From: a virus
Reading direction: 5' to 3' (one strand)
Virus record (IMG/VR): IMGVR_UViG_3300036766_000359
Coordinates: 1 to 64,000 of that record
Length of the DNA stretch: 64,000 bases
Part shown: one piece after another, positions 1 to 64,000 of the stretch
How positions within the stretch are numbered: the stretch's first letter is position 1
How the letters are laid out: the number at the start of each line of letters is the position of its first letter
Notes under the pieces: generated by a model
Databases searched by the model: none
Told to the model about the DNA's origin: nothing
What the model saw: only the letters and a program-made list of their open reading frames with translations
Program-made: the position numbers and the translations under genes

Positions 1-57
1 TTCAACCACGGGTTCAACCACGGGTTCAACCACGGGTTCAACCACGGGTTCAACCAC
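1..57. repeat. 12-bp tandem repeat encoding PVVE
   Basis: Four perfect copies of the 12-base unit TTCAACCACGGG lie head to tail at 1-48, followed by a degenerate fifth. The unit is a multiple of three, so copy number can change without a frameshift in the overlapping minus-strand frame. It probably continues past the window edge. Confidence 0.85.
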
Positions 58-270
58 TACAGATTGAGTAGTTGTCGGAACAGAGATGAGAGGATAAGAG
101 TGAGAAACCAAGTCTTCAATGGTTTCGATAACTTTACCTGGGATACCTTTGAAATGCATATTTCTTCCGTCTACAAAAGGTTGATGTTGATACTCAGAAA
201 CATGTTTCGCAACACTTGAAGTCGGAACAACACGTTCCGACTTACGTTTTGAAACTTTTCGATTCACCAC
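1..270 (-). CDS. Partial PVVE-repeat protein, runs off the left edge
   Basis: An open minus-strand frame runs from a GTG pair at 270/267 to base 1 with no stop, so the gene continues outside the window. The visible part is basic and hydrophilic at first (NRKVSKRKSERVVPTSS). A mixed stretch follows, then at least four PVVE units. There is no convincing ribosome site before the GTG. An internal ATG at 159 has a better one (GGAAG about five bases upstream) and may be the true start. The frame is also continuous with the actin-like gene upstream: after that gene's TGA the next codon is CTA and no stop follows for 107 codons. It could therefore be a C-terminal extension reached by readthrough. No family is recognised. 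The repeat resembles a flexible, extended linker. Confidence 0.5.
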   Translation of the reverse strand, partial: MVNRKVSKRKSERVVPTSSVAKHVSEYQHQPFVDGRNMHFKGIPGKVIETIEDLVSHSYPLISVPTTTQSVVVEPVVEPVVEPVVEPVVE

Positions 271-321
271 ATGGGGTGTTTGCGCCGACCAGGCACCCGG
301 AATTTCCGGGGCGACGGTTAG

Positions 322-1338
322 TCAATCACCGTCGTCCATCTGCGAAAGTAGTAGTAGACCGGTAGCGACAGATGTCATTGGATTGGTGGCATGACGAATC
401 TCGGATATCTGAATTGGAAACTTAGGTTTATACAATTCAAATCTTTCTTTGAATTTATCCAAGAAACCAGTGGCAAGGGATGTTCCCCCGGAGACAATGA
501 TTGGGAGGGGTTTAGAAATGTGGATCTCCCCCTTTTTACGTTGAAACGTCTCGATAATTTTGTCGATCGTATAATCGATAAGATTTTGGATAAATAATGA
601 TATAGCTTCTACTTCACGAGAATCATTAACGAGGTTGATGTCAACCCCACTTTCTTTAATGGAGCAAATTCTAGCAGCGGTAGTTCCAACAGCTCTGGCG
701 GCACCTGCGTCAACCCAGTCGCCACCACGACCAAGAGAAAATTCAAAAGCTGACATTGCATTATAAGAAAGACAAACGTTCGTCATACCACTGCCGTATG
801 AGATACCAAGCCCAGAAAAGTTTTCCTTCACGCACTCAGAATATATAACAGCCATAGCTTCATTAGCTGGTTCAGGAGAATAACCAAGTTCCTGAAGAAC
901 TTTCCCGATAATGGCAGAGTGATATAGGGTATTAGACCCGGGGACATCTATTGCAGGGGCGGGAACGGAATAACAACACTTTTCATCCTTCAAAGAAGGA
1001 GGACCCAAAACTTCTTGCATGATAAGAGCTATGATGCGCTGAGCATCAAGTTCACCGGCAGAAATAACACCGCCAGCCATCGGTCGACGTGCATCTTTGT
1101 TCAGCAAATTTGCGGTCTCGAGGGCAGCATCGCCAACAACCACGAGCCTTCCGTCTAACTCCGCGAAGCTCGTGTTCGAGAGCTTCAGCATCCGTTTATG
1201 CTCGAGCGGAAGATCAATGAAAGCATCACGGACTCTTTTCGTGATGATCTGGCCGCTAGACGTACGACGTGCGCCTACTATGTTCATAGTACCGATATCA
1301 CAGCCGATACCGGCATTAACTTTTTCAGAACTTGTCAT
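322..1338 (-). CDS. Actin-like ATPase (ParM/MreB superfamily)
   Basis: The 338-residue product has the segmented actin/Hsp70 nucleotide fold signatures. Phosphate-1 is GCDIGTMNIVGA near residue 12, phosphate-2 is GISYGSGMTNV near residue 176, and the adenosine loop is VSGGTSLATGF near residue 284. Bacterial and phage actins of this class polymerise with ATP and move or position DNA or capsids; which cargo applies here is unknown. The gene starts inside the end of the tandem-HNH gene (14-bp overlap), suggesting coupled translation. It ends in TGA followed by CTA and then an open frame encoding PVVE repeats. The assignment to the actin superfamily is fairly secure; the subfamily is not. An Hsp70-like or pilus PilM-like member would be the alternative. 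Confidence 0.75.
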   Translation of the reverse strand: MTSSEKVNAGIGCDIGTMNIVGARRTSSGQIITKRVRDAFIDLPLEHKRMLKLSNTSFAELDGRLVVVGDAALETANLLNKDARRPMAGGVISAGELDAQRIIALIMQEVLGPPSLKDEKCCYSVPAPAIDVPGSNTLYHSAIIGKVLQELGYSPEPANEAMAVIYSECVKENFSGLGISYGSGMTNVCLSYNAMSAFEFSLGRGGDWVDAGAARAVGTTAARICSIKESGVDINLVNDSREVEAISLFIQNLIDYTIDKIIETFQRKKGEIHISKPLPIIVSGGTSLATGFLDKFKERFELYKPKFPIQISEIRHATNPMTSVATGLLLLSQMDDGD

Positions 1339-2008
1339 TTTGAGCCTCCATGCGAGAAACAGTACGATTTACATGGCACCAACAGCAAACAATCTCACAT
1401 TTGTGTATTTCCGAAACAATACGATTAAAGCTAGCCTGACAACCAACTAGATTGGAGACGTTGTCTAGTTTATCGATTACATGATCAAAATCCATCTTCC
1501 AGGGGTCATATTTGTTTAAGCAATCAACACAAGGCTTGTTTTTAAATTCACGAATCATTGCGAGACGTTTAGCCCGTAAACGTGAAAGACTAGTGTAATG
1601 GATGCATTTTTTACAACCGCTTACGTATTTTGGTCGATGAACAGGGCATGTTGTTACATATGGAAGAAGTCTAGAATTAGAGCGATCGCGATGGCAACCA
1701 ACACAAACTAAGTCACATTTAGTCAGTTCCGATTTTAATTTTTCTAAGCTAGCCGTCGGATGATTTACCAGTCGAAAAATGTTATATGACTTAACTTCAT
1801 TCTGTCTATGGTCAAACGTCATGGCTTCTTTGATATATGAATTACCACAGTCCATGCATGGACTGGATTTAATCATTTGAATATGTCTACGTTTTACAGA
1901 ACGACATACAAATCGAAGATCTCTTAAATAAGAAGCGTTTGTTTCTCTCCAAAGCTTATTCCGTAAAGCTTTCGTGCTGGTATTAGTGGAATGAAGCTCT
2001 GGAGTCAT
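1325..2008 (-). CDS. Tandem HNH endonuclease-like protein
   Basis: The 227-residue protein contains two copies of the same Cys/His module. Copy one has CMDC (residues about 51-54), FDHR and CVGCHRDRS. Copy two has CVDC (about 160), DFDHV and CCWCHVNRT. This CxxC-DH-CxxCH-N/R pattern is that of HNH nucleases with a treble-clef zinc fold. Such freestanding genes in phage intergenic gaps are usually homing endonucleases that nick or cut the equivalent site in related genomes. It overlaps the start of the actin-like gene. The second copy is closer to a complete HNH; whether either is active cannot be told from sequence. A transcription factor with an HNH-derived zinc domain is possible but less likely. 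Confidence 0.6.
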   Translation of the reverse strand: MTPELHSTNTSTKALRNKLWRETNASYLRDLRFVCRSVKRRHIQMIKSSPCMDCGNSYIKEAMTFDHRQNEVKSYNIFRLVNHPTASLEKLKSELTKCDLVCVGCHRDRSNSRLLPYVTTCPVHRPKYVSGCKKCIHYTSLSRLRAKRLAMIREFKNKPCVDCLNKYDPWKMDFDHVIDKLDNVSNLVGCQASFNRIVSEIHKCEIVCCWCHVNRTVSRMEAQNDKF

Positions 2009-2037
2009 ATGAAAGGCGTGCCTCGGTGAAATTCACG

Positions 2038-2065
2038 AAAATGATACGCTGAACAAAATCATTTT
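2038..2065. terminator. Possible bidirectional terminator hairpin
   Basis: An 8-bp perfect inverted repeat, AAAATGAT / ATCATTTT with a 12-base loop, overlaps the last codons and stop of the poly-proline gene. On the plus strand it runs into six T residues. On the minus strand it is followed by TTTTCG. The stem is AT-rich and therefore weak. Confidence 0.3.
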
Positions 2066-2676
2066 TTCTTTCGAGCAGCCTTTAAAGCAGAAAGAGAATC
2101 ATCAAAGCCCACGACTGATGACTTCTCTTCACTCGAATTAATATGGACATTAGCGTTTTTAGGAACGATACTAGAAGGAATGAAAATTGGGTCAGATGGC
2201 TGAGAAATGATCAGGTCATGAACAATACTAGAGTGGGAGCCAGTCGGAATCTGAGCATTATGGACACTTGCTTGAGCAGAATAAGTTCGAAGGGCTTCAA
2301 GAACCTCATCAAACCTAGAATTCATGAATCGAAGTTCGTTCTGAAGGGACGCAACGTCAGATGACATCGGTGGTGGGGGTGGGGGTGGGGGTGGTGGGGG
2401 TGGTGGGGGTGGGGGTGGGGGTGGTTGAGGCGTAGATAGTGGTACAACGGGAGAAGTGTGACTGGTTATACCAGAACGGATAGGGACGATAGAAATAGGG
2501 ACGATAGAGATAAGTTTTTTACGTAAAAGTTCCTTCAAACTCAAAGACATGTTGTACGAATCAGAGCTTATCGTACATACACTGTCATCACCACCACGAG
2601 CCTGAAGTGTGAATTTAAGGTCTTCTACTGTGAGGCTCGTGTGAAGAAGATTTGATACTTTATATGAAGTATTCAC
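2059..2676 (-). CDS. Hypothetical protein with 19 consecutive prolines
   Basis: I do not recognise this 205-residue protein. Residues 1-80 are mixed, with two near-identical ISIVPIS-type segments. Nineteen uninterrupted prolines follow, then a predicted helical segment (SLQNELRFMNSRFDEVLEALRTY) that could form a coiled coil. The C-terminus is Ser-rich and ends in basic residues (KAARKKK). The long proline run would form a stiff polyproline-II rod and would stall ribosomes without elongation factor P. The start overlaps the end of the upstream gene by an ATGA, so translation is probably coupled. It lies among virion genes, so a structural spacer role is possible; this is inference. Confidence 0.6.
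   Translation of the reverse strand: MNTSYKVSNLLHTSLTVEDLKFTLQARGGDDSVCTISSDSYNMSLSLKELLRKKLISIVPISIVPIRSGITSHTSPVVPLSTPQPPPPPPPPPPPPPPPPPPPMSSDVASLQNELRFMNSRFDEVLEALRTYSAQASVHNAQIPTGSHSSIVHDLIISQPSDPIFIPSSIVPKNANVHINSSEEKSSVVGFDDSLSALKAARKKK
2368..2424. repeat. G-rich low-complexity tract (polyproline codons)
   Basis: Fifty-seven bases of TGG/GGG triplets on the plus strand, the template strand for the minus-strand gene, encode the 19-proline run. Many G-runs of three to five bases make it a candidate G-quadruplex. The tract would also be prone to slippage in multiples of three. Confidence 0.7.
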
Positions 2677-3362
2677 ATGTTCCTAGAAAGTATCTTTTTG
2701 AGTTCGGGAACAAAGTTCTCATATATAATGTCCTGCAGACCGTCCAAGAATTTTTTCATCAAGCCTTCAAAGTCTTTTTCTGGATACTTGATTCCAGAAT
2801 TTGTAGTTTTCAACTTTCTCGTAAAGGAGATATTCAGTTTCCCTGATTTACCAACTTCCATAGATCTCGGTGCTCCGAGACTACGAGGTGCTGCCGCTGC
2901 TATTTTATGGTTAAACTCACGAGTGCTGGACCGAATTTGCGTGTCTCTTGATTTTTTCTTAGTATCCTGAGAACGTTTTTTCGTGTCGTGCGATTTATTG
3001 CGCGCATCGTGCATGCTTGATATTCGGTGAATTTTGTTATCTTTAGATAACCCGTATCTTCTAACAGTGGCTTCTTCAAATTTTTCGTCAATACTGTCCA
3101 TCGCAGTTTTTCTAGAATCCATGACTTGTTTAGATAAATCCGTTTCTTCTACTGAATCAACTGATAAAAGTATTTCATATACAATTTCATCATCGTTAAC
3201 AATTGCTTGCAATTCATAATCATCAAGAAACTCGGAATCGTCAAATCCAGCTTCACTAAGAACGGACTTCAAAAGTCTTAAACCGTCTTTAGCTATAGTG
3301 TCACGAATTGAGTCAACAGACCTTTGCAACTGAACCATCAAAGGTGTGGTAATATCAGTCAT
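2673..3362 (-). CDS. Hypothetical charged helical protein
   Basis: The start is set at the ATG at 3362, which overlaps the upstream GIY-YIG stop as TAATG. A longer frame extends into that gene but gives an implausible N-terminus. The roughly 229-residue product begins MTDITTPLMVQLQRSVDSIR. It has an acidic helical first half and a central Lys/Asp/Ser-rich stretch built on a repeated (K/R)SxDTK(K/I) unit. The C-terminal segment is predicted mostly helical. No family is recognised. The gene sits in a chain of overlapping minus-strand genes, so it is likely co-translated with the poly-proline gene downstream. Confidence 0.6.
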   Translation of the reverse strand: MTDITTPLMVQLQRSVDSIRDTIAKDGLRLLKSVLSEAGFDDSEFLDDYELQAIVNDDEIVYEILLSVDSVEETDLSKQVMDSRKTAMDSIDEKFEEATVRRYGLSKDNKIHRISSMHDARNKSHDTKKRSQDTKKKSRDTQIRSSTREFNHKIAAAAPRSLGAPRSMEVGKSGKLNISFTRKLKTTNSGIKYPEKDFEGLMKKFLDGLQDIIYENFVPELKKILSRNM

Positions 3363-4306
3363 TATACTAAAGTGTTGCAAGAAAAACGAGCAGCATTTCT
3401 TATTTTTTGACAAGCACGGCAGCCATGGACTCCTCTAAACTGATTCATATCATGTCCACGAATACAATAATCTTTTGAAAGCGTTGATGAAATTTTCAGC
3501 TTATGGTACGAGTCAAGATTTTTTCCTTTATTCCAAACTGTACGTCCAGATGAAGTCTTACGTTCATAGTTAGAAATCGTTCTTCGATTGACATTAAAAA
3601 TTTTTGAAATTTCTAATTGCGTATACCCGTCAAATCGCATAGCACGAATTCTATAAATATCAGAAACACTAAGTTTTGAACACTTGGCGCGATGATTCTT
3701 AATAGCTAAATCGGTTTTGAGAAAAGCGGCTACACCGCTTTTCTTCGAAGCTTCCGAGCGAATAGCCAGAGCGTGAAGTTTTTCATTTTCTGTAAAAGAA
3801 GCTTCACGAGTTAGTCTAGCAGCGTACGCTTTTCTTAACAAAGAAGAACGTTCCTCCGGACTCTTAGATGCATTCATAGCAGCAGTATTTGCGGAAACTT
3901 TTGCTCGCCACATCGGATCTGCAGCTCTATCACGAATTTTTTTAGTCATTTTTTCTCGATACTCAGAACAATCCCATGGATTCTTCTTTTCCGGATATAG
4001 TTGTGAACCACCACCTTTTGCGAGGTTAAATCCTTTTTTCGGATTTCGAGTGCCTTCTTGCTCGATTATTATAATTTCTGTTGCATTAGCCCCTTCAAGG
4101 TCCCAGCTCATCGCAAGAACTTCATGAGAGAATGCATCTTTGCCGTATTTATGAATCGCATTTGCGAAGTAAGATCTATTTCCTTTAATGTTTCGAGCCT
4201 GAATTATATGCTGTGACCAACGTCTCTCCATTGTGCGAGACGTTAAACCGATGTAACGACGACCCGATTCAATATGTTTATGACAGTATATAGTCCAGTA
4301 TTTCAC
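3362..4306 (-). CDS. GIY-YIG homing endonuclease with helix-turn-helix
   Basis: The N-terminal 95 residues form a GIY-YIG nuclease. WTIYC supplies the GIY element and RRYIGLT the YIG element, followed by Arg in MERRW and a glutamate in IIIEQEGT. The middle contains NPWDCSEYREK, shared with the three other GIY-YIG genes in this window. Unlike its paralogues this copy also has a resolvase-like HTH (GYTQLEISKIFNVNRRTISN) and a Cys pair at the C-terminus (CIRGHD...CRACQ). GIY-YIG enzymes make site-specific breaks that drive their own copying. The gene fills a tight gap between two virion-region genes (stop overlaps the next start as TAATG). The start is GTG; no ATG is available in frame. Confidence 0.85.
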   Translation of the reverse strand: MKYWTIYCHKHIESGRRYIGLTSRTMERRWSQHIIQARNIKGNRSYFANAIHKYGKDAFSHEVLAMSWDLEGANATEIIIIEQEGTRNPKKGFNLAKGGGSQLYPEKKNPWDCSEYREKMTKKIRDRAADPMWRAKVSANTAAMNASKSPEERSSLLRKAYAARLTREASFTENEKLHALAIRSEASKKSGVAAFLKTDLAIKNHRAKCSKLSVSDIYRIRAMRFDGYTQLEISKIFNVNRRTISNYERKTSSGRTVWNKGKNLDSYHKLKISSTLSKDYCIRGHDMNQFRGVHGCRACQKIRNAARFSCNTLV

Positions 4307-4329
4307 ACCATAATTGTTCCATGAAAGGT

Positions 4330-5646
4330 CTAAATGTTTTCAAAAACTACAGTATTCCCGCGAATTTCGCGTTCGTCAGGAAGGACTTCACGCTCTGTCA
4401 TCATCGGCGTAGAACCTCCTTTTCCTGGAACAATATGCCTAGTTTGCGGAGCAGATAAACGGGCTGCATCGATGACAGAAACTTTATACCTAACGTCTCC
4501 TTCATCGAGATGAGATATGGAAAAGAACTGTTGTAGTTGCATGCCTCTGTTAGAAGGTGACCTGACAGGCCCAACTCCGTATCTGTCACCATTAAGTTTT
4601 ACGATGAAATCACGTTGCGAAAGCTGAGGGCTTGGACTTGTCCAAGTGTCGTATGGGTGAGCAAGAGTCCTGCCACGGTTACTTTGTGTAATCGATTTTT
4701 CCCCATCGTCAGGGGCTAAAATGATGTCATACGGACCATCGTAACCACCAAGAACACCAGTTCCAAAACAGACAAGACAGTCATTTGATGGCTGTTTGTT
4801 TGATTCAGAATAACAACCGCACTTTGGACCAACGACTTTCCTAATGAATACTTTAACTCTTTCTCCTCCCTGAATGAGCAAAAAGCGATTTCGACGGACC
4901 GCTTCTCTCCATATCCAGTCAAGTTTTTCAATTTCGTTATTATTAGTCTGTGAAGCTCTGTCTAATGGAGTTTCGTGAAGTTGGCCGGTGCAACTATCCA
5001 TGGCAACTGTTGCAATTCGATAAAAAACACGAGATGCAAGAGAGGTAACAACCTCGTTAGCTGTGTAACGGTATGTTGCTAGTACGACATCGGATGATGA
5101 AGTTGGAAGAACAGGCGGAACAAATTTTTGAGATGCCACGTCGAAACTAGCATAGTTCCTGAGTTCAACTTCTCCAGTCGGAGAGTTAATGTGTTCAACG
5201 AAAGCAGGAACGCCATTCACAGTAACATAAACGTTTAGATTCGTTATCTCAGGAACACCAGGCGTCGAATGAATAACGATTGGTCGATTTTGAACGCAGA
5301 AGACCCATTTACCGTCAGGGTCGGTATCACCCCTTACAACAAATGACCGAGATACATCTTCCTGAAGAGCAAGAACTGTCCTCGTCTTGTCACGAAAGAA
5401 AGTAGACCCGATGGGGGTAGTATTAAGTCTGTAAAACGGACCAAATTCGGAGTCAAAACTTCGATAGATGTTCACACCAATTATATTAAACTTGGTGTTA
5501 GCAGATATATCCGAAGGTAGTGTCCACCTAATGTCGAGGGTTTGTTTCTCGAAACCAGAAGAACAAGACAAATTCAGCGGAGGGAGCGGAAGCTCCGGGC
5601 TGTTTTGTTCAAGTATATGTACTGGCCTGTCAGTAGGAGTTGGCAT
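4330..5646 (-). CDS. Virion structural protein with fibronectin-like N-terminus and Cys pairs
   Basis: This 438-residue protein begins with a segment resembling a fibronectin type III or Ig-like beta sandwich (LDIRWTLPSDISAN...GVNIYRS). A central motif GPKCGCYSES...CLVCFGTG has four cysteines that could bind one metal, as in a zinc knuckle. The sequence GGYDGPYDIILAPDDGEKS and a beta-rich C-terminal half follow. I know this combination only from uncharacterised tail or baseplate proteins of large phages. Its position with Ig-like tail genes supports a tail role. The exact function is not known. Confidence 0.6.
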   Translation of the reverse strand: MPTPTDRPVHILEQNSPELPLPPLNLSCSSGFEKQTLDIRWTLPSDISANTKFNIIGVNIYRSFDSEFGPFYRLNTTPIGSTFFRDKTRTVLALQEDVSRSFVVRGDTDPDGKWVFCVQNRPIVIHSTPGVPEITNLNVYVTVNGVPAFVEHINSPTGEVELRNYASFDVASQKFVPPVLPTSSSDVVLATYRYTANEVVTSLASRVFYRIATVAMDSCTGQLHETPLDRASQTNNNEIEKLDWIWREAVRRNRFLLIQGGERVKVFIRKVVGPKCGCYSESNKQPSNDCLVCFGTGVLGGYDGPYDIILAPDDGEKSITQSNRGRTLAHPYDTWTSPSPQLSQRDFIVKLNGDRYGVGPVRSPSNRGMQLQQFFSISHLDEGDVRYKVSVIDAARLSAPQTRHIVPGKGGSTPMMTEREVLPDEREIRGNTVVFENI

Positions 5647-5678
5647 CCTTCCCTACCAAGGCAATTAGGGGCTTGTCG

Positions 5679-6008
5679 TTACTTCGGTTCGGAACTTTCC
5701 ATGCCCGTATTAGCAGGACCATCAGTCATTGGAGGGCTCGGTTTAATGAGAACATGCATCTCATCAGACCCGTCAGGACCTTTTCCAGACTTCATCTGAA
5801 CGATTTGCGCCGGATCAATACCCACTTCAGTCATCATCTTATCAAGAATACTCTGTCGACCCTGATAGAGAGAGTCAATATTCTCAAATAGAGACTTACG
5901 TTTAAGGTCCATCCGAACGAGTTCAGTGCTGAAATGAGCAATAGAGTTATCAAATCTATTGATCTGTTCAATCGTGTCAGGTTGCATGGGGATTCGGCGT
6001 TGTTCCAT
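5679..6008 (-). CDS. Small coiled-coil protein
   Basis: The start is placed at the ATG at 6008 rather than the upstream TTG at 6023. The product is about 109 residues. Residues 10-60 (TIEQINRFDNSIAHFSTELV and onward) have heptad-like hydrophobic spacing, consistent with a coiled coil. The C-terminal part is Pro/Ser/Gly-rich and probably disordered. No family is recognised. It lies directly upstream of the fibronectin-like virion gene and is probably co-transcribed with it. Confidence 0.5.
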   Translation of the reverse strand: MEQRRIPMQPDTIEQINRFDNSIAHFSTELVRMDLKRKSLFENIDSLYQGRQSILDKMMTEVGIDPAQIVQMKSGKGPDGSDEMHVLIKPSPPMTDGPANTGMESSEPK

Positions 6009-6074
6009 GACATACACTACCAAGCAAGATAACGACTCGTTTAGATTCCAAACAGTTTAAGTGTAAATTAATAT

Positions 6075-6356
6075 GTGAAGCTAGAAGAAATCACTCGTCT
6101 TCGTGAAGCAAGTGGATCAGTCGATATTAACAGTCGTCTCATAAGCTTCCTTTATCAACTCATGCGAGATCATGTCCCTCCTGGAACAGTGGAAGCAATA
6201 GCTCTTGACTGCAATTACCAGGAAGTTAAGTATACAAATGGGTGGTTAGCCCGGTATGCAGAGGACATAGCCAAAAGGCTGTCAGACACATCACTAACGC
6301 CAGAGAAAATACCTAGGCCAATCCCAGGTCCAGGAAAAAAAGTCACAAGTTTATAA
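6075..6356 (+). CDS. Hypothetical small protein
   Basis: A 93-residue plus-strand gene starts at GTG 6075; the overlapping ATG at 6073 reads directly into TGA. It is mostly helical (RLISFLYQLMRDHVPPGTVE, then YAEDIAKRLSD) with a Pro/Gly-rich basic tail. It ends back-to-back with the Vsr-like endonuclease gene, whose stop is the next base. It resembles small regulatory or structural phage proteins but I cannot assign it. The ribosome site is weak. Confidence 0.5.
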   Translation: MKLEEITRLREASGSVDINSRLISFLYQLMRDHVPPGTVEAIALDCNYQEVKYTNGWLARYAEDIAKRLSDTSLTPEKIPRPIPGPGKKVTSL

Positions 6357-7610
6357 CTAAATCAAGAAATTTTCAATTCGAGAATCAAGTCCGAGAAAAT
6401 CCGGCCCGACAAGCTCATGTTCCCAAACAACCAAACACTTGAGTCCAGTCTCAAGCCACTGATCTATGGTATTCTGTGCATGAACAGAATTTGGTTCTCC
6501 CGTCTTAGCTTCGCCATGCCAATAATCTCCGAATACCTCAACTACATGCGTTACACTATTGAAAGACGGATTACCATCTGATTTCGGGTATACCGGAAAA
6601 CAAAAATCTGGGTTACGGTTCTTCTTAACTGATGGAATTAATTTCCAGTAACTTCCATTCCCAGAAAAGCAAAAGAACGGGTACAACGCGCTAAATTTGC
6701 GTTCGATAGAATTGGGACCAGCTCGACGAGAGTGTTCAAGATGTTTTCTGGCGTATGCATAATTCTTCATTGGATGTGTAGCGCCATAACGAACAAGACA
6801 TGTTTTCTGGTATAACTCTTCATTATGAGTTATACTATATAACTCTTTAGCCTCATCGGTTTTCATGAAAAGCCTTAGAGACGAGTTCATTGACTCGCGA
6901 GTTTTAGGGTTTTGAGTAGTCCATTCGACGCCATACCGTTCAAGATTAGTTTGTCGAATTTTTTCAAGAATTTCAGGAGACTGAGCAGCATCCGGAACCC
7001 CATAACGCCGGGTCATGGTTTTTATACCTTTTGCGCGAATTTCAGGAACTCGTAAACTCTGTTCATCCCCATGACGTTCAAGAGTTGTAGCTAGTTGCTT
7101 TGCGCGAATCTCAGGAACCTGAGTTCCGTTATCAACCCCATGATTAGTTTGCCAGTATTGACGTATCTTTTCTTTAATCTCAGGTCGAGCGAAGTTATCT
7201 TTCGGAAGATGAGCAGTGCGATCTTTCCCATCCCAGTGCGACTGAACCTGTTCGAATAAGGATGATTCACGAGCAAATGGATTCTCAGCTCCGTAACGCT
7301 CCTTCATTGTTGCAGCCTTCTTAGCACGCGCAGCAGGAACATGGATGGCGTTAGTAACACCATCTCCATATTTCTTCTGGAAAGTAACTGCGATACGTTC
7401 AGATGCAACAACGTTCTTATCTCGTGCCTTCCAAGCTTCGCACATCTGACGATGACGCTTCATCTGAGTCAGAGACGTACTCTCATGACCGCAGAGACAT
7501 ATGGGGGTGCCTCGGTCAGGATTAGCTGCTAAAAAGGCAGGACACTTCCTCAAATGACCAGAAGTAACAGGCTTTTCGAACTCGCGATTACAATATTCAC
7601 ACTGAAACAT
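6357..7610 (-). CDS. Vsr-like homing endonuclease with zinc fingers and RYG repeats
   Basis: The 417-residue protein has three parts. The N-terminus has two C2H2-like fingers (CEYCNREF...HLRKC and CLCGHES...HRQMC). The middle has five or six copies of a unit of the form RAKKAATMKERYGAENPFA / RAKGIKTMTRRYGVPDAAQS, each thought to contact DNA. The C-terminus has a Vsr/EDxHD-type nuclease core (NPDFCFPVY, VVEVFGDYWHGE, CLVVWEHEL). This layout matches the I-Bth0305I class of phage homing endonucleases, in which the repeats give specificity and the Vsr fold cuts. A good promoter lies immediately upstream, so unlike most genes here it may be transcribed on its own. Confidence 0.75.
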   Translation of the reverse strand: MFQCEYCNREFEKPVTSGHLRKCPAFLAANPDRGTPICLCGHESTSLTQMKRHRQMCEAWKARDKNVVASERIAVTFQKKYGDGVTNAIHVPAARAKKAATMKERYGAENPFARESSLFEQVQSHWDGKDRTAHLPKDNFARPEIKEKIRQYWQTNHGVDNGTQVPEIRAKQLATTLERHGDEQSLRVPEIRAKGIKTMTRRYGVPDAAQSPEILEKIRQTNLERYGVEWTTQNPKTRESMNSSLRLFMKTDEAKELYSITHNEELYQKTCLVRYGATHPMKNYAYARKHLEHSRRAGPNSIERKFSALYPFFCFSGNGSYWKLIPSVKKNRNPDFCFPVYPKSDGNPSFNSVTHVVEVFGDYWHGEAKTGEPNSVHAQNTIDQWLETGLKCLVVWEHELVGPDFLGLDSRIENFLI

Positions 7611-7617
7611 CTAACCA

Positions 7618-7646
7618 GTATAGCACAATTTCGGACATAACGCAAG
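7618..7646 (-). promoter_or_regulatory. Sigma70-like promoter for the Vsr-like endonuclease
   Basis: On the minus strand there is TTGCGT, a 17-base spacer and TATACT, with the extended -10 element TG one base before the hexamer. The predicted transcription start falls at about 7611, one base before the ATG at 7610, so the mRNA would be leaderless or nearly so. Confidence 0.6.
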
Positions 7647-7676
7647 TAGTGGAAATAAAACTCCATATGTATCAAA

Positions 7677-8573
7677 CTAGATACCAAGAAATCTTCTAGG
7701 GGTAAGTGCGCCCCTACCCACGGAAGGACCGAATGACGAACGTATTCCGACACCATAACGTGACTGACGTAATCCTCTGATTACTTTGACAGTATCCTTT
7801 GCTTGCGTAACGAATTCTTGAAATCTAGTTTGAGCATCATTTGATATGCTCTGGTACTTAGACGACTTCTCAAGGTCAAGAGATACGCCACCAATTGAGT
7901 ACCCGAACTCTTCGAGAACCCAGTTTAACGAGATTGCATTAATGGCATGCACCATGGCTCCGGTAAGAAGGAGCGTTCGCCAGTTTCTATGCTGCAGCAT
8001 GAGCTGATCAAGCGTTTGGTAAAACGTCTGAGGCGGATACATGTTGATTGAATCATTCGACACGCGAAGAAATTCAAGAAGTTCGCAGTCTTCCCATATG
8101 TACCCAAATACACGAGTAAACTGGTTTACCGCTTCTTCTCCAGCAGGAGGAGCGAAGTGGTAGTTTCTGGCCGGGTTATTGTCTCGAAGCATAATGCGGA
8201 GACCATGTACAAGGTCAACTTCAATATTAGTGATTCCAGGAACTGATACAATTTGAGTCGAATCGGAGACTATGGCGAACTTCTGAACAACCTCCGCTAG
8301 AGGAGAATTCAGATACTCACGCATATACCAACGGATCCGATACTCACCGATATTTGCATCAATTGGGATTATGAAACTGGCGTAATATTCACCGGTAGCA
8401 GCATTTACTGGTACGCGATTAGCTGGAGGAAGTAAAACTTCATACCCAGTCGTGAAATCGTATATTGAGAAAAAAATTTCTGCAGCATTTTTAGGCCGAC
8501 CATCTGTCGATTTAGTGAAAATCGACAGCCCGGTTCTACCAAGTTCCTGACCTCTACGAAATGTAACAGACAT
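7677..8573 (-). CDS. Tail/baseplate protein with N-terminal Ig-like domain
   Basis: Residues 1-100 of this 298-residue protein form a beta-sandwich module marked by GEYYASF and GEYRIRWYMRE. The same module occurs twice in the 402-residue tail protein at 22.1-23.3 kb. The remainder is mostly helical, with conserved-looking stretches such as NNPARNYHFAPP and FTRVFGYIWEDCELLEFL. The C-terminus is basic and Gly/Arg-rich. Ig-like modules on phage tails commonly mediate weak carbohydrate binding. The helical part would anchor it to the baseplate; this is inference from position and fold pattern. Confidence 0.6.
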   Translation of the reverse strand: MSVTFRRGQELGRTGLSIFTKSTDGRPKNAAEIFFSIYDFTTGYEVLLPPANRVPVNAATGEYYASFIIPIDANIGEYRIRWYMREYLNSPLAEVVQKFAIVSDSTQIVSVPGITNIEVDLVHGLRIMLRDNNPARNYHFAPPAGEEAVNQFTRVFGYIWEDCELLEFLRVSNDSINMYPPQTFYQTLDQLMLQHRNWRTLLLTGAMVHAINAISLNWVLEEFGYSIGGVSLDLEKSSKYQSISNDAQTRFQEFVTQAKDTVKVIRGLRQSRYGVGIRSSFGPSVGRGALTPRRFLGI

Positions 8574-8591
8574 GTAAAACCTTACCCGACC

Positions 8592-9401
8592 TTACCGATA
8601 AAGGTTTTCCATATCTTTCATGGTCTTGGATATCCACTCTGAAAGAATTTCTGGAATTTCCGTATCTTTAACTTTTTCAAATCGAGCCATAGCACGATTA
8701 CCAGACTTGTAGTGAGGTATACCAAGGTCAGGACCGCCTGAAACAGGGTTTCCGCCGAGAGTCCAAACCGCATCTTCGGTACTACCGTCCGATGCAATAT
8801 CTCCTTGACCGATAAGTTCCCCATATGGAGTTTCAGCGACAATGCGAAAACTTCCGTAGCTACGTTCATCACCTGGGTCCCACGTAAACTCTTTGATAGT
8901 AACATCATTACTAATGGCAGCTAGAACGCTGCGAATGTCAGAAACCACAAGATCCTTTACCGGAGAATCAGAGTTATCAATCTTACTAGCGATTTTCCGA
9001 AGCATAGCAGACATCTCAAATGGTTTCTTCATAGCCACATTCTCCTGTTGAGTTACTTGTTCTTGCATAGAGGCGTTACGCCATTGGAATTCTATGTCTG
9101 AACCTTCACGGTCTTCCAGTTTATCAGCCCATTTACGGGCTTCAGCGTCATTCTTGAACGTCTTGGTCTTCCAACTACTTTTACCTGGAGTACGATAAGC
9201 TACTTCCACCGGCAGATTTTCATCAAAGCTAGCAGTTGACTTTCGAGAAACTGGTTCATTCATTCCGGTGGGTGCATGCCATTGAGCTTCTTCGCCATAT
9301 TCTTCGGCTGCTTCTTTAGTATCAAATGACCCTATCGTTTCGCCATCATCAAACTTCACGTACCAATTGTTTTCTTCATAAACTATGTAAGTACGAAGCA
9401 T
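8592..9401 (-). CDS. Hypothetical protein carrying the RIA helical module
   Basis: The N-terminus of this 269-residue protein has two short beta-alpha units in which a strand is followed by DTKEAAEEYG or NDAEARKWADKL. These look like the small repeats phages use to wrap modified residues, but the fold is not certain. In the middle sits the module MLRKIASKIDNSDSP followed by VVSDIRSVLAAI. This is closely similar to the modules flanking the LRV repeats at 46.5-47.3 kb. The C-terminal 100 residues are beta-rich with an acidic end. I cannot assign a function. The shared module suggests a common partner or location with the head-region proteins. Confidence 0.55.
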   Translation of the reverse strand: MLRTYIVYEENNWYVKFDDGETIGSFDTKEAAEEYGEEAQWHAPTGMNEPVSRKSTASFDENLPVEVAYRTPGKSSWKTKTFKNDAEARKWADKLEDREGSDIEFQWRNASMQEQVTQQENVAMKKPFEMSAMLRKIASKIDNSDSPVKDLVVSDIRSVLAAISNDVTIKEFTWDPGDERSYGSFRIVAETPYGELIGQGDIASDGSTEDAVWTLGGNPVSGGPDLGIPHYKSGNRAMARFEKVKDTEIPEILSEWISKTMKDMENLYR

Positions 9402-9425
9402 AATCTTCTCTTCTTTAGTGTTGAC

Positions 9426-9932
9426 CTAGCGAACTTCCTGGAGCTTAGAAATTGGGCGAATCAATTCACGCCCATCTTCGGTCCGAATTAGAGCACTTGG
9501 ACGTCCTTCCCAATTTTCCAGTCCAATTTTGAGAACTACAGCCTCTTTGTTATCTCCGTCCGTGTCACTAAACATAACTCTTGAGTCAACTTTACATCCA
9601 TTTGTAATTGTTTTAGATACTGCGTCATGAGCTTCATCCATCGAAGTAGAAAAACTGGACGAACCCTTATGTTTAAAGTATTCAACCTGCTTGAGACGAT
9701 CCTTTGCTTCACTCTTAGAGGGAAAACAACCACCAGACCAATCTGGGTTACCCTCAGATTTGACGCAATAACCTCCAGGAGTCTTCCGAATAATACTCTC
9801 TTTTTCCTGACTGACAGTGTCCTGACATTCTTCTTGGGAAACCATCTGTCGAGTCCCATAATCCGGTCTCTCAGAAAGGGGCTGAGACATACTGGAAGCT
9901 ATACGAGCGGCTATGACCAAATGTGAACTCAT
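9426..9932 (-). CDS. Conserved phage protein with CFPSKSEAKDRLKQVEYFK motif
   Basis: The start is chosen at the ATG at 9932, giving 168 residues; longer versions would run into the divergent ligase gene. The N-terminus SSHLVIAARIASSM is a short form of the RIA helix. The core GGYCVKSEGNPDWSGGCF followed by the motif in the call is a small beta-alpha unit seen in many uncharacterised phage proteins. The C-terminal third (CKVDSRVMFSDTDGD...LIRTEDGRELI) looks like an SH3-like barrel. The function is unknown. It is divergent from the ligase gene with only about 60 bp between starts, so the two may share a control region. Confidence 0.5.
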   Translation of the reverse strand: MSSHLVIAARIASSMSQPLSERPDYGTRQMVSQEECQDTVSQEKESIIRKTPGGYCVKSEGNPDWSGGCFPSKSEAKDRLKQVEYFKHKGSSSFSTSMDEAHDAVSKTITNGCKVDSRVMFSDTDGDNKEAVVLKIGLENWEGRPSALIRTEDGRELIRPISKLQEVR

Positions 9933-9992
9933 GTAATGAATGATGACAAAAGGTCCAGTCGTAAATCTTGACGGGTGGTGGGTAGGGGTAAT

Positions 9993-10622
9993 ATGAATCA
10001 AATCACCCAATCATCACCCAAGTGGCATATGTTTCCTTTTAAGCCAATTCGGGTAACTGAGTCAGTATTTTCGTTCATAGATACATCTGAATACATTATG
10101 GAAAAAAAGTATGACGGATTTAGGGCAATTCTAATTGTCGACCAAACTCAAGAGTTGTGGACTAGAGAACATCGAAAAATTGAAGTACCAGACAATCTTC
10201 GGACACAGTTGTTAGAATTGAACCTTCCAAAAGGAACAGTTTTGGACGGAGAAATCTGGACTCCGACTAAGAGAGGGTCATGGCGTCATAATCGAACAGT
10301 CCAGTGCCATCTGACATTTTGGGACGTGATCCGGTCCGGAACGCAAGACATGAGTCGAGATCCTCTTGAAAAGAGGTTCGAAGAACTCATTAAACTTGTA
10401 GCCGGAAGGGTCCCGGAAATTTCAACGGTAGAACGTTTTCAGGCTAGTCTTGATGGATATCGAAGAATAGTAGAAGAAGCAAAGGCATTCAAAGCATCGA
10501 CACGTTCACGTTCCGGATTTATTCACGGAGCCGTCCTGAAACGACGTAATTCTCCACGCAGAGATCATTCAACGAGGTGTATCGAGCACTCCGACTGGAT
10601 GAAACTAGTGGTAGAACTTTGA
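9993..10622 (+). CDS. Minimal ATP-dependent DNA/RNA ligase (nucleotidyltransferase)
   Basis: The start is the ATG at 9993, preceded by AGGGG at good spacing; in-frame GTGs lie upstream. The 209-residue product carries the covalent nucleotidyltransferase motifs in order. Motif I is KKYDGFRA with Lys39 as the likely AMP-accepting residue. Motif III is VLDGEIW, IIIa LTFWDVI, IV HGAVLKRR and V DWMKLVVEL. Ligases of this class seal nicks through enzyme-AMP and AMP-DNA intermediates. It is short and appears to lack the usual C-terminal OB domain. Motif IV has HG where EG is typical. It could be a trimmed DNA ligase, an RNA ligase, or another nucleotidyltransferase. Confidence 0.75.
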   Translation: MNQITQSSPKWHMFPFKPIRVTESVFSFIDTSEYIMEKKYDGFRAILIVDQTQELWTREHRKIEVPDNLRTQLLELNLPKGTVLDGEIWTPTKRGSWRHNRTVQCHLTFWDVIRSGTQDMSRDPLEKRFEELIKLVAGRVPEISTVERFQASLDGYRRIVEEAKAFKASTRSRSGFIHGAVLKRRNSPRRDHSTRCIEHSDWMKLVVEL

Positions 10623-10639
10623 TGGATTGGGTTCAGCCT
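10622..10639 (+). repeat. 18-bp repeat at gene end (copy 1)
   Basis: ATGGATTGGGTTCAGCCT overlaps the ligase stop codon (TGATG). It matches 46485-46502, after another plus-strand gene, at 17 of 18 positions. An 11-base core recurs on the minus strand at 58606-58616. Each copy begins a tiny frame encoding MDWV. Confidence 0.6.
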
Positions 10640-10676
10640 AATTAATAATTGAATTTTAAATTCTATGGTTTGATCG

Positions 10677-11198
10677 ATGACAATATCAGAGATATGTTAT
10701 CGAATCCTGTGGATTTTATTATTCACGTTAGTGTCATTCATTATTTTTTCGGTATTTTTACATCCAAAATTCCCAAGAGGGAAACGAAAAATAATAGTTA
10801 ACAATGGTTGGACAACTCATATTATCGGCACTACGGAAGATGTACAATTCGCATGCCATAAAGCACATCTAGTAGTCATAGATGCGATCAGACAAAGCGC
10901 CATACCGAACCAACTTCAAGTATTGGATAAAATCTCTGAGGTATGTTTTTATTTCATACCAGAGAATAATAGCAAGAGCTACATGACTTGCATACCAACC
11001 AGATTTGGTTTCCGAATACCGCTAATAGTTATCAGAAAAAAAGTACACGACCAAATCACGAATGGCGCAACGCCAATAATGGGACTGATTCAAATTCTTG
11101 AGTCTGAAGGAAATAAAAAGTTATACTGGAAATTATACGGAGGGTCAGAATCGATACAAGCGAAAGCCGAAGAATCGTTCATCACTTACAAAGAATAG
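10677..11198 (+). CDS. Small membrane-anchored protein
   Basis: Residues 10-30 (LWILLFTLVSFIIFSVFL) form one strong transmembrane helix, followed by a basic cluster (KFPRGKRK). By the positive-inside rule the soluble 140-residue C-terminal part faces the cytoplasm. That part is mixed alpha/beta (TTHIIGTTEDVQFACHKAHL...) and matches no family I recognise. It lies downstream of the ligase and converges with the glycosyltransferase gene, overlapping its end by 17 bp. An involvement in lysis or membrane takeover is conceivable but not shown. Confidence 0.55.
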   Translation: MTISEICYRILWILLFTLVSFIIFSVFLHPKFPRGKRKIIVNNGWTTHIIGTTEDVQFACHKAHLVVIDAIRQSAIPNQLQVLDKISEVCFYFIPENNSKSYMTCIPTRFGFRIPLIVIRKKVHDQITNGATPIMGLIQILESEGNKKLYWKLYGGSESIQAKAEESFITYKE

Positions 11199-12312
11199 AG
11201 TCTTCTATAACAATCTCGAGACGTACGGCTGATTCTTTCCACGTCATACCCTTAGCAAACACTGATCCCCTGAGTCTCCATTCATCCTGAAAAGCTTTAT
11301 CAGACAAAGCTTTGACAACAAATCCGGTGAATTCATCAATGTGATGACGAGCTGGAGAATCCACCATGGGGACATGGCCACCAAAAATATCACCTAGAGC
11401 GTCGGCGTTCGTTAAAACAGGGATAGCTCCAGTACCGCATCCTTCAAGTGCTGTGACACAGAATGTTTCAGTATATTTAACCGGATCGCACGGATAACCA
11501 AGACATTCGGCTTCACCGAATTCTTGAGCCATTCGGGTTCTTGAAACGGCTTTGTAGTGCTCTACACCGTGAGAAGCCAGCCTGCGAACTGCTTCCTTTA
11601 TGTATAGAGCACGAAAATGGAGTTCTTTGAAATCCGGAACTCCGGGGTTGGCGTAGCGAACAGCTCCGATGTTTTCAGCCCAAGAATCAAAGTTATAAAA
11701 AATTCGGAGGGTTGCATGAGGAACCTCTTTACGAATTTTCGGCCACTGCTGTAAAAGCAAGTGCAGTCCTCGATCAGGCGAAGAGGCGTAGATAACTCTT
11801 CCAGGGACTTTTTCAACCTGTGGGAACATATCGGGGTCCCAACCATTCGGAACCATACGCCACTTTTCCGGACATGGCGTTTGCGGAGCCATCCAGTTCA
11901 TATGAGAGTCGCTCGGACTCGTGAATATGTCAACCAAATTCTCCCAGCCCGGTTGACAAAATCTAAAATCAGAAATTTGATGATTCTCAAGTCGGAGGAA
12001 CTTATCCGAAACACCACGGAAGACTTCAGGATCATTCCATGAGTATAAAACATCATGCTGAGTGATTTCAGATTGGAACGTGGAGAGAGGACGTACAAGA
12101 ACACCGTCCCAAACATGCATGTCTGGGGTGTTACGAACAGGAACATACAAAGTTGTCGGCCACCCGCGTTTAGCCATTTCACGGGCAATGTAAAAACACC
12201 CAACTTCAGAACCAGTTAATCCCTGAGTAGAACCAAGAAGATCGGTGAAATCAAAAGTCTTTGACCCAGACGCCCACGGACCGTAAATAAAAGCTATCCG
12301 AGACTTGTTCAA
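11182..12312 (-). CDS. Glycosyltransferase (GT-B fold, GT4-like)
   Basis: The 376-residue protein has a GT-B layout. The N-terminal acceptor half includes GSEVGCFYIAREMAKRGW, the usual position for a GG-type loop. The C-terminal donor half contains PNGWDPDMFP, VIYASSPDRGLHLLLQQWP and the E-x7-E-like ETFCVTALEGCGTGAIPV. The YASSPDRGL segment is shared with the GT4 part of the 1107-residue protein immediately upstream, so these are paralogues. The two genes overlap by ATGA and are translationally coupled. Together they probably glycosylate a virion protein or the host surface; the sugar and acceptor are unknown. Confidence 0.8.
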   Translation of the reverse strand: MNKSRIAFIYGPWASGSKTFDFTDLLGSTQGLTGSEVGCFYIAREMAKRGWPTTLYVPVRNTPDMHVWDGVLVRPLSTFQSEITQHDVLYSWNDPEVFRGVSDKFLRLENHQISDFRFCQPGWENLVDIFTSPSDSHMNWMAPQTPCPEKWRMVPNGWDPDMFPQVEKVPGRVIYASSPDRGLHLLLQQWPKIRKEVPHATLRIFYNFDSWAENIGAVRYANPGVPDFKELHFRALYIKEAVRRLASHGVEHYKAVSRTRMAQEFGEAECLGYPCDPVKYTETFCVTALEGCGTGAIPVLTNADALGDIFGGHVPMVDSPARHHIDEFTGFVVKALSDKAFQDEWRLRGSVFAKGMTWKESAVRLEIVIEDSILCK

Positions 12313-15300
12313 AAAGCACCTCTATACTGAACTATGGGGGAACTCTGAACATCACTGATTGTTTGTCTAAGCATCGCGTCCCAATCTTTCGCAACTCCAT
12401 CCCATGAGAAGTTGTCATGCGCGAAAGACTGAAGAACATTTCTGTCTCCATCGTCTGGCTTATTCATGGCCTTAATAACTTCTTCGACGAATTTTGTCTG
12501 ATATCCAGCAGATAACCAGTCGCCATGAACCATAGCGCCACGGTTGCCAACGGTTTCGTTTAAAGCAGCAATAGGAGATGTTATCATTCGAAGTCCAGCA
12601 GCATGGGCTTCCATGGCGGATATGCAAGAAGTTTCACTAAACCAACTCGGATATGTCCAAACACCGCTCGCAAGATATTCACGAGCCAACGTAGCCTGAT
12701 CAACGCGACCATGAAAATAAACACCGTGTTTGGCGTTTTCAGAAATCATGTCTTTAAGATGTCGAATGAGAGCTTTTTGTCCGTCATCATGTTGAACGCA
12801 TGCTTCCCAAGTCTGAAAACCATAGTAAATATGCAACTCAGCGTCCGGGACTGCCTGACGTACTTGAGGCCAACAACGTAAAGCAGTTTCTAACCCACGG
12901 TCTGGACTTGAACTATAAACGGCTCTATGCGGATTCCTAGGAACTGAACGATTAAATCTTGACAAGTCAATCCCATTCCTCGTTACAGCAACTTGAGATG
13001 GGTGTAGAAAATCGTATTGAGAAAAAAAGAATCCTTTATGCCAATTAGATAAACAAAGAAATTTGTCTATTTTTAGGGCTCTTTCATGAGTAAGTTCTGA
13101 GCCACAATGGATGTCATGAACCCAACAAAGTGTAGCTTTTCGAGAAAGACCTGGAGCGTCAATAGCTTGCGGTCTACGAGAAACCACAAGAGCGTCACAA
13201 GATATATTTGAAAACTTCGAATAATGTAGATACTCAACACCAGAAAAAGTTCCTTCTAGACCATTACACTCTCCGTATAAACGAACTTTATTTCCACGCG
13301 CAGTAAGAAGTCGAGCCATTTCCATGGCAGCAGTCTCACTTCCACCTATTCCAGTTTTGGCAGCTATTTCAGGATTCCACGGCTCCGTATTCCAACCAAC
13401 GTATAAAACAATATCAAGTGGAGAACGTACATGATCAATCTTTGAAGGAAGACCACCACGGGTAAGTAAAGCAGCCTGGCCAGGAACATACCCGCTCGTG
13501 TGTTCCACAACGCGTGAATCGAAACCGTACATACCAGCGGAAGCGTAATCACGTTCAAGATCCGAAGGAATGGCAGCACGAATGTGTTCACGAAAGTATT
13601 CATCATTCCATAGATAATGACCAGGTCTGGTAACTCCTTGACCCCAAGAACCTCGCGGGGTGCTGATGAGAAGCTGTCCTCCTGGCTTTAGAATTTCTCG
13701 AACACGACAAAATGCTTTTACGGGGTCGTGTAAGTGTTCATAAACTTCATAAAGGACGACAATATCGTAATGACTCGGGAAGCCATCAGGAACAGGTGAG
13801 TCACTCATGAAATCATGAACTTCGTGAGTAGCCCCAGTTGAGAACTGAGTTGCCCGAGTCTTAGCCAAATTAACGGAGCTTACTCTGGTATCTATGCCCC
13901 AGACACTATGTCCGTTTTGTGCAATTCGATTCGTGAGCCAACCGTCTGCAGAACCAATATCAAGTATGTCAAGTTTCCTCCCTAAATCTGATTCACGTTC
14001 ATTTACAACTTCAAGAAGCCACTCCCATCGAGGAAGATGATCATGTCCTGCCGGGACTGGGCTCGGCATCGGTATCGTCTCGACAACTACCGGACCGGAC
14101 TCAGAAAATGAATAATGCCCTTTAAAAGCTTCTTCACTGTTGTGCGGAGCGAGAATAGCGTTAGTCTTCGCCCACATTTCAGCAATTTCTGGTGTATCTC
14201 TGATGGCCCATGGGACGGCCTGCATCAAATGCCTAGCAGCAAAAATTTCGTCATGAAGAAGAAGAGTTTTCCACAAACCCTGAAACATCGATAGTTGAGT
14301 TCCACGAGAAAAGTGTGGCGGATAATCGGTTACGAGTTGATTCTCGGGTAATTGAGGCTCAGAAGAATGAGAAGATTGGGTGATTTTCGGTTCGACTGAA
14401 TTAGTATGGATTATGCTCTTCACGGTCTCCAAGGCAGATGGAGAAAGACCATTATAACCTGACAATTCGTCAAGAGTGTTATCAATCTTCTGACGAATTA
14501 ACCATGACCCATATAGATTACGATTGGCCAGTAAACCTTCGTCGTACTTGACTTTAAGAGCGCAGTCAGAACTTTCTTTTGCGTCTTGAACAAGACCGAT
14601 AGAATTTAGAGCAACATTTAAATATTTGTGAATTTCGAACGAACGTTCAAGCGGATTAATAAATAGTGATGTTTTCGTCGGAGGGAAATTTAAGCCTACT
14701 CGAGAAAAATGAACACACCGTTCCCAATTTCTCCGGGTGTCTTTCCCATTTTGCGCGAGAAAATAAAAACACTTAGCCATTTCGAAATAAGCTTCACCCC
14801 AGTCTTCTCTAATCAAAATAGCACGTTGACACCATTCTATCGCTTTTTCATATTGAGCTCGATTTTTGTAGACTCCAATAATTAGCAAACAAGACATGTA
14901 CTGCTCATCCGGCCATCCAGAGAGTTCTACGTGTCGAGATAAATGTTTGATCCCTTCATCTTGAAAACCATTATTGATACATTCCATTCCAAGGTAGTAA
15001 AGAGTCCGTGTGTTAGTATCCCCGGAATTTTCATACATACGACGAAGAATACGTAAATTTCTACCAGATTCTGTTTTCTTTGTACTAAACTGACGTCTGT
15101 GGACAACTTTTACAGAATCTTCTTTACGGGTGACGGCTCCAAATTTTGCGCACAGAACTTCATGGACATCATCTCTCCATTCAAAGTCACGCCTATTCGA
15201 GATGAGTCTTTCTCTATAATGAACAAGAGTCTGGTTACCATGCTCATCATGAGCATATTCATATGGGAATTCGATAGAAACTGGGTACTTAGAAGCGTCT

Positions 15301-15632
15301 TCAGAGTACTTGGATATAATTTGCTGTAAATTTTCTAAGCCGAATACTTCGTCATCCCCATCGAACCAAACAGCCCATTGGTGACTGGCAAGGGAAAAAC
15401 TATGATTCCGAGCTTCAGCGAATGAATTAATTAGACCATCTGGTCCATTGCATGCGGTGTATACTTCAACCTTATCAGCATACCTGTTCGCAACATCAAG
15501 CGTTCCATCTTGAGAACCGGTATCTACGACAACAATTTCATCAACGTATGGCCGAACGGATCTTAGACAGGTCTCAAGTGTGGAAACGTCATCTTTTACG
15601 ATGAAACAGCACGATACGGGGATCTTATCCAT
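12309..15632 (-). CDS. Multidomain glycosyltransferase: GT2 - TPR - methyltransferase - GT4
   Basis: The 1107 residues contain four regions. Residues 5-200 are a GT2 (GT-A) domain with VVDTGSQDGT and a DxD-like WFDGDDEVF. Residues 205-345 are TPR-like helical repeats (YEKAIEWCQRAILIREDWGE). Residues 553-690 are a class I SAM methyltransferase with LDIGSADGWL (SAM loop) and YEVYEHLHDP. Residues 740-1090 are a GT4 domain with GIGGSETAAMEMA, SSSPDRGLETALRCWP and ETSCISAMEAHAAGL. It may build and methyl-cap a glycan on one scaffold. Such fusions occur in large phages and in bacterial surface-glycan clusters. Substrates cannot be read from sequence. Confidence 0.85.
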   Translation of the reverse strand: MDKIPVSCCFIVKDDVSTLETCLRSVRPYVDEIVVVDTGSQDGTLDVANRYADKVEVYTACNGPDGLINSFAEARNHSFSLASHQWAVWFDGDDEVFGLENLQQIISKYSEDASKYPVSIEFPYEYAHDEHGNQTLVHYRERLISNRRDFEWRDDVHEVLCAKFGAVTRKEDSVKVVHRRQFSTKKTESGRNLRILRRMYENSGDTNTRTLYYLGMECINNGFQDEGIKHLSRHVELSGWPDEQYMSCLLIIGVYKNRAQYEKAIEWCQRAILIREDWGEAYFEMAKCFYFLAQNGKDTRRNWERCVHFSRVGLNFPPTKTSLFINPLERSFEIHKYLNVALNSIGLVQDAKESSDCALKVKYDEGLLANRNLYGSWLIRQKIDNTLDELSGYNGLSPSALETVKSIIHTNSVEPKITQSSHSSEPQLPENQLVTDYPPHFSRGTQLSMFQGLWKTLLLHDEIFAARHLMQAVPWAIRDTPEIAEMWAKTNAILAPHNSEEAFKGHYSFSESGPVVVETIPMPSPVPAGHDHLPRWEWLLEVVNERESDLGRKLDILDIGSADGWLTNRIAQNGHSVWGIDTRVSSVNLAKTRATQFSTGATHEVHDFMSDSPVPDGFPSHYDIVVLYEVYEHLHDPVKAFCRVREILKPGGQLLISTPRGSWGQGVTRPGHYLWNDEYFREHIRAAIPSDLERDYASAGMYGFDSRVVEHTSGYVPGQAALLTRGGLPSKIDHVRSPLDIVLYVGWNTEPWNPEIAAKTGIGGSETAAMEMARLLTARGNKVRLYGECNGLEGTFSGVEYLHYSKFSNISCDALVVSRRPQAIDAPGLSRKATLCWVHDIHCGSELTHERALKIDKFLCLSNWHKGFFFSQYDFLHPSQVAVTRNGIDLSRFNRSVPRNPHRAVYSSSPDRGLETALRCWPQVRQAVPDAELHIYYGFQTWEACVQHDDGQKALIRHLKDMISENAKHGVYFHGRVDQATLAREYLASGVWTYPSWFSETSCISAMEAHAAGLRMITSPIAALNETVGNRGAMVHGDWLSAGYQTKFVEEVIKAMNKPDDGDRNVLQSFAHDNFSWDGVAKDWDAMLRQTISDVQSSPIVQYRGAF

Positions 15633-15678
15633 GACCCAACTCTACACTCGATTAATCGAATGAAAGAATTGGATAGTA

Positions 15679-16551
15679 TTATAACGTGGTTACTGAGTTT
15701 CTAACTGCATCATTATAACCAAGTTCAATCATTTGGTCGATTGAGCTTCTGTCGAAATCAAGTGAATTTACACTCAATTCTGATCCAGGTCGAATAACAC
15801 GGACTTTCACTTTTCGATATTCAATACCGCCAAGAGCTTCAGACAGTCTATTTTTCAACGAACAAATCTTTAAGTCATTTTCCATTATTTCTGTGGACAT
15901 CAAATCCAAAGCACGAATTGCGTATCCTGGAATTGCAGCCTGACCAACTGTTGACCAAGCTGCAGGCTTATCTGGAGCCGTAACAATAACGTCAATTTCA
16001 GTGGCTCCGCGCCGAATGGCTTCCCCGAGTGGAGTGATGTCACGAAGACCGCCATCGGTCCATAACTTTCCGCCGATCTTCACAGGAGAAAGCAGCGCAG
16101 GATATGCAGCTGAGGCAAGCACCCAGCTTACAATATCATCTGAAGTCTGGTCTGCCACAACATACTCGCCAGTTTCCCAACAAACCGCACCAACAACGAG
16201 TTGACGTCCGCTCGCACGAATCAATTTCGGATTTAGTGTCTTGTGTGCCCAATCCGACAAAGGTGAGGAGTTATATACCGAAGGTTTCCAGACCGACGCC
16301 ACTGCGCCAAACACAGGCCAACTCTTGCGGACTTTTTCGGTCGTCACACCCTCCCAAAACTCTTCGAGCTTCTTGAGGGCCATGAACGGCTGCCCTAGCA
16401 TCGTGGTGGACAGCACAGAGCAGTTCAACGCCCCAACGCTGACCCCGCAGAGCATATCATAATCCCGGCGGTCTTCACTCATCCATTTGGTAAGAACGCC
16501 AACTTGATAAGCTCCCTTAGAACCACCACCACTCAAAACAAGTGCTCTCAT
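15679..16551 (-). CDS. Patatin-like phospholipase
   Basis: The 290-residue protein has all patatin hallmarks. The oxyanion loop is GGGSKGAYQ near residue 8, the nucleophile elbow is GVSVG (Ser38), and the catalytic Asp lies in TDGGLRD near residue 165. Patatins hydrolyse acyl esters of lipids through a Ser-Asp dyad. There is no signal peptide. The start overlaps the stop of the upstream tail-type gene as ATGA, so it is made together with tail proteins. It might help membrane breach during entry, lysis, or membrane remodelling. None of these can be chosen from sequence alone. Confidence 0.85.
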   Translation of the reverse strand: MRALVLSGGGSKGAYQVGVLTKWMSEDRRDYDMLCGVSVGALNCSVLSTTMLGQPFMALKKLEEFWEGVTTEKVRKSWPVFGAVASVWKPSVYNSSPLSDWAHKTLNPKLIRASGRQLVVGAVCWETGEYVVADQTSDDIVSWVLASAAYPALLSPVKIGGKLWTDGGLRDITPLGEAIRRGATEIDVIVTAPDKPAAWSTVGQAAIPGYAIRALDLMSTEIMENDLKICSLKNRLSEALGGIEYRKVKVRVIRPGSELSVNSLDFDRSSIDQMIELGYNDAVRNSVTTL

Positions 16552-17687
16552 GTTGCGCTCCTAACCACACAATAGAACGTCGCGACGGTGAAGTCCCCGC
16601 CCATGGGCATGTCATCTTCCAGCTTCACCCGTAGCTCGATGCCATACGCAGACAGCAACCGTCTGATCGTTCCGTACCGGAACTCAACAACGTGTTGGGG
16701 TTGAGCAAGTCCACGTACAGTCCCGCCCGCAGCCGGGATTGCGGATGGAACGAAACCCGACGCCTCTGCGGTCAACTGAGCCAGGGTCTTGTACGTAGTT
16801 GTCTGAATCGGGATCTTGGTGCCTTCAGGCAATCCAAGCTGCGGAGCAAACACAGCCGCGTAGCCCCACACTTGAAACTGCACAGAGTCGTTCATCACGA
16901 AATTGGCAGACCAAGCCGCTTTGGCTTTTTCGATGTCTACGTCTGTATCCACGTCAGGCACGATGTAAAACGTGCTGCCGTTTTCGTACGAGTAGCTGAC
17001 CAGCACGGTGTTACCTGCCTGGCTTGCCGCGAACACGATCTTGCCGTCCCCGTAGGCCACGGTGTAATCACCGCCCGAAGGCGCGAAAGCAGCGCGTTGC
17101 GTTTTCAGCACACCGTTCACGTGCACCACCACGGCGTAGCCATGTGGCGAGCCCTGATTCGCGATCTGTTGATCTAGGATGTAGGCATCCTCGTCAAAAA
17201 TCTTGCCGTGCGTAAGATCGATAAGCATGCCGTTGGCCAAGCTCCAACTGAGCCCGTCGCCATCATCGGTTGCTGCCTCGTCTTCTACACGTACAGAATC
17301 TCCGAACCACGTTGTCGGGTCACAGTAGTTGTGCGTGGCATAAATCACCTCGGTGCCAATGCGCGGTTCGCTTGATATCAGGGGAAGCTGATCAGAGTTT
17401 CTAGGAGGTTGAAGTCGCAAGTTGAACTTCGACTTGTAGCCTCCCTCAAACTCAGCCAAATCTTGGTCATTCTGTTCTTGCGAGTAGCCTCCCGCAATTA
17501 CCCCTGATGGAACCTCTCCTCTCCAGATCGTGCAAAGATGCACCTCTGGGTAATCGTATCCCCAAACTGTGTATGTACCTGGCGCTTCATCGAACTGTGC
17601 CACCAAGCTACGAGAAGCCAACACAGGCAACCACGTCGTCCAGACGTACGTACGTTGAGTCAAGAACGGTGCTAATCCTACTGACAT
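16548..17687 (-). CDS. Putative tail protein, GC-rich
   Basis: The start is the ATG at 17687, which has AGAGGG upstream; a longer frame begins inside the neighbouring gene and is rejected. The roughly 379-residue product is beta-rich. Segments such as RTYVWTTWLPVLASRS, YVVAYGDGKIVFAASQ-like strands and NTVLVSYSYENGSTFYIVPD suggest a virion fibre or tail sheath-like role. I do not recognise a family. The gene is noticeably richer in G+C than most of the window, as is the next gene upstream. This suggests they were acquired together or are under strong codon selection. Confidence 0.55.
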   Translation of the reverse strand: MSVGLAPFLTQRTYVWTTWLPVLASRSLVAQFDEAPGTYTVWGYDYPEVHLCTIWRGEVPSGVIAGGYSQEQNDQDLAEFEGGYKSKFNLRLQPPRNSDQLPLISSEPRIGTEVIYATHNYCDPTTWFGDSVRVEDEAATDDGDGLSWSLANGMLIDLTHGKIFDEDAYILDQQIANQGSPHGYAVVVHVNGVLKTQRAAFAPSGGDYTVAYGDGKIVFAASQAGNTVLVSYSYENGSTFYIVPDVDTDVDIEKAKAAWSANFVMNDSVQFQVWGYAAVFAPQLGLPEGTKIPIQTTTYKTLAQLTAEASGFVPSAIPAAGGTVRGLAQPQHVVEFRYGTIRRLLSAYGIELRVKLEDDMPMGGDFTVATFYCVVRSAT

Positions 17688-17697
17688 CTTAGCCCTC

Positions 17698-19239
17698 TCA
17701 CAGATCGTAAAAATCGAAAGCGCCACGATAGGTAATCGTGTTACCGGATGAGGAGATAACGTACATAAGCAACCTAGCAGGCCCAATTATGGCTATCGGT
17801 GTTCCGTAGACTCTGGGAGTCATGGACGAAGTGCCACCTTGCGAAATGAAATCGCTAGCTTGAAGTTCTGGCGCGTTCGCTACAGTAAATGCGAACTTCT
17901 TGATCAAGAACATGCTCGGAGCGGTAATTGCCGTTGAACTACTCCCCACGTAGGTCGCAGTAATGTAGCAAGTCTTACCTAGCGGAACATAGTGATGAGC
18001 CCAGAACGTCTGGTTATCAGTAGCAGCTATGGTGCCTACAGTAGTTCCAGCGCCGCCTGCTCCGGTCTTTAGCGTTATGATGCCTACGTTGGACCCTGTA
18101 GATCCAACTGTGACCACTTCCATCTTCTCGATGTAGCAGTGATCTAGGTTGACTAGATTTACAGCAGTTACTCCATTTAGAGTGACGGTTTCAGTAAACG
18201 GGCCTGCGCCTGTGGCGGAGTAATACGTTATCTTTACTGTTCTGGCCCCGGTGCCTGCGGCAGCATCACTTGCACTTGCAGAGACTATAGATCCAGTAAA
18301 GTTAGCTGACTGCTCCGTGTACGTAGTTCTGCGCACAGCAGATATAACAGCCGAGGTTAGTACAACATCGCCTGTCGATATGCCGCCGACGCCGTTCGAT
18401 GGAGTCGAAACCACGGTAATTGGGCTGTTTGGAGAAAATGCTACTACAAGAGCCGGATCAGTAGACACAGCTGCGGTAGACGGCCCTTTGACCGCCACAG
18501 GACCGTTTGTGCCATCCGTTAGGGCAACAAACCCACTACGAGCAACGGCATCCATCGCAGGCAAGTAGTTGCCTGCGTTGTCGGTGATCCTCTGGGCGTT
18601 TCCGACATAAATGACGTTGTTGTTCAGCGATTGAACCACGCGAACCGTTGCCGTGCCGGTCATCACAGCGATGGCACGAACACGGATATTGGTGTAGCCC
18701 GCGACGTTGGCCCCGCCCGCGAAGTTGGCCGTGAATGACGCATTGATGACATCGGTTCCGGCCAAATGGATTCGGCGGAGGTACCAAGTGGTTCCGCCGT
18801 CCTGCGATATCTCGACCTGCAAGGTTCCGGTCCATGTGCCGGTGACTTGCACCTGAACAGTCTCAAGCGACGAGACAGTAAATGCAGCGGCACTGCCCGC
18901 TGTAGGAGCGCCAGTGATAATCGACTGACCATTCGCTCCTACGGCAGTTGCCGATACGAGATCCCTGGTAGTGATGTTCTGCGTCGCTGGGGATACGTCT
19001 GCCGTAATGGTTGTTGTGACAGGGTTGTTTGGAGACAGCGACACGACAAGCGATGGGTCAGTGGCCACCGCAGCGGTGCTTGGAGCTTTCACCGTGACGA
19101 ACCGCGAGTTGGCCCCGTCTGACCCGGCAATAAGCAGCCCTCTGGTTCCAACGGGGGTCGCCACGCCGTTTTCGACAGACATTTCAACGCCGTTGGCGTC
19201 AAAAAGAATAACACGTTTCTGTATGGTCTCAGCAGCCAT
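17698..19239 (-). CDS. Putative tail fibre/structural protein with internal repeat, GC-rich
   Basis: The 513-residue product is rich in Ala, Thr, Val and Gly and predicted mostly beta. An internal duplication is visible: VKAPSTAAVATDPSLVV near residue 48 recurs as VKGPSTAAVSTDPALVV near residue 252, each followed by SPN(N/S)P(V/I)T. The C-terminus (TYRGAFDFYDL) may be a trimerisation or attachment tip. Its TAA stop region leads directly into the downstream gene. It overlaps the 108-residue gene upstream as TAATG. This looks like a fibre or head/tail decoration protein; the precise role is inferred from context. Confidence 0.6.
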   Translation of the reverse strand: MAAETIQKRVILFDANGVEMSVENGVATPVGTRGLLIAGSDGANSRFVTVKAPSTAAVATDPSLVVSLSPNNPVTTTITADVSPATQNITTRDLVSATAVGANGQSIITGAPTAGSAAAFTVSSLETVQVQVTGTWTGTLQVEISQDGGTTWYLRRIHLAGTDVINASFTANFAGGANVAGYTNIRVRAIAVMTGTATVRVVQSLNNNVIYVGNAQRITDNAGNYLPAMDAVARSGFVALTDGTNGPVAVKGPSTAAVSTDPALVVAFSPNSPITVVSTPSNGVGGISTGDVVLTSAVISAVRRTTYTEQSANFTGSIVSASASDAAAGTGARTVKITYYSATGAGPFTETVTLNGVTAVNLVNLDHCYIEKMEVVTVGSTGSNVGIITLKTGAGGAGTTVGTIAATDNQTFWAHHYVPLGKTCYITATYVGSSSTAITAPSMFLIKKFAFTVANAPELQASDFISQGGTSSMTPRVYGTPIAIIGPARLLMYVISSSGNTITYRGAFDFYDL

Positions 19240-19565
19240 TACGTCACCTCACACCCAAACAGATTAAAGCTGACGTTAGCGGTATCCGTATGAACTCGAA
19301 TCACATCAGTGGCTGCTAAAGCTATACCAATAGTGGCGGTAAATGAGTCACTTTTCAAAACAACAACATCATAATAAATATATTGCTTAGTAGCAAGTGC
19401 AGCACCAGCCACTGCCACACTAATTCGAAACTTGATAGAAGCAGCAGTTTGATTACACACGATGATCGTAGAAGCAGCGATACTCGTAGAAGCTGGAACT
19501 GCATATAAATCAGTTGTTGTGTTAGCAGCCGGTGCGGCCTGTCCAAGTACTTTTAGCGCCTCCAT
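19239..19565 (-). CDS. Small conserved-type virion protein
   Basis: This 108-residue beta-rich protein (LGQAAPAANTTTDLYAVPAS, then SFTATIGIALAATDVIRVHT) resembles small tail or fibre-associated proteins found beside receptor-binding proteins in many phages. It is translationally coupled to the next gene (TAATG) and lies seven bases after the collagen-like fibre gene's end region. No catalytic motif is visible. I infer a structural or fibre-joining role. Confidence 0.55.
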   Translation of the reverse strand: MEALKVLGQAAPAANTTTDLYAVPASTSIAASTIIVCNQTAASIKFRISVAVAGAALATKQYIYYDVVVLKSDSFTATIGIALAATDVIRVHTDTANVSFNLFGCEVT

Positions 19566-19571
19566 GTTAGT

Positions 19572-22118
19572 CTAACCTCCCATTAACAAAAAATGTCTAC
19601 GCCAAGCTAAATCTACGAGTACAGGACCAGTGGCACCCTGTGGTCCTGTTGCTCCTGTTACTCCAGCTGGGCCTGTAGGTCCTGTGGGACCTGTAGGTCC
19701 TATGGAACCTGTGGGGCCCTGAGGACCTGTTGCTCCTGTTACACCATCAACACCTGTTGGGCCGATAGGACCAGTGGCACCCGTGACGCCCTGTGGACCC
19801 GTTTGGCCTTGCGGTCCTGTGGCACCAGTAACACCATCGACGCCAGTGGCACCTCGAGGTCCTGTTGAACCAGTTACACCCTGTGGCCCTGTTGCGCCTT
19901 GTGGACCCGTCGCACCCGTAACACCATCAATGCCTGTAGCGCCTTGCGGACCAGTTGCGCCTGTTACACCATCAATGCCTGTAGGACCGATCGATCCCGT
20001 TGGCCCTTGAGGGCCTGTTGCGCCTGTGACTCCGTCCGCACCAGTTGGTCCAATTTGACCCGTTGGTCCTTGTGGACCTGTCGCCCCTGTTACGCCATCT
20101 ACGCCCGTGGCTCCACGTGGACCAGTTGGGCCAGTGGCACCTGTTATGCCATCAATTCCTGTGGCACCACGTGGGCCCGTTGCTCCAATTTGACCAGTCG
20201 CACCTGTGACTCCATCAATTCCAGTGGGACCTTGCGGACCCGTCGCACCAGTTACGCCATTTGGTCCGGTGGCACCAGTAACGCCATCTATTCCAGTAGC
20301 ACCCTGTGGTCCTGTGGCTCCTGTTACACCAGTAGAACCAGCACCACCAACAGTAAAGATGGAGAAGTTACCATCAATAAGTGTGAAATCAGCAGTTCCG
20401 CCAGGGCATCCGATAAGAGATGAAGAAACACGAATGTCAACAATGTCACCAGGACTAAGAGACTCGATGCTGGTGGTTATTGTAACGAAATCACTATTGA
20501 GCGTGTCCGCTTGCGAAACAGATGCGTCTTGTTCTAGAATGCCATTTATAAAGACTGCGAATTTCAGTGATGTTGATGTTGATGTCTTATATGACATCGA
20601 CACGGCGATGGCGTAAACGCCACCCATGATCGCCGTGATGTTTGAGTTAGCAACGCTTGGAATCGTGAAGCTTGATAAATCGGTCGTTGTCCATTGATTG
20701 ATGAGATAAAACGCGTTCGGAACGCTCATCGTAAAAAACGATGAGCCGTTATAAACATAGAGTTCGCCGTAAGCACTAAGAAGGCCTGCGGGTCCAGTAG
20801 GACCAAAAACACCAGTAGCTCCCTGAGGTCCGGTGAAGCCCGTGGCTCCACGTGGACCAGTTGGGCCAGTGGTACCTGTTACGCCGTCAATTCCTGTGGC
20901 ACCACGTGGGCCCGTGACGCCCTGAGGTCCAATAGATCCGGTTGGTCCCGTGACCCCCGTTACACCATCAATTCCTGTTGCGCCTCGTTGTCCAGTAGGT
21001 CCCTGTGGACCAGTCGATCCTGTGGATCCGACTGAACCGGTAGGACCCGTGACTCCTGTAACGCCTTGCGGTCCTGTAACGCCTTGCGAACCGGTAGGTC
21101 CTTGCGAACCGGTAGGTCCAGTCGCGCCTTGAACACCAGTCGCGCCTTGAACACCAGTCGCTCCTCGTTGACCAGTTGGTCCTTGTGAACCAGTGGGACC
21201 GGTGGGACCAGTTGCTCCCGTAACGCCCTGCGGGCCGGTTATACCAATTGAGCCAGTAGGTCCTTGAGATCCAACCGGACCGGTAGGGCCAGTAGCACCT
21301 GTAACACCCTGTGGACCAGTTACACCTATCGAACCTGTAGGTCCTTGTCCACCCTGAATACCAGTAGAACCCTTAGGACCGGGAGAACCTGTGGGTCCCG
21401 TTGGGCCGGTCGGGCCCTGCGGACCTGTTGGACCAGCCGGTCCTTGAGGTCCTGTAAAACCAGGACCTGTTGCTCCCTGAGGTCCAGTTGGGCCAGTTGT
21501 ACCTACAGGACCAGTTGGGCCAGTGGGACCCTGAGGACCAGTGAAACCAGGACCTGTTGCTCCCTGAGGTCCAGTTGGACCAGTAGATCCAGTTACGCCT
21601 TGGACACCAGTTGGACCAATAGAACCAGTCGGGCCAGTCGGGCCAGTAGTTCCTTGGGCACCCGTGGGCCCAGTAAAACCAGGGCCAGTTGAACCCCTGG
21701 GTCCAGTGGGGCCAGTTGTACCAACCGGTCCGGTGGGTCCGAGAGGCCCCGTTGGACCTATTTGTCCTGTAGGACCGACAGAACCTGTAGGACCGACAGA
21801 ACCTGTGGGACCCGTTACACCCGTTACACCCTGTGAACCGGTCACCCCCTGTGAACCGGTCACCCCCTGTGAACCGGTAGGTCCCTTAGGGCCAGTAGCA
21901 CCTTGAATGCCAGTAGCACCTTGAATGCCAGTAGCACCTTGTGGACCGGTCGAGCCTACAGGACCAGTAGACCCACGAGGACCGGTCGCACCCTGCGGAC
22001 CCGTAGCACCGGTTGAACCAACACCGGTTGGACCAGTCGGACCCATAGGTCCAGTAGGACCTGTTGGACCTGTAGGACCGAGTTTGCTACGTGAGCCACG
22101 AGGGTTCTCAATCGACAT
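19572..22118 (-). CDS. Collagen-like fibre protein with central jelly-roll-like domain
   Basis: The 848-residue protein is built of two long Gly-X-Y arrays (about residues 10-450 and 605-830) dominated by GPTG, GATGPQG and GVTG triplets. They flank a roughly 150-residue non-collagen domain with C1q/TNF or BclA-like features ([33 protein letters not shown]). The tail ends in [12 protein letters not shown]. Bacterial and phage collagen arrays form trimeric triple helices rich in Thr, often glycosylated. Here the globular domain is central rather than terminal. The neighbouring glycosyltransferases may modify this fibre. Function: host-contact fibre, by inference. Confidence 0.85.
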
Positions 22119-22122
22119 TGGT

Positions 22123-23331
22123 TCACGAAGTGGATGCCGTCAGGGTAATCCCAATAGTCCCAGGGGATCCTGGAACACCACCTTCTGCTGCAAGAAGTCT
22201 TACTGTGGTGGCTCCCCCAGGGACAGACACCTCAATCATGAAGCCCACAGGATTGCTGTTTGGTGGAACCGGACCATCTAACTCTTGTAAAAACAGGTTC
22301 TGATCCGAAAATTGGTTATTGGTAGTGAAATCAGCGTCAAGAAGCGTTTCCTGGGTTTCTTCAGTTCCATTGCCCCACATAATACGTAGTGATGCGTAAC
22401 CACCGGGAGCACCGTTAGAGTATGTGACATAGAACGTGATATGACGAACACGTTTTGGAATGATGTAATTCGATTGATTAGTGAAGTTTCCAAGTAACGG
22501 AAGAGATCCAGTCGGGATATGAATCGTTCGAGGGATCTCAAAACCACAGCATTCAGGGGCCGGAGCAGGAGATGGGCCAGGAACTGGACCCGGAAAAATT
22601 GGAGGGCAATTGTTCACGATAATCACCTCCGGATGACATCGAACAGGAGAACTCGAGCAACTGTTGTCGTAAATAAGAACGACATACGGCGAAGCGGGAC
22701 AGACGACACTGAATCGCATCTCTGCTGCTTGCACCGGAGAATTCGGGTCTTGTTGATACTCCCATAAAATTGTGTAGTCGCCAGATCCAACCATGACAGA
22801 CCACTGTGCATAGTATTCACCGACAGTAAAACGCGTTGCTGCTGATTTCGGAGATACAATTCTACCCGTAGCATCCAGGATAGTCCAGAACACGAACGCG
22901 TCTTTAGGATATCCAGACCCGTCTTTAAGAAATAACGGTAGACCACCACGACCGAGCGCAGACCCGGTGAGAAAAGTCCCGAAACCACTAACAGGGATGG
23001 CGTTACCGGACGGAGGCAAACATGTTGAATAACTAGAAGGATCAACGACAAAGAAACCTTCACAAGTTTGATCAACACGGCCCCCGGAAACTTCTTGAAT
23101 TTCCCAGGTGATTCGATAACTTCCGTTCCTAACATCTGTTTGCCATGGAGCGTAATACTCACCACAAAGTGCTCGAATCGCCGGTAGAGACTTACCAGAA
23201 ACTTGTTGCCCATTCGCTGCACGAACAGTCCATCGAACAGAAAAGGCATCTTGAGGATACCCATTCTGATTGCTAAGATAAAGTCTTAGTTCACCTCTAG
23301 TGAGTTGTTGACGAACAAGAAATGCAGCCAT
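22123..23331 (-). CDS. Tail protein with two Ig-like domains and beta-rich C-terminus
   Basis: Residues 1-100 and 115-215 are duplicate Ig-like modules. Each has a YP(Q/K)DAF segment, a GEYYA(P/Q)W turn and a final (R/T)I(T/L)WE(I/Y)QE-type strand. A Pro-rich linker ([20 protein letters not shown]) separates them from a beta-rich C-terminal domain of about 140 residues with [16 protein letters not shown] and a Gly/Thr-rich end. The same module begins the tail protein at 7.7-8.6 kb. The gene sits four bases upstream of the collagen fibre gene and probably encodes its tail attachment or an accessory fibre. Confidence 0.65.
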
Positions 23332-23404
23332 GCAACAACTCCCTCATATAAGCGAGTTATCAAGTTTTCTTTGCCTCAAACGGGATCCATGTCTTCCATA
23401 AAGA

Positions 23405-23788
23405 CTATGAATTGAATGATGCATTTAGTCCGTTAGCGGAAGAAGAGAGTCCTGAAGGCGAAACATCAAATTCTCTAATGACTTCCGCAGGGAGCGTTGG
23501 AACAGAATAAACAAGTTTCCAAAAACCTGTTCGGTCTGGGTAAAATCGAACCGAATAAAACCCAGGACTGCCGGGAATTTCGTTAAAATAAACGAAACCG
23601 CTTGATATGGACGAATCCGGAGTTGTTAACCCGTCCAAGACAGTCCAAGGAAGATAGACGTTATTGGAGAAAACCAGTACTGAAACATCAGCAGGCAGAA
23701 CCCCAACGGCCCTAACTATGCCCCCTGGAGGGTCATAAAGGTCTATCTGGTCATTGACTAAGGTTGCGGATGATACAGATCTTCCCAT
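23405..23788 (-). CDS. Small Ig-like tail protein
   Basis: The start is placed at the ATG at 23788; a GTG at 23815 would add nine residues. The roughly 127-residue product resembles a single Ig-like module. It has an N-terminal strand region (DQIDLYDPPGGIVRAVGVLP) and GFYSVRFYPDRTGFWKLVYS, which aligns with the GEYYA...RITWE part of the larger tail proteins. A Ser-rich tail follows. It is divergent from the plus-strand gene at 23845, with a short shared gap containing a TAATAAATA box on the minus strand. Confidence 0.5.
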   Translation of the reverse strand: MGRSVSSATLVNDQIDLYDPPGGIVRAVGVLPADVSVLVFSNNVYLPWTVLDGLTTPDSSISSGFVYFNEIPGSPGFYSVRFYPDRTGFWKLVYSVPTLPAEVIREFDVSPSGLSSSANGLNASFNS

Positions 23789-23844
23789 AACGTGAACCCA
23801 TGAATAGAAGTTCACGCATAAAATCCTATTTATTATGTAGTGGG

Positions 23845-24228
23845 ATGAGTCTTTTCAAAAAACTTCAAGCCATCAAATCGCAAATAGCGAAAGAGGCTCA
23901 AATAGTTATCGACGACTGGGAACAAGACGACGACGGGTTTGACGAAGAACTCGGTTCAGGGGGTATGTGCGATAAAGTTGCAGATACCATAACTGCAGTC
24001 ATAGGTCGAATGATACCGGAAGTAGAATTCACGGACGGGGGACACGAAGGTGATGACCACGCATTCATAATCGTCTACGACGATTTAGAAGCGTACGCAG
24101 TGGACATACCGCCCGGGGTTTATGAAATAGGGTCAGGATACTCTTGGAAGAAAATCCAAGGTGTGGAAATCACACCACAAGACATCGTCATAACAAGAGT
24201 TGACAGAGAACTAGTCGTGGATTGGTAA
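23845..24228 (+). CDS. Hypothetical acidic protein
   Basis: The start is set at the ATG at 23845; an in-frame upstream start would overlap the divergent gene. The 127-residue protein begins MSLFKKLQAIKSQIAKEAQ, an amphipathic helix. It continues with the very acidic DDWEQDDDGFDEEL and ends in a small beta domain (DDHAFIIVYDDLEAYAVDIP...VELVVDW-like strands). No family is recognised. It converges with the phosphatase gene at adjacent bases. Confidence 0.5.
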   Translation: MSLFKKLQAIKSQIAKEAQIVIDDWEQDDDGFDEELGSGGMCDKVADTITAVIGRMIPEVEFTDGGHEGDDHAFIIVYDDLEAYAVDIPPGVYEIGSGYSWKKIQGVEITPQDIVITRVDRELVVDW

Positions 24229-24738
24229 TTATACTAGTTGAAGGGCGTATTCCACAGACACTAGATAATTTTGTTGTTGTTCTCGAGTTCCATATTCTCC
24301 ACCTATCGCATTTGAAAGTAGTGAACCTTTCCCGAGGCGGATCGCTGATAACGCGTCTTCAACACTGTAGCGATATACGAATCTAAGGATCGCATAGGCA
24401 ATGGACGGACTCCGTGAATTACCGAGCGCACAGTGGACGTATATTCGCCCATAGTTGAAGTGCAATTGTGCGAATGACACAGCATTTCGAATCAAATCTT
24501 CAGAAATATGTGAACCATTATCTATGAAAGGCACCTGACATAACATCGGAATGCCTTTTCCAGAATCATCACTATCATTATCCATATTTATTACGGATGC
24601 TATAGCTAGTGCATCGCGTAAATGAAACCAGTCGTCCGCATCATTGATGCGTCCACCTATGATAATGTTATCATGACATGTCCAACGTTGAGTGAGATGA
24701 CCAGCCGGACGAACAAAATAGTCTTCAAGTATTGTCAT
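24229..24738 (-). CDS. Dual-specificity protein phosphatase
   Basis: The 169-residue product contains the cysteine phosphatase P-loop VHCALGNSRSPSIAYAIL (C-x5-R), preceded by a region that supplies a general acid in DSP enzymes. It is a compact DSP domain without extra modules. Such enzymes remove phosphate from Tyr/Ser/Thr and sometimes RNA 5' ends. A promoter-like extended -10 and a 28-bp repeat lie upstream, suggesting separate and regulated expression from its neighbours. A role in altering host signalling is plausible; the substrate is unknown. Confidence 0.75.
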   Translation of the reverse strand: MTILEDYFVRPAGHLTQRWTCHDNIIIGGRINDADDWFHLRDALAIASVINMDNDSDDSGKGIPMLCQVPFIDNGSHISEDLIRNAVSFAQLHFNYGRIYVHCALGNSRSPSIAYAILRFVYRYSVEDALSAIRLGKGSLLSNAIGGEYGTREQQQNYLVSVEYALQLV

Positions 24739-24764
24739 ATAACACGGCTTCAGTCAAAGAAGCG

Positions 24765-24792
24765 CGACGACGTTCATGACATGCGCGGACAG
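24765..24792 (-). repeat. 28-bp leader repeat, copy 1
   Basis: This is one of two copies (27 of 28 bases identical to 25021-25048) sitting 27-30 bp upstream of a minus-strand start codon and just downstream of a candidate -10. The minus-strand core is CATGTCATGAACGTCGTCG. Its position at about +1 to +28 suggests an operator or a leader-RNA element. Confidence 0.6.
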
Positions 24793-24798
24793 GGTCAC

Positions 24799-24807
24799 AT
24801 TATATCA
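24799..24807 (-). promoter_or_regulatory. Extended -10 promoter for the phosphatase gene
   Basis: The minus strand reads TGATATAAT, a perfect extended -10 (TGnTATAAT), overlapping the stop of the 63-residue gene. No good -35 is present at 17 bp, which extended -10 promoters can tolerate. Confidence 0.5.
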
Positions 24808-24991
24808 TACCAAGCTCTCGATGAGCCTGCGTGACAAGAGATCGATCTTCGTCTGTACTCTGACCGTCAGCCGGGGTACTTAGTATGGTCTGCTTATCCC
24901 CGAAGCAAAGTGTCAACAATAGTCTACCGGGAACTGATTCTTTATCAACTTTAACAACACGAAGATTCTGTTCCGAATTAATGTTATCCAT
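24800..24991 (-). CDS. Hypothetical 63-residue protein
   Basis: The gene starts with ATG at 24991 after a good ribosome site (AAGGAA). The product (NLRVVKVDKESVPGRLLLTL, then CFGDKQTILS...TQAHRELGMI) has two or three strands and a C-terminal helix. Nothing is recognised. It has its own sigma70-like promoter and the second copy of the 28-bp leader repeat, so it is probably controlled in parallel with the phosphatase gene. Confidence 0.55.
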   Translation of the reverse strand: MDNINSEQNLRVVKVDKESVPGRLLLTLCFGDKQTILSTPADGQSTDEDRSLVTQAHRELGMI

Positions 24992-25020
24992 TATTTCCTT
25001 CTTTCACGCACACTTCTATC

Positions 25021-25048
25021 CGACGACGTTCATGATATGCGCGGACAG
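25021..25048 (-). repeat. 28-bp leader repeat, copy 2
   Basis: The second copy of the 28-bp element, with one C/T difference from 24765-24792. It lies 30 bp upstream of the ATG at 24991 and about +7 to +34 from the promoter at 25061-25089. Equivalent placement at two genes argues for a control function. Confidence 0.6.
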
Positions 25049-25060
25049 AAGCAGCGATAA

Positions 25061-25089
25061 ATACTAGCACACCCGCTCATTGATAACAA
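25061..25089 (-). promoter_or_regulatory. Sigma70-like promoter for the 63-residue gene
   Basis: The minus strand has TTGTTA, a 17-base spacer ending in TGC, and TAGTAT. This gives a -35, correct spacing and an extended -10. The 28-bp repeat begins about seven bases after the predicted start of transcription. Confidence 0.5.
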
Positions 25090-25102
25090 TCTCAAATTTA
25101 TG

Positions 25103-25333
25103 TCAAAAACAAAGCTGCTTGAATGCCATTATCTCTTGTGCAAATTGGTGCGGTGATACTCGAGCTGAACCCTGATAATATTGTTCACGAAGTTCACTGA
25201 TAGAAACAGCCGGGTTAATGAAAATAAAGAACACCCTTGGACCCTGACGTCGCTGCCTGAAAGAACACCCACAAATTTTCAGGTATGCAGCTAGGTAAAT
25301 ATCGTGTGTTTCATACTCCGAGTCTTGCGCCAT
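25103..25333 (-). CDS. DUF5659-like small protein
   Basis: The 76-residue protein has the pattern I associate with DUF5659. An N-terminal acidic segment leads into THDIYLAAYLKICGCSF, then a basic turn (RQRRQGPR), a strand (VFFIFINP), and helices with LREQYYQGSARVSPHQFAQ. Members are small, widespread in phages and bacteria, and uncharacterised. Assignment rests on memory of the family pattern only. A possible ribosome site (GGAG) lies about 12 bases before the ATG. Confidence 0.5.
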   Translation of the reverse strand: MAQDSEYETHDIYLAAYLKICGCSFRQRRQGPRVFFIFINPAVSISELREQYYQGSARVSPHQFAQEIMAFKQLCF

Positions 25334-25607
25334 TTGAAATCTATACTCCGTTTAGGTATACGTTACTTTCCCACACTTTACTTACCCACTATACTACTTG
25401 ATTTTTCAACCGAAATTTTTGAAACTCGCATATTTAAAAAAGAATAACATGACGCCGCCGTGATAATTAAAATGAACGCGATAATCATAATATTGGCAGT
25501 TTTATCATTGCGTTCATTTGATTCCACAATTCATTTTTTCGTTTAGTTCAGCATTTTAGATACGACTAAGGCCGCGAGAGGAAACTCTCGCGGCCTTAGA
25601 CTCAGAT
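25334..25607. other. AT-rich intergenic region
   Basis: About 270 bases separate the DUF5659-like gene from the GIY-YIG gene. It is AT-rich, contains one strong hairpin at 25567-25598, and has no convincing promoter hexamers. A 24-codon hydrophobic frame on the plus strand at 25472-25546 lacks a ribosome site and is not called as a gene. Confidence 0.5.
25567..25598. terminator. Strong hairpin with GAAA tetraloop
   Basis: A perfect 14-bp stem (TAAGGCCGCGAGAG pairing with its complement) encloses GAAA on the plus strand. It lies 10 bp after the GIY-YIG stop on the minus strand. No T-run follows immediately, so it may be a terminator, an mRNA 3' protector, or both. It is the strongest hairpin I noticed. 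Confidence 0.55.
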
Positions 25608-26519
25608 TCATATGCTGACAGGAACCTGTTTTTTTCGAGCCCGTGCAGCTCGCATGTCTATTTTCCCACGTTCCCGAGCACAAATCCTACAAACTCTGCT
25701 ACCACTTTTAGTTATATATGTGTTCTCAGAAGAGTATTCATGACCGTTGTTGCAATGAGTCTTACTTGAGTTCAAAGCAGCTCCGCGAACAAGACCAGAC
25801 TGACATTGACTACGAAAACGCGGGTCATTCCAAAGATTAGCATTTTTTGCTCGAAAAGTTTCTGACCGCCAAAGTTCTCGAGAAGCTTCAACTTGTCTCT
25901 TCTTTATTTCCGGACGAGCTTTAATAATCCTTTGTGATTCAGATTGATTAATTCTTAAAAATGGATCAGACCAGGCCTTCTTAGAAGATTTCGTAACTTT
26001 AGCAGAATACTCAGGGTCGGACCATAAATTCTTCGCATTTTGCGAACGCTGTTGTGTAGTTAAACTAGCATTCGCCTTGGCAAGATTGGTAAGTCCCTTC
26101 TCACGAAATTCAGGACAGTCCCAGGGATTCTTGACGGGATGCGGTATGTGGGAGCCACCAAGGGCGAGATTAAACCCAAACTCTGGGTTCCGAGTATCCC
26201 ATTGTTCAACAATAATGCGTTCAGTTGCGTTAGCACCCTCGAGATCCCAGCTCATCGCTAAAATCTCATGCAAAAACGCATCCTTGCCGTATTTGCGAAT
26301 GGCATTCCAAAAATGACGGCAGCCTTTGCCACGCTTGGACTGAGCGTTGTATACGTGCTCATTCCAACGTTGAAGCATACGCTTCTTTGTCAAACCAACA
26401 TATCTGCGACCCGTAACAATGTGAGTGTGACAGTAAATGGTCCACTTATCAGAATACGACGAAGCCCCCTGACCTTTCGGTTCGGAGGCTTCGTTTTGCG
26501 ACTGTTCGCTTGAGTTCAT
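25608..26519 (-). CDS. GIY-YIG homing endonuclease (paralogue 2)
   Basis: The 303-residue protein has a GIY-YIG domain at residues 27-120 (KWTIYCHTHIVTGRRYVGLT, then MLQRWNEHVYNAQ and ERIIVEQWDTRNP). The linker motif NPWDCPEFREKGLTNLAKAN is shared with its paralogues. Next come several repeats of the form LWSDPEYSAKV / AWSDPFLRINQS, typical NUMOD-like DNA-contact units. A C-terminal zinc-like site (CNNGHEYSSEN...CRICARERG) ends the protein. It fills the gap between the DUF5659-like gene and a major virion gene. Overlapping hairpins precede its start. Confidence 0.85.
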   Translation of the reverse strand: MNSSEQSQNEASEPKGQGASSYSDKWTIYCHTHIVTGRRYVGLTKKRMLQRWNEHVYNAQSKRGKGCRHFWNAIRKYGKDAFLHEILAMSWDLEGANATERIIVEQWDTRNPEFGFNLALGGSHIPHPVKNPWDCPEFREKGLTNLAKANASLTTQQRSQNAKNLWSDPEYSAKVTKSSKKAWSDPFLRINQSESQRIIKARPEIKKRQVEASRELWRSETFRAKNANLWNDPRFRSQCQSGLVRGAALNSSKTHCNNGHEYSSENTYITKSGSRVCRICARERGKIDMRAARARKKQVPVSI

Positions 26520-26530
26520 GAAGAAAGTCT

Positions 26531-26557
26531 AGCAGATTGTTGATCTGCTAACAATCT
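26531..26557 (-). promoter_or_regulatory. Two mutually exclusive hairpins before a GIY-YIG start
   Basis: AGCAGAT/ATCTGCT (7 bp, 5-base loop) and AGATTGTT/AACAATCT (8 bp, 8-base loop) overlap, so only one can form at a time. They lie between the stop of the virion gene and the GIY-YIG start at 26519. They could end upstream transcription or control access to the start. Confidence 0.35.
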
Positions 26558-26566
26558 TCGTGGGCG

Positions 26567-27613
26567 CTAAATCGTATATGGCGTACTACCATCGTTTCCG
26601 ACGCAGGCAACCGCAGCACCGGCCGGAAGACCGATTCGTGCACCACCAGGCTGATATGACGAGCTCGTAAGCTTCGAGAGCTTACCGTAAACGAACGAAA
26701 GAAGAACCGGGCCCGTCTCAACCAGTGAGGGTGCAATGACGTTAGCAATTGCTGCGTCGAGGGCAGACTTCTGAGCGGTCGTCAGAAGTGAGAAGCTCGA
26801 AAGCGCATTGATTGTGGCAACAGAGACGTCAACCGACATGTTAGCGTACTCGGTCCACGTGAGAGCGGCGTCCGGAGAAACGGCATCTTCGTTGGCAACC
26901 TTAACCGATGTTGCCGAGATGAAGTCGTTAATGCGGAACGTTCCGTTGTTAGCAGGGTTAGCCGAACCCGAGAACGTGATGACCTTGCCGACGTCAGAAG
27001 CCTGCATGCCCGTAAGGCCACCAATGGTCGCCTCGGTGCCATCAAAAGCCGTAACGGTTGCCGCAACGCCAGTTTGGCCAGCAACAGCATTCAAGCCGAC
27101 GTACACAGCCTTGATCAAAAGGGAGACCGTAAGGCCCGATAGAGCGCCAATCGTCAAACCCAGAACGGTTGCCAGGGCGGCAGCCGTGGTACCCATCTGA
27201 ATGTACGCAGCAGGCCCACCAATCGTCGAATCGATAGCAACGTTGGCTCCACTAACTCTGGCCCGGAACGGAAGACCGGCATTCGTGAAACCAAGGTTCA
27301 GGTCAACTACGATCTGAGCCGCCGTGACCGCAGCACCAGAGGTCACGGTGATTGAGGTATACGCCGCAGCGGCTGAAGCCTTAATCTTGAGAATCGTTCC
27401 GTCCGCAATGGTGGTATCGAACGGCGATGCATTGCTTCCAACGCGTGTCACAAAAGCATAGCTCTTGAGGACGGCTGCAAGTTCCGCGTCCGTTGGGCTA
27501 TGAATATAACGACTCTGCCCAGCAGGCTCCGAGGAGAAATTCCTCTGAGAGGAGTTTTCAATGTCATCAAGATAAAGGTGGCCGATGTCGGTACGAAGGG
27601 CTGCAACACGCAT
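26567..27613 (-). CDS. Probable abundant virion protein (tail tube/sheath or decoration candidate)
   Basis: The 348-residue protein is Ala/Thr/Val/Ser-rich, beta-rich, and GC-richer than its surroundings, as are the capsid-area genes. This suggests codon selection for high expression. Segments include VTAAQIVVDLNLGFTNAGLP and FDGTEATIGGLTGMQASDVG. The ribosome site AGGAGAT is strong and the upstream promoter is good. The neighbours at 28.6-29.9 kb look like structural proteins too. I cannot choose between tube, sheath and fibre roles without a homology search. Confidence 0.55.
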   Translation of the reverse strand: MRVAALRTDIGHLYLDDIENSSQRNFSSEPAGQSRYIHSPTDAELAAVLKSYAFVTRVGSNASPFDTTIADGTILKIKASAAAAYTSITVTSGAAVTAAQIVVDLNLGFTNAGLPFRARVSGANVAIDSTIGGPAAYIQMGTTAAALATVLGLTIGALSGLTVSLLIKAVYVGLNAVAGQTGVAATVTAFDGTEATIGGLTGMQASDVGKVITFSGSANPANNGTFRINDFISATSVKVANEDAVSPDAALTWTEYANMSVDVSVATINALSSFSLLTTAQKSALDAAIANVIAPSLVETGPVLLSFVYGKLSKLTSSSYQPGGARIGLPAGAAVACVGNDGSTPYTI

Positions 27614-27685
27614 TTTTAGATCTCCTGAATAGCTGGCCTATCAAAATGACAGGATTAAAGTGCCAAAAGTACCTGGGGTAACGCG

Positions 27686-27714
27686 GGTATACTCATAAGT
27701 GAAAAATTTATCAA
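27686..27714 (-). promoter_or_regulatory. Sigma70-like promoter for the abundant virion protein
   Basis: The minus strand has TTGATA, 17 bases and TATACC, overlapping the stop of the upstream GIY-YIG gene. The predicted leader is about 65 bases and ends with AGGAGAT before the ATG at 27613. Confidence 0.5.
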
Positions 27715-28607
27715 AGAGCCAAAACTCTACGCCTTGCATTCGAAGCTTTAGCAGATGCGGAGATTTTGGCGCGGGATTCAATACTCAAAACAATAAACCG
27801 CCCATCAGCTTTACGCTTTGCAGCGGATATCAGTGCGGACAAACCGATCTTTTTTCGAGTCTCAGCACTCAAAATCCTACCTCTTTGTCCGATAGATATA
27901 TTATTCCGGTGTTCGTCGGTGAATATAACACCCTTCATCCTCTCAGATATTCGTGCACGGTATTCAGGATTACTTGCAATAACTTTTGATCTTTCAGAAA
28001 TTTGCGAACGATGTTCCAGGCTGCGTTTCTTACCGGTATTAGAAGCAGCACTTTTAGCTATGTGTTCAGGACTTAATTTCTTACCGCGTTGAGTGAGAGA
28101 AACTTTTAAACGAAATTGCGGATCCTGCCATAGTTGCTTTGAGATTTGTGAACGCTTCTGTGGAGTTAAAGAGGCATTCGTTTTCGTTAAATTTGCAAGC
28201 CCCTTCGAACGAAATTCTGGTCGGTCCCAAGGGTTGGTGATTTGGTGCGGACGATGGTCTCCTCCGGATTTGAAGTTAAACCCCTTCTTAGGGTCCGTAG
28301 TTTCAAAATGAGCAATCCATTTCTTCTCAGAAGCGTTTGCAGATTCTAAATTATGACAAATTTCAAGAACTTCGTGGGTAAATGCGTTTTTGCCGTACTT
28401 ACGTATAGCATTCGCAAAGTGTGACCACCCATTTTTCTCGCCCAAAGCAGTATAAACATGTTGATTCCATCGTTTACGCCATGTTTTCTTGGTTTGCCCA
28501 ATATAACGACGACCAGATTCGGTATGGATATGACAATAAATTGTAAATACATCTGAGGCCGCTCCAGGATTGGTAACGGCCTCAGACAGTTCAGTTTTTG
28601 TTTCCAT
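27711..28607 (-). CDS. GIY-YIG homing endonuclease with NUMOD3-like repeats (paralogue 3)
   Basis: The 298-residue protein has the GIY-YIG core (FTIYCHIHTESGRRYIGQT, WRKRWNQHVYTA, SEKKWIAHFETTD) and the NPWDRPEFRSKGLANLTK linker of its paralogues. The second half contains repeats such as LSPEHIAKSAASNTGKKRSL, ISERSKVIASNPEYRARISE and LSAETRKKIGLSALISA, which are NUMOD3-type DNA-binding units. The start at 28607 directly abuts an 11-bp inverted repeat, so its translation or transcription is probably controlled by structure, as known for phage I-TevI-type genes. Confidence 0.85.
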   Translation of the reverse strand: METKTELSEAVTNPGAASDVFTIYCHIHTESGRRYIGQTKKTWRKRWNQHVYTALGEKNGWSHFANAIRKYGKNAFTHEVLEICHNLESANASEKKWIAHFETTDPKKGFNFKSGGDHRPHQITNPWDRPEFRSKGLANLTKTNASLTPQKRSQISKQLWQDPQFRLKVSLTQRGKKLSPEHIAKSAASNTGKKRSLEHRSQISERSKVIASNPEYRARISERMKGVIFTDEHRNNISIGQRGRILSAETRKKIGLSALISAAKRKADGRFIVLSIESRAKISASAKASNARRRVLAL

Positions 28608-28651
28608 GATTTGAGATTAACATGTCCTCTTCAGGCTGTCAATCTCAAATC
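28608..28651 (-). promoter_or_regulatory. Inverted repeat abutting the GIY-YIG start
   Basis: GATTTGAGATT (28608-28618) and AATCTCAAATC (28641-28651) are perfect 11-bp arms with a 22-base loop containing AAGAGGA. One arm touches the ATG at 28607. The other lies four bases from the stop of the upstream gene. It may terminate transcription or hide the start region. Confidence 0.5.
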
Positions 28652-28655
28652 GGTT

Positions 28656-29231
28656 CTAAAGTGTGAAAGAAGCGGTACTCTTGGAATTAGCCTTTATAAC
28701 AACCTTCCAACCAACGCCCGGGGTACCAATTGTCACAAGGGCGTCATCAATTTCAATCTGGACAGCCGAAATGCTGGACGGAGGACCGGCCAGGATAAGA
28801 GCAGAGTCCGTAATGACTTGAGACAGACCACCTGGAGTGGTAAGAGTTACATATGTAACATCAGGAGACAAACTAAGGAAGTGTGTTCCAACAATGGTTG
28901 TTACGCCAAGTGCGTTGACGGCCGATGTAATCGTCGGCGCTGCAGTCAACGTCGAATTAAACAAGGTTGTCGAGACCATGCCTCGAGCAGCCAGTCCAGC
29001 CAGGACACCCTTGGTAGCAAGTGCAAGGAGAACTTCGTCCGTCGGAACCATATCAATATAACCCTTGACGGCTGTGTCAAGAGGGTTGGAGTATGGGACG
29101 TAGACCTTCTGCTTCCCCGATTGGGCGTGACTGAGTCCAGTTTCGAACTGGCCGGAGCTCCTATCAACTTTGTCAATAAGAATTGACCGACGTATCTGCT
29201 GCTGATTAACGACTCTAACAAGTGTAGGCAT
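28656..29231 (-). CDS. Putative virion structural protein
   Basis: The 191-residue protein has a basic N-terminus (TLVRVVNQQQIRRSILIDKV), a short segment typical of head-tail proteins (VPYSNPLDTAVKGYIDMVPT) and a beta-rich remainder. A strong ribosome site (CAGGAGA) precedes the ATG. It lies between two other structural-looking genes. The ADP/DNA-binding motifs of enzymes are absent. I infer a tail or neck component. Confidence 0.5.
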   Translation of the reverse strand: MPTLVRVVNQQQIRRSILIDKVDRSSGQFETGLSHAQSGKQKVYVPYSNPLDTAVKGYIDMVPTDEVLLALATKGVLAGLAARGMVSTTLFNSTLTAAPTITSAVNALGVTTIVGTHFLSLSPDVTYVTLTTPGGLSQVITDSALILAGPPSSISAVQIEIDDALVTIGTPGVGWKVVIKANSKSTASFTL

Positions 29232-29283
29232 TCCGGGTCTCCTGATTTAGTAGGGACGATAAAAGTTTCACAGATTCAGTCTA

Positions 29284-29925
29284 CTACTGAGCGGGGCTAG
29301 AGATAGCCCTCATTGATGCGCTAAACGTAGTGGCACCACCATTGCCACGTACGAATAGCTGGTAAAAAGAATCGTAAACTTTGCTGTACTCAGTAAACTC
29401 ATTCTGAAGGGATGGAACCCTCTGTTCATATCCACCGGGTTCAAAAGCTATGAGTAGATCAGTCGTGCCATCAGTCTGAACCCGAAGGCTATTGCACTGC
29501 ATTGGGAGCTGAAGCTCCAATGAGTCAGCTATAGTCGTTCCTGTCGGGGCTCCACCAGATAAGGCGACCGTTCTGTTAGGCTGTGAACTATATGGAAGGA
29601 CCAGGTGCATGGCTTCAGCCGGTCCAACCACTCCAGCTAAAGAAACTTGCTTGATTTGAACCCAGAAAGGTTTGATATCGTCGATTGAGTAGTCGGTTGG
29701 GTTAAACAAAAACCTGGTTTGTCCCCTATAATTACTATCAGCATAACCGGTTTGGGCTACGGTAGCCGAGGCTTTACCGCTTGCCGGGATAGTATCAAAC
29801 AAGGTGAATGCTACATCAAAGTTAATCGATTTGTAAAACTGGTATGACCCTATCCCAGGACGAGTCTGGAGTGACAAGTCAACCAAGTTTAACCTGCGTC
29901 TAAGGAGGGATAGTGATCTAGACAT
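29284..29925 (-). CDS. Putative virion structural protein
   Basis: This 213-residue protein starts with a basic helix (SRSLSLLRRRLNLVDLSL) and continues as a beta-rich domain (YQFYKSINFDVAFTLFDTIP, then GYADSNYRGQTRFLFNPTDY). The length and context fit a small head-tail connector or tail protein. No family can be named. Its stop overlaps the leader of the next gene. Confidence 0.5.
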   Translation of the reverse strand: MSRSLSLLRRRLNLVDLSLQTRPGIGSYQFYKSINFDVAFTLFDTIPASGKASATVAQTGYADSNYRGQTRFLFNPTDYSIDDIKPFWVQIKQVSLAGVVGPAEAMHLVLPYSSQPNRTVALSGGAPTGTTIADSLELQLPMQCNSLRVQTDGTTDLLIAFEPGGYEQRVPSLQNEFTEYSKVYDSFYQLFVRGNGGATTFSASMRAISSPAQ

Positions 29926-29993
29926 TTCAAAAAGTCACGAGACAAAAAGCGGAAGCAAAAGCTGCCAAACAGTTGTCAAGTGGACTGCCCGTA

Positions 29994-30395
29994 TCATTTA
30001 ACAAATTTTTCGTCTTGGACTTTAGAGTTATATGTTTTGGCGCTGTTTTCGCCCAATTCTTTTCTGGCAAATTCTTGTGCTTCGCGCCAGGTTCCAGTCT
30101 CTTTCCCTTGAAAGTTCGGAATAGAGTCTCGTTTAATATGATCGTAACGATCCCTGCTCCGTCGACTGGCAGATTCGGAAGCCTTTGCTCGCTGTTTTTT
30201 AATCCGTTCGCCCTTCGACGGCCAAGAACCGCTAGGTCCGTCGAGTAGTGCAACGTGCACAACCGTGGGAGTGAATGTGTATTTACACTTTTTCCCACAT
30301 TTAACACACTTCGGTGTGAATTCTTTGAATCCGTTTACAGAATGATTTTCTTCCTGAGTATTTGAACAACCAACACAAATATAATCGTATTGCAC
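29994..30395 (-). CDS. FmdB-like zinc ribbon protein
   Basis: The N-terminal 40 residues form a zinc ribbon of FmdB/putative regulatory type (YDYICVGCS with a second pair CVKCGKKC). The C-terminal 90 residues are strongly basic and helical (RIKKQRAKASESASRRSRD). FmdB-like ribbons followed by a charged helix occur in several phage structural clusters, where their role is unknown. The gene is divergent from the HNH gene, with starts about 20 bp apart. Confidence 0.6.
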   Translation of the reverse strand: MQYDYICVGCSNTQEENHSVNGFKEFTPKCVKCGKKCKYTFTPTVVHVALLDGPSGSWPSKGERIKKQRAKASESASRRSRDRYDHIKRDSIPNFQGKETGTWREAQEFARKELGENSAKTYNSKVQDEKFVK

Positions 30396-30416
30396 GCTAA
30401 CTCCTTTATTAATTCT

Positions 30417-31166
30417 ATGATTATGAATGCAAAGTGTTATGGATGCGGCGATCCAACTAATAGGCGACCATCAGAAGGGAAACGCGGGGTTTTATGTAGA
30501 AAGTGCCAATCCATACGAGCTAAGTTACACTACCAGAAAAGAAAAACAGAAATCATTTCGATTGCTGCAAAATGGAATAAAGAAAACTCAGATCGAAGAA
30601 ACATACGGTTGAGAGAAAGATATTTGGAACTAAAACGCCAGTCAGTACGAGCATATGGAGGTGAGTGCCAAAACTGTAAAGAGAACGAATTGGCATTTCT
30701 GACAATTGATCATATTAATGGTGGGGGGAGGAAACACAGCACAAAATTCAAAAAGAAAACTGCTCATATTCATTTATGGCTCAAGAATAATGGATATCCA
30801 GAAGGCTTCCAAATACTATGTGCAAATTGCAACTACGAAAAAGAAATGCTCCGAAGACAAGATAAAGTATCTCATGGACACCAGCTTCGTGCACAAGTAT
30901 TGCGTGAATTCGGGGCATACTGCAGATGTTGCAACGAGAAGAGTTTAAATAAACTGGTGATTGATCATGTAAATGGAGGTGGAAATCAACATCGCAAAAC
31001 AGTTAGCAATATTTATTTATTTATGAAAAAGAACGGAATTGATAGAATATCATATCAAATTTTATGTCAAAATTGCAATTTAGCCAAGTATACGCAAAAA
31101 GTATGCCCGCATCATTCTGGTTCCTCCTCTGATTCCAACGCTTCAGAATCTTCAGAAGCTTCATAG
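30417..31166 (+). CDS. Tandem HNH endonuclease
   Basis: The start is taken at ATG 30417 (ATG 30423 is an alternative); an upstream TTG would overlap the divergent gene. About 249 residues contain an N-terminal CYGCGD/CRKCQ pair and two HNH modules: CQNCKENELAFLTIDHINGGG...CANCNYEKE and CRCCNEKSLNKLVIDHVNGG...CQNCNLAKY. Both have the DH and C-x2-C/N pattern and the GGG loop. It is a freestanding homing endonuclease. Its last 18 codons (about HHSGSSSDSNASESSEAS) overlap the acidic tail of the convergent SWIM gene, so this end is antisense-derived. Confidence 0.75.
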   Translation: MIMNAKCYGCGDPTNRRPSEGKRGVLCRKCQSIRAKLHYQKRKTEIISIAAKWNKENSDRRNIRLRERYLELKRQSVRAYGGECQNCKENELAFLTIDHINGGGRKHSTKFKKKTAHIHLWLKNNGYPEGFQILCANCNYEKEMLRRQDKVSHGHQLRAQVLREFGAYCRCCNEKSLNKLVIDHVNGGGNQHRKTVSNIYLFMKKNGIDRISYQILCQNCNLAKYTQKVCPHHSGSSSDSNASESSEAS

Positions 31167-32473
31167 TCGCCCTGATCCTCAGGCTCTGCTAAAGATTCAT
31201 AGTCATCTTCGGGCTCCTCATCTTCTTCGGGCTCTTCGGGCTCCTCAGGAGATTCATAATCAATTTGTTCATCCTCCGGAACTTCTTCCGGAACTTCATA
31301 ATCTAACTGGTCTTCATCATCATAAGAATGATCTTCAGCAACGGGTTCATCAAAATCAGACGTGTCAACGTCGTAATTTAAGGACTCGTCCTCGTCCTCG
31401 TCCTCTTCTTCAGGATGTGATTCATGCGCGTCAGGTATGAGACCTTCAGGTTCAGCATCCCAATCAACTTCAATGTCGATGTCATCTTCGGAAAAGTCAT
31501 CTTCAGGAACCTGAACAACTCCTTCGAGACGATCCCATTGTTCATCAATCTTCTCTACGATCTCGTTTTCATCGAGATCCAAATTTTCTTCAGAGATTTC
31601 TTGAACAAAATAGTCTAAACGCTTCAAGACAGCGGCGGCATGTTTACAGAGCCAGTATTTTCTATCAGGATCGCGAATGTTAGGTGGAGAAGCCGTTCCA
31701 TACGGCTGTCCAAGCATGAATGAATTTTCAGATGCATGAAATTCTGGACCATTATATCGCCAGAATTTGCAATTGCATGATAAAGAAACTTCGTCAATGT
31801 CAGAAAGCGAAGCTTTTACGTCCTTCGGTCCATTCCCAGAATTAACAGCAAACGTGAAAACCCGAGTTTTCTTATCATATGATGTTAGAGAAACATTGCA
31901 TTTCTTTGAGTTCTTCTCAATCTTGTCAGGAATTTTTGATTTTAGTTCACCGGGACTTAAAGCAAGACGAAGTTTAAGGATTATCGGAATCGGTGTTTTT
32001 ACGGAAGAATGACGTGGTTTTTCTTTTGACCTGTACGGATAATCAGTATACTGAGTCGTGTCGATATCCGACATGTAGCTCGTATCGATCGGAGCTTGAA
32101 TGTTTTCATCAAAATTATATTCTTGATGATGCGTTAAATTATCAGCGTTCTCTATGTCGAAAATAGAACCCGAGTCTACTCCGAGTTCAGTCGGTTCATT
32201 ATCATAATTGACGAGCGTCTGGTAACTAAATAGGTCTCCTTCTGGCGTATCACCGGTTGGAGTTGAAAAAACGTGATTTGACGCAATTTTTGCAGCAACA
32301 GAAGCAGTAATACTGCTTTCAAGTTGGACAGGAATTAAAAATAACTGTTTAAGGTTATCAGGTATTGCAGCCGCGAAGCTGATGATATCAGGAAAAACTT
32401 CCTGACACCTAAATGAATACATGGCTGCGCTCGAAAGAACGAATCCTTCCTGAACGTTTTTCGGATCAGACAT
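31112..32473 (-). CDS. SWIM zinc-finger protein with long acidic tail
   Basis: The start is the ATG at 32473; the longer version overlaps the upstream gene. The N-terminal 200 residues are unassigned and include SSITASVAAKIASN. The centre has CNCKFWRYNGPEF followed after about 35 residues by WLCKHAAAVL, i.e. the C-x-C-xn-C-x-H pattern of SWIM zinc fingers. The last 150 residues are repetitive and acidic (PEEPEEPEEDEEPEDDYES type). SWIM proteins contact DNA or proteins. In phages I have seen them near head genes. The acidic tail could mimic DNA or bind basic proteins; this is inference. Confidence 0.7.
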   Translation of the reverse strand: MSDPKNVQEGFVLSSAAMYSFRCQEVFPDIISFAAAIPDNLKQLFLIPVQLESSITASVAAKIASNHVFSTPTGDTPEGDLFSYQTLVNYDNEPTELGVDSGSIFDIENADNLTHHQEYNFDENIQAPIDTSYMSDIDTTQYTDYPYRSKEKPRHSSVKTPIPIILKLRLALSPGELKSKIPDKIEKNSKKCNVSLTSYDKKTRVFTFAVNSGNGPKDVKASLSDIDEVSLSCNCKFWRYNGPEFHASENSFMLGQPYGTASPPNIRDPDRKYWLCKHAAAVLKRLDYFVQEISEENLDLDENEIVEKIDEQWDRLEGVVQVPEDDFSEDDIDIEVDWDAEPEGLIPDAHESHPEEEDEDEDESLNYDVDTSDFDEPVAEDHSYDDEDQLDYEVPEEVPEDEQIDYESPEEPEEPEEDEEPEDDYESLAEPEDQGDYEASEDSEALESEEEPE

Positions 32474-33002
32474 GTTGTGTAACTCTCGCCCGTACGTATT
32501 CAATAAAACTGAAATTAGGATTTTTCGAAAGACGAGTCACATTTTTGTACGCTCTACGAACAGTAGGACGACATGAAAAACAAAATTTAGATCCGATGCG
32601 ATCGTCATATGGTTCTCCACACACTAAGCAATTCATATGCGCCATTAATGATATAGTATTACTAGCAACATCAACTTGTTTATATCTAGATTGGTTTCGT
32701 GATTTATGATAAAAAACTAGACAAGTTTCACAGTGTTTAGCGTTGTTACGGCTAAGACTTTTTTGACAAGTAACACAGTTTTTGTTTACATAAAGATTTC
32801 GCGTTTTATATGAAAAACTTTCAGTTACATACGGACGAACAATATCCAGTATAGTGAGGGCGTTGTGCGCTGTAAAATTCAAAACAGGGTATTTCTTTTC
32901 TTTAAGACTTACAAATCCACGTACAGAATAAACATCACATAGTTTGTCTTTTATGAATTCTACATCTTCATGTTTAAAACCGTTTGTATAAAACTTAATC
33001 AT
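32466..33002 (-). CDS. C-terminal half of a split LAGLIDADG endonuclease with Cys-rich tail
   Basis: The 178-residue frame begins at an ATG overlapping the stop of the preceding half (TAATG). Its first 70 residues (IKFYTNGFKHEDVEFIKDKL, then YPVLNFTAHNALTILDIVRP) are the second half of a LAGLIDADG homing endonuclease. A Zn-type region (CVTCQKSLSRNNAKHCETC, CLVCGEPYDDRIGSKFCFSC) follows, as in several freestanding HENs. A single -1 shift would join both halves. Reinitiation at TAATG could yield a two-chain enzyme. Confidence 0.65.
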   Translation of the reverse strand: MIKFYTNGFKHEDVEFIKDKLCDVYSVRGFVSLKEKKYPVLNFTAHNALTILDIVRPYVTESFSYKTRNLYVNKNCVTCQKSLSRNNAKHCETCLVFYHKSRNQSRYKQVDVASNTISLMAHMNCLVCGEPYDDRIGSKFCFSCRPTVRRAYKNVTRLSKNPNFSFIEYVRARVTQHV

Positions 33003-33403
33003 TAATTTATTTTATTTTCTTTATTTTTGACAAGACTTCCATCACCCATATACCACTGAGCAATGGATATTGGAGAAATATCAACGTCCTTCGGAATTAT
33101 CTTCACCCCATTCGGGTACCAACGATTTCTTTCGGAAAAAAGATTCCGGTACATTGGAGTACGAATACTCACGTGATGCCCACTATTTATTTGTCTATCG
33201 TTGATGAATCTAGCTCTAGGTTTTATAAAATCAATAGTTGATTTTATACCATTGGAATCAAAAATTGTCTTAATGTGATCAACCCAATCCACGTTGTCTA
33301 CATGGATTTCCATTCTAAGACAAGCGGATATCATGGAACGAGATGCTAAACTAGCATCACCAAGTAATAGACCATCAAATACGGACTGGATGGTTTCGTT
33401 CAT
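33002..33403 (-). CDS. N-terminal half of a split LAGLIDADG endonuclease
   Basis: The start is set at the ATG at 33403, because longer versions overlap the next gene. The roughly 133-residue product carries DGLLLGDASLASR (first LAGLIDADG-like helix) and ISIAQWYMGDGSLVKNK (second). It then ends in an A-rich stretch at TAA, directly followed by the other half. In intact relatives the chain continues through this point. The split may be a recent frameshift, programmed frameshifting in the A-rich run, or a functional two-chain form. Confidence 0.65.
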   Translation of the reverse strand: MNETIQSVFDGLLLGDASLASRSMISACLRMEIHVDNVDWVDHIKTIFDSNGIKSTIDFIKPRARFINDRQINSGHHVSIRTPMYRNLFSERNRWYPNGVKIIPKDVDISPISIAQWYMGDGSLVKNKENKIN

Positions 33404-33443
33404 GACGAACGTGTTACCAAGTCCGTGTTTATTATACTTTTGA

Positions 33444-33785
33444 TTATCTACCAGTACGGCGTGGCATTCTGATGCGGACGTCTTCAAGCACTCGTTCGAG
33501 TTCATCTACTTTTTCTGGTCGTATCAAAGCTCTAGTTTCTTCATAGTCAATCTTGTTGACAGCCATGGAAACCGCACCAAGAGCTTTCTCCAACTTCAAA
33601 AGGGTCTCTGGTACGGCGTGTATGATATCTCCAGCAACAGCGTAGAAATGGTCTTTTTGAGGAGAATTGTGGACTAAGTCCAAAACTCGAACAATATAAT
33701 TCTTAAGCTCATCGCAACGCAAACGGGCGTCACTGAGTTCCTCTTGAATGTAAACAGTGGCACCAGCAGTCTTAGGACTTCCCAT
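33444..33785 (-). CDS. Hypothetical helical protein
   Basis: The 113-residue protein is almost entirely helical (QEELSDARLRCDELKNYIVR, then PETLLKLEKALGAVSMAVNK) with a basic end (RIRMPRRTGR). No family is recognised. A perfect TATAAATA box lies 54 bases upstream of the ATG, in the short gap before the next gene. This suggests late expression with virion genes. The downstream LAGLIDADG gene starts just beyond its end. Confidence 0.55.
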   Translation of the reverse strand: MGSPKTAGATVYIQEELSDARLRCDELKNYIVRVLDLVHNSPQKDHFYAVAGDIIHAVPETLLKLEKALGAVSMAVNKIDYEETRALIRPEKVDELERVLEDVRIRMPRRTGR

Positions 33786-33838
33786 ACTATTTCGGCACCA
33801 TCAAAGTTTGAGACTTATCGGTGCCGGATAGGTACTAC

Positions 33839-33846
33839 TATTTATA
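33839..33846 (-). promoter_or_regulatory. T4-late-type promoter box TATAAATA
   Basis: An exact minus-strand TATAAATA lies between the stop of the 350-residue gene and the start at 33785. It matches the late promoter consensus of T4-like phages, which need a phage sigma factor. Such a factor is not seen in this window. Confidence 0.4.
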
Positions 33847-33858
33847 ATGCTAGTGAGT

Positions 33859-34911
33859 TTACTGACCGAATTGCTTCGGATAAGTTTTCTCAAGTAGTTT
33901 CCGCATTTGATCACCCTCGGCCGAATAGAGAGCCTCGAGGAATTCGGGGGTGACCCCGTGCTTCTTCGCGGCATCTAGACGTTCAACAAGACGTCCGGTA
34001 AAAGACCAGTCAGAGGGGAAAGACGGGTCAATGCGACGAGCAGCACGAATTCTTGGAGAAAGACTTGTGTTGATTGCTTGAGAAGAAGAGGCCTTCGACG
34101 GAGTGGCCTTTGATACCGCCGTCTTGTTACGGATATTACTAGTATCGCGGACATCAATACCATCAGTAGATGACTTTGAATGTCGAACACTTCCGACAAC
34201 AGAGTCGCCGTCATCATGGTCAATTTGGACGCTTCGATCTAAATTACCAACATTTGTCCTAACTTTTACGCCCTCACGTTCAACGGTGTTGTAGATTTCA
34301 GGACGACCGAGACCGCGATTTTCAATGTCGTTAATAATACCACTTGAGCGGTCATCGAGAATATTTTTTACCACTACCTTAGCAGGAGAACGAACTCTTC
34401 CAACCGTAACGGCGTCTTGGTTTTCGTGCGGGCCATTCTCAACACGCATTCCAGCAGTTGACGCTCTTCGGTTGTTTTCTGGTTTTAAAACCTGAGGAGT
34501 GGCTCTCGGGTTTTTAGAAGCATCCCGACGATCTGAAACGTTAAGAACAGTTTCTTCGTCCAGTGAGTCTGTGTCAATCGGGCCATTACTGCCTCGTTGA
34601 ACTCTAGACAGGTCACGATTGACGGTTTGAGCTTTAGCAATGCTACGATTAGGCTGTACTGCGGCGACACGCCCGCCAGTATCATCCGGTGCTTCAAAAG
34701 TTGCCCAACCATTCTTGATAGCCCCGCGAAGCTGAGGAGAATGAATTTCTGACCCGGCATACTTCAGTAACTGACCATCATATTCAAACTCATCCCCTTC
34801 TTGAATATCAATAGGGATCGATTTCGGGTCAGCCGCACCAACCCTGATTTTCATTAGAGCGTAAAACTTGTGAAAAACGCCACGTTGCCACTTAATATTT
34901 GAAATATCCAT
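33859..34911 (-). CDS. Hypothetical virion-region protein with disordered centre
   Basis: The 350-residue protein has a folded N-terminus (KFYALMKIRVGAADPKSIPI, IQEGDEFEYDGQLLKYAGSE). A long Asp/Arg/Ser-rich, repeat-poor disordered middle follows. The C-terminal helical segment (FTGRLVERLDAAKKHGVTPE) carries the likely binding surface. A strong ribosome site (AAGGAG) precedes the ATG. The N-terminal segment resembles a group of uncharacterised structural proteins in large phages, but I cannot name it. Confidence 0.5.
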   Translation of the reverse strand: MDISNIKWQRGVFHKFYALMKIRVGAADPKSIPIDIQEGDEFEYDGQLLKYAGSEIHSPQLRGAIKNGWATFEAPDDTGGRVAAVQPNRSIAKAQTVNRDLSRVQRGSNGPIDTDSLDEETVLNVSDRRDASKNPRATPQVLKPENNRRASTAGMRVENGPHENQDAVTVGRVRSPAKVVVKNILDDRSSGIINDIENRGLGRPEIYNTVEREGVKVRTNVGNLDRSVQIDHDDGDSVVGSVRHSKSSTDGIDVRDTSNIRNKTAVSKATPSKASSSQAINTSLSPRIRAARRIDPSFPSDWSFTGRLVERLDAAKKHGVTPEFLEALYSAEGDQMRKLLEKTYPKQFGQ

Positions 34912-34995
34912 GGTTGGACTCCTTGCCCAACCCTACCTTTGAGACGAAATTTTTGTTATTAAAAGATCAACACGGAATACACATTGAGTTTTTGG

Positions 34996-35001
34996 TATAG
35001 T
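34996..35001 (+). promoter_or_regulatory. -10 element for a leaderless 2H gene (bidirectional)
   Basis: TATAGT on the plus strand would start transcription at about 35008-35010, at the ATG itself; no ribosome site is present. The overlapping minus-strand TATACT (34998-35003) could serve the divergent gene. No clear -35 was found. Confidence 0.3.
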
Positions 35002-35009
35002 ATAGAGAT

Positions 35010-35507
35010 ATGGCGTTTATCGGAATTAAAGTACCGCAAGAAGTGGCAGAAAAACTATCAACGATAGAAGTTCCTGGAGAACGTTCTGATCCCGACGAGA
35101 TGCATATTACTCTCCTATATTTAGGAGAAACATCGCTAGCAAATATCATCAAAGCAGTTGCAGTAGTTGCTGCTATGGCTCAGAAAACAAAGCCATTCCT
35201 CATCGGGTGTGCTTTCAAAACGTGCTTCCCCGAGAATCCAGATGACGGAGTCCCCATTATTGCCCGTGTTCAGTCACCGACGATAATGGGGCTCCAAGAA
35301 GAACTAAAGAAACTCATGAAAGAATCAGGCGTTGAATATAAGGACAAATACCCTGATTTTAAACCGCACGTGACGTTATCCTATTCAAATGAACCTTGCG
35401 ACGGTTTAGGGTTCGAACCGGTTGTGTGGACTGTCGAATCCATAAATGTCTGGGGAGGAAAAGAAATGGATGACATGATGGTGACATCAATAGAACTTAA
35501 CGGATGA
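35010..35507 (+). CDS. 2H phosphoesterase (2'-5' RNA ligase superfamily)
   Basis: The 165-residue protein has the two HxT motifs of the 2H superfamily: HITLLYLGE near residue 31 and HVTLSYSNE near residue 113, at the usual spacing. Members hydrolyse or ligate 2'-5' or cyclic phosphate bonds in nucleotides and RNA. Phage members can degrade signalling nucleotides of host defence, or repair tRNA, but this one's substrate is unknown. It has no ribosome site and a -10 box right before the ATG. Confidence 0.75.
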   Translation: MAFIGIKVPQEVAEKLSTIEVPGERSDPDEMHITLLYLGETSLANIIKAVAVVAAMAQKTKPFLIGCAFKTCFPENPDDGVPIIARVQSPTIMGLQEELKKLMKESGVEYKDKYPDFKPHVTLSYSNEPCDGLGFEPVVWTVESINVWGGKEMDDMMVTSIELNG

Positions 35508-35611
35508 TCATTGTGGAAAGTACGATTAGAAATAGTGAAAGTTTTTTCATAAGTGTAGTTACTCTCGGTTCAAGAAGATTTACGAATAGGTCGGAATGCC
35601 CGTTAACTGCA

Positions 35612-35640
35612 TTTAGTTTCGTAACCCTTTGATGTATAAC
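35612..35640 (+). promoter_or_regulatory. Possible promoter for the 348-residue gene
   Basis: TTTAGT, a 17-base spacer and TATAAC precede the ATG at 35663 by about 23 bases. The -35 is poor and the -10 good, so confidence is moderate at best. Confidence 0.35.
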
Positions 35641-35662
35641 TGATGATGGAGTTAAAGATAAA

Positions 35663-36709
35663 ATGACCACGATGAGCACAATAGCATCAAGAGTTGCAGG
35701 TCGCATCATTGCAATGGAACAAAAAACTGCCCTTGACCTGGCAAATCTTATTCAAAGTGTCATAAGTAGTAGTAGTGGTATAAACTGGGGATGGGATATA
35801 CGTACTACAGAAGAACTTCCAAGTTTCGGGTTCCATGAAAAGAAATTTTCATTTCCAGGAAGACCTGGAATTTTCGATGCCGAAGGTCTTCTCGGAGGCA
35901 TTCATGTAGAAGGTAAACTTTCAGGTGATCCAGCACCAAATACTTCCGTAACTGCCAACTTAACGGGAGCATACTACAACAAAAATAAACATGGAGGAGG
36001 AGATTTATCTAGACATCAAAATATGGGGACGTTTGAAATAGAATTCGATCAAAACGGAATGCCTTCGTTTACTAAAGGGCAGGACACAACAAAAATAAAC
36101 AGCACTTTACAGTCAATAATAAATGGTGTAGTATCTAGTCCACCAGACAATGCTAAGTCTACTTCAAAAATAGTCCTCAAACGATTAGATAAACAAAAAC
36201 AATTAAATGAGATGAACACGAGAGAAGAGGAGAAGAGAAGAGGGATCCAGGATGAAAATATCGATACACACGGAACTATCGAACATTTCGTTGAACATAT
36301 AAAGTCAGAAAATGATGGCGTTTTTGGTCCTCGTGACCTGAATAGACTTAGTGAAATTTTGAATTTGACACAAAAGATAAAGCCAAACAAGAAAACGCTA
36401 CAAGAAGAACTACGCAAAGTAGATCTGGTTTATAATCCAGATAAAATGACGGTCTCTTCTAAACCTTCTGATATTGCAAACGATATTCGTCTTGTTGCTC
36501 TTAGAATCGATTCGTCAACACGACCATCAAGGTCCAAGATAGCTGCCGAAATTCGAGGCATAATAGCCTCCATAAAAGGCCCCCAAACTAGTCCGGAAGA
36601 TGAATTCTCCGATGACGAGGAATACATCCGTGAGCAACAAGAAAACGAGATGATGGGAGACTACGATGATCGCAATCAAAGCGATGATCCTCCCGTACGT
36701 CCATACTGA
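35663..36709 (+). CDS. Hypothetical protein with RIA-type modules
   Basis: The 348-residue plus-strand protein begins with a short helix (MTTMSTIASRVAGRIIAMEQ). It has a middle beta-rich region with IFDAEGLLGGIHVEGKLSG and NLTGAYYNKNKHGGGD. Near the end it carries IRLVALRIDSSTRPSRSKIA leading to EIRGIIASI. That last part aligns with the modules flanking the LRV repeats at 46.5 kb (RIDSS/AIDSS, then DIRR). An acidic tail follows. Function unknown. The shared module links it to the minus-strand head-region proteins despite the opposite strand. Confidence 0.55.
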   Translation: MTTMSTIASRVAGRIIAMEQKTALDLANLIQSVISSSSGINWGWDIRTTEELPSFGFHEKKFSFPGRPGIFDAEGLLGGIHVEGKLSGDPAPNTSVTANLTGAYYNKNKHGGGDLSRHQNMGTFEIEFDQNGMPSFTKGQDTTKINSTLQSIINGVVSSPPDNAKSTSKIVLKRLDKQKQLNEMNTREEEKRRGIQDENIDTHGTIEHFVEHIKSENDGVFGPRDLNRLSEILNLTQKIKPNKKTLQEELRKVDLVYNPDKMTVSSKPSDIANDIRLVALRIDSSTRPSRSKIAAEIRGIIASIKGPQTSPEDEFSDDEEYIREQQENEMMGDYDDRNQSDDPPVRPY

Positions 36710-36712
36710 AGT

Positions 36713-36997
36713 CTAATCCGTCATTATTGAATCAATCACTACGTAATTTTTGATATCATTTAGAATAAGCAGAAATGCTTCGGAATGAAGCAAATTTATA
36801 AGCTGGAGCGTGGTTGGCACGGGGTGTGAATCATCATTCATGTCTATGACACCATTGCGTACAAATCCAATCCTGTGGTAACTCAGCTTATGTTTGCCAT
36901 GTCGGAAACCAACTAAAATACTGTATAAACCATAGTTGAGTTTCCTTACACCGACCACAAGGCCACTGTCGGTGTTGCATTTATACGAAAATTCCAT
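36713..36997 (-). CDS. Hypothetical 94-residue protein
   Basis: The product has about five strands (CNTDSGLVVGVRKLNYGLYS and onward) and a C-terminal helix (LINLLHSEAFLLILNDIKNY). No family is recognised. A GAGAG ribosome site precedes the ATG, and ATCTCGTAAATA lies 31-46 bases upstream. It converges with the plus-strand gene at 35.7-36.7 kb, with three bases between stops. Confidence 0.5.
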   Translation of the reverse strand: MEFSYKCNTDSGLVVGVRKLNYGLYSILVGFRHGKHKLSYHRIGFVRNGVIDMNDDSHPVPTTLQLINLLHSEAFLLILNDIKNYVVIDSIMTD

Positions 36998-37142
36998 ACT
37001 CTCTCATGAATACAACACAAAGACAAATATTTACGAGATAATGTAATACGGTGTAAGATAACCAGTGCTAGTAAGATGCACGCATTTCAAGTGTATTCTC
37101 ATTCTACCCATAGTCATTAGTCAGTAGTCAATAGGAGAGTCC

Positions 37143-37541
37143 ATGCCGCCCAGGCACCAACCAATCAATAGTAAACCGGCGCGAGAAACTTCAACAGATA
37201 AGGAATGGTTAGACGTCCCATATCTTAGGTTCAGAAGTCCTCAACCGATTCGCTCTCGTCGAGAATTCTTGAAACACCTCGTCATGGAGACTAAGACTCG
37301 TTCAAGTGCGGGCGGTTCTATCGCCAACTTTGTTGCTATAAATGCTAAAGGATTGTGGGATGGTGATCCCGAGAAGCTTGTCGTAGCAGCTGAATCCGTA
37401 GCGTTAGATTTTTTCGCCAGTCATCCAAACTGTCCAGATTCAGGGGCAATGGAATGGAAAAAAGCTCTTGTTGGCAGGCTTTCAAAAGTGTGGTTCCGTG
37501 ATGGATTGAGCGCACACGGTAAACCAAATCTTAGAAATTAG
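37143..37541 (+). CDS. Hypothetical 132-residue protein
   Basis: A strong AGGAGAG ribosome site precedes ATG 37143. The product is basic and helical (RSRREFLKHLVMETKTRSSA, then KLVVAAESVALDFFASHPNC). A phage regulatory or DNA-associated role is conceivable. Nothing is recognised. The upstream gap of about 145 bases contains GTGCTAGTAA, which resembles the extended -10 seen at the small gene near 25 kb. Confidence 0.5.
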   Translation: MPPRHQPINSKPARETSTDKEWLDVPYLRFRSPQPIRSRREFLKHLVMETKTRSSAGGSIANFVAINAKGLWDGDPEKLVVAAESVALDFFASHPNCPDSGAMEWKKALVGRLSKVWFRDGLSAHGKPNLRN

Positions 37542-37543
37542 TG

Positions 37544-38251
37544 CTATCTATTTTTACCAACCCCGATACGGGGACATGATTTTCCAATAGGGCATCCCGA
37601 ACACTTCGGTGAGATAGGAGTACAATGAACTCTGCCGAAAGCAATGAGGATACCGTTAATAGGTATCCACCATTTCTTCGGAAGAACGGTCATTAGGGCA
37701 CGCTCAGTCTCTTCAGGCTTCCCAGTACGAACAAATCCGAGTCTGTTACTGAGTCGATGGACATGCGTGTCGCAGCATATTGCCTGTTTCCCGAATCCAA
37801 GTGTCAAAATGAGATTCGCACTTTTGCGTCCGATACCTTTGAAGGAAAGTAATTCTTCGATGGTGTGTGGAACAGTCCCATCATGCTTTTCCATAATATC
37901 TCGGGCTATGCCGCGAAGATGACGAGCTTTAGTATTGCGAAAACTGGTCTGTCGAATGAGATGAACTATGCGTTCTTGAGATAAACTGGCAAGAGTCTCC
38001 GGGTCAGGGGCCTCGGAGAGAAGGGCGGGAGTTACAATTTGAGTAGTCTCATCTCGAGCCCTTAAAGACAGGATAGTAGATACGAGAACAGCGTATGGAT
38101 CGTGTCTCCGGGAAGCTATAGTGACGGCAAGATCGTCAGGACTAGAACCAACAAAGTTCGAAATCTTCTCAAGAACCCGTGAAATTTGGTGGCGGTTTTG
38201 CATAAAGTATCCGTTCTCAAACACGCTAAATTGAAAGAGTGACCCAAGCAT
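37544..38251 (-). CDS. nth: Endonuclease III-like DNA glycosylase
   Basis: The 235-residue protein contains the HhH motif FKGIGRKSANLILTLG with the catalytic-type lysine (GRK), then CDTHVHRLSNRLGF with the conserved Asp. The C-x6-C-x2-C-x5-C cluster for a 4Fe-4S centre follows (CTPISPKCSGCPIGKSC). These are the marks of Nth, which removes oxidised pyrimidines and nicks the abasic site. Length fits the family (about 210). The first 16 residues are probably an extension; an internal ATG at 38203 would be closer to family length. Likely DNA repair, or sparing of a modified phage base. Confidence 0.85.
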   Translation of the reverse strand: MLGSLFQFSVFENGYFMQNRHQISRVLEKISNFVGSSPDDLAVTIASRRHDPYAVLVSTILSLRARDETTQIVTPALLSEAPDPETLASLSQERIVHLIRQTSFRNTKARHLRGIARDIMEKHDGTVPHTIEELLSFKGIGRKSANLILTLGFGKQAICCDTHVHRLSNRLGFVRTGKPEETERALMTVLPKKWWIPINGILIAFGRVHCTPISPKCSGCPIGKSCPRIGVGKNR

Positions 38252-38253
38252 GA

Positions 38254-39840
38254 CTAATGTTGAAATACGACAACCGACTGACCGGAGGTCTTCCCATATC
38301 GATATTCGGCCACTTTCTCAAATCCAGCAGTCATGAAGGCAGTCATGATGGTGGTTAATACCGGCATATTTCGACGATCCTGACCATGTAACGCCACGTG
38401 ACCACCGGATTTGACGACACGCAACGCACCGCGCACCAATGGCTGGACGATCTGTTCTGACCAGGAACGAACATCGGGGTGCCCTTTCACTCCGTAGTCT
38501 TCAGTCGCCATGAAGGGTGGACTCGTCATCAACAAATCGAAACGACGTTCGGTATTTTGTAAATATGTCGCGAAATCTTGATTCAGAAACTCCGAATCTA
38601 CCATACGGATTTTTGCGTAGTCATCCACCAAACGACGACATCCATCAATCGAATCCGGTTGAAGGTCGGTACCGCAAATTGACATTGCCCCGCCACACAG
38701 AGCTCCGAGCGTTCGACCACCCCACCCGAGAAATGGATCAATCACATCCCCACCAGAAGCATACTTCTTCACAAGAGCTGTGGCAGCGGATGGGAAGAAA
38801 TGAGACGGAGCCTTATTTAAAAAAGCCGCATTTCTGTAAAAGAGGCTCTTTGATATAAGTCTACCTGAACTGATAATATAAGCAGCAATCTTCAAGAGAA
38901 ATTTATCATCGGAATAAGCGTCAGAAAGTGAACGCTTCCCGGAAGCGTTAGAACTAAACCGATTAGTGAAAATGTTATCCAAAAGGCCAAGACCAATCGG
39001 TAACTGAGGGAGGGAATTATTGGAAGGTATGCACATTCCCAATTCACGTAAAACAGAGTCTAATTGTTCAGGCTCCGATCCAAGAGGCCATGAACGAATC
39101 TTCGTAGTTAACTCAGTCCATGTAGAACAACCATCAAACAAATGATGACGATCCCCATCTCCGAAATTTTGAGACAAAGATAAGGGCCTAAGGTTGTCTA
39201 AAGCCCAACACAGTCTGAATTCTTCGTCCTGAATAGAAGTAAACTGGAACATTGATTGAGGGATAATATGATCTACACTAAAACTTTTTGAGATTTCCCA
39301 ACTCATGCCTGGAGTGAACTGAGATTCAAGATGAAATTTGAGTTCTTCAAGAGAGTAATCGAGAGCTTTAAGAATAGAGGAGTTTTTACTACCTCCATTC
39401 AGTTTCAGCGCTTCCCAAACGCGTGATCTAATATTGCCACGCAATCGAAATGATGGATCTGCATAATATTTTCTTTTAAATTCAGCGCGCTTACTATCTC
39501 GTTCTATGACATAACGGTCTCGCCAAAGTTTATTTCTACGGGCTTTATTTTCCGGACGTTTCTTATACGCAATGGATTTGGCTATAATTTGAACTGAATT
39601 AGCAAGATATTTTTCACGACTTCTTTGTTTAACCAGAACTTTTCGATCGGGTTTAGAAGAATAAGCCTTGTTTTGTGCCTTGATAACTGCTTGAGTAGAT
39701 AAGTCGTGATATTGACGTTTCCTATTCTCTCGAGCGTCTTTACGTTCACATTCAATGCATTTAGGAGGGTAGTATTTACCCTTCATGAGTCGGAATTTTG
39801 AAAGGTCCGACTGTCCACATCCAGGACACGGTTTCTTCAT
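38254..39840 (-). CDS. HNH endonuclease fused to DNA methyltransferase
   Basis: The start is the ATG at 39840; a TTG at 39897 would add 19 residues. The 528-residue chain has two halves. The first has an N-terminal zinc pair (CPGCGQ...CIECER), a very basic helical middle, and an HNH core (SVDHIIPQSMFQF...LDNLRPLSLSQNFGDGD). The second half is a class I methyltransferase with DPFLGWGGRTLGAL (SAM loop, about residue 368) and MTSPPFMATEDYG (TSPPF, about 438), typical of N4-cytosine or N6-adenine enzymes. It lies directly after the capsid gene. I read it as one protein because no stop or restart is seen between halves. Confidence 0.8.
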   Translation of the reverse strand: MKKPCPGCGQSDLSKFRLMKGKYYPPKCIECERKDARENRKRQYHDLSTQAVIKAQNKAYSSKPDRKVLVKQRSREKYLANSVQIIAKSIAYKKRPENKARRNKLWRDRYVIERDSKRAEFKRKYYADPSFRLRGNIRSRVWEALKLNGGSKNSSILKALDYSLEELKFHLESQFTPGMSWEISKSFSVDHIIPQSMFQFTSIQDEEFRLCWALDNLRPLSLSQNFGDGDRHHLFDGCSTWTELTTKIRSWPLGSEPEQLDSVLRELGMCIPSNNSLPQLPIGLGLLDNIFTNRFSSNASGKRSLSDAYSDDKFLLKIAAYIISSGRLISKSLFYRNAAFLNKAPSHFFPSAATALVKKYASGGDVIDPFLGWGGRTLGALCGGAMSICGTDLQPDSIDGCRRLVDDYAKIRMVDSEFLNQDFATYLQNTERRFDLLMTSPPFMATEDYGVKGHPDVRSWSEQIVQPLVRGALRVVKSGGHVALHGQDRRNMPVLTTIMTAFMTAGFEKVAEYRYGKTSGQSVVVFQH

Positions 39841-39931
39841 GTCTGAAAATACATTCAAACAGTGAATACTTTTCGACCCCGGCCACCACAAGGGCAACCA
39901 GGGTCGAAAAGGAACGAAACGTTAGTTAAGT

Positions 39932-40819
39932 TCAACGCGACACGATGAGACGAACCAGGCCGCGTGGGTTGTACGCGCCGATACCGAGATTTTCGAACAT
40001 CGAGAATCCAATCGTACGTTCCTCGGGGTTGTCAGCCGACAATACAGTCAATTCCGTACGGACCGGAATACGACCGAAGTGCTCGGGCTCGCAGCAGCAG
40101 TAGACAACGCCCTTCGGGACGAGACGGCTAACGATGAACTGAGCATTCCAGCCCGTGCTCATCATGCCGGTCTTCCACAGCGTCGCCTGCGACTCGATGT
40201 CCAGCACGTCACGACCGAACTTGCGGATGTCCGCGTAGTCCGTCGCATTCATGTAGACGCGAGCAACTCGGAGGTCGTGCGCTTCAATCTCAGCAAACGC
40301 GTCCGCGAGGACGGCAGGCGAGATGGGAGCTACCACCGGGATGTCAGGGTTCGTTCCGCCCGGAAGCGAATCGAATCCGTTCACCGCGATTGCGTCCATG
40401 ATTGAGAAAACGCGATCGTCTTCTGCAGCCTGAACCTGCGCCTTACCAAGGTCCTGCATACGCTTCAGGAGGTCGTAACGACGCTCCTTAATCTGCGTCA
40501 GCGGGGCCTTTGGCAGAGCCGCGATCTCGAAGAGCGGGAAAATCACGCGACGCGGCTTTGAAACCGCCGTGATCGACTCGCCTTCTTCACCGATGACGTA
40601 CGCAACGACATCGGGGTCCTTATCATAAATCGGAATCGCGCCATCAGGCAGCTGCTCGACCAAGAAGGTCTTACGACCAACGGACGAGTAGTCCCTGCGT
40701 TCGCGAAGCGACTGGATCATCGATGAAGCAAGACGACGACGGCCTGCGCCGGAACCGAGATACTTATCAACGATCTGTTCCTTGATCGAATTATCAACAA
40801 CTTTAACTCCAAAGCTCAT
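39932..40819 (-). CDS. Probable major capsid protein
   Basis: The 295-residue protein lies at the end of the order terminase-portal-protease-scaffold-small head protein, exactly where a capsid gene is expected. Its sequence fits an HK97-type shell: a helical N-terminal arm (SIKEQIVDKYLGSGAGRRRL), an extended loop region (VGRKTFLVEQLPDGAIPIYD) and a beta-rich core ending near NPRGLVRLIVSR. It is GC-rich compared with neighbours, suggesting codon selection for high expression. I do not recognise a specific family, so the call rests on position, length and composition. Confidence 0.7.
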   Translation of the reverse strand: MSFGVKVVDNSIKEQIVDKYLGSGAGRRRLASSMIQSLRERRDYSSVGRKTFLVEQLPDGAIPIYDKDPDVVAYVIGEEGESITAVSKPRRVIFPLFEIAALPKAPLTQIKERRYDLLKRMQDLGKAQVQAAEDDRVFSIMDAIAVNGFDSLPGGTNPDIPVVAPISPAVLADAFAEIEAHDLRVARVYMNATDYADIRKFGRDVLDIESQATLWKTGMMSTGWNAQFIVSRLVPKGVVYCCCEPEHFGRIPVRTELTVLSADNPEERTIGFSMFENLGIGAYNPRGLVRLIVSR

Positions 40820-40842
40820 GACTTTATCCTTTCTGTTCCTGC

Positions 40843-41508
40843 TCAGAAACTGAGAGCAAGGAACATCTCCGCGCTTGTCGCGTCTGGGGTTGAAAGGATA
40901 GTGCCCATGCGGGTCACGTCCGGCTCGATAGCAACGCCAGCAGCGCCACTACCCAAAGCAAACAGATTGATCCACTGTGCTTCGTACGAATCCTGCCAGC
41001 GATTGGTCAGAAGACCATTTGCCGACGCGTACAACAGATCACCGTTCTCGTAAACGAGAGCTGTTCCGACTACGCCGCCACCAACGGTGGTCTGGACCTG
41101 TGTTTCGTAAAGCTTGACGCCCACCGAACCACCGCGTAGGAACGGACCCTTGCCTGAAGCCACGCCAGGCGTGTTTTCAAACGCGTTGCCCAGGGCGTCA
41201 TTGATGAAGAGTCCGAGGGGACGGGTCTTCTTCACGAACGCCGAGCTAACAAGCGCTGCGCCGCCAGCCGTGTTCGGCCCGACGTCCGGGCGAGTGAAAG
41301 CAACCGAACCACCGAGAACGCCCTTCTTGACGTTCACAGGGATTGTGGTGCTCTTTGCCGAGGGCGTCGTAACGACACTCGGGTTGCTCTGCGTAAATCC
41401 ATCGGAGGCCAAGCTCGGAATCGAGTCCTTAACCAGCGAGTATAGGATACGCAGGGCAGAAGTACTCAAGCGAAAATCGCCCGAGGCCTGACCATTGATA
41501 TTTCCCAT
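40843..41508 (-). CDS. Probable head decoration or capsid-associated protein
   Basis: This 221-residue protein directly precedes the capsid gene. It is rich in Gly, Ala, Ser and Val and lacks enzyme motifs. Segments such as VGPNTAGGAALVSSAFVKKT and TALVYENGDLLYASANGLLT are typical of small shell or cement proteins. It is preceded by AAGGA and by a 200-base gap containing TATAAATA. Function is inferred from position. Confidence 0.55.
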   Translation of the reverse strand: MGNINGQASGDFRLSTSALRILYSLVKDSIPSLASDGFTQSNPSVVTTPSAKSTTIPVNVKKGVLGGSVAFTRPDVGPNTAGGAALVSSAFVKKTRPLGLFINDALGNAFENTPGVASGKGPFLRGGSVGVKLYETQVQTTVGGGVVGTALVYENGDLLYASANGLLTNRWQDSYEAQWINLFALGSGAAGVAIEPDVTRMGTILSTPDATSAEMFLALSF

Positions 41509-41716
41509 TTACTGTTCCTTCCGCCGTAAATCTAACGTCTAACGTATCATCCAGTCCGTTTTCAGTTGCAGCTTCAGTTCAGTTGCCTGCGAAGCTATCC
41601 AACTTCATCTTTCTTTCAGAGCGCCTTGTTTTAGTATTTACGAGATAGTGCCTGTATGCGTATATTTATATATATTGATTATTAGGTAAAACCCTTACGG
41701 TATCAAACCTAATGAA
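41509..41716 (-). other. Leader region of the capsid block
   Basis: A 208-base gap lies between the scaffold-like gene and the small head protein gene. It holds an exact TATAAATA at 41663-41670 on the minus strand and an ATCTCGTAAATA element (41635-41650) similar to one at 37028-37043. It would give a leader of about 150 bases before the ATG at 41508. Confidence 0.4.
41663..41670 (-). promoter_or_regulatory. T4-late-type promoter box TATAAATA
   Basis: An exact minus-strand match to the T4-like late box, placed upstream of the capsid block where late transcription would be expected. It lies in a run of TA repeats, so a chance match is possible. Confidence 0.4.
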
Positions 41717-42967
41717 TCAGGGTCTTTCCCAAAGGTTTTCAAGAACCTGGTCAACGCTCGGCTTGGCCGCCTTCTGCACAGAACCAAGCTTCTTGGCTCC
41801 GTTCTTCGTCGAAGCGACGTGACCGGTGAAACCACTTTCACGGTTGCGGGCTTCAAGCTGAGAAGACTGAATTTCACGTTGTGCGTGAACTTCCGGGTCG
41901 TCAGCAAAAAGGTCGTCAAGATCAGACGAAAGAACCGGCACACCCGATTCGTCATCGTCGTCGTCACTGAACGAAATGTCAGAGCCAGTGCCAGGAGCAC
42001 CGCCAGGAGCAGCAGAGAAAAGAGCCGAAAGGTCATCGGCTGGTGCTGCTGCACCTGGTGCTGCTGGTGCTGCTGGTGCTGCTGCTGCACCGGGCGCACA
42101 TTGATCACCAAGCATGGATTGAAGCATCTGCATCTCTTCAGGAGAGAGGTCATGCGCCTCTTGTTCCTGTTGAGAAGTGATTTCTTCTGCTTCCTCTGCT
42201 TCCTCTGCTTCCTCTTCCTGTTCTTGAGAGGTCTTACCCTCCTGCTCTTCCTGCTCTTCCTGTTCTTGAGAGGTCTTACCCTCCTGCTCTTCCTGCTCCT
42301 CTTCCTGCTCTTCTTCCTGAGCGACACGGGAAGCGGCAACAGTCTGAACAATAGCCTTGAGTGTCGGGTCGTCAATCGACATCATGACCGAACCCAGTTT
42401 CTCAACGTTCTTTGCATTTGCGCCGTCACCAAGCAAACGGGCAGCAAGCTTTGTGCATGCAAGCGCACGCTTAAACTTTGACTGTTCCGAAAGAGCATTG
42501 GGAGAAACGGAGTCGAGACGCTTCAACATAGCGATGATCGACTTGTTCGGGAGTGCCATAAAATCAGTGGCCGCACCCTCAATCAGATTCGTGTTTGAGG
42601 TGCGAAGAGTCGCACGAGCCAAACGCTCACAAGCCATGGCCTTACGTTCAGCCGAAACCTTGGCGTTGTCGTACTTACCCTTACCACCCCATTGGTCCGA
42701 GTCCTTGTGCTTCCATGTGTCATCACGGAATTCACCGAACCCGACGTCATTCCGTTTGACGGCATCGCCGTCATACTCATCCTTAACGGACATCTTTTCC
42801 GCCGGGACAGGGGTCTCCGCCCAGGAATCCGGGTTACCACTCTCATACTCAGTAGGAGATGGTTGGGGATGGTCCTGATTCATTGTATAGACATCAGACT
42901 TACGCGAAGTCGCCGCCTGACGCGGGGTCTCGCTTTTATTACTTTGCCAGGTGGATCGAGCTCGCAT
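41717..42967 (-). CDS. Scaffold-like protein
   Basis: The 416-residue protein sits between protease and capsid genes, the usual scaffold position. It has an N-terminal linker and conserved-looking YESGNPDSWAETPVPAEKMS and KRNDVGFGEFRDDTW. A helical middle follows (LARATLRTSNTNL and onward), then an acidic Glu/Gln repeat region (EQEEQEGKTSQEQEEQ). Ala/Pro runs, acidic patches and a basic C-terminus end the protein. Such acidic coiled-coil proteins are typical scaffolds or prohead cores removed by the protease. ASRVAQEEE may be a processing site; this is speculative. Confidence 0.65.
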   Translation of the reverse strand: MRARSTWQSNKSETPRQAATSRKSDVYTMNQDHPQPSPTEYESGNPDSWAETPVPAEKMSVKDEYDGDAVKRNDVGFGEFRDDTWKHKDSDQWGGKGKYDNAKVSAERKAMACERLARATLRTSNTNLIEGAATDFMALPNKSIIAMLKRLDSVSPNALSEQSKFKRALACTKLAARLLGDGANAKNVEKLGSVMMSIDDPTLKAIVQTVAASRVAQEEEQEEEQEEQEGKTSQEQEEQEEQEGKTSQEQEEEAEEAEEAEEITSQQEQEAHDLSPEEMQMLQSMLGDQCAPGAAAAPAAPAAPGAAAPADDLSALFSAAPGGAPGTGSDISFSDDDDDESGVPVLSSDLDDLFADDPEVHAQREIQSSQLEARNRESGFTGHVASTKNGAKKLGSVQKAAKPSVDQVLENLWERP

Positions 42968-43008
42968 ATTATAAAATGCCTCCTGAAGAACAACGGTTAA
43001 TGAGAAAC

Positions 43009-45750
43009 CTAAAAATTCGAGGCGGAGGCTATCCGCCCTTTCCAGATGAGGAATTTTTCCTCACCAACCGAGAGATCCCGTCCAAGCTTCATTTTGCAAC
43101 TGGCAAGAAACGAGGTTTTACTCGGGAAATTAGATATCGACCCAGTCTTCATTGCAGTTTTATAAAGATTGGGAGAGTAACTGTGTCCCCGAACGCGATC
43201 TTCGATCCATGAAAGGACTATCAAATCTTTCGAGGTCATCTTGGATGCTCGAACTGCCTTCGAACCGCCTTCATGAACTATGCGATAGTGTTTTGAGGCC
43301 CACTTGTGAATGTTTGGAGACTTAGGAAATGTCTTTCTAACACGACGGTCAAATTCATTCGATGAACGAACTATGTTATCGTTTCCACGCTCCAGAGAAG
43401 GAGCGACAATAGAACCAACGTCTTCAGGTTTAGGCTCGAGCTTCTCGCCTAGTTTATCAACCAAAATTGACAAAAGTTGTTCTTGGACCTTATCAAGCAT
43501 CTCGTCAAGTTTATCAGGCTTAGGTTGACCAGAATCTTGACCACCACCCTGATCCGCGCCCTGATCCTGATCCGCGCCCTGATCCGCGCCCTGATCCTGA
43601 TCCTGACCACCGCCCTGATCCTGACCCTCGCCCTGATCAAATAAACTGTCAAGATCCTGATCATCTTGATCTTCGCCTTGAGCAATTCGCGAAGCAGCCT
43701 TCTTCATGCCCTTCGGGAGAGGCTTTTCCGAACGAAGACTGTAAATTTTACGAGCTTCGTCGATGTTGGAAGCAACCTGAGTGCTGTCAGGATTAAGAAT
43801 GTTTCGACGAACTGCACCACGGAAAGCAGGATTACGAACCCACGATGCTTCGATAAATTGATTTGAATTCGGAACTGATGCATGGCCGATAAGTTCGGCC
43901 ACAGGATGTTCAATACCCTGTTCGTCTGCAAATTTTGTCCCTTTGCCAAGATAAAGGACACACGGACAGAGTTGAGCATCGTCTGATGCTACGTTCCCGC
44001 ATCTTGTACAAACAGTGAAAAGGGATATGCAATTAGAAACCCCAACACCATTCGCCACATATGAATGATCTTGATCAACCTGAAGGTCATACACAAACCC
44101 TGCATAGTCAGATCGATCAATTTTCTTAACTTCAGAATAAATATATTTATCGGTAATCCACCGGTTATTACGCCCAGCTTTGGTGGACCGAATTCCGCCG
44201 ATAGCCGAACGAACCTTCAAGGACGGAACTCGAACAACATCTGAGTTCCGGAGCTTGATTTGGTAATCAATCCCAGCGGCCTCAGGCAGCATTTTCGTGC
44301 CACTGCGTTCTGCAACTGAGAAAGTGGGAATGATGCCACATCGAGCTGCAATCTGCATGTATTGATGCGCGAGCTTTAAATTCCTAGTGCTAAGAAAAAC
44401 ATTCTTAGTCCCGCGCTTACTGGTCGAAACACACCCGTCCGAGTCTATAAGACCGGAAAGGAATGCCATTTGGTGGTCTTTCGGCCACGACATCACCGAT
44501 TTCCCGATGAGCTTATCAGATAATGTCCTTCCAGAAGTATGACGATCCACGATCGCCCGGAAGGAACGAGAGGTATTCATGAGGTATGACGCCCCACGTC
44601 TATTAGACACGGAAGTGCTCTGAGGCCGAGGAGCGTTACCTCCCATGGCAACATGGAGCTCTCGGTTCACCCAAGCAACTTGGTCTAACGCTTGAATCGC
44701 TTCCCGAACGATTTCGGGGTGAGACTCATCTAGGCAAAATCCAACACCAACCGTGGAGTCATGGTTGTTCTCGAACTTCCATCCATCTCCGATCCAAAGA
44801 CCAAGCAGACGAGCCTCTGATAGAGTTACATCAGACTGGACTTCGTCCTGTGAAATGGGGAAAGCGAGGAAGTCACCTTCCCGAATGGTCCGGGCTTCTG
44901 CATAGTCAAATGGATAATCCTTCTCCACGACATGGAGTTTAGAATTCTTTCCTCCACGACCTCGGGTCTTTTCCACAGTCTCGCAACGAATTATGTAATA
45001 GTTGTGATTGTCTGTTGAGGTAATGGGTGGAAGACCGACTGATTTAATGGTCCGGACTTTCCATCTATTTTCACGAATTTGAAGATTTTCGACCCGACAG
45101 GAGTTTCCCTTCTGAGTCAGAACCTCCATATTTGGACGAACATCTTCAATACCGATCGGACTACCGTCGGAGAGATACACCTGCGTTCCAGGAAGATGGC
45201 AGCCCATGCTCATTGCCGAAATGTCACCAGCAACAATGTCTGTTACAAGTTGCTGATGTTTACGATCTGTAGCAACAAGAATATCGATATAAGCTGATTT
45301 CCCAAGGTCACGAGCTATTGCATCAACAATAAAGCCTTTCGACAAGGCAGGAAGTTGAATATGCTCGAGATAATTGTGGGCTCCGATGAATGTCCGGTAG
45401 GTAGAAAGAAGAAGTGAGCGTTCCCAGGCATCCGAATTGTTGTTGATTATGTCGTGACATTCCGGCTTAATACGGAAGTCAGGCCAACGGACGTCGATTT
45501 GAACGCCCTGAACCATATTACGACCAATTTTGGCGTTCTTCGGGGCGTAGGTGTCAACAGACGCTACAATCGTGGCGTGCGACAAGAGATACTGCTTCGG
45601 ATCACATTTCCGAAGAACAGTTTTAGCAACGCGGTGAACATGGTCTCGGGGGACAGCACCCTCGTTTTGACCACGAAGTGTCTCCATCCACTCGTCAAAC
45701 TCAACGCCAGGTCGAGATACAATAGCGTTTGCGGTGCGTCGAAATCCCAT
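43009..45750 (-). CDS. Prohead protease interrupted by an intein
   Basis: The start is placed at the ATG at 45750. The host protein (about 523 residues without the intein) has a typical maturation protease core. A His-containing segment IGAHNYLEHIQLPALSKGFI precedes DISAMSMG, whose Ser is the likely nucleophile, and the intein follows immediately. After splicing the chain continues CISLFTVCTRCGNV...LCPCV, a likely metal-binding pair. A long acidic Asp/Gln repeat region (GADQDQGADQGGGQD) and a helical C-terminus end it. Such enzymes cut scaffold and shell proteins during head maturation. Confidence 0.8.
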   Translation of the reverse strand: MGFRRTANAIVSRPGVEFDEWMETLRGQNEGAVPRDHVHRVAKTVLRKCDPKQYLLSHATIVASVDTYAPKNAKIGRNMVQGVQIDVRWPDFRIKPECHDIINNNSDAWERSLLLSTYRTFIGAHNYLEHIQLPALSKGFIVDAIARDLGKSAYIDILVATDRKHQQLVTDIVAGDISAMSMGCHLPGTQVYLSDGSPIGIEDVRPNMEVLTQKGNSCRVENLQIRENRWKVRTIKSVGLPPITSTDNHNYYIIRCETVEKTRGRGGKNSKLHVVEKDYPFDYAEARTIREGDFLAFPISQDEVQSDVTLSEARLLGLWIGDGWKFENNHDSTVGVGFCLDESHPEIVREAIQALDQVAWVNRELHVAMGGNAPRPQSTSVSNRRGASYLMNTSRSFRAIVDRHTSGRTLSDKLIGKSVMSWPKDHQMAFLSGLIDSDGCVSTSKRGTKNVFLSTRNLKLAHQYMQIAARCGIIPTFSVAERSGTKMLPEAAGIDYQIKLRNSDVVRVPSLKVRSAIGGIRSTKAGRNNRWITDKYIYSEVKKIDRSDYAGFVYDLQVDQDHSYVANGVGVSNCISLFTVCTRCGNVASDDAQLCPCVLYLGKGTKFADEQGIEHPVAELIGHASVPNSNQFIEASWVRNPAFRGAVRRNILNPDSTQVASNIDEARKIYSLRSEKPLPKGMKKAASRIAQGEDQDDQDLDSLFDQGEGQDQGGGQDQDQGADQGADQDQGADQGGGQDSGQPKPDKLDEMLDKVQEQLLSILVDKLGEKLEPKPEDVGSIVAPSLERGNDNIVRSSNEFDRRVRKTFPKSPNIHKWASKHYRIVHEGGSKAVRASKMTSKDLIVLSWIEDRVRGHSYSPNLYKTAMKTGSISNFPSKTSFLASCKMKLGRDLSVGEEKFLIWKGRIASASNF
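44032..45201 (-). mobile_element. Intein with LAGLIDADG endonuclease in the prohead protease
   Basis: The intein spans about residues 187-576 (390). It starts with Cys (CHLPGTQVYLSDGSPIGIED), and TSTDNHNYYI supplies block B. Two LAGLIDADG helices are LLGLWIGDGW and FLSGLIDSDGCVS. Block F is VYDLQVDQDHSYVANGVGV. The end is SN with Cys as the next residue, so the usual penultimate His is Ser. Insertion is directly after the SMG motif of the protease active site. Confidence 0.85.
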
Positions 45751-45832
45751 TGCGTACACAACGGTCTAAAATAACTCTAAGAGAAGTAGGTAAACTCGGT
45801 GTAAATTTGGAGGGTTGAAGAGTATATGGTAT

Positions 45833-46477
45833 ATGCCCAATATCACAGAGTTTGGCTTAGAAGCCAGCGTTATCAAGGTCAAAATTATGAGTGACCCAGT
45901 AGAAGACGCAATACGGAATATCCGGGTTTCAGTAAAGATTATTCTATCAAAGTCTAGGGTTACTCCCAAAAACCCGGCGTCTGGACTATGGCCGAGAATA
46001 ACTCTGGAAAGTGTAGGGAAATCTCGTACAATCTCGTTAATGAATTATGAACACCCACTATCCTCTTCAGTCAAGGTAATCCGCGCACCTTCGCGGACCG
46101 CACCTTCGCGGACCCAGATGACATATCAGGATTTTACTGATATCCTTACTAAGGAAATCCTGGTCTTAACCAGCGGAAGTTCTAAAACAAGTCTGCGTTA
46201 TGGACGCGGAAATGCACTTGCACAAATAGTTATCAAAATCCGGAGAGCCGTATCTGGAGCCGTATCACGAGCCACCCGGTCAAAGAGTTCGGTGGCTAAG
46301 AGACGTGCGGCGGCAGTTCGGAAAAACAGGAAAGAAGAGTTCCTAGAAAAATTCCGGAAATTCTGTGATGATCATGGTCAAAAAGTTGAGTATGAAGACC
46401 TACGACCGTCAGATCTAGGAAAAGTCTGGGATGATGTCAGGCGAATGCGTGTTGCAGAAAAGATCATGGAATCTTAG
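45833..46477 (+). CDS. Hypothetical basic protein
   Basis: The start is uncertain: TTG 45815, ATG 45833 or ATG 45887 are in frame, the last with AAGG upstream. The product is Arg/Lys-rich and has two regions. Residues 10-90 are beta-rich (VSVKIILSKSRVTPKNPASG). The C-terminal half is helical and basic (GAVSRATRSKSSVAKRRAAA, KKEEFLEKFRKFC-type). It is on the opposite strand to its neighbours and is divergent from the protease. It may bind DNA. The 18-bp repeat follows its stop. Confidence 0.5.
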   Translation: MPNITEFGLEASVIKVKIMSDPVEDAIRNIRVSVKIILSKSRVTPKNPASGLWPRITLESVGKSRTISLMNYEHPLSSSVKVIRAPSRTAPSRTQMTYQDFTDILTKEILVLTSGSSKTSLRYGRGNALAQIVIKIRRAVSGAVSRATRSKSSVAKRRAAAVRKNRKEEFLEKFRKFCDDHGQKVEYEDLRPSDLGKVWDDVRRMRVAEKIMES

Positions 46478-46484
46478 AGCTTTT

Positions 46485-46502
46485 ATGGATTGGGTTTAGC
46501 CT
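46485..46502 (+). repeat. 18-bp repeat at gene end (copy 2)
   Basis: ATGGATTGGGTTTAGCCT matches 10622-10639 at 17 of 18 positions. It also contains the stop of the convergent LRV gene. The frame would encode only MDWV. Confidence 0.6.
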
Positions 46503-47251
46503 TCCGGGAAACCTACTGAAGCGATAATCCGATTCAAATCTCTCGCCACAAGATCTCGGTCGGGATTCTTTGAAGAATCAATCTTCGAAGCAATACGACG
46601 AAGTTGACTTGCGAGTTGTGACGGCTTCATATGAAGCACACTGGCTAATTTGGCCTTGATTTCTGAAGGCGCTTTCTTATTACGGGCTAACTCCTTACGA
46701 ACTTCTGCACTATCATCATCTGCTAATTTAGCCAAGATCTCTGGAGGCGTACTCGGATTACGGGCTACACGAGAACGAACACCCTCATCATCATCATCTG
46801 CTAGTTTAGCCAAGATCTCTGGAGGCGTACTCTCCGTACGGGCGACTTCGTAACGAACGAGCTTTTCGTCATCATCTGCTAGTTTAGCCAAGATCTTCGG
46901 GGGCGTATTCGGATTACGGGCGACATCGCAACGAATTGTTAATTCATCATCATCTGCTAATTTAGCCAAGATCTCTGGAGATGTATCCGGATCCCGGGCT
47001 TGTAGCGTTTTCTCGTGGAGGGCGTCCGAATCATCGTCAAGTTTTTTATTGTTGTCGTACTCCTTCTTCTTATTTTTCATCCAGTCAATGGGACCGGCGG
47101 TATTACCATTGGATTGTCCCTGGTCTTCCGGATCCATGGCCAACAAAACTCGACGTATATCCTTAATGACAAGACCTCGATCAGGATTCCGTGATGAATC
47201 GATCGCAGCAGCGATGCGACGAAGTTGACCGGCGAGTTGTGATGGTTTCAT
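46496..47251 (-). CDS. LRV-repeat protein bracketed by identical RIA modules
   Basis: The 251 residues begin with MKPSQLAGQLRRIAAAIDSS and end with a near-copy (MKPSQLASQLRRIASKIDSS), each followed by NPDR and a second short helix (KDIRRVLLAM / RDLNRIIASV). Between them are five 26-residue units of the form RNPSTPPEILAKLADDDSAE. These are leucine-variant (LRV/HEAT-like) repeats that form a curved solenoid for binding protein or DNA. The bracket is unusual. The same brackets-around-LRV layout recurs with a different module at 61.6-63.9 kb. Function is unknown. A head-internal or processing role is inferred from position. Confidence 0.75.
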   Translation of the reverse strand: MKPSQLAGQLRRIAAAIDSSRNPDRGLVIKDIRRVLLAMDPEDQGQSNGNTAGPIDWMKNKKKEYDNNKKLDDDSDALHEKTLQARDPDTSPEILAKLADDDELTIRCDVARNPNTPPKILAKLADDDEKLVRYEVARTESTPPEILAKLADDDDEGVRSRVARNPSTPPEILAKLADDDSAEVRKELARNKKAPSEIKAKLASVLHMKPSQLASQLRRIASKIDSSKNPDRDLVARDLNRIIASVGFPEG

Positions 47252-47278
47252 AGATGCCTTCCATTCTCTGTCGAGACT

Positions 47279-47304
47279 AGGAGCCCCAGTCTTGGTAGAA
47301 GCAG
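47279..47304. repeat. 26-bp repeat, copy 1
   Basis: The minus strand reads CTTCTACCAAGACTGGGGCT plus flanks and nearly matches 48557-48582. In the other copy it encodes the end of the upstream protein (ASTKTWAP). Here it lies between genes and would read ASTKTGAP in frame with the following LRV gene, so it may be a remnant of duplication. Confidence 0.5.
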
Positions 47305-47308
47305 AGTG

Positions 47309-47776
47309 TTACTTCCCGACCGTTGCGGCAAGTTCCTTGATGTGTTTTAACGCCGCTGATTCATCTTCATTTTCCAAATCTTCTGTAATCATACCTACAT
47401 AATTTTGGATGGTAACCATATTATTAACAGCCATTTTCAGGGCTGCAGCATTGAGTTGACGACTGAGTCGCGGATTACTACTAGCAATCCGTTTGGCAAT
47501 CTTAACCAGTTCTGCGGCGTGTTCACGATGGATGTTGGACATTGTAGCTTTCTTTATTTGAGTTGCACTGGCTCGACGATCAGAAAGAAAACGAGCTTTT
47601 GCTTTTTCTGGAGTGGATTGTGGCCTACCAGTAAAGTCCCATTCTGATTTTGGATCTTCACTATTCTCTACCACACCCATCCAATATGGGTCTTCACCAT
47701 CTTTTTCATCAATCTGCACCACTACAACGCCGTCCATTACACGACGTTCAACGACATAATTTTGGAGATCGGACAT
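47309..47776 (-). CDS. Head-region protein with RIA-like helix
   Basis: The 155-residue protein has a beta-rich N-terminus (YVVERRVMDGVVVVQIDEKD, DPYWMGVVENSEDPKSEWDF). The C-terminal helical region includes AELVKIAKRIASSNPRLSRQ, a variant of the RIA module. The last helices are acidic. It is in the same reading frame as the LRV gene downstream, separated only by TAA and 19 sense codons. The function is unknown. It shares module and context with its neighbours. Confidence 0.55.
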   Translation of the reverse strand: MSDLQNYVVERRVMDGVVVVQIDEKDGEDPYWMGVVENSEDPKSEWDFTGRPQSTPEKAKARFLSDRRASATQIKKATMSNIHREHAAELVKIAKRIASSNPRLSRQLNAAALKMAVNNMVTIQNYVGMITEDLENEDESAALKHIKELAATVGK

Positions 47777-47800
47777 CTAAGTCATCCTTAACTCGACTCA

Positions 47801-48493
47801 TTATTTTAAATCTGAAGGATGTATAACAAAACTGCAGTTTTGACACTGCAAAACGCGCTTACCTTGACGATATGTACGAGGTTTGAGCATGCCCTTACAA
47901 CGTGGACAAACTACTTTCCCAGAAGATTTCTCCTTCTGGGTTACTTTGTAACGACGCTTATTGTTTTTCCAATAAATGGAAAGACGACGACCGTGCTCGT
48001 ACAAATTAGATACTGTCAGTCGGACAGCTTCTTGACCATATTCTTTACCAAAGACAGAAGCCATCCGAAAATAAGTCTCAATCTCATCCATTTCGCAATG
48101 CCACGCTTCACAAGCCGCTCTCCAAAGGGGGAGAGTCAAGTCTTCGTAAGCGTCAACAACACGTGATGAGAGCTTCTTCCGAAACTTCTGATCAGCTTTC
48201 TGAGCGGCGTCCGAGCCATCATTTCTCGCGCCTTCCCAGGTTGAATAACTCTGGTCAGCTTGAGTGATAGCAAAAAACCCAGATGTGTCCCGAATTAGTT
48301 CAGATGCAGTCTCAAGCTCTGCACCCCACGGCCATTGCACCTGAATCTTCCCAGTGTCTACGTTCGAATAGATGACGCGACCGATATACGGACTTAAAAC
48401 AAAGTCACGCAAACCAGCTTTGCGCACAACATCGCCAGTATTGAAATCCCTGGCAATCAGCTGGTCATCAACGAACGCTATTCGTGCAGTCAT
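47801..48493 (-). CDS. Head-region protein with SH3-like start and zinc ribbon end
   Basis: The 230-residue protein has an N-terminal beta region (SPYIGRVIYSNVDTGKIQVQ, WPWGAELE) resembling an SH3/KOW-like barrel. A helical middle follows, then a C-terminal zinc ribbon (CPRCKGMLKPRTYRQGKRV, CQNC). The ribosome site GAAGG precedes the ATG. A perfect 6-bp-armed hairpin (GCCAATAATATTGGC) lies in the gap upstream. The combination suggests a nucleic-acid or protein-binding role within the head cluster. I cannot name a family. Confidence 0.55.
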   Translation of the reverse strand: MTARIAFVDDQLIARDFNTGDVVRKAGLRDFVLSPYIGRVIYSNVDTGKIQVQWPWGAELETASELIRDTSGFFAITQADQSYSTWEGARNDGSDAAQKADQKFRKKLSSRVVDAYEDLTLPLWRAACEAWHCEMDEIETYFRMASVFGKEYGQEAVRLTVSNLYEHGRRLSIYWKNNKRRYKVTQKEKSSGKVVCPRCKGMLKPRTYRQGKRVLQCQNCSFVIHPSDLK

Positions 48494-48553
48494 ACGGCCT
48501 TCTCGAGTGCGGCCAATATTATTGGCGTTAGCTCAAATCCGAGACGCCGTAGA

Positions 48554-49066
48554 TCAGGGAGCCCAGGTCTTGGTAGAAGCAGCGCGGGGAGATGATCCCT
48601 GCTTCGTGCTATTACCAGCCGGACCCTTCGCCCATGAAGGCTGTTGCTTAGTGGGTTCAGACCACTCCGACAAGTCACGAATCTTATGTTCCTTACGATC
48701 AGTCACAGTGGTGGTGCGGTCCTGATCGTAGTTATTGATCGCATCGGAGTTGAAAGACTTATCCGTCCTGTGCATGTACGGTTCGTCAGAGTCCGATTGG
48801 ATAACCTTATTCGGGTTATCGAAGGTATTCATGTATGGTTCATCAGAATCCTTCTGAAGGACCTTCGCGACCTTTTCCGAGTGACGCTTCAGGGAACCCG
48901 GTCCGAATGCTGCAACCTGGAAACGGTCAGCAAACGTATCGATATCCCTCACGAGAGAAGAAGCGACCTTCGGGTCAATCTTGCCCGCTTTAACAAGGGA
49001 ATCAATTTTGTTAGCGGTCTCGTCAAGATTTGCGAGAACTCTGTTTGCAACATTCTTCTGAATCAT
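48554..49066 (-). CDS. Head-region protein with DSDEPYM repeats
   Basis: The start is the ATG at 49066; an earlier one at 49099 would add 11 residues. The 170-residue product has helical N-terminal halves (NVANRVLANLDETANKIDSL, then VASSLVRDIDTFADRFQVAA). A disordered part follows with two copies of SDSDEPYM. The end is ASTKTWAP. The helical pair resembles the RIA module family in length and spacing. Likely internal or structural to the head, by context only. Confidence 0.5.
   Translation of the reverse strand: MIQKNVANRVLANLDETANKIDSLVKAGKIDPKVASSLVRDIDTFADRFQVAAFGPGSLKRHSEKVAKVLQKDSDEPYMNTFDNPNKVIQSDSDEPYMHRTDKSFNSDAINNYDQDRTTTVTDRKEHKIRDLSEWSEPTKQQPSWAKGPAGNSTKQGSSPRAASTKTWAP
48557..48582. 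repeat. 26-bp repeat, copy 2
   Basis: Nearly the same sequence as 47279-47304. Here it forms the last codons of the DSDEPYM gene (encoding ASTKTWAP) and its stop. Confidence 0.5.
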
Positions 49067-49106
49067 AATTTCTCCGGGCTTGTTCTTTGAAACAAACATG
49101 AAAGGT

Positions 49107-50573
49107 TCACCACGTCATATCATTGACTGAAATAGATGTCGAGGCCTTTTTCTTCCCGAATGGAGGGGCCTTCTTCCCACCGAATGGGGCCTTCTTACCC
49201 TTACCCTTACCCTTACCCTTACCCTTACCCTCGTCTTCTTCGTCCTTCTTCTTAGACTTGTTGGAAGTCTTCTTCGGCTTTGTCTTCTTTTTCTTAGCAG
49301 CCAAAATGGGAAGAAGAACAGAACGAGTTTCTGGAATCTCTTGAGCGAGGCGTACCAAAGTGCTCATTTTGATGCGGACCGAACTCGTAGTAACTTTCTT
49401 GGCTGCGTCTTCAGCTTTTGAGAAAACGTTGTCAAGAGCTTTCATGAAACCCTCAATGTCATCACTTTCAAGGAGTTTTTGAGCTTTCTTAGCGTCACCG
49501 CTTAAAGAATTCAAAAGTGCCTTACCATCCTCCTCAGATAATTCATTAATGGCATCAAGTATACTCTCAAGTTTAGCCCCACCAATACCGGCAGCAACCC
49601 TAGAAGCACTTTTCTTCTTCTTAAGGGTTTCCGTCATGCTCTCCAATGCCTTGAGGAAAGCTTCAATATCTTCCGCTTGAGTAAGTTCATTCGTCTCGGC
49701 TTTAAGCGCTTCGAGATCGACAATACCTTCTTCTACTGATTCAGACATGTTCTTGTCGAACATAGACCCAGACTGCTGTTCCTGCTGTTCCTGTTGGCCC
49801 CGCTGCTCCTGCTGCTCTTCCTGGGCTGTTCGGATTGAACGAACAACTTTGACGATCTCAAGGGCAGATCGCGGATCTGATTGCCTCAGTTCAGTAGCGA
49901 TACGAAGAAGATCATTTACATTCACATTTTTCATAACTGAAGCATTCCTATTGGATTTGTGTTTTTCAGGAATAACGGTCTCGGAAAACTGATCGTGATC
50001 CCAACCTGCAAGTCTGTTCAAAAGCAGGTCATAGGTCTCTGCATCAATCTTAGACTGATAAAGACTCGAGTCAGCCGAATTAATGGCCAAATCAAGAGCT
50101 GCCCGGAATGGTGCATCATCGGAACCACCATCCCACCCATACTTTAACCAGTCATCTTTCATCAAATCTTTAGCGGTTGCTACAATAGAGTCGTAGTGCT
50201 CTTTCCCAAAATACCGCTTATCGTATGATTTATATCCAGTGTCAGTCGGACCGGATGGGTGACCCTGTCCAATAACTCCATGGAACGAAGAAGTTTTAGA
50301 TGAAAACATGGTTTCATACAGTCCAGTTCCATAAGAAGCTGCTGTACTAATAGCATCTATTATACTACCGGCAATAGATGCTAGAGACATGTCGGAGTCA
50401 AAAGACTCCATATCGGAATCTGTCTCTTTCATTCTTCGTCTTCTGTTATCGTGCTTTGGACCCTTCTTATTATCCGTCTTCCTAGACGGAGGGGTCTCTT
50501 TGTTGATCAGACGCTCTACTTGTCGTTCTTCTACTTCAGAAGGACTCAAGGAGCTATCAGAGATATGAAGCAT
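49107..50573 (-). CDS. Large head-region protein with Lys-rich tail
   Basis: The 488-residue product has an Asp/Ser-rich N-terminus and a segment DAPFRAALDLAINSADSSLY. The helix NVNDLLRIATELRQSDPRSA follows, ending SIRTAQEEQ (RIA-like). Two helical acidic blocks share a (E/D)DIE(A/G)F(L/M)KAL core. The last 60 residues are Lys/Gly/Pro-rich (KKKKTKPKKTSNKSKKKDEE then GKGKGKGKGKGKK). A basic disordered tail suggests DNA or negatively charged surface binding inside the capsid. LVRLAQEI near residue 415 repeats the R-x-A-Q-E pattern seen in the protease and scaffold. No family is known to me. Confidence 0.55.
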   Translation of the reverse strand: MLHISDSSLSPSEVEERQVERLINKETPPSRKTDNKKGPKHDNRRRRMKETDSDMESFDSDMSLASIAGSIIDAISTAASYGTGLYETMFSSKTSSFHGVIGQGHPSGPTDTGYKSYDKRYFGKEHYDSIVATAKDLMKDDWLKYGWDGGSDDAPFRAALDLAINSADSSLYQSKIDAETYDLLLNRLAGWDHDQFSETVIPEKHKSNRNASVMKNVNVNDLLRIATELRQSDPRSALEIVKVVRSIRTAQEEQQEQRGQQEQQEQQSGSMFDKNMSESVEEGIVDLEALKAETNELTQAEDIEAFLKALESMTETLKKKKSASRVAAGIGGAKLESILDAINELSEEDGKALLNSLSGDAKKAQKLLESDDIEGFMKALDNVFSKAEDAAKKVTTSSVRIKMSTLVRLAQEIPETRSVLLPILAAKKKKTKPKKTSNKSKKKDEEDEGKGKGKGKGKGKKAPFGGKKAPPFGKKKASTSISVNDMTW

Positions 50574-50603
50574 ACAAATATGCTAAACAAGATTATTAAA
50601 AAG

Positions 50604-53600
50604 TTACTCGTCCCCTTCTTCCTTACCAAACCTATCACTTTTCTTCTTGGTATATTTGAGTCCAGCGCCTTTGGCAAGTCTTTCAAGAACATCCGTTTCA
50701 TCGATAGCTTTATCGCCAGCCTTCTGAAGTAATGACTTGAGAAATTCATTGAACGTCGAGTCATTGGGTGTGAACATGTCAAGTTTGAGTTGTTCAAGCG
50801 TCTCGTCAGAGTCGATGTTCAAAAGTTCCAATATGAAAGATATCGGCAAAGAACCCTTTTGATATAGGTTGAACATGTAGTCTTGGAGTTCAGAGTTATC
50901 CCTGAGTGCGAGACGGGTAAACTGAAGCTTCGGGTATATGTACGTCTTATTGCCAGACTCGTCGATCTCAAAAAACCCTTTTTTCTCAGCAACCGGCTCA
51001 AAAAGTAACTCTTCAACAAATTGAGCTATACTTTCTCGGTATAGAAGATACATAGTATTCATGACGTCAAGATGAATACGTTCTCCGGAATAAGTCGATT
51101 CACCAGTCAACATGGATTCGGTAATACGTAGCCCAACAAACAATAACTTGTTGGTTATCTCATACTCAGTCCCGAGGTCAAGAAGACGGTCACGTGAACC
51201 GATTTCATCCCAGTGAACCTCAAAGTTTGTAACGATGGTGAAATCAGGGTCAATGATAGCCTGATCGATCTGATCACGAAGAGCGTCAACGTCTGGTTCC
51301 GACATCTTGTCGGCCCAAATAATACGTTTCGGTGTCATGGCCCGAGACGCAATCGAGGTTTGTGCCTGTCTTAACTTGTCTTGATAGACTAGCGTTCGAA
51401 GGCAATTCGCTTGCCAAATTCTATTAGCATAGAAAGAATGATCCTCATCAACATTCAAGCTATAAACTGGACCTTCATACGGAAACTTGTCGACGGATTT
51501 CACGCGATAATAAAGGAGCCCATCATAGAAACGATGTTTCCGACCCCAACCGAGCTTCTCTGGGATACGAATATCGACACTCTTTGCCAAAAATCCAGAG
51601 TCCATGACTCGAGCAACAGCTTCACTATCAGAGAAGGCCGCTTGCCAAAGGGGTTTACAATCTTTCGTAATTGTCCCATCTGGCATACGAACATCACGAG
51701 ATTTGTGTAAATGCATTGAAGGAGAAAGTCCGAGAGACTGCATGAGAAGAATTATCTGATCCATTAGTGGCTTCGTCGACATGGCCAACTGAACAGTCAC
51801 AGTTCCAGTTTTTTTCACCGTAACACAGCCATCAGAGTCTACTAGACCACGAATGAGACCGATCAAGAACTCTTTAGGAGCATCAAACACCCAACTAGGA
51901 ATATGTTTATCATCTTTTGTATGCCCAAAATTCGCAGCTAACCAGCGAGTGAATACATCATTATACCCAAGAATATTCTTAATGCTGCTCGGAGCAGCGT
52001 GTTCAGTTTCGAACCATTTAACTCCGAGTCGATCCAGAATTGGTTTCACATGCTCGGCAGACGCACAAGAGCGAGGAGACTTTGAACTATAACATACTCC
52101 AAATTGACCATAGTCAAGAGTTGAAGAGTTTTTGCGAATCCATCCATCTCCAAGCCAGTATCCAATCAAATACCCAGAGTCGCCATCCAATGGTAGGACC
52201 TTCTGAAAGGTTTTTAAAGAATTCCTAGATCTGTCTACATCTCTTCGGTTCAAAAGAGGATGGAAAGTAGTTAAATAACGTTTTCCAACCCGGACGACTT
52301 TAGATGAAACACCAAGCTCGGCCAGATGAGATCTAATTTTTGTTTTATCTGATGGATAAAAACCGAACTTTTCTAAGAATTCAGATCCAGAAACCGTGAT
52401 AGGTTCAGTTATGTTTTCAAGCCAGTCAAGAACGAATGAAATTTTATCCGCGTATGATACTTTCCTCGGGTCAGTCTCGGTCTTTGAATATTGAACAGTG
52501 AACGTTTCTGCTGTTTCATCAATAATTTCAATTGAGAGAGCAACAACCTCTCCAGACTTACGAGCAGTGTATTGAGTGGGTATCTGGGAACGAACAAAAG
52601 AGGCCAAGTTAACCAGTGAAGTGGACTCAGTCAGTTCAACTTGACTAGTTTGAACATAATCACCGGGTAACACATTTCCTGCCAAAACTTCCACTCGAGT
52701 CTCGTCCCGGAAAACTACCATCTTATGATCCGATGTTAAACGAATCGGGTCAAGAACTTTTTCAATCCTAAGTTCCGTTATTACTTCTGAAATGGGTCTC
52801 GTCCCATGGTCAAATTTTCTCCATTTACCAGATCCACCTAGAACTTCATCTATCTCCGGGTCTAAATGCTCAATTGGTATCTGTAAAATCTGTCCGTCAC
52901 GATGAGCAGTTACCTCAGTACCGGGAAGATGACAACGTTCAAGAAGAGAAATACCACGGTCGTCATATGCCGACTTCTTATGCGAAAGATGGTAACAAAA
53001 TGATGAACATAAAAAGGCATCATATGGACTTGAGTTGAGTGGAATAGGCTGACCAGATATTAGACTATCACGGATCTGATCCGGGATGTCATCAGCAATT
53101 CGCATTGACTCTTCGTCTTGTTGCTCCGAAGCCTTCATTACGAGAAGTCTATCCTTCTCGGAAGGAATGAGTTCGATCTTTGTCTTATTCGTATACTGGA
53201 ATACTTCTAGTTTAACTTGTTCAGGCGGAAGTATTTGAAGTTTTTCCCACCCGGTGTAATTCTTAGCAACGTACTCGCGAATCGTTTTATCACGCTCGTC
53301 ATCGGGTTTTGGAGAACGTTTATCTTCTTTTTTCGTTTTTGTCCGACCAGCGTAGTCAACTTCAAACGACTCTTCATCAGAATCTCCTTCTTCCGAAGGA
53401 TTAAGAAGCATATCTTCACTAATTTCAGAAGTCAGATCATGATCTTCGCAGAAAATAAAACAATTGCCATGTAACCAATATTCGTGGGTAGCATCGTAAA
53501 GAGTCTGAAATAGACGAATCTTTTTACACATCCGTTCATAAAAATGAAGAATGTTTTTATTTTGAACTTTATCTTTTCCTTTCGGAAGAGATAAACGAAT

Positions 53601-55109
53601 TTTGCTCATCGGAACATCAGTGTGAAAATCTATGGCCGATCCGACAATAGGGTGTGTATTATGAGTTGAAAGACTGTGAGCTATGTAACTTTTCCGATCA
53701 CCATCACCATATACTTCGAGGTTATAGACAATTCCTTTGTACGGGATCGACTCAAGCTTTTCGATTCGGTGTAAATACCCGAAATCGGTGTCAACTAGGT
53801 ATACACGGGTGGAGCGAGCATCATATACACCATCAACAAAATTTGCGTATTTACCAAATTCCGTTTGGTAACGACCAGGGAACGAAATATAATGGACGGT
53901 CCCAGGTGGAAAGACTTGACCATCTTTCATTGTTCTGGATGGACGATCATATTTTGAATGATAAGCTGGAAATCCTGCACGACGTGCAAGTTGGAACACC
54001 TGCGAAGCCAGATTAGAACTCATCGTATCAGCAGTATAAGAGTTATCAGTGAAACAACCGTCACCATTCCAATAAGCACCGAGGAAGTTAAGGATCAACT
54101 CAACCGGAGCATTCACAACGGCTTCACTCAAACATTTTTCATGTGAACCATTCCCGCCATTGCGAAGGCAGAAATCCAAGAATTCCATTGAGTCACACAC
54201 AACTTTAGTCGTGTTACGAGAAGAGTCCGTGTAAATACGAGCTTTCTTCCCAAATGTAGCAAGACATAGATTTGATATTTCAACCGCGATAGTGGAAGCT
54301 TCATCAATATTAAGAGAAAATTCAACTCCTCTATGGACGCCAGCCGATCTGTAGGCAGGAGAACCCTCGGATACATAGTATCCAAGAAGTCTCATAAGAT
54401 TAGAATCAAATTCGGTCGAATTCGACCCGATCATTTTCGGAGAGACAATAAAGTCTCCGACACAAAGGTCTTTCGCGTATATAAATTCAGGAGAACCAAA
54501 ATCTTTACCAGAACATTTGGTCCGACGACAGATAGCATTTACACCACTCTTACATATTCCGGATGAATCAGTATATTTACAAGAAACCTGATTTTCTTTA
54601 TACACCAGAAATGGATGATTTCCGGTGGCTTTTATAGATGACTGAATCCCACGAACCGACATTCTGACAATATTGTCATCAATGTCATTATGGAATAGTT
54701 CTTTTACGGTAGTTAACTCACCAAGCCCATTCGGAATCTTGTCTCCGATTTTGATATTCTCAATCGGACGAGTGGTCCCGTCAGACATGAGAATAGGGGT
54801 ACCAGGAGGGAAACATGTGTACCAAAATCTAAAAAGTTCACGCTTCTCGCGTTCAGACTGAGGAAGTTCAAGAAAGTCGGTTGATAATTGAGGACTGTAA
54901 AAAGCGGAGTCCGCGTTTGATATGGATTGTGAACCGGAATTACCAAAATCGCCAGCAAAAGAAGCCACACGAATTGACTGGGAAGCTTCACGCCTAGCCA
55001 TCTTCTCGAGTTTCGTAAGTTTGGACTTGGTAGCAGTCTGCTCCACTGCTTCCGTAACCGGAAAATTCGGTTTTGAGGATTTAACTCTTATTTTAGGTTT
55101 TTTAGGCAT
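50604..55109 (-). CDS. Portal protein interrupted by two inteins
   Basis: The 1501-residue reading frame contains two inteins; removal leaves about 605 residues, normal for a portal. The extein fragments join as ...FRFWYT-THPIVGSAIDFHTDVP... and ...ISLLER-CLRTLVYQDKLRQAQ... The first joint is a portal-like segment near the clip/stem. Helical ends (LLFVGLRITESMLTGESTYS, FILELLNIDSDETLEQLKLD) match portal C-terminal regions. A 12-mer portal would form the DNA gate at one capsid vertex. The gene is directly downstream of terminase and two small genes. Translated and spliced as one precursor. Confidence 0.85.
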   Translation of the reverse strand: MPKKPKIRVKSSKPNFPVTEAVEQTATKSKLTKLEKMARREASQSIRVASFAGDFGNSGSQSISNADSAFYSPQLSTDFLELPQSEREKRELFRFWYTCFPPGTPILMSDGTTRPIENIKIGDKIPNGLGELTTVKELFHNDIDDNIVRMSVRGIQSSIKATGNHPFLVYKENQVSCKYTDSSGICKSGVNAICRRTKCSGKDFGSPEFIYAKDLCVGDFIVSPKMIGSNSTEFDSNLMRLLGYYVSEGSPAYRSAGVHRGVEFSLNIDEASTIAVEISNLCLATFGKKARIYTDSSRNTTKVVCDSMEFLDFCLRNGGNGSHEKCLSEAVVNAPVELILNFLGAYWNGDGCFTDNSYTADTMSSNLASQVFQLARRAGFPAYHSKYDRPSRTMKDGQVFPPGTVHYISFPGRYQTEFGKYANFVDGVYDARSTRVYLVDTDFGYLHRIEKLESIPYKGIVYNLEVYGDGDRKSYIAHSLSTHNTHPIVGSAIDFHTDVPMSKIRLSLPKGKDKVQNKNILHFYERMCKKIRLFQTLYDATHEYWLHGNCFIFCEDHDLTSEISEDMLLNPSEEGDSDEESFEVDYAGRTKTKKEDKRSPKPDDERDKTIREYVAKNYTGWEKLQILPPEQVKLEVFQYTNKTKIELIPSEKDRLLVMKASEQQDEESMRIADDIPDQIRDSLISGQPIPLNSSPYDAFLCSSFCYHLSHKKSAYDDRGISLLERCHLPGTEVTAHRDGQILQIPIEHLDPEIDEVLGGSGKWRKFDHGTRPISEVITELRIEKVLDPIRLTSDHKMVVFRDETRVEVLAGNVLPGDYVQTSQVELTESTSLVNLASFVRSQIPTQYTARKSGEVVALSIEIIDETAETFTVQYSKTETDPRKVSYADKISFVLDWLENITEPITVSGSEFLEKFGFYPSDKTKIRSHLAELGVSSKVVRVGKRYLTTFHPLLNRRDVDRSRNSLKTFQKVLPLDGDSGYLIGYWLGDGWIRKNSSTLDYGQFGVCYSSKSPRSCASAEHVKPILDRLGVKWFETEHAAPSSIKNILGYNDVFTRWLAANFGHTKDDKHIPSWVFDAPKEFLIGLIRGLVDSDGCVTVKKTGTVTVQLAMSTKPLMDQIILLMQSLGLSPSMHLHKSRDVRMPDGTITKDCKPLWQAAFSDSEAVARVMDSGFLAKSVDIRIPEKLGWGRKHRFYDGLLYYRVKSVDKFPYEGPVYSLNVDEDHSFYANRIWQANCLRTLVYQDKLRQAQTSIASRAMTPKRIIWADKMSEPDVDALRDQIDQAIIDPDFTIVTNFEVHWDEIGSRDRLLDLGTEYEITNKLLFVGLRITESMLTGESTYSGERIHLDVMNTMYLLYRESIAQFVEELLFEPVAEKKGFFEIDESGNKTYIYPKLQFTRLALRDNSELQDYMFNLYQKGSLPISFILELLNIDSDETLEQLKLDMFTPNDSTFNEFLKSLLQKAGDKAIDETDVLERLAKGAGLKYTKKKSDRFGKEEGDE
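51405..52934 (-). mobile_element. Portal intein 2 (LAGLIDADG, AN/C end)
   Basis: Residues about 726-1235 (510). It starts with CHLPGTEVTAHRDGQILQIP; block B is RLTSDHKM. LAGLIDADG helices are YLIGYWLGDGWI and LIGLIRGLVDSDGCV. Block F is VYSLNVDEDHSFYANRIW. It ends QAN with Cys following, so the penultimate residue is Ala instead of His. Confidence 0.85.
53658..54815 (-). mobile_element. Portal intein 1 (LAGLIDADG, HN/T end)
   Basis: Residues about 99-484 (386). It starts CFPPGTPILMSDGTTRPIEN; block B is IKATGNHPFLV. LAGLIDADG-like helices are LMRLLGYYVSEGS and FLGAYWNGDGCF. A cluster of cysteines occurs near CKYTDSSGICKSGVNAIC. It ends THN with Thr as the next residue, a canonical end. Confidence 0.85.
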
Positions 55110-55127
55110 GTTTATAACGAGATCACA

Positions 55128-55487
55128 TCATCGAAGAAGTTCCGGGTCCCGTATAACTTCTTCAAGCTCATTCCTTTTAGACTGTCGAGTCTTCCCAACA
55201 AATTTAGAAATGGTTGAAACTTTAAGTTTTGTACCCCTGATATCGCGGATCAATGGCTGGATAGACAGTCGACGCGAAACCATAGCTGCTCTTAGCACCG
55301 GGTTTCTTTCACACATTTTATGAAGTCGGTCAGCATCCTCGAGAATAGCCTCAATGATAGGGGATATATTGTCGAGACGAGACGCGACAGATCCGAAAAG
55401 ATTCAAAGCTTTTTCCAAATCATCCGTACGTTCATGGATCTCAACATCACTCAGAGTCCGGGTGCCGTGTTTTTGGGTATTCGCCAC
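55128..55487 (-). CDS. Small helical protein between terminase and portal
   Basis: The 119-residue product is predicted helical (DDLEKALNLFGSVASRLDNI, then EDADRLHKMCERNPVLRAAM) with a basic C-terminus. Its size and place suggest a head-completion or portal-associated protein, but there is no sequence evidence for a particular role. It overlaps closely with its neighbours in a tight operon. Confidence 0.5.
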   Translation of the reverse strand: MANTQKHGTRTLSDVEIHERTDDLEKALNLFGSVASRLDNISPIIEAILEDADRLHKMCERNPVLRAAMVSRRLSIQPLIRDIRGTKLKVSTISKFVGKTRQSKRNELEEVIRDPELLR

Positions 55488-55490
55488 GCT

Positions 55491-55781
55491 TCACCATACT
55501 ACGGACACGGGTTTAGAAGCTATAATAACAGCAATTTTCCCATCACCACGGGACTTCACAAGATGTTCAATGGCATCTTCAATTATTTTTACTGACCTCA
55601 TATCCCCGTCCATAAGACGTTGCCAAGAACCTCCACGACGTAGAAAGTCGTGGTATAACCCCACAAAGTCTTTATTTGACATTTCTTCGTCATCGCCATA
55701 TATATGGTCCATGATTTGACGAGAAATCAAATAGGCTGTCGTGTCTTTGACACCGGCCCTACCTTTTGATTCAGTATTCAC
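55491..55781 (-). CDS. Small alpha/beta protein after the terminase
   Basis: The 96-residue protein has helices (KDTTAYLISRQIMDHIYGDD, then DFVGLYHDFLRRGGSWQRLM) and a final strand (GDGKIAVIIASKP). Nothing is recognised. It lies 24 bp downstream of the large terminase in the same operon. Confidence 0.5.
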   Translation of the reverse strand: MNTESKGRAGVKDTTAYLISRQIMDHIYGDDEEMSNKDFVGLYHDFLRRGGSWQRLMDGDMRSVKIIEDAIEHLVKSRGDGKIAVIIASKPVSVVW

Positions 55782-55804
55782 GAGTTAAAAAGTGTACGAA
55801 AGGG

Positions 55805-57754
55805 CTAGGAAATTCTTTTTGCTTGCCTAGAAACAGAACGGGAGCTAACCCCGTGTAGTCTAGCACGTTGTCGATGAAACTGACCATAACCGCCAATAGA
55901 ACGCCCGGTGGGACCAGTATTTGAAACTTGACGAATTGACGAATCAAGGACCCCTGGGTTATCACGAACATATTCCATCGCCAGCATAATCGAACGAGCA
56001 AGGGAGTCTGACATATCATCATGTTTCCCGGAAATTTTTGGTGCTTCAACCACTATAATATTTTTACCACTAGATGAAGACTGAAGTTCCAATAACTCAG
56101 TTACCAATGGAGAATGACGAATGCTTTGATTTTCTGCCGAGGCTTGTTCTGGTATCGGCCAATCATATATACCGATCTGACGGTGTAACATGGCCATTTT
56201 AAATGTCTGCCACATTTGAGATGTATCAGATGGGAAGAAATTTCGCATCTCAAATTGCTTCAAATTTTTCTTATGAAGAACTTGTTCAAAAACCGGACCA
56301 GCCCACTGATCGAAAACACCGCGATAGATGTAAAACTTACGAGATAAAGCAAAAAACCAGTTTGCAATTTCGTCAAGATCAAGGCGCGGTTGGTCCTGAA
56401 GAGTCATGGCGTAAGGAACTATCGGGATATCAAGGTGCGGATTTGACTCTCTCCAACTTTTACGTGGATACCAGACCTCATGGTATATGAGTTCTATCCT
56501 TCCACCAGACAGGTGAGTGATGGCAATGGCAGTACCATCATTTGAAATACCGAAGTCGACACCAGCCCAGTGTACTTCTCTGGGGTATCCACTAAGGGAA
56601 GGACGAAGAGAAGGAATAATGCAATCCTGAAGGTCTTTCGAGTCTTCAATAAAACCACGGACACGATCAGAAAATTCAGCCCCGTACTCCGTCATGAACG
56701 ATTTCGGGTCTTTCGCGTATTCGACGCGATAGTCCTCTGAAGATAGTGTCGGGTTCACTTCCCAAGTAGGGGCCTGGATTATGAGAGTATTTGACGACTC
56801 AACACCTCCGGACATCGCTTGCTTACAAAGTTTGTAGAAAAATCCTTCTTTTGAATTCGGTGAAGAAATTAGAACCATTCGACCATCGGTCGGACCGATC
56901 GGGTTGTGTTTGTTTTTCGGGTCTTTCGGAGTAAATTGTTTGAGAGATGGAGAAAGACCTCGATATACCTGTTCTGCCGAAGAATTACCATCGTCAATAA
57001 AGAAAGCAATTTCGTCTAGGATGGCACATATTACACCACGTCCACGAAGTCCTTTAGCAATTGAACTTTTGAAAGTTGCAGTAATCGTCGCTTTCCCGTC
57101 AGGACCAAAGCGTTTCTTATCGCTTTCGGTACGAAATTTTACGTATGTTTGGGTGTCGTGAGCGACGTTATTTTTAAAGTAGTCAACGGCCTGAATATGA
57201 GCCTGGATGTCACTGTATACGATGGAAGCTTGCTCTTTGTCATTAGCTATGTCTAGTACACGAATTTCAGTACCATGAGGAAGTCCATAGTGAGCTTGCG
57301 GAGACCCACGTTTCAGTAGTTTATAAAGTTCATAGGCGGCGAACACGGCGGCCATCGAACTCTTACCTGAACGTCGTCCGAGGATAAGTATTAGTTCTCT
57401 ACGTGTTTTACCATCTTGTTCCTTTACATTACATCTTCCTTGATCATATAAGTATCTAAGGTATTCAAGTTCAGTGAATTCATGAACTACACGTTCACCA
57501 AACTTATCTTTAACAAGGATTACTTTATGGACGTCATCAAGGGGAATGTTATAGTATAATTTGACAATGAATTTCTGAGTTGGGAACAAACCATGTGGAA
57601 AAAGTTTAAATTTTTCAATAAATTCAACGATAGTGAGAAAATTTTCGTCTCCATCTTCTCCGTCTTCTCCACGTCTATCACGACGTTTCCTATCGAGGAA
57701 GTCTGAAACTTCTCCGGTTAGTTGACTCTGAAATTTAGGTTCTTTAATTGGCAC
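55805..57754 (-). CDS. terL: Large terminase subunit
   Basis: The 649-residue protein has an ATPase half with Walker A GRRSGKSS (126-133), Walker B VICAILDEIAFF (241-252) and motif III ISSPN. Its nuclease half has the RNase H-type acidic residue in WAGVDFGISNDGTAI (Asp400) and a late acidic site in HDDMSDSLARSIM. TerL packages DNA into the prohead through the portal and cuts it. Length is normal. A GIY-YIG gene sits three bases upstream, between it and a possible small terminase. Confidence 0.9.
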   Translation of the reverse strand: MPIKEPKFQSQLTGEVSDFLDRKRRDRRGEDGEDGDENFLTIVEFIEKFKLFPHGLFPTQKFIVKLYYNIPLDDVHKVILVKDKFGERVVHEFTELEYLRYLYDQGRCNVKEQDGKTRRELILILGRRSGKSSMAAVFAAYELYKLLKRGSPQAHYGLPHGTEIRVLDIANDKEQASIVYSDIQAHIQAVDYFKNNVAHDTQTYVKFRTESDKKRFGPDGKATITATFKSSIAKGLRGRGVICAILDEIAFFIDDGNSSAEQVYRGLSPSLKQFTPKDPKNKHNPIGPTDGRMVLISSPNSKEGFFYKLCKQAMSGGVESSNTLIIQAPTWEVNPTLSSEDYRVEYAKDPKSFMTEYGAEFSDRVRGFIEDSKDLQDCIIPSLRPSLSGYPREVHWAGVDFGISNDGTAIAITHLSGGRIELIYHEVWYPRKSWRESNPHLDIPIVPYAMTLQDQPRLDLDEIANWFFALSRKFYIYRGVFDQWAGPVFEQVLHKKNLKQFEMRNFFPSDTSQMWQTFKMAMLHRQIGIYDWPIPEQASAENQSIRHSPLVTELLELQSSSSGKNIIVVEAPKISGKHDDMSDSLARSIMLAMEYVRDNPGVLDSSIRQVSNTGPTGRSIGGYGQFHRQRARLHGVSSRSVSRQAKRIS

Positions 57755-57757
57755 AAA

Positions 57758-58600
57758 CTAAACCGCGATGGACTTAGCACGTTTTTCTTTAAATTTTTTG
57801 GTGTAAAAACGACGGCATCGACGACACTCATAATAAACAATACCATTACGAGTCAAAGAAAAACATTCTTCTAAAGAAACCTGTCCATGCTTTTTACATA
57901 ATTTGTGAGTTTGTGTTTGGGTTGGTCTAGGCATTGCGTGCCTCATTCTTATTCCAGTCATACGTTCATCAGCTTTCTGCCTCTGAATAATGGACATTCT
58001 AATCTTCGATTCTTCAGTATGTCTTCGACCTGTTAACTTCTGTGAAATCTTTTTACGTGTTTCTAAACTAACAGTCTTGTATTTAAGTGCTTCAGAAATT
58101 TTTCTGCATGTCTCTTCGGACATTACATGACCTCTCAACGCAGAAGATAACTTCGAGCGGACATCCGAAGACTTCTTATGTCCAAGCATACGACATGATA
58201 TTGCAGAACGAACTTCTGCACTTAAAACTCGGCCTGTATTAATTAAAGACATCTTTGATCTAAAATCTTGACTGGAAAAAATGGCTGAATTAATACGTGA
58301 ACCTCCACCTTTCATAATGTTGAATCCTATTTTTGGATCTCGTGTTCCTTCTTGTTCAATTATTGCAAATTCGGTGGCGTTAGCTCCTTCAAGATCCCAG
58401 CTCATTGCAAGAACTTGATGTTCAAACGCATCTTTCCCATATAGACGGATCGCGTTTGCAAAATGAGATCTACTGTCCTTAACATGCTTGGACTGTGAGC
58501 AATGTTGGTTCCAACGATGCATCATCGTATACTGAGTCAAGCCAATATAACGACGTCCGGTATCAATATGGGTATGACAGTAAATGGTCCAGTATTTCAT
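57758..58600 (-). CDS. GIY-YIG homing endonuclease between terminase genes (paralogue 4)
   Basis: The 280-residue protein has the family GIY-YIG core (YWTIYCHTHIDTGRRYIGLT, MMHRWNQHCSQ, EFAIIEQEGTRDP). The second half has NUMOD3-like units (LSAEVRSAISCRMLGHKKSS, SEETCRKISEALKYKTVSLE) and a C-terminal Cys pair (CKKHGQ...CRRCRRF). It is closest to the copy at 3.4-4.3 kb in its first 95 residues. A short MDWV-like frame precedes it. Insertion beside terminase targets a highly conserved locus. Confidence 0.85.
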   Translation of the reverse strand: MKYWTIYCHTHIDTGRRYIGLTQYTMMHRWNQHCSQSKHVKDSRSHFANAIRLYGKDAFEHQVLAMSWDLEGANATEFAIIEQEGTRDPKIGFNIMKGGGSRINSAIFSSQDFRSKMSLINTGRVLSAEVRSAISCRMLGHKKSSDVRSKLSSALRGHVMSEETCRKISEALKYKTVSLETRKKISQKLTGRRHTEESKIRMSIIQRQKADERMTGIRMRHAMPRPTQTQTHKLCKKHGQVSLEECFSLTRNGIVYYECRRCRRFYTKKFKEKRAKSIAV

Positions 58601-58615
58601 ATCAGACCCAATCCA

Positions 58616-59194
58616 TTAAAGTTCTAGCCTCTTCTCCCAGTCCTCCATGTCAGCTTCCATTTGTTTAAAAACAACATCAATAGTAGACTCTGGAAGGTCT
58701 GATTTTGACATCGAACTGTAAACAAATTCCATCCACACATGGAGAATTTGTTTAAATTTTGGACTTTTCAAATCAAATCTATCAGACCTAAAGTTTTCTT
58801 GTCGTTTATTAAGTATGTCGGCAAGTTGACGAAGAGAGGCTATTCTGGATATTGTATAGTTAGCAGTGTTTTTTCCCTCTTCAGTAGCTTTTCGTCGTTC
58901 ATACTTTAAATGGGATAATTCTTCAGTTATCTCTTCTAAGACAACATCGATTACATCCGATATTGAAGCTTTTTCGGCAACAACACGAACAAGCTTCTGG
59001 GAAGACACGAAATTTTCCCGTTTACGGATTTCCCGTTCAATGGATTTCGGGTCTATGAGTTCTGGTATTGATACATCAGAACCTTGACCAACTATATAGT
59101 CAGCACCGACTTCCCCGGCGTCAACCTTTTTACCGCCAGGAAATGTAATTACCTGACCGTTCTTTCCCTTATCCTCGTCTTTATCGTCACTCAT
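58616..59194 (-). CDS. Possible small terminase or head-assembly protein
   Basis: The 192-residue protein is acidic at the start and mostly helical after residue 50 (SIEREIRKRENFVSSQKLVR, then IDVVLEEITEELSHLKYERR). It lies upstream of the large terminase, where small terminase genes usually are; size fits too. I see no clear helix-turn-helix DNA-binding domain. The call is from position and helical content only. A scaffold-related or unassigned structural role is the alternative. Confidence 0.45.
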   Translation of the reverse strand: MSDDKDEDKGKNGQVITFPGGKKVDAGEVGADYIVGQGSDVSIPELIDPKSIEREIRKRENFVSSQKLVRVVAEKASISDVIDVVLEEITEELSHLKYERRKATEEGKNTANYTISRIASLRQLADILNKRQENFRSDRFDLKSPKFKQILHVWMEFVYSSMSKSDLPESTIDVVFKQMEADMEDWEKRLEL

Positions 59195-59264
59195 TTACTG
59201 ACAATACGCGCTGTCAGGAAAAGTTGTGCTTAACTAGACAGACCTGCGGTCAGACAGATTTAGC

Positions 59265-61220
59265 CTAACAAACTCCACCAGGGATAAAGAAATCAGGTCC
59301 CTTTGACCTTACTCCCCCAAAGTCAACGGATAACTCACTTGAGAGCTCATACTTCTCAACGGGGTTCTCAACAGCAATACGTGGCTGGATTACAGGCAGT
59401 TTCCGGGAAGCAGCGACGTGCTCCCGAACTTGCGCAGGAACCTGCCTGATAATGCCTTTTGCGTACTTGGAACACCATCCCGGTGCCGTCTGAAGGGTGC
59501 ACCCGGTACATTGACCAGCTGCGAGAACGTACGGGGCTCCTTGCTTACGGAAGTGCTTCGCTCCGCTTGTACAACCCTTACCATAGTCATGGTATGCAGT
59601 AGGGTCAATGAAATAGGTACCCTGGATACCATCATCTAAAGAGGCCCGACGACCAATCTCAGGAACCTGGCGAAGGTCATCCGTCGAATAACGGTTGAGG
59701 AGTGACTCTTGAAGAGAGCGGCCGGAAAGACCGGTATTCATCATATGAGATAACGTCTTGCGAACTTCTTCTGGATCCATATCAGAAGCGACGTTCACAT
59801 CACTACGACCAGGATCCCCGTAATGAGCAGAGGAGCGCGAACCACCGTATTCAGTCGGTTTGGTAGAAACTGGAGACTCGTAAAGGTTAGCTTGAGAAAC
59901 AAGCTTCACCCAAGAAGAATTCTCAGAAACACCAGCAAGGGCCAAAGATGCCTGGTCAGAAGCAACCCGACCTTGAGCGACAGCCCTTCCGATAGCTAGT
60001 TCAAAAGCTTCTCGCCCGACATCTGACTTCGAAGCCATGATACTACAACAAGACCTGATTGCAGCACAAGCACCGTCAGAGGCACCGTTGCAAATGGAAC
60101 AAGATGCAGAACGACGAACAGCGTAATCGGGAGAAAACCCACGTTTATTTATCAAGGACAAAGTATTGCGACATCCACCAAGAGCGTCAATGTCGAAATA
60201 CGTATGACCAAGAATGCCATATTCGCTTGCAAGCGCACGAAGACTCGGGTCCGTTGATGCCACCAAAGCATTACGGTCATCAGCACCTTGCATCATTCGA
60301 CGAGCGTACTTAACCCAAGACGAGGAAGGAGCACTATCACGTTTCGGGGCCTGAACAGAATTCGCAGCGATGAAACTAGACACATCATCACTGGTAATGC
60401 GCTGTTTCGTGGCAGCAGGCTGATAATGAGAAGTCTGAGTCTCACTATCTCGAAGAGCTATCGGAGACTTCAAGAAAGCAGACCGAAGACGATCTTTCCA
60501 CTCACGACCAGAAATTGTGCTACCGTCTACAGATAAAGGTCGTTTTTCTGCAGCCAACCGAGGGGCATAATGGGAGGCAACACTCGCACTCCATGGAACT
60601 TCACTAACAACCTTTTTACCACCGAAGGTTGAGCATGTTCCGGTGTTATGACAGTTACATCCATTTCTACCGCCACACCCTCCGATAACGAAGATTGCAT
60701 TTTTCCCGAAAGTCGTAGCGTATTTACGTTCTTTCGGGTCGCGGTGAGCATTCGGGAAATGACTAGCGTCAATATAAACGTTTCCAAGGACGCCGCGCTC
60801 GAGCATGACTTCACGGATGGCATCCGAAGCAAATCTAATATCCGCTGGAGCGAATTCAAGACGGACTCGTTTTTCGATGTCTGAAGAAGAAAGACCAGCC
60901 ATTACGAGTTTGGCAACACGATTTCGAATCGGAACAGTTTGGTCCGCGTCAGATATCTTCGGCGTAATCGGGTTCTGGTTTACGATCGTGTGCGGTCGCA
61001 ACGGGATGACATGGGGTACCCCGTCATCCTTTGGGTCAACAACAAGAGCTTTTTGGAGCTCGGGAATTATGTCCAGATTCTGACGTGGCAACGCTTCAAG
61101 AGATCTATACTCTTCTTCATCAACTGACAGCCAAGAAAGATCAGAAATCCCCTGATTGTGAATCAGTGTCGAAATGTCACCAAGACCACGCTCGGTATAA
61201 GTATCTTTTTTATCTGCCAT
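59265..61220 (-). CDS. Virion-region protein with three Cys-rich repeats
   Basis: The start is the ATG at 61220 with AGAGG before it. The 651-residue product carries three roughly 100-residue repeats. Each opens with a helical stretch and G-x-x-G-x-x-Y-(I/F)-D (GVLGNVYIDASHF, GILGHTYFDIDAL, GIQGTYFIDPTAY) and ends in a Cys cluster: GGCGGRNGCNCHNTGTC; CSICNGASDGACAAIRSCC; CTGCTLQTAPGWC. The arrangement suggests a metal-binding or disulfide-linked domain repeated three times. It precedes the small and large terminase candidates. I do not recognise a family; structural or injected proteins are candidates. Confidence 0.6.
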   Translation of the reverse strand: MADKKDTYTERGLGDISTLIHNQGISDLSWLSVDEEEYRSLEALPRQNLDIIPELQKALVVDPKDDGVPHVIPLRPHTIVNQNPITPKISDADQTVPIRNRVAKLVMAGLSSSDIEKRVRLEFAPADIRFASDAIREVMLERGVLGNVYIDASHFPNAHRDPKERKYATTFGKNAIFVIGGCGGRNGCNCHNTGTCSTFGGKKVVSEVPWSASVASHYAPRLAAEKRPLSVDGSTISGREWKDRLRSAFLKSPIALRDSETQTSHYQPAATKQRITSDDVSSFIAANSVQAPKRDSAPSSSWVKYARRMMQGADDRNALVASTDPSLRALASEYGILGHTYFDIDALGGCRNTLSLINKRGFSPDYAVRRSASCSICNGASDGACAAIRSCCSIMASKSDVGREAFELAIGRAVAQGRVASDQASLALAGVSENSSWVKLVSQANLYESPVSTKPTEYGGSRSSAHYGDPGRSDVNVASDMDPEEVRKTLSHMMNTGLSGRSLQESLLNRYSTDDLRQVPEIGRRASLDDGIQGTYFIDPTAYHDYGKGCTSGAKHFRKQGAPYVLAAGQCTGCTLQTAPGWCSKYAKGIIRQVPAQVREHVAASRKLPVIQPRIAVENPVEKYELSSELSVDFGGVRSKGPDFFIPGGVC

Positions 61221-61596
61221 CACCAACCTCTAACATTTTCAAATCCGCAATTACGCTCGAAAGGCTCGCAACGCAGTGTTTAAGTTTAGAAGATGTTTCG
61301 GGGATGGTAGCACTCGTCTCCAATTTGATAAGCTCACCAAGAATTGAAGATATGGATACCATACCATCCGAGGCCGTCTTAGCAATGGGAAATTCGTCAA
61401 GAACATCTTTCACGAATACCGAGTGGCGAAGTTTTAGGCACCGGATAATATCCGATGCTAAAAATTGTGGTTGATTAAGATTTGACAAGAACGCCATAAC
61501 ATGTCGTCGAGTTAATTCCTTCTTCCCAAACTTCTTCATGAAGTCTTGGGTTAAATCTGATACTAATAGTATATTAGTTGCTCGACGTTTTTCCAT
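61210..61596 (-). CDS. Small helical protein
   Basis: The start is taken at the ATG at 61596, which has GGAG nine bases upstream; 61611 and a TTG at 61632 are alternatives. The 128-residue product is helical and slightly acidic (TNILLVSDLTQDFMKKFGKK, then LSSVIADLKMLEVGDGR). Its end overlaps the start of the Cys-rich gene by 11 bp, suggesting coupled translation. No family is seen. Confidence 0.5.
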   Translation of the reverse strand: MEKRRATNILLVSDLTQDFMKKFGKKELTRRHVMAFLSNLNQPQFLASDIIRCLKLRHSVFVKDVLDEFPIAKTASDGMVSISSILGELIKLETSATIPETSSKLKHCVASLSSVIADLKMLEVGDGR

Positions 61597-61621
61597 ATGA
61601 TCAGTCTCCATCACAAAGTTA

Positions 61622-63937
61622 TTAACTAACAAGATGAATATTACTCAATAAATCGAGCGCGGATGAAATCCGGTCAGAAAATGTGGTAGCTAGATTCAAA
61701 CGTTTTTTTGCTGCTTCACGAGCATACCAAAAACTATCATTAACTAGTTTAGTCAAGACCTCTTGAGACGTACTCGGATTCCCGGCCACATTAGTGCGAA
61801 CTATGTCATTTTCATCTTCGGATAATTTAGTCAAGATCTTTTGAGACGTATTTGGATTCTTGGCTAAACTCTGACGAACAGCATAACTCTCGTCATTAGC
61901 TAGTTTATTCAAAATTTCTACAGGCGTATTCGGATTCCCGGCCACACCCTCACGAACACGATTACTTTCATCGTCAGATAACTTAATCAACACCTCTGGT
62001 GGTGCATGCTTTACATAAGCTATACTCGAACGAATATCATTATCCCAATGATTATTACCATTATTATTATTAGCTAACTCAATCAACACTTCTGGAGGCG
62101 TATTCGGATTTTCAATTACAAGAACACGTTGACCCGTTTCATAACTAGCTAGTTCACTTAATATTTCTGGTGATGTCTTTGGACTCTTGGCTAAGTATTT
62201 AAAAATTTTGCCATCTTTCTTAGCCATTTTTTTCAAGATATCTTGAGACATATTCGGATTACTGATCGCACCATCACGAACCTCCCAACGTTCATCATTA
62301 ACTAACTTAGCCAAGGTTTCTGGGGGCGTTCTATGATTATAAGAAATACCCTGACGAACAGTATAGAATTTGTCATCATGTAGTTTAGTCAAGATTTTTA
62401 GATTAACATTTGGATTCCTGACTACGTACGAACGAACCTCCCAGTGTTCATCATCAGATAGTTTATCTAGTGTCTCTGATGACGTCATCGGATTATTGGC
62501 TACACCTGAACGAACAATGTAATCCCGATCGTTAGCTAATTTATCCAAAGTATCCGCAGGTAATTTTGAATTCTTTGATAAGGAAAAACGAATCCTTGAA
62601 TCCTCATCGTTAGCTAGTTTAACAAGTGCTTCTGGAGGCGCACTAGAATTATTAGACACATAACTACGGACGCCATAATTTGCATCATCAGATAACTTAG
62701 TCAACACCTCTGGAGGTGTATTACGATTCTTAGCAATCTCAAAACGAATTGAAATATTTTCATCGTCAGATAATATTACTAAAACTTCCACTGGAACGTT
62801 ACGATTCTTTAACAAAAACAAACGAACTACATAATCAACGTCATTAGATAACTTAATCAACACCTCTGGAGGTGTGTTAGGATTCTTGGCTATGTTCTGA
62901 CGAACAGGGTTATTTTCGTCATTAGATAACTTAGTCAACACTTCTGGAGGTGCATTCTCATTACCGGATATTTCCTTACGAACACGTATATTCGAGTTAT
63001 TAGATAACCCATCAAAGAATTCAGGAGGAGCATAACTTATACCTCTTCCTGACTGTAAACCATTTTTCTCAATCCACTTCCATACATACAAACGATATTT
63101 TTTCGATGGTTCTGAGTTCTTCTTTCCTTTTACTTGTTCAATTTCGCCATCATCGGTAAGTTCGATTGTTATATGTGGTTTGTTATCGGAGTCACGAAGG
63201 CTGAATATCTTGGTGCCATTTTCAACTTGATCTTTGTATGAACCAACGCAATGACCCATTAAAGTACCTTCAGCGTCTAGGTCCTCTACGGGAACGAGAA
63301 CCATCGTGTATCCATCACCAAAGTCATAGTCTACATCATTTGTTTTGTAAGAAACACTTTCATCCGATTCAACAAAACTTTCATGCCATTCGTCTGATAA
63401 CTCTTTAGCTTCTTCAAAATCGAGTTTTTCAAGATCTGGTTCTTGATCTCTAATCCAATCAGATATGTTGGTTAACTCTTCCGATTCTGGAGGTTCTAAA
63501 CCATTCTCGATTTTGGTCGCTAACCACTTAGCAGTGTTTTTTTCTTTAATCTTATAATCTTCAATGATTTGAATAGTTTCAGCACTAAATAGTGGCCCAG
63601 ATTTTGCCAATTCTTGCAAACGTTCATAGTATGAACGAGCATCTTCTGATTTGTCTCGTTTATTTGTCTTCTGAAGTTTTTTTAAATTTAGATCAACCAA
63701 ATAATCTAAACTATTAGCAAGATGAATGTTATCAAGTATATCGAGCACGGACGAAATTCGATCAGAAAATGCCAAATAATCCGTTGATACGACAATACTA
63801 CCACCATCTTGAAGGTCACTTCTATCATAGTCAACATTCTCAAGAAAATCTTCGGATGGGTGACCACTCGGTCCAGATATGTCCTCTGTTTCATGACCAG
63901 ACCAGAAATTGCCGAGAGAATTCAAGAAGTTATCCAT
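61622..63937 (-). CDS. PcfJ-like protein with about 16 LRV repeats, bracketed by FSDRISS modules
   Basis: The 771 residues have three parts. Residues 55-80 contain AFSDRISSVLDILDNIHLAN. A PcfJ-like domain (TMVLVPVEDLDAEGTLMGHC, VGSYKDQVENGTKIFSLRDS, EQVKGKKNSEPS) spans about 205-285. About 16 LRV units of 26 residues follow (PPEVLTKLSDDANYGVRSYV and similar). The last 20 residues repeat the bracket (TFSDRISSALDLLSNIHLVS). The frame is open upstream to the window edge, so the start may lie further out. The PcfJ-plus-solenoid fusion suggests a protein or DNA binding scaffold. Function unknown; head location inferred from context. Confidence 0.7.
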   Translation of the reverse strand: MDNFLNSLGNFWSGHETEDISGPSGHPSEDFLENVDYDRSDLQDGGSIVVSTDYLAFSDRISSVLDILDNIHLANSLDYLVDLNLKKLQKTNKRDKSEDARSYYERLQELAKSGPLFSAETIQIIEDYKIKEKNTAKWLATKIENGLEPPESEELTNISDWIRDQEPDLEKLDFEEAKELSDEWHESFVESDESVSYKTNDVDYDFGDGYTMVLVPVEDLDAEGTLMGHCVGSYKDQVENGTKIFSLRDSDNKPHITIELTDDGEIEQVKGKKNSEPSKKYRLYVWKWIEKNGLQSGRGISYAPPEFFDGLSNNSNIRVRKEISGNENAPPEVLTKLSNDENNPVRQNIAKNPNTPPEVLIKLSNDVDYVVRLFLLKNRNVPVEVLVILSDDENISIRFEIAKNRNTPPEVLTKLSDDANYGVRSYVSNNSSAPPEALVKLANDEDSRIRFSLSKNSKLPADTLDKLANDRDYIVRSGVANNPMTSSETLDKLSDDEHWEVRSYVVRNPNVNLKILTKLHDDKFYTVRQGISYNHRTPPETLAKLVNDERWEVRDGAISNPNMSQDILKKMAKKDGKIFKYLAKSPKTSPEILSELASYETGQRVLVIENPNTPPEVLIELANNNNGNNHWDNDIRSSIAYVKHAPPEVLIKLSDDESNRVREGVAGNPNTPVEILNKLANDESYAVRQSLAKNPNTSQKILTKLSEDENDIVRTNVAGNPSTSQEVLTKLVNDSFWYAREAAKKRLNLATTFSDRISSALDLLSNIHLVS

Positions 63938-64000
63938 CGTGACTTCGTTCTTCGTGACTCCGGGAAGGCTGTCCGACTCTTCAGAAGAATATGAACCGGA

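Follow-up and report, generated by a model that had tools for sequence, protein, structure and literature searches.

Two genes in this phage DNA, gene A and gene B, each encode an LRV array with a similar short segment on either side, and the two arrangements are probably the products of two different events. The segment found at both ends of gene A (module A) would be a docking or targeting tag that also acts as a recombination joint, whereas the repeated segments of gene B (module B) would be the edges of an inserted cassette. The original prediction had seen in both genes two independent cases of one designed architecture, a solenoid bracketed by matching tags. That reading is unsupported, because relatives carry module A on proteins that have no LRV repeats, and LRV genes occur that have no brackets.

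The window analyzed here takes up the first 64 kb of a virus record (G000) that is 192,972 bp long. Among its products are a portal (PHROG E=3e-18), a large terminase and a major head protein (39932-40819; E=1.3e-44), and it is therefore from a tailed phage. The head proteins of this phage also include a protease and the products of 41717-42967 and 49107-50573. We compared it with 42 related phage records, all of which are metagenomic, such that any joint described below could in principle be an assembly error. The portal gene (50604-55109) contains two intein-like inserts that are absent from the portal genes of contigs L009 and L011, and one intein-like insert lies in the head-protease gene (43009-45759). 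Also located in the window are four related GIY-YIG-like endonuclease genes (3362-4306, 25608-26519, 27711-28607 and 57758-58600) and a gene for an 848-aa collagen-like protein with G-x-T repeats (19572-22118). The features of the two genes are listed in the table.

Table. Coordinates of features in the window
Feature	Coordinates	Strand	Basis
Gene A: module A, LRV array and second module A copy; 251 aa	46496..47251	-	translation; PF01816 E=3.6e-22; structure model
Module A copy 1, N-terminal, residues 1-40	47132..47251	-	ATG preceded by GGAAGG
LRV array of gene A (approximate)	46634..47002	-	PF01816 match, structure model
Module A copy 2, residues 208-247, interpreted as the start of another module-A gene, now fused	46511..46630	-	sequence, strain comparison
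Recombination joint in copy 2, at nucleotide 38	46592..46593	-	divergence point between G000 and L012
Single copy of ~94-bp segment (empty site)	47274..47363	-	doubled around ~385-bp insert in L012
Module A inside gene 8592-9401	8910..9032	-	same body in relative L027 has the module at its N-terminus
Module A, C-terminal side of gene 35663-36709	36458..36577	+	position kept in G001 and G005/G007
Gene B: N-terminal half of host2 and PcfJ-LRV cassette	61622..64000 (on to 64498)	-	full-record frame, domain matches
Gene B bracket 1: start of PcfJ-LRV cassette, common to other cassettes	63716..63769	-	sequence comparison
PcfJ domain (PF14284)	63095..63334	-	Pfam match
LRV array of gene B (approximate)	61688..63025	-	PF01816, structure model
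Gene B bracket 2: probable partial duplicate of cassette start at right junction, then stop	61625..61681	-	DNA repeat; pLDDT <50
C-terminal half of host2, now a separate frame	61210..61632	-	matches residues 242-365 of uninterrupted L011 gene

Module A in gene A and across the clade

Gene A reads MKPSQLAGQLRRIAAAIDSS... LRV ... MKPSQLASQLRRIASKIDSS... FPEG, and the claim that it begins and ends with the same MKPSQLA module was confirmed, on the minus strand. The two copies are each 40 residues long, their first 83 bp align ungapped at about 78% identity, and the left copy used as the sole query against 990 ORFs recovered the right copy with E=7.6e-13. The array between them is equally real, scoring 77.6 bits against a curated Pfam cut-off of 21.6 (PF01816, E=3.6e-22). 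A structure model based on an alignment of only four sequences has a mean pLDDT of 76, rising above 90 in the LRV part, and the Azotobacter LRV protein (PDB 1lrv) is among its top structural matches. The same helix-loop-helix is predicted at both ends of the protein, at residues 3-18/25-39 and 210-226/232-246. A Shine-Dalgarno-like GGAAGG is found upstream of the ATG of the first module, and is absent before the second. Two copies of a 22-bp sequence, CTTCTACCAAGACTGGGGCTCC, lie close to gene ends in this region (47280-47301 and 48558-48579), against a chance expectation of 0.

A profile search detected six copies of module A in the record: the two in gene A, one in the middle of gene 8592-9401, one on the C-terminal side of gene 35663-36709, and one at the N-terminus of each of genes 119448-119873 and 120004-120408. 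Among the 42 related records, 13 have the module in 1-10 copies each, and 10 of these 13 lack any LRV match; LRV repeats are found in only 4 of the 42 and PcfJ in only 3. Records with the module have a terminase at least about 56% identical to that of the window or are linked to it by other genes, with the exception of one marginal match in G012 (E=9.9e-4). The module consensus has no match among cultured phages, nor does gene 35663-36709, and there is no module in Tunturi_5, a distant cultured relative by terminase.

From these records we extracted 45 distinct occurrences of module A, about 32 of which are located at or near a start codon while the rest are internal or C-terminal; one protein (L106) has a tandem pair. 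The bodies to which the module is joined fall into 33 clusters. Those that can be recognized are the ferritin-like domain of L158 (E=1.9e-12), the pentapeptide repeats of L105 (E=2.5e-35) and the LRV array. In a scan of 42 module-A proteins, no two had a Pfam or PHROG family in common. The ferritin-like protein, with the module at its N-terminus, is encoded at 1078-1668 of L158, which comes from a 436-kb phage record. Across the 42 proteins A14 and P23 are invariant, and P3 and S20 nearly so; I17 is another conserved position. Ratios of dN/dS between module copies were 0.31, 0.17 and 0.13 in three comparisons, each a small sample of 22-40 codons, and the combination of high synonymous and low amino-acid change indicates that the module is kept as protein. 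When 45-residue segments from the N-termini of 260 called genes were searched against all called genes, no other such segment was clearly common to otherwise unrelated proteins; the other matches belonged to GIY-YIG, LRV, collagen-like, tail-like and tandem paralog families.

Module A would therefore be a helix-loop-helix of ~40 residues that one clade of large phages places on many unrelated small proteins, usually at the N-terminus. Given that its protein sequence is kept, that it lies mostly at the start codon and that it is also found C-terminally or doubled, we infer that it docks or targets these proteins to a common phage partner.

A probable exchange inside the module at gene A

Sister strain L012, in which the surrounding DNA is 97-99% identical to that of the window, differs sharply at gene A. 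The two strains are identical over ~200 bp before module copy 2 and through the first 38 nucleotides of that copy; past nucleotide 38 identity falls to ~67% within the module, and beyond it there is no clear similarity. After the joint, L012 encodes a domain of ~95 residues, whereas in our record FPEG is followed by a stop and nothing more. A third, truncated module copy lies 3' of the ~95-residue domain in L012, its ATG overlapping the stop codon (ATGA), and matches copy 2 over 73 bp at 90% identity. The strains also differ by an insert of ~385 bp, which in L012 sits between 94-bp direct repeats and is replaced in our record by one repeat copy. Directly past the row of module-A genes in L012 is another GIY-YIG-like endonuclease gene (L012 3405-4424).

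On the simplest reading of this alignment, several module-A genes lie in a row, the first and second of them joined in frame, and crossovers within the module would swap the body downstream. Gene A would then be an LRV payload behind module A, joined to the start of the next module-A gene, whose own body may since have been exchanged or lost. If crossovers fall in the conserved module, the tag would stay constant while the payloads behind it turn over. The one sister strain fits both a gene fusion and the entry of the LRV part into a module-A gene. The brackets had been proposed as recombination units that let the array expand and contract. A joint does lie inside copy 2, and short direct repeats do flank inserts; however, what is exchanged is the whole payload and not the number of LRV repeats.

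Polymorphic toxins exchange their tips in a similar manner, having a constant N-terminal part and an exchangeable C-terminal part, with orphan tips located downstream. As in those systems, module A combines a constant segment with a variable payload, a crossover in the constant part and a truncated extra copy downstream. Unlike polymorphic toxins, no toxin domain, immunity gene or secretion signal was found at module A, and its constant part is only 40 residues.

PcfJ-LRV cassettes and other LRV genes

Gene B had been taken to start at 63937, but in the full record its frame runs beyond the window to an ATG at 64498 and encodes 958 aa. The first bracket, described as lying near the N-terminus, is therefore internal, at about residue 244 of 958. 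Also overlooked was a PcfJ domain located between bracket 1 and the LRV array (52.2 bits versus a cut-off of 25; PF14284, E=7.5e-14), with residues 203-281, as counted from 63937, matching profile positions 58-142 of 147. The LRV array itself is real (187.9 bits versus the Pfam cut-off of 21.6; PF01816, E=2.4e-57), as are both FSDRISS copies, which share 45 of 57 bases when the best of 20,000 random codon strings shared 29. At the protein level the resemblance of the two copies is modest, with E=0.0044 from left to right and 3.4e-4 from right to left. The structure model, again from a four-sequence alignment, is confident for the LRV repeats, whereas bracket 2 has a pLDDT <50 and bracket 1 falls in a low-confidence helix. 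Structure prediction thus finds one helical hairpin at both ends of gene A but gives no support for the gene B brackets as defined folded domains. A common origin of modules A and B was ruled out (hhalign probability 0.4%).

Comparison with relatives points to the origin of gene B. Just upstream of the terminase region, L011 has two genes, host1 and host2, that are single frames of 455 and 367 aa, and host2 is uninterrupted in nine contigs (L011, L022-L026, L031, L033 and L053). In our record one PcfJ-LRV cassette is found in each of them. Host2 is split into 61622-64498 and 61210-61632, and host1 into 66548-67240 and 64499-66529, about 100 host residues having been lost from the latter. In L010 and L009, which overlapping end sequences suggest are neighboring contigs, a cassette occupies the same place in host2 and another lies early in host2. 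In gene B and three other cassettes PcfJ scores above the Pfam cut-off. A motif like FSxRISxxLxxLDNIHxA stands at the head of the cassettes, and bracket 1 is therefore cassette sequence. In L010/L009 the repeat is longer, at 93 bp, and takes in host flank (GGRIVVST...), which points to bracket 2 being a duplication of the left junction and not a designed tag. Thus, a PcfJ-LRV cassette would have inserted into a conserved phage gene and split host2, the left bracket being the start of the cassette and the right bracket an incomplete second copy of this edge at the opposite junction. Here a PcfJ-like domain is fused to LRV repeats and inserted into phage genes, and LRV arrays, known from proteins such as that of Azotobacter, lie in phage genes behind module A or PcfJ. 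No relatives of the PcfJ cassette or of the terminase were found in bacterial genomes, and among the papers searched there was nothing relevant on LRV or PcfJ proteins in phages.

A transposon with classical target-site duplications was considered for these inserts and rejected, as the repeats (57-94 bp) are unequal and partly cassette sequence, and PcfJ and LRV are the only domains found inside the gene B insert. It is also improbable, in our view, that the repeats are footprints of mobile elements in a broader sense, with module A and the PcfJ-LRV cassette both moved by a dedicated mechanism that duplicates its target. Cassettes at three or more positions, empty sites in relatives, direct repeats flanking the inserts and the GIY-YIG endonuclease genes nearby would all suit such a mechanism, but the uneven repeats and meager domain content speak against it here too, and at host1 residues were lost rather than duplicated.

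Matched brackets are absent from six further LRV genes of this phage. Five at 160.8-170.0 kb (L018) and a short one at about 104.9 kb (L015) have a common LDALEAAxxVTxS-like C-terminal cap, and the flanking similarity of gene 64499-66529 is short and of another kind (SELNKIRR). In G002 two tandem LRV genes (L165, G002 11433-14654) have a different N-terminal domain and no brackets; the GTKWCIS motif of that domain may be comparable to HCVGSY in PcfJ. In this phage LRV arrays seem to have multiplied, while most relatives have none. Brackets as an LRV-specific feature were rejected, given that module A is mostly on non-LRV proteins and these six genes are unbracketed.

It is accordingly very doubtful that the matching tags at the ends form a functional architecture by which an LRV solenoid is closed or anchored, whether through dimer closure or two-ended targeting. 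Such an architecture would explain why the ends of gene A are the same predicted hairpin, with both copies constrained at the protein level, and the gene B edges are also matched in L009/L010. Nevertheless, a profile search of relatives finds module A mostly on non-LRV proteins, in L012 the second copy precedes the ~95-residue domain and so is no terminal bracket, the six LRV genes above and the two of G002 are unbracketed, and the gene B brackets are of low confidence in structure, one of them being internal. The proposal of a bracketed LRV architecture should be abandoned.

Possible partners of module A

Of the roles proposed for the brackets, that of targeting tag fits module A, which with its many occurrences and body clusters behaves like a promiscuous protein tag, but not module B. 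The closest parallel is the capsid-targeting sequence (CTS) of phage T4. Internal proteins that differ in the rest of their sequence have it in common, and it has been proposed to give a variety of proteins access to heads (PMC9026906). Propeptides of giant-phage head proteins, as in SPN3US, are longer and a similar role has been proposed for them (PMC5694885). Like the CTS of T4 IPI-III and Alt and the SPN3US propeptides, module A is a short, constant and mostly N-terminal segment on divergent phage proteins, here 45 occurrences with 33 body clusters. However, the T4 CTS is 10-20 residues long and strictly N-terminal, whereas module A is a predicted hairpin of about 40 residues that is N-terminal in about 32 of 45 cases and otherwise internal, C-terminal or in tandem. 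The two have no sequence match, and the likeness is treated here as an analogy. A T4-type sequence is cut off by the prohead protease at a defined motif, and is both necessary and sufficient for head packaging. By eye and without statistics, no obvious common cleavage motif was seen in the residues downstream of module A.

On the T4 analogy, the likeliest partner of module A would be the prohead core, and tagged proteins would thereby be built into the virion. Somewhat unlikely, to our reckoning, is that module A docks to a non-virion partner, such as a phage polymerase, a membrane site or a replication compartment, with no packaging into the virion. Module-A genes are scattered through the genomes, outside the head cluster too, as this alternative would anticipate, and ferritin or pentapeptide payloads could act in the infected cell. 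Against it, gene A is located inside the head gene cluster, and weak matches to the C-terminal part of head-protease families are found both in a module-A protein (L104, E=1.5e-4) and in the neighbor of gene A at 48554-49099 (E=7.5e-4). We tentatively suggest that module A may be a previously undescribed virion-cargo tag of a large-phage clade, a portable 40-residue hairpin that docks ferritin, pentapeptide-repeat, LRV and many unknown proteins to the prohead core, the cargo being swapped through recombination within the tag.

Whatever the function, payload turnover behind a constant segment has here been caught in phages by comparing two almost identical strains. Should module A prove to be a cargo or docking tag, it would single out in one step the proteins assembled or carried together by these uncultured large phages, the majority of them otherwise unannotated, and it would be a second modular cargo tag to set beside that of T4.
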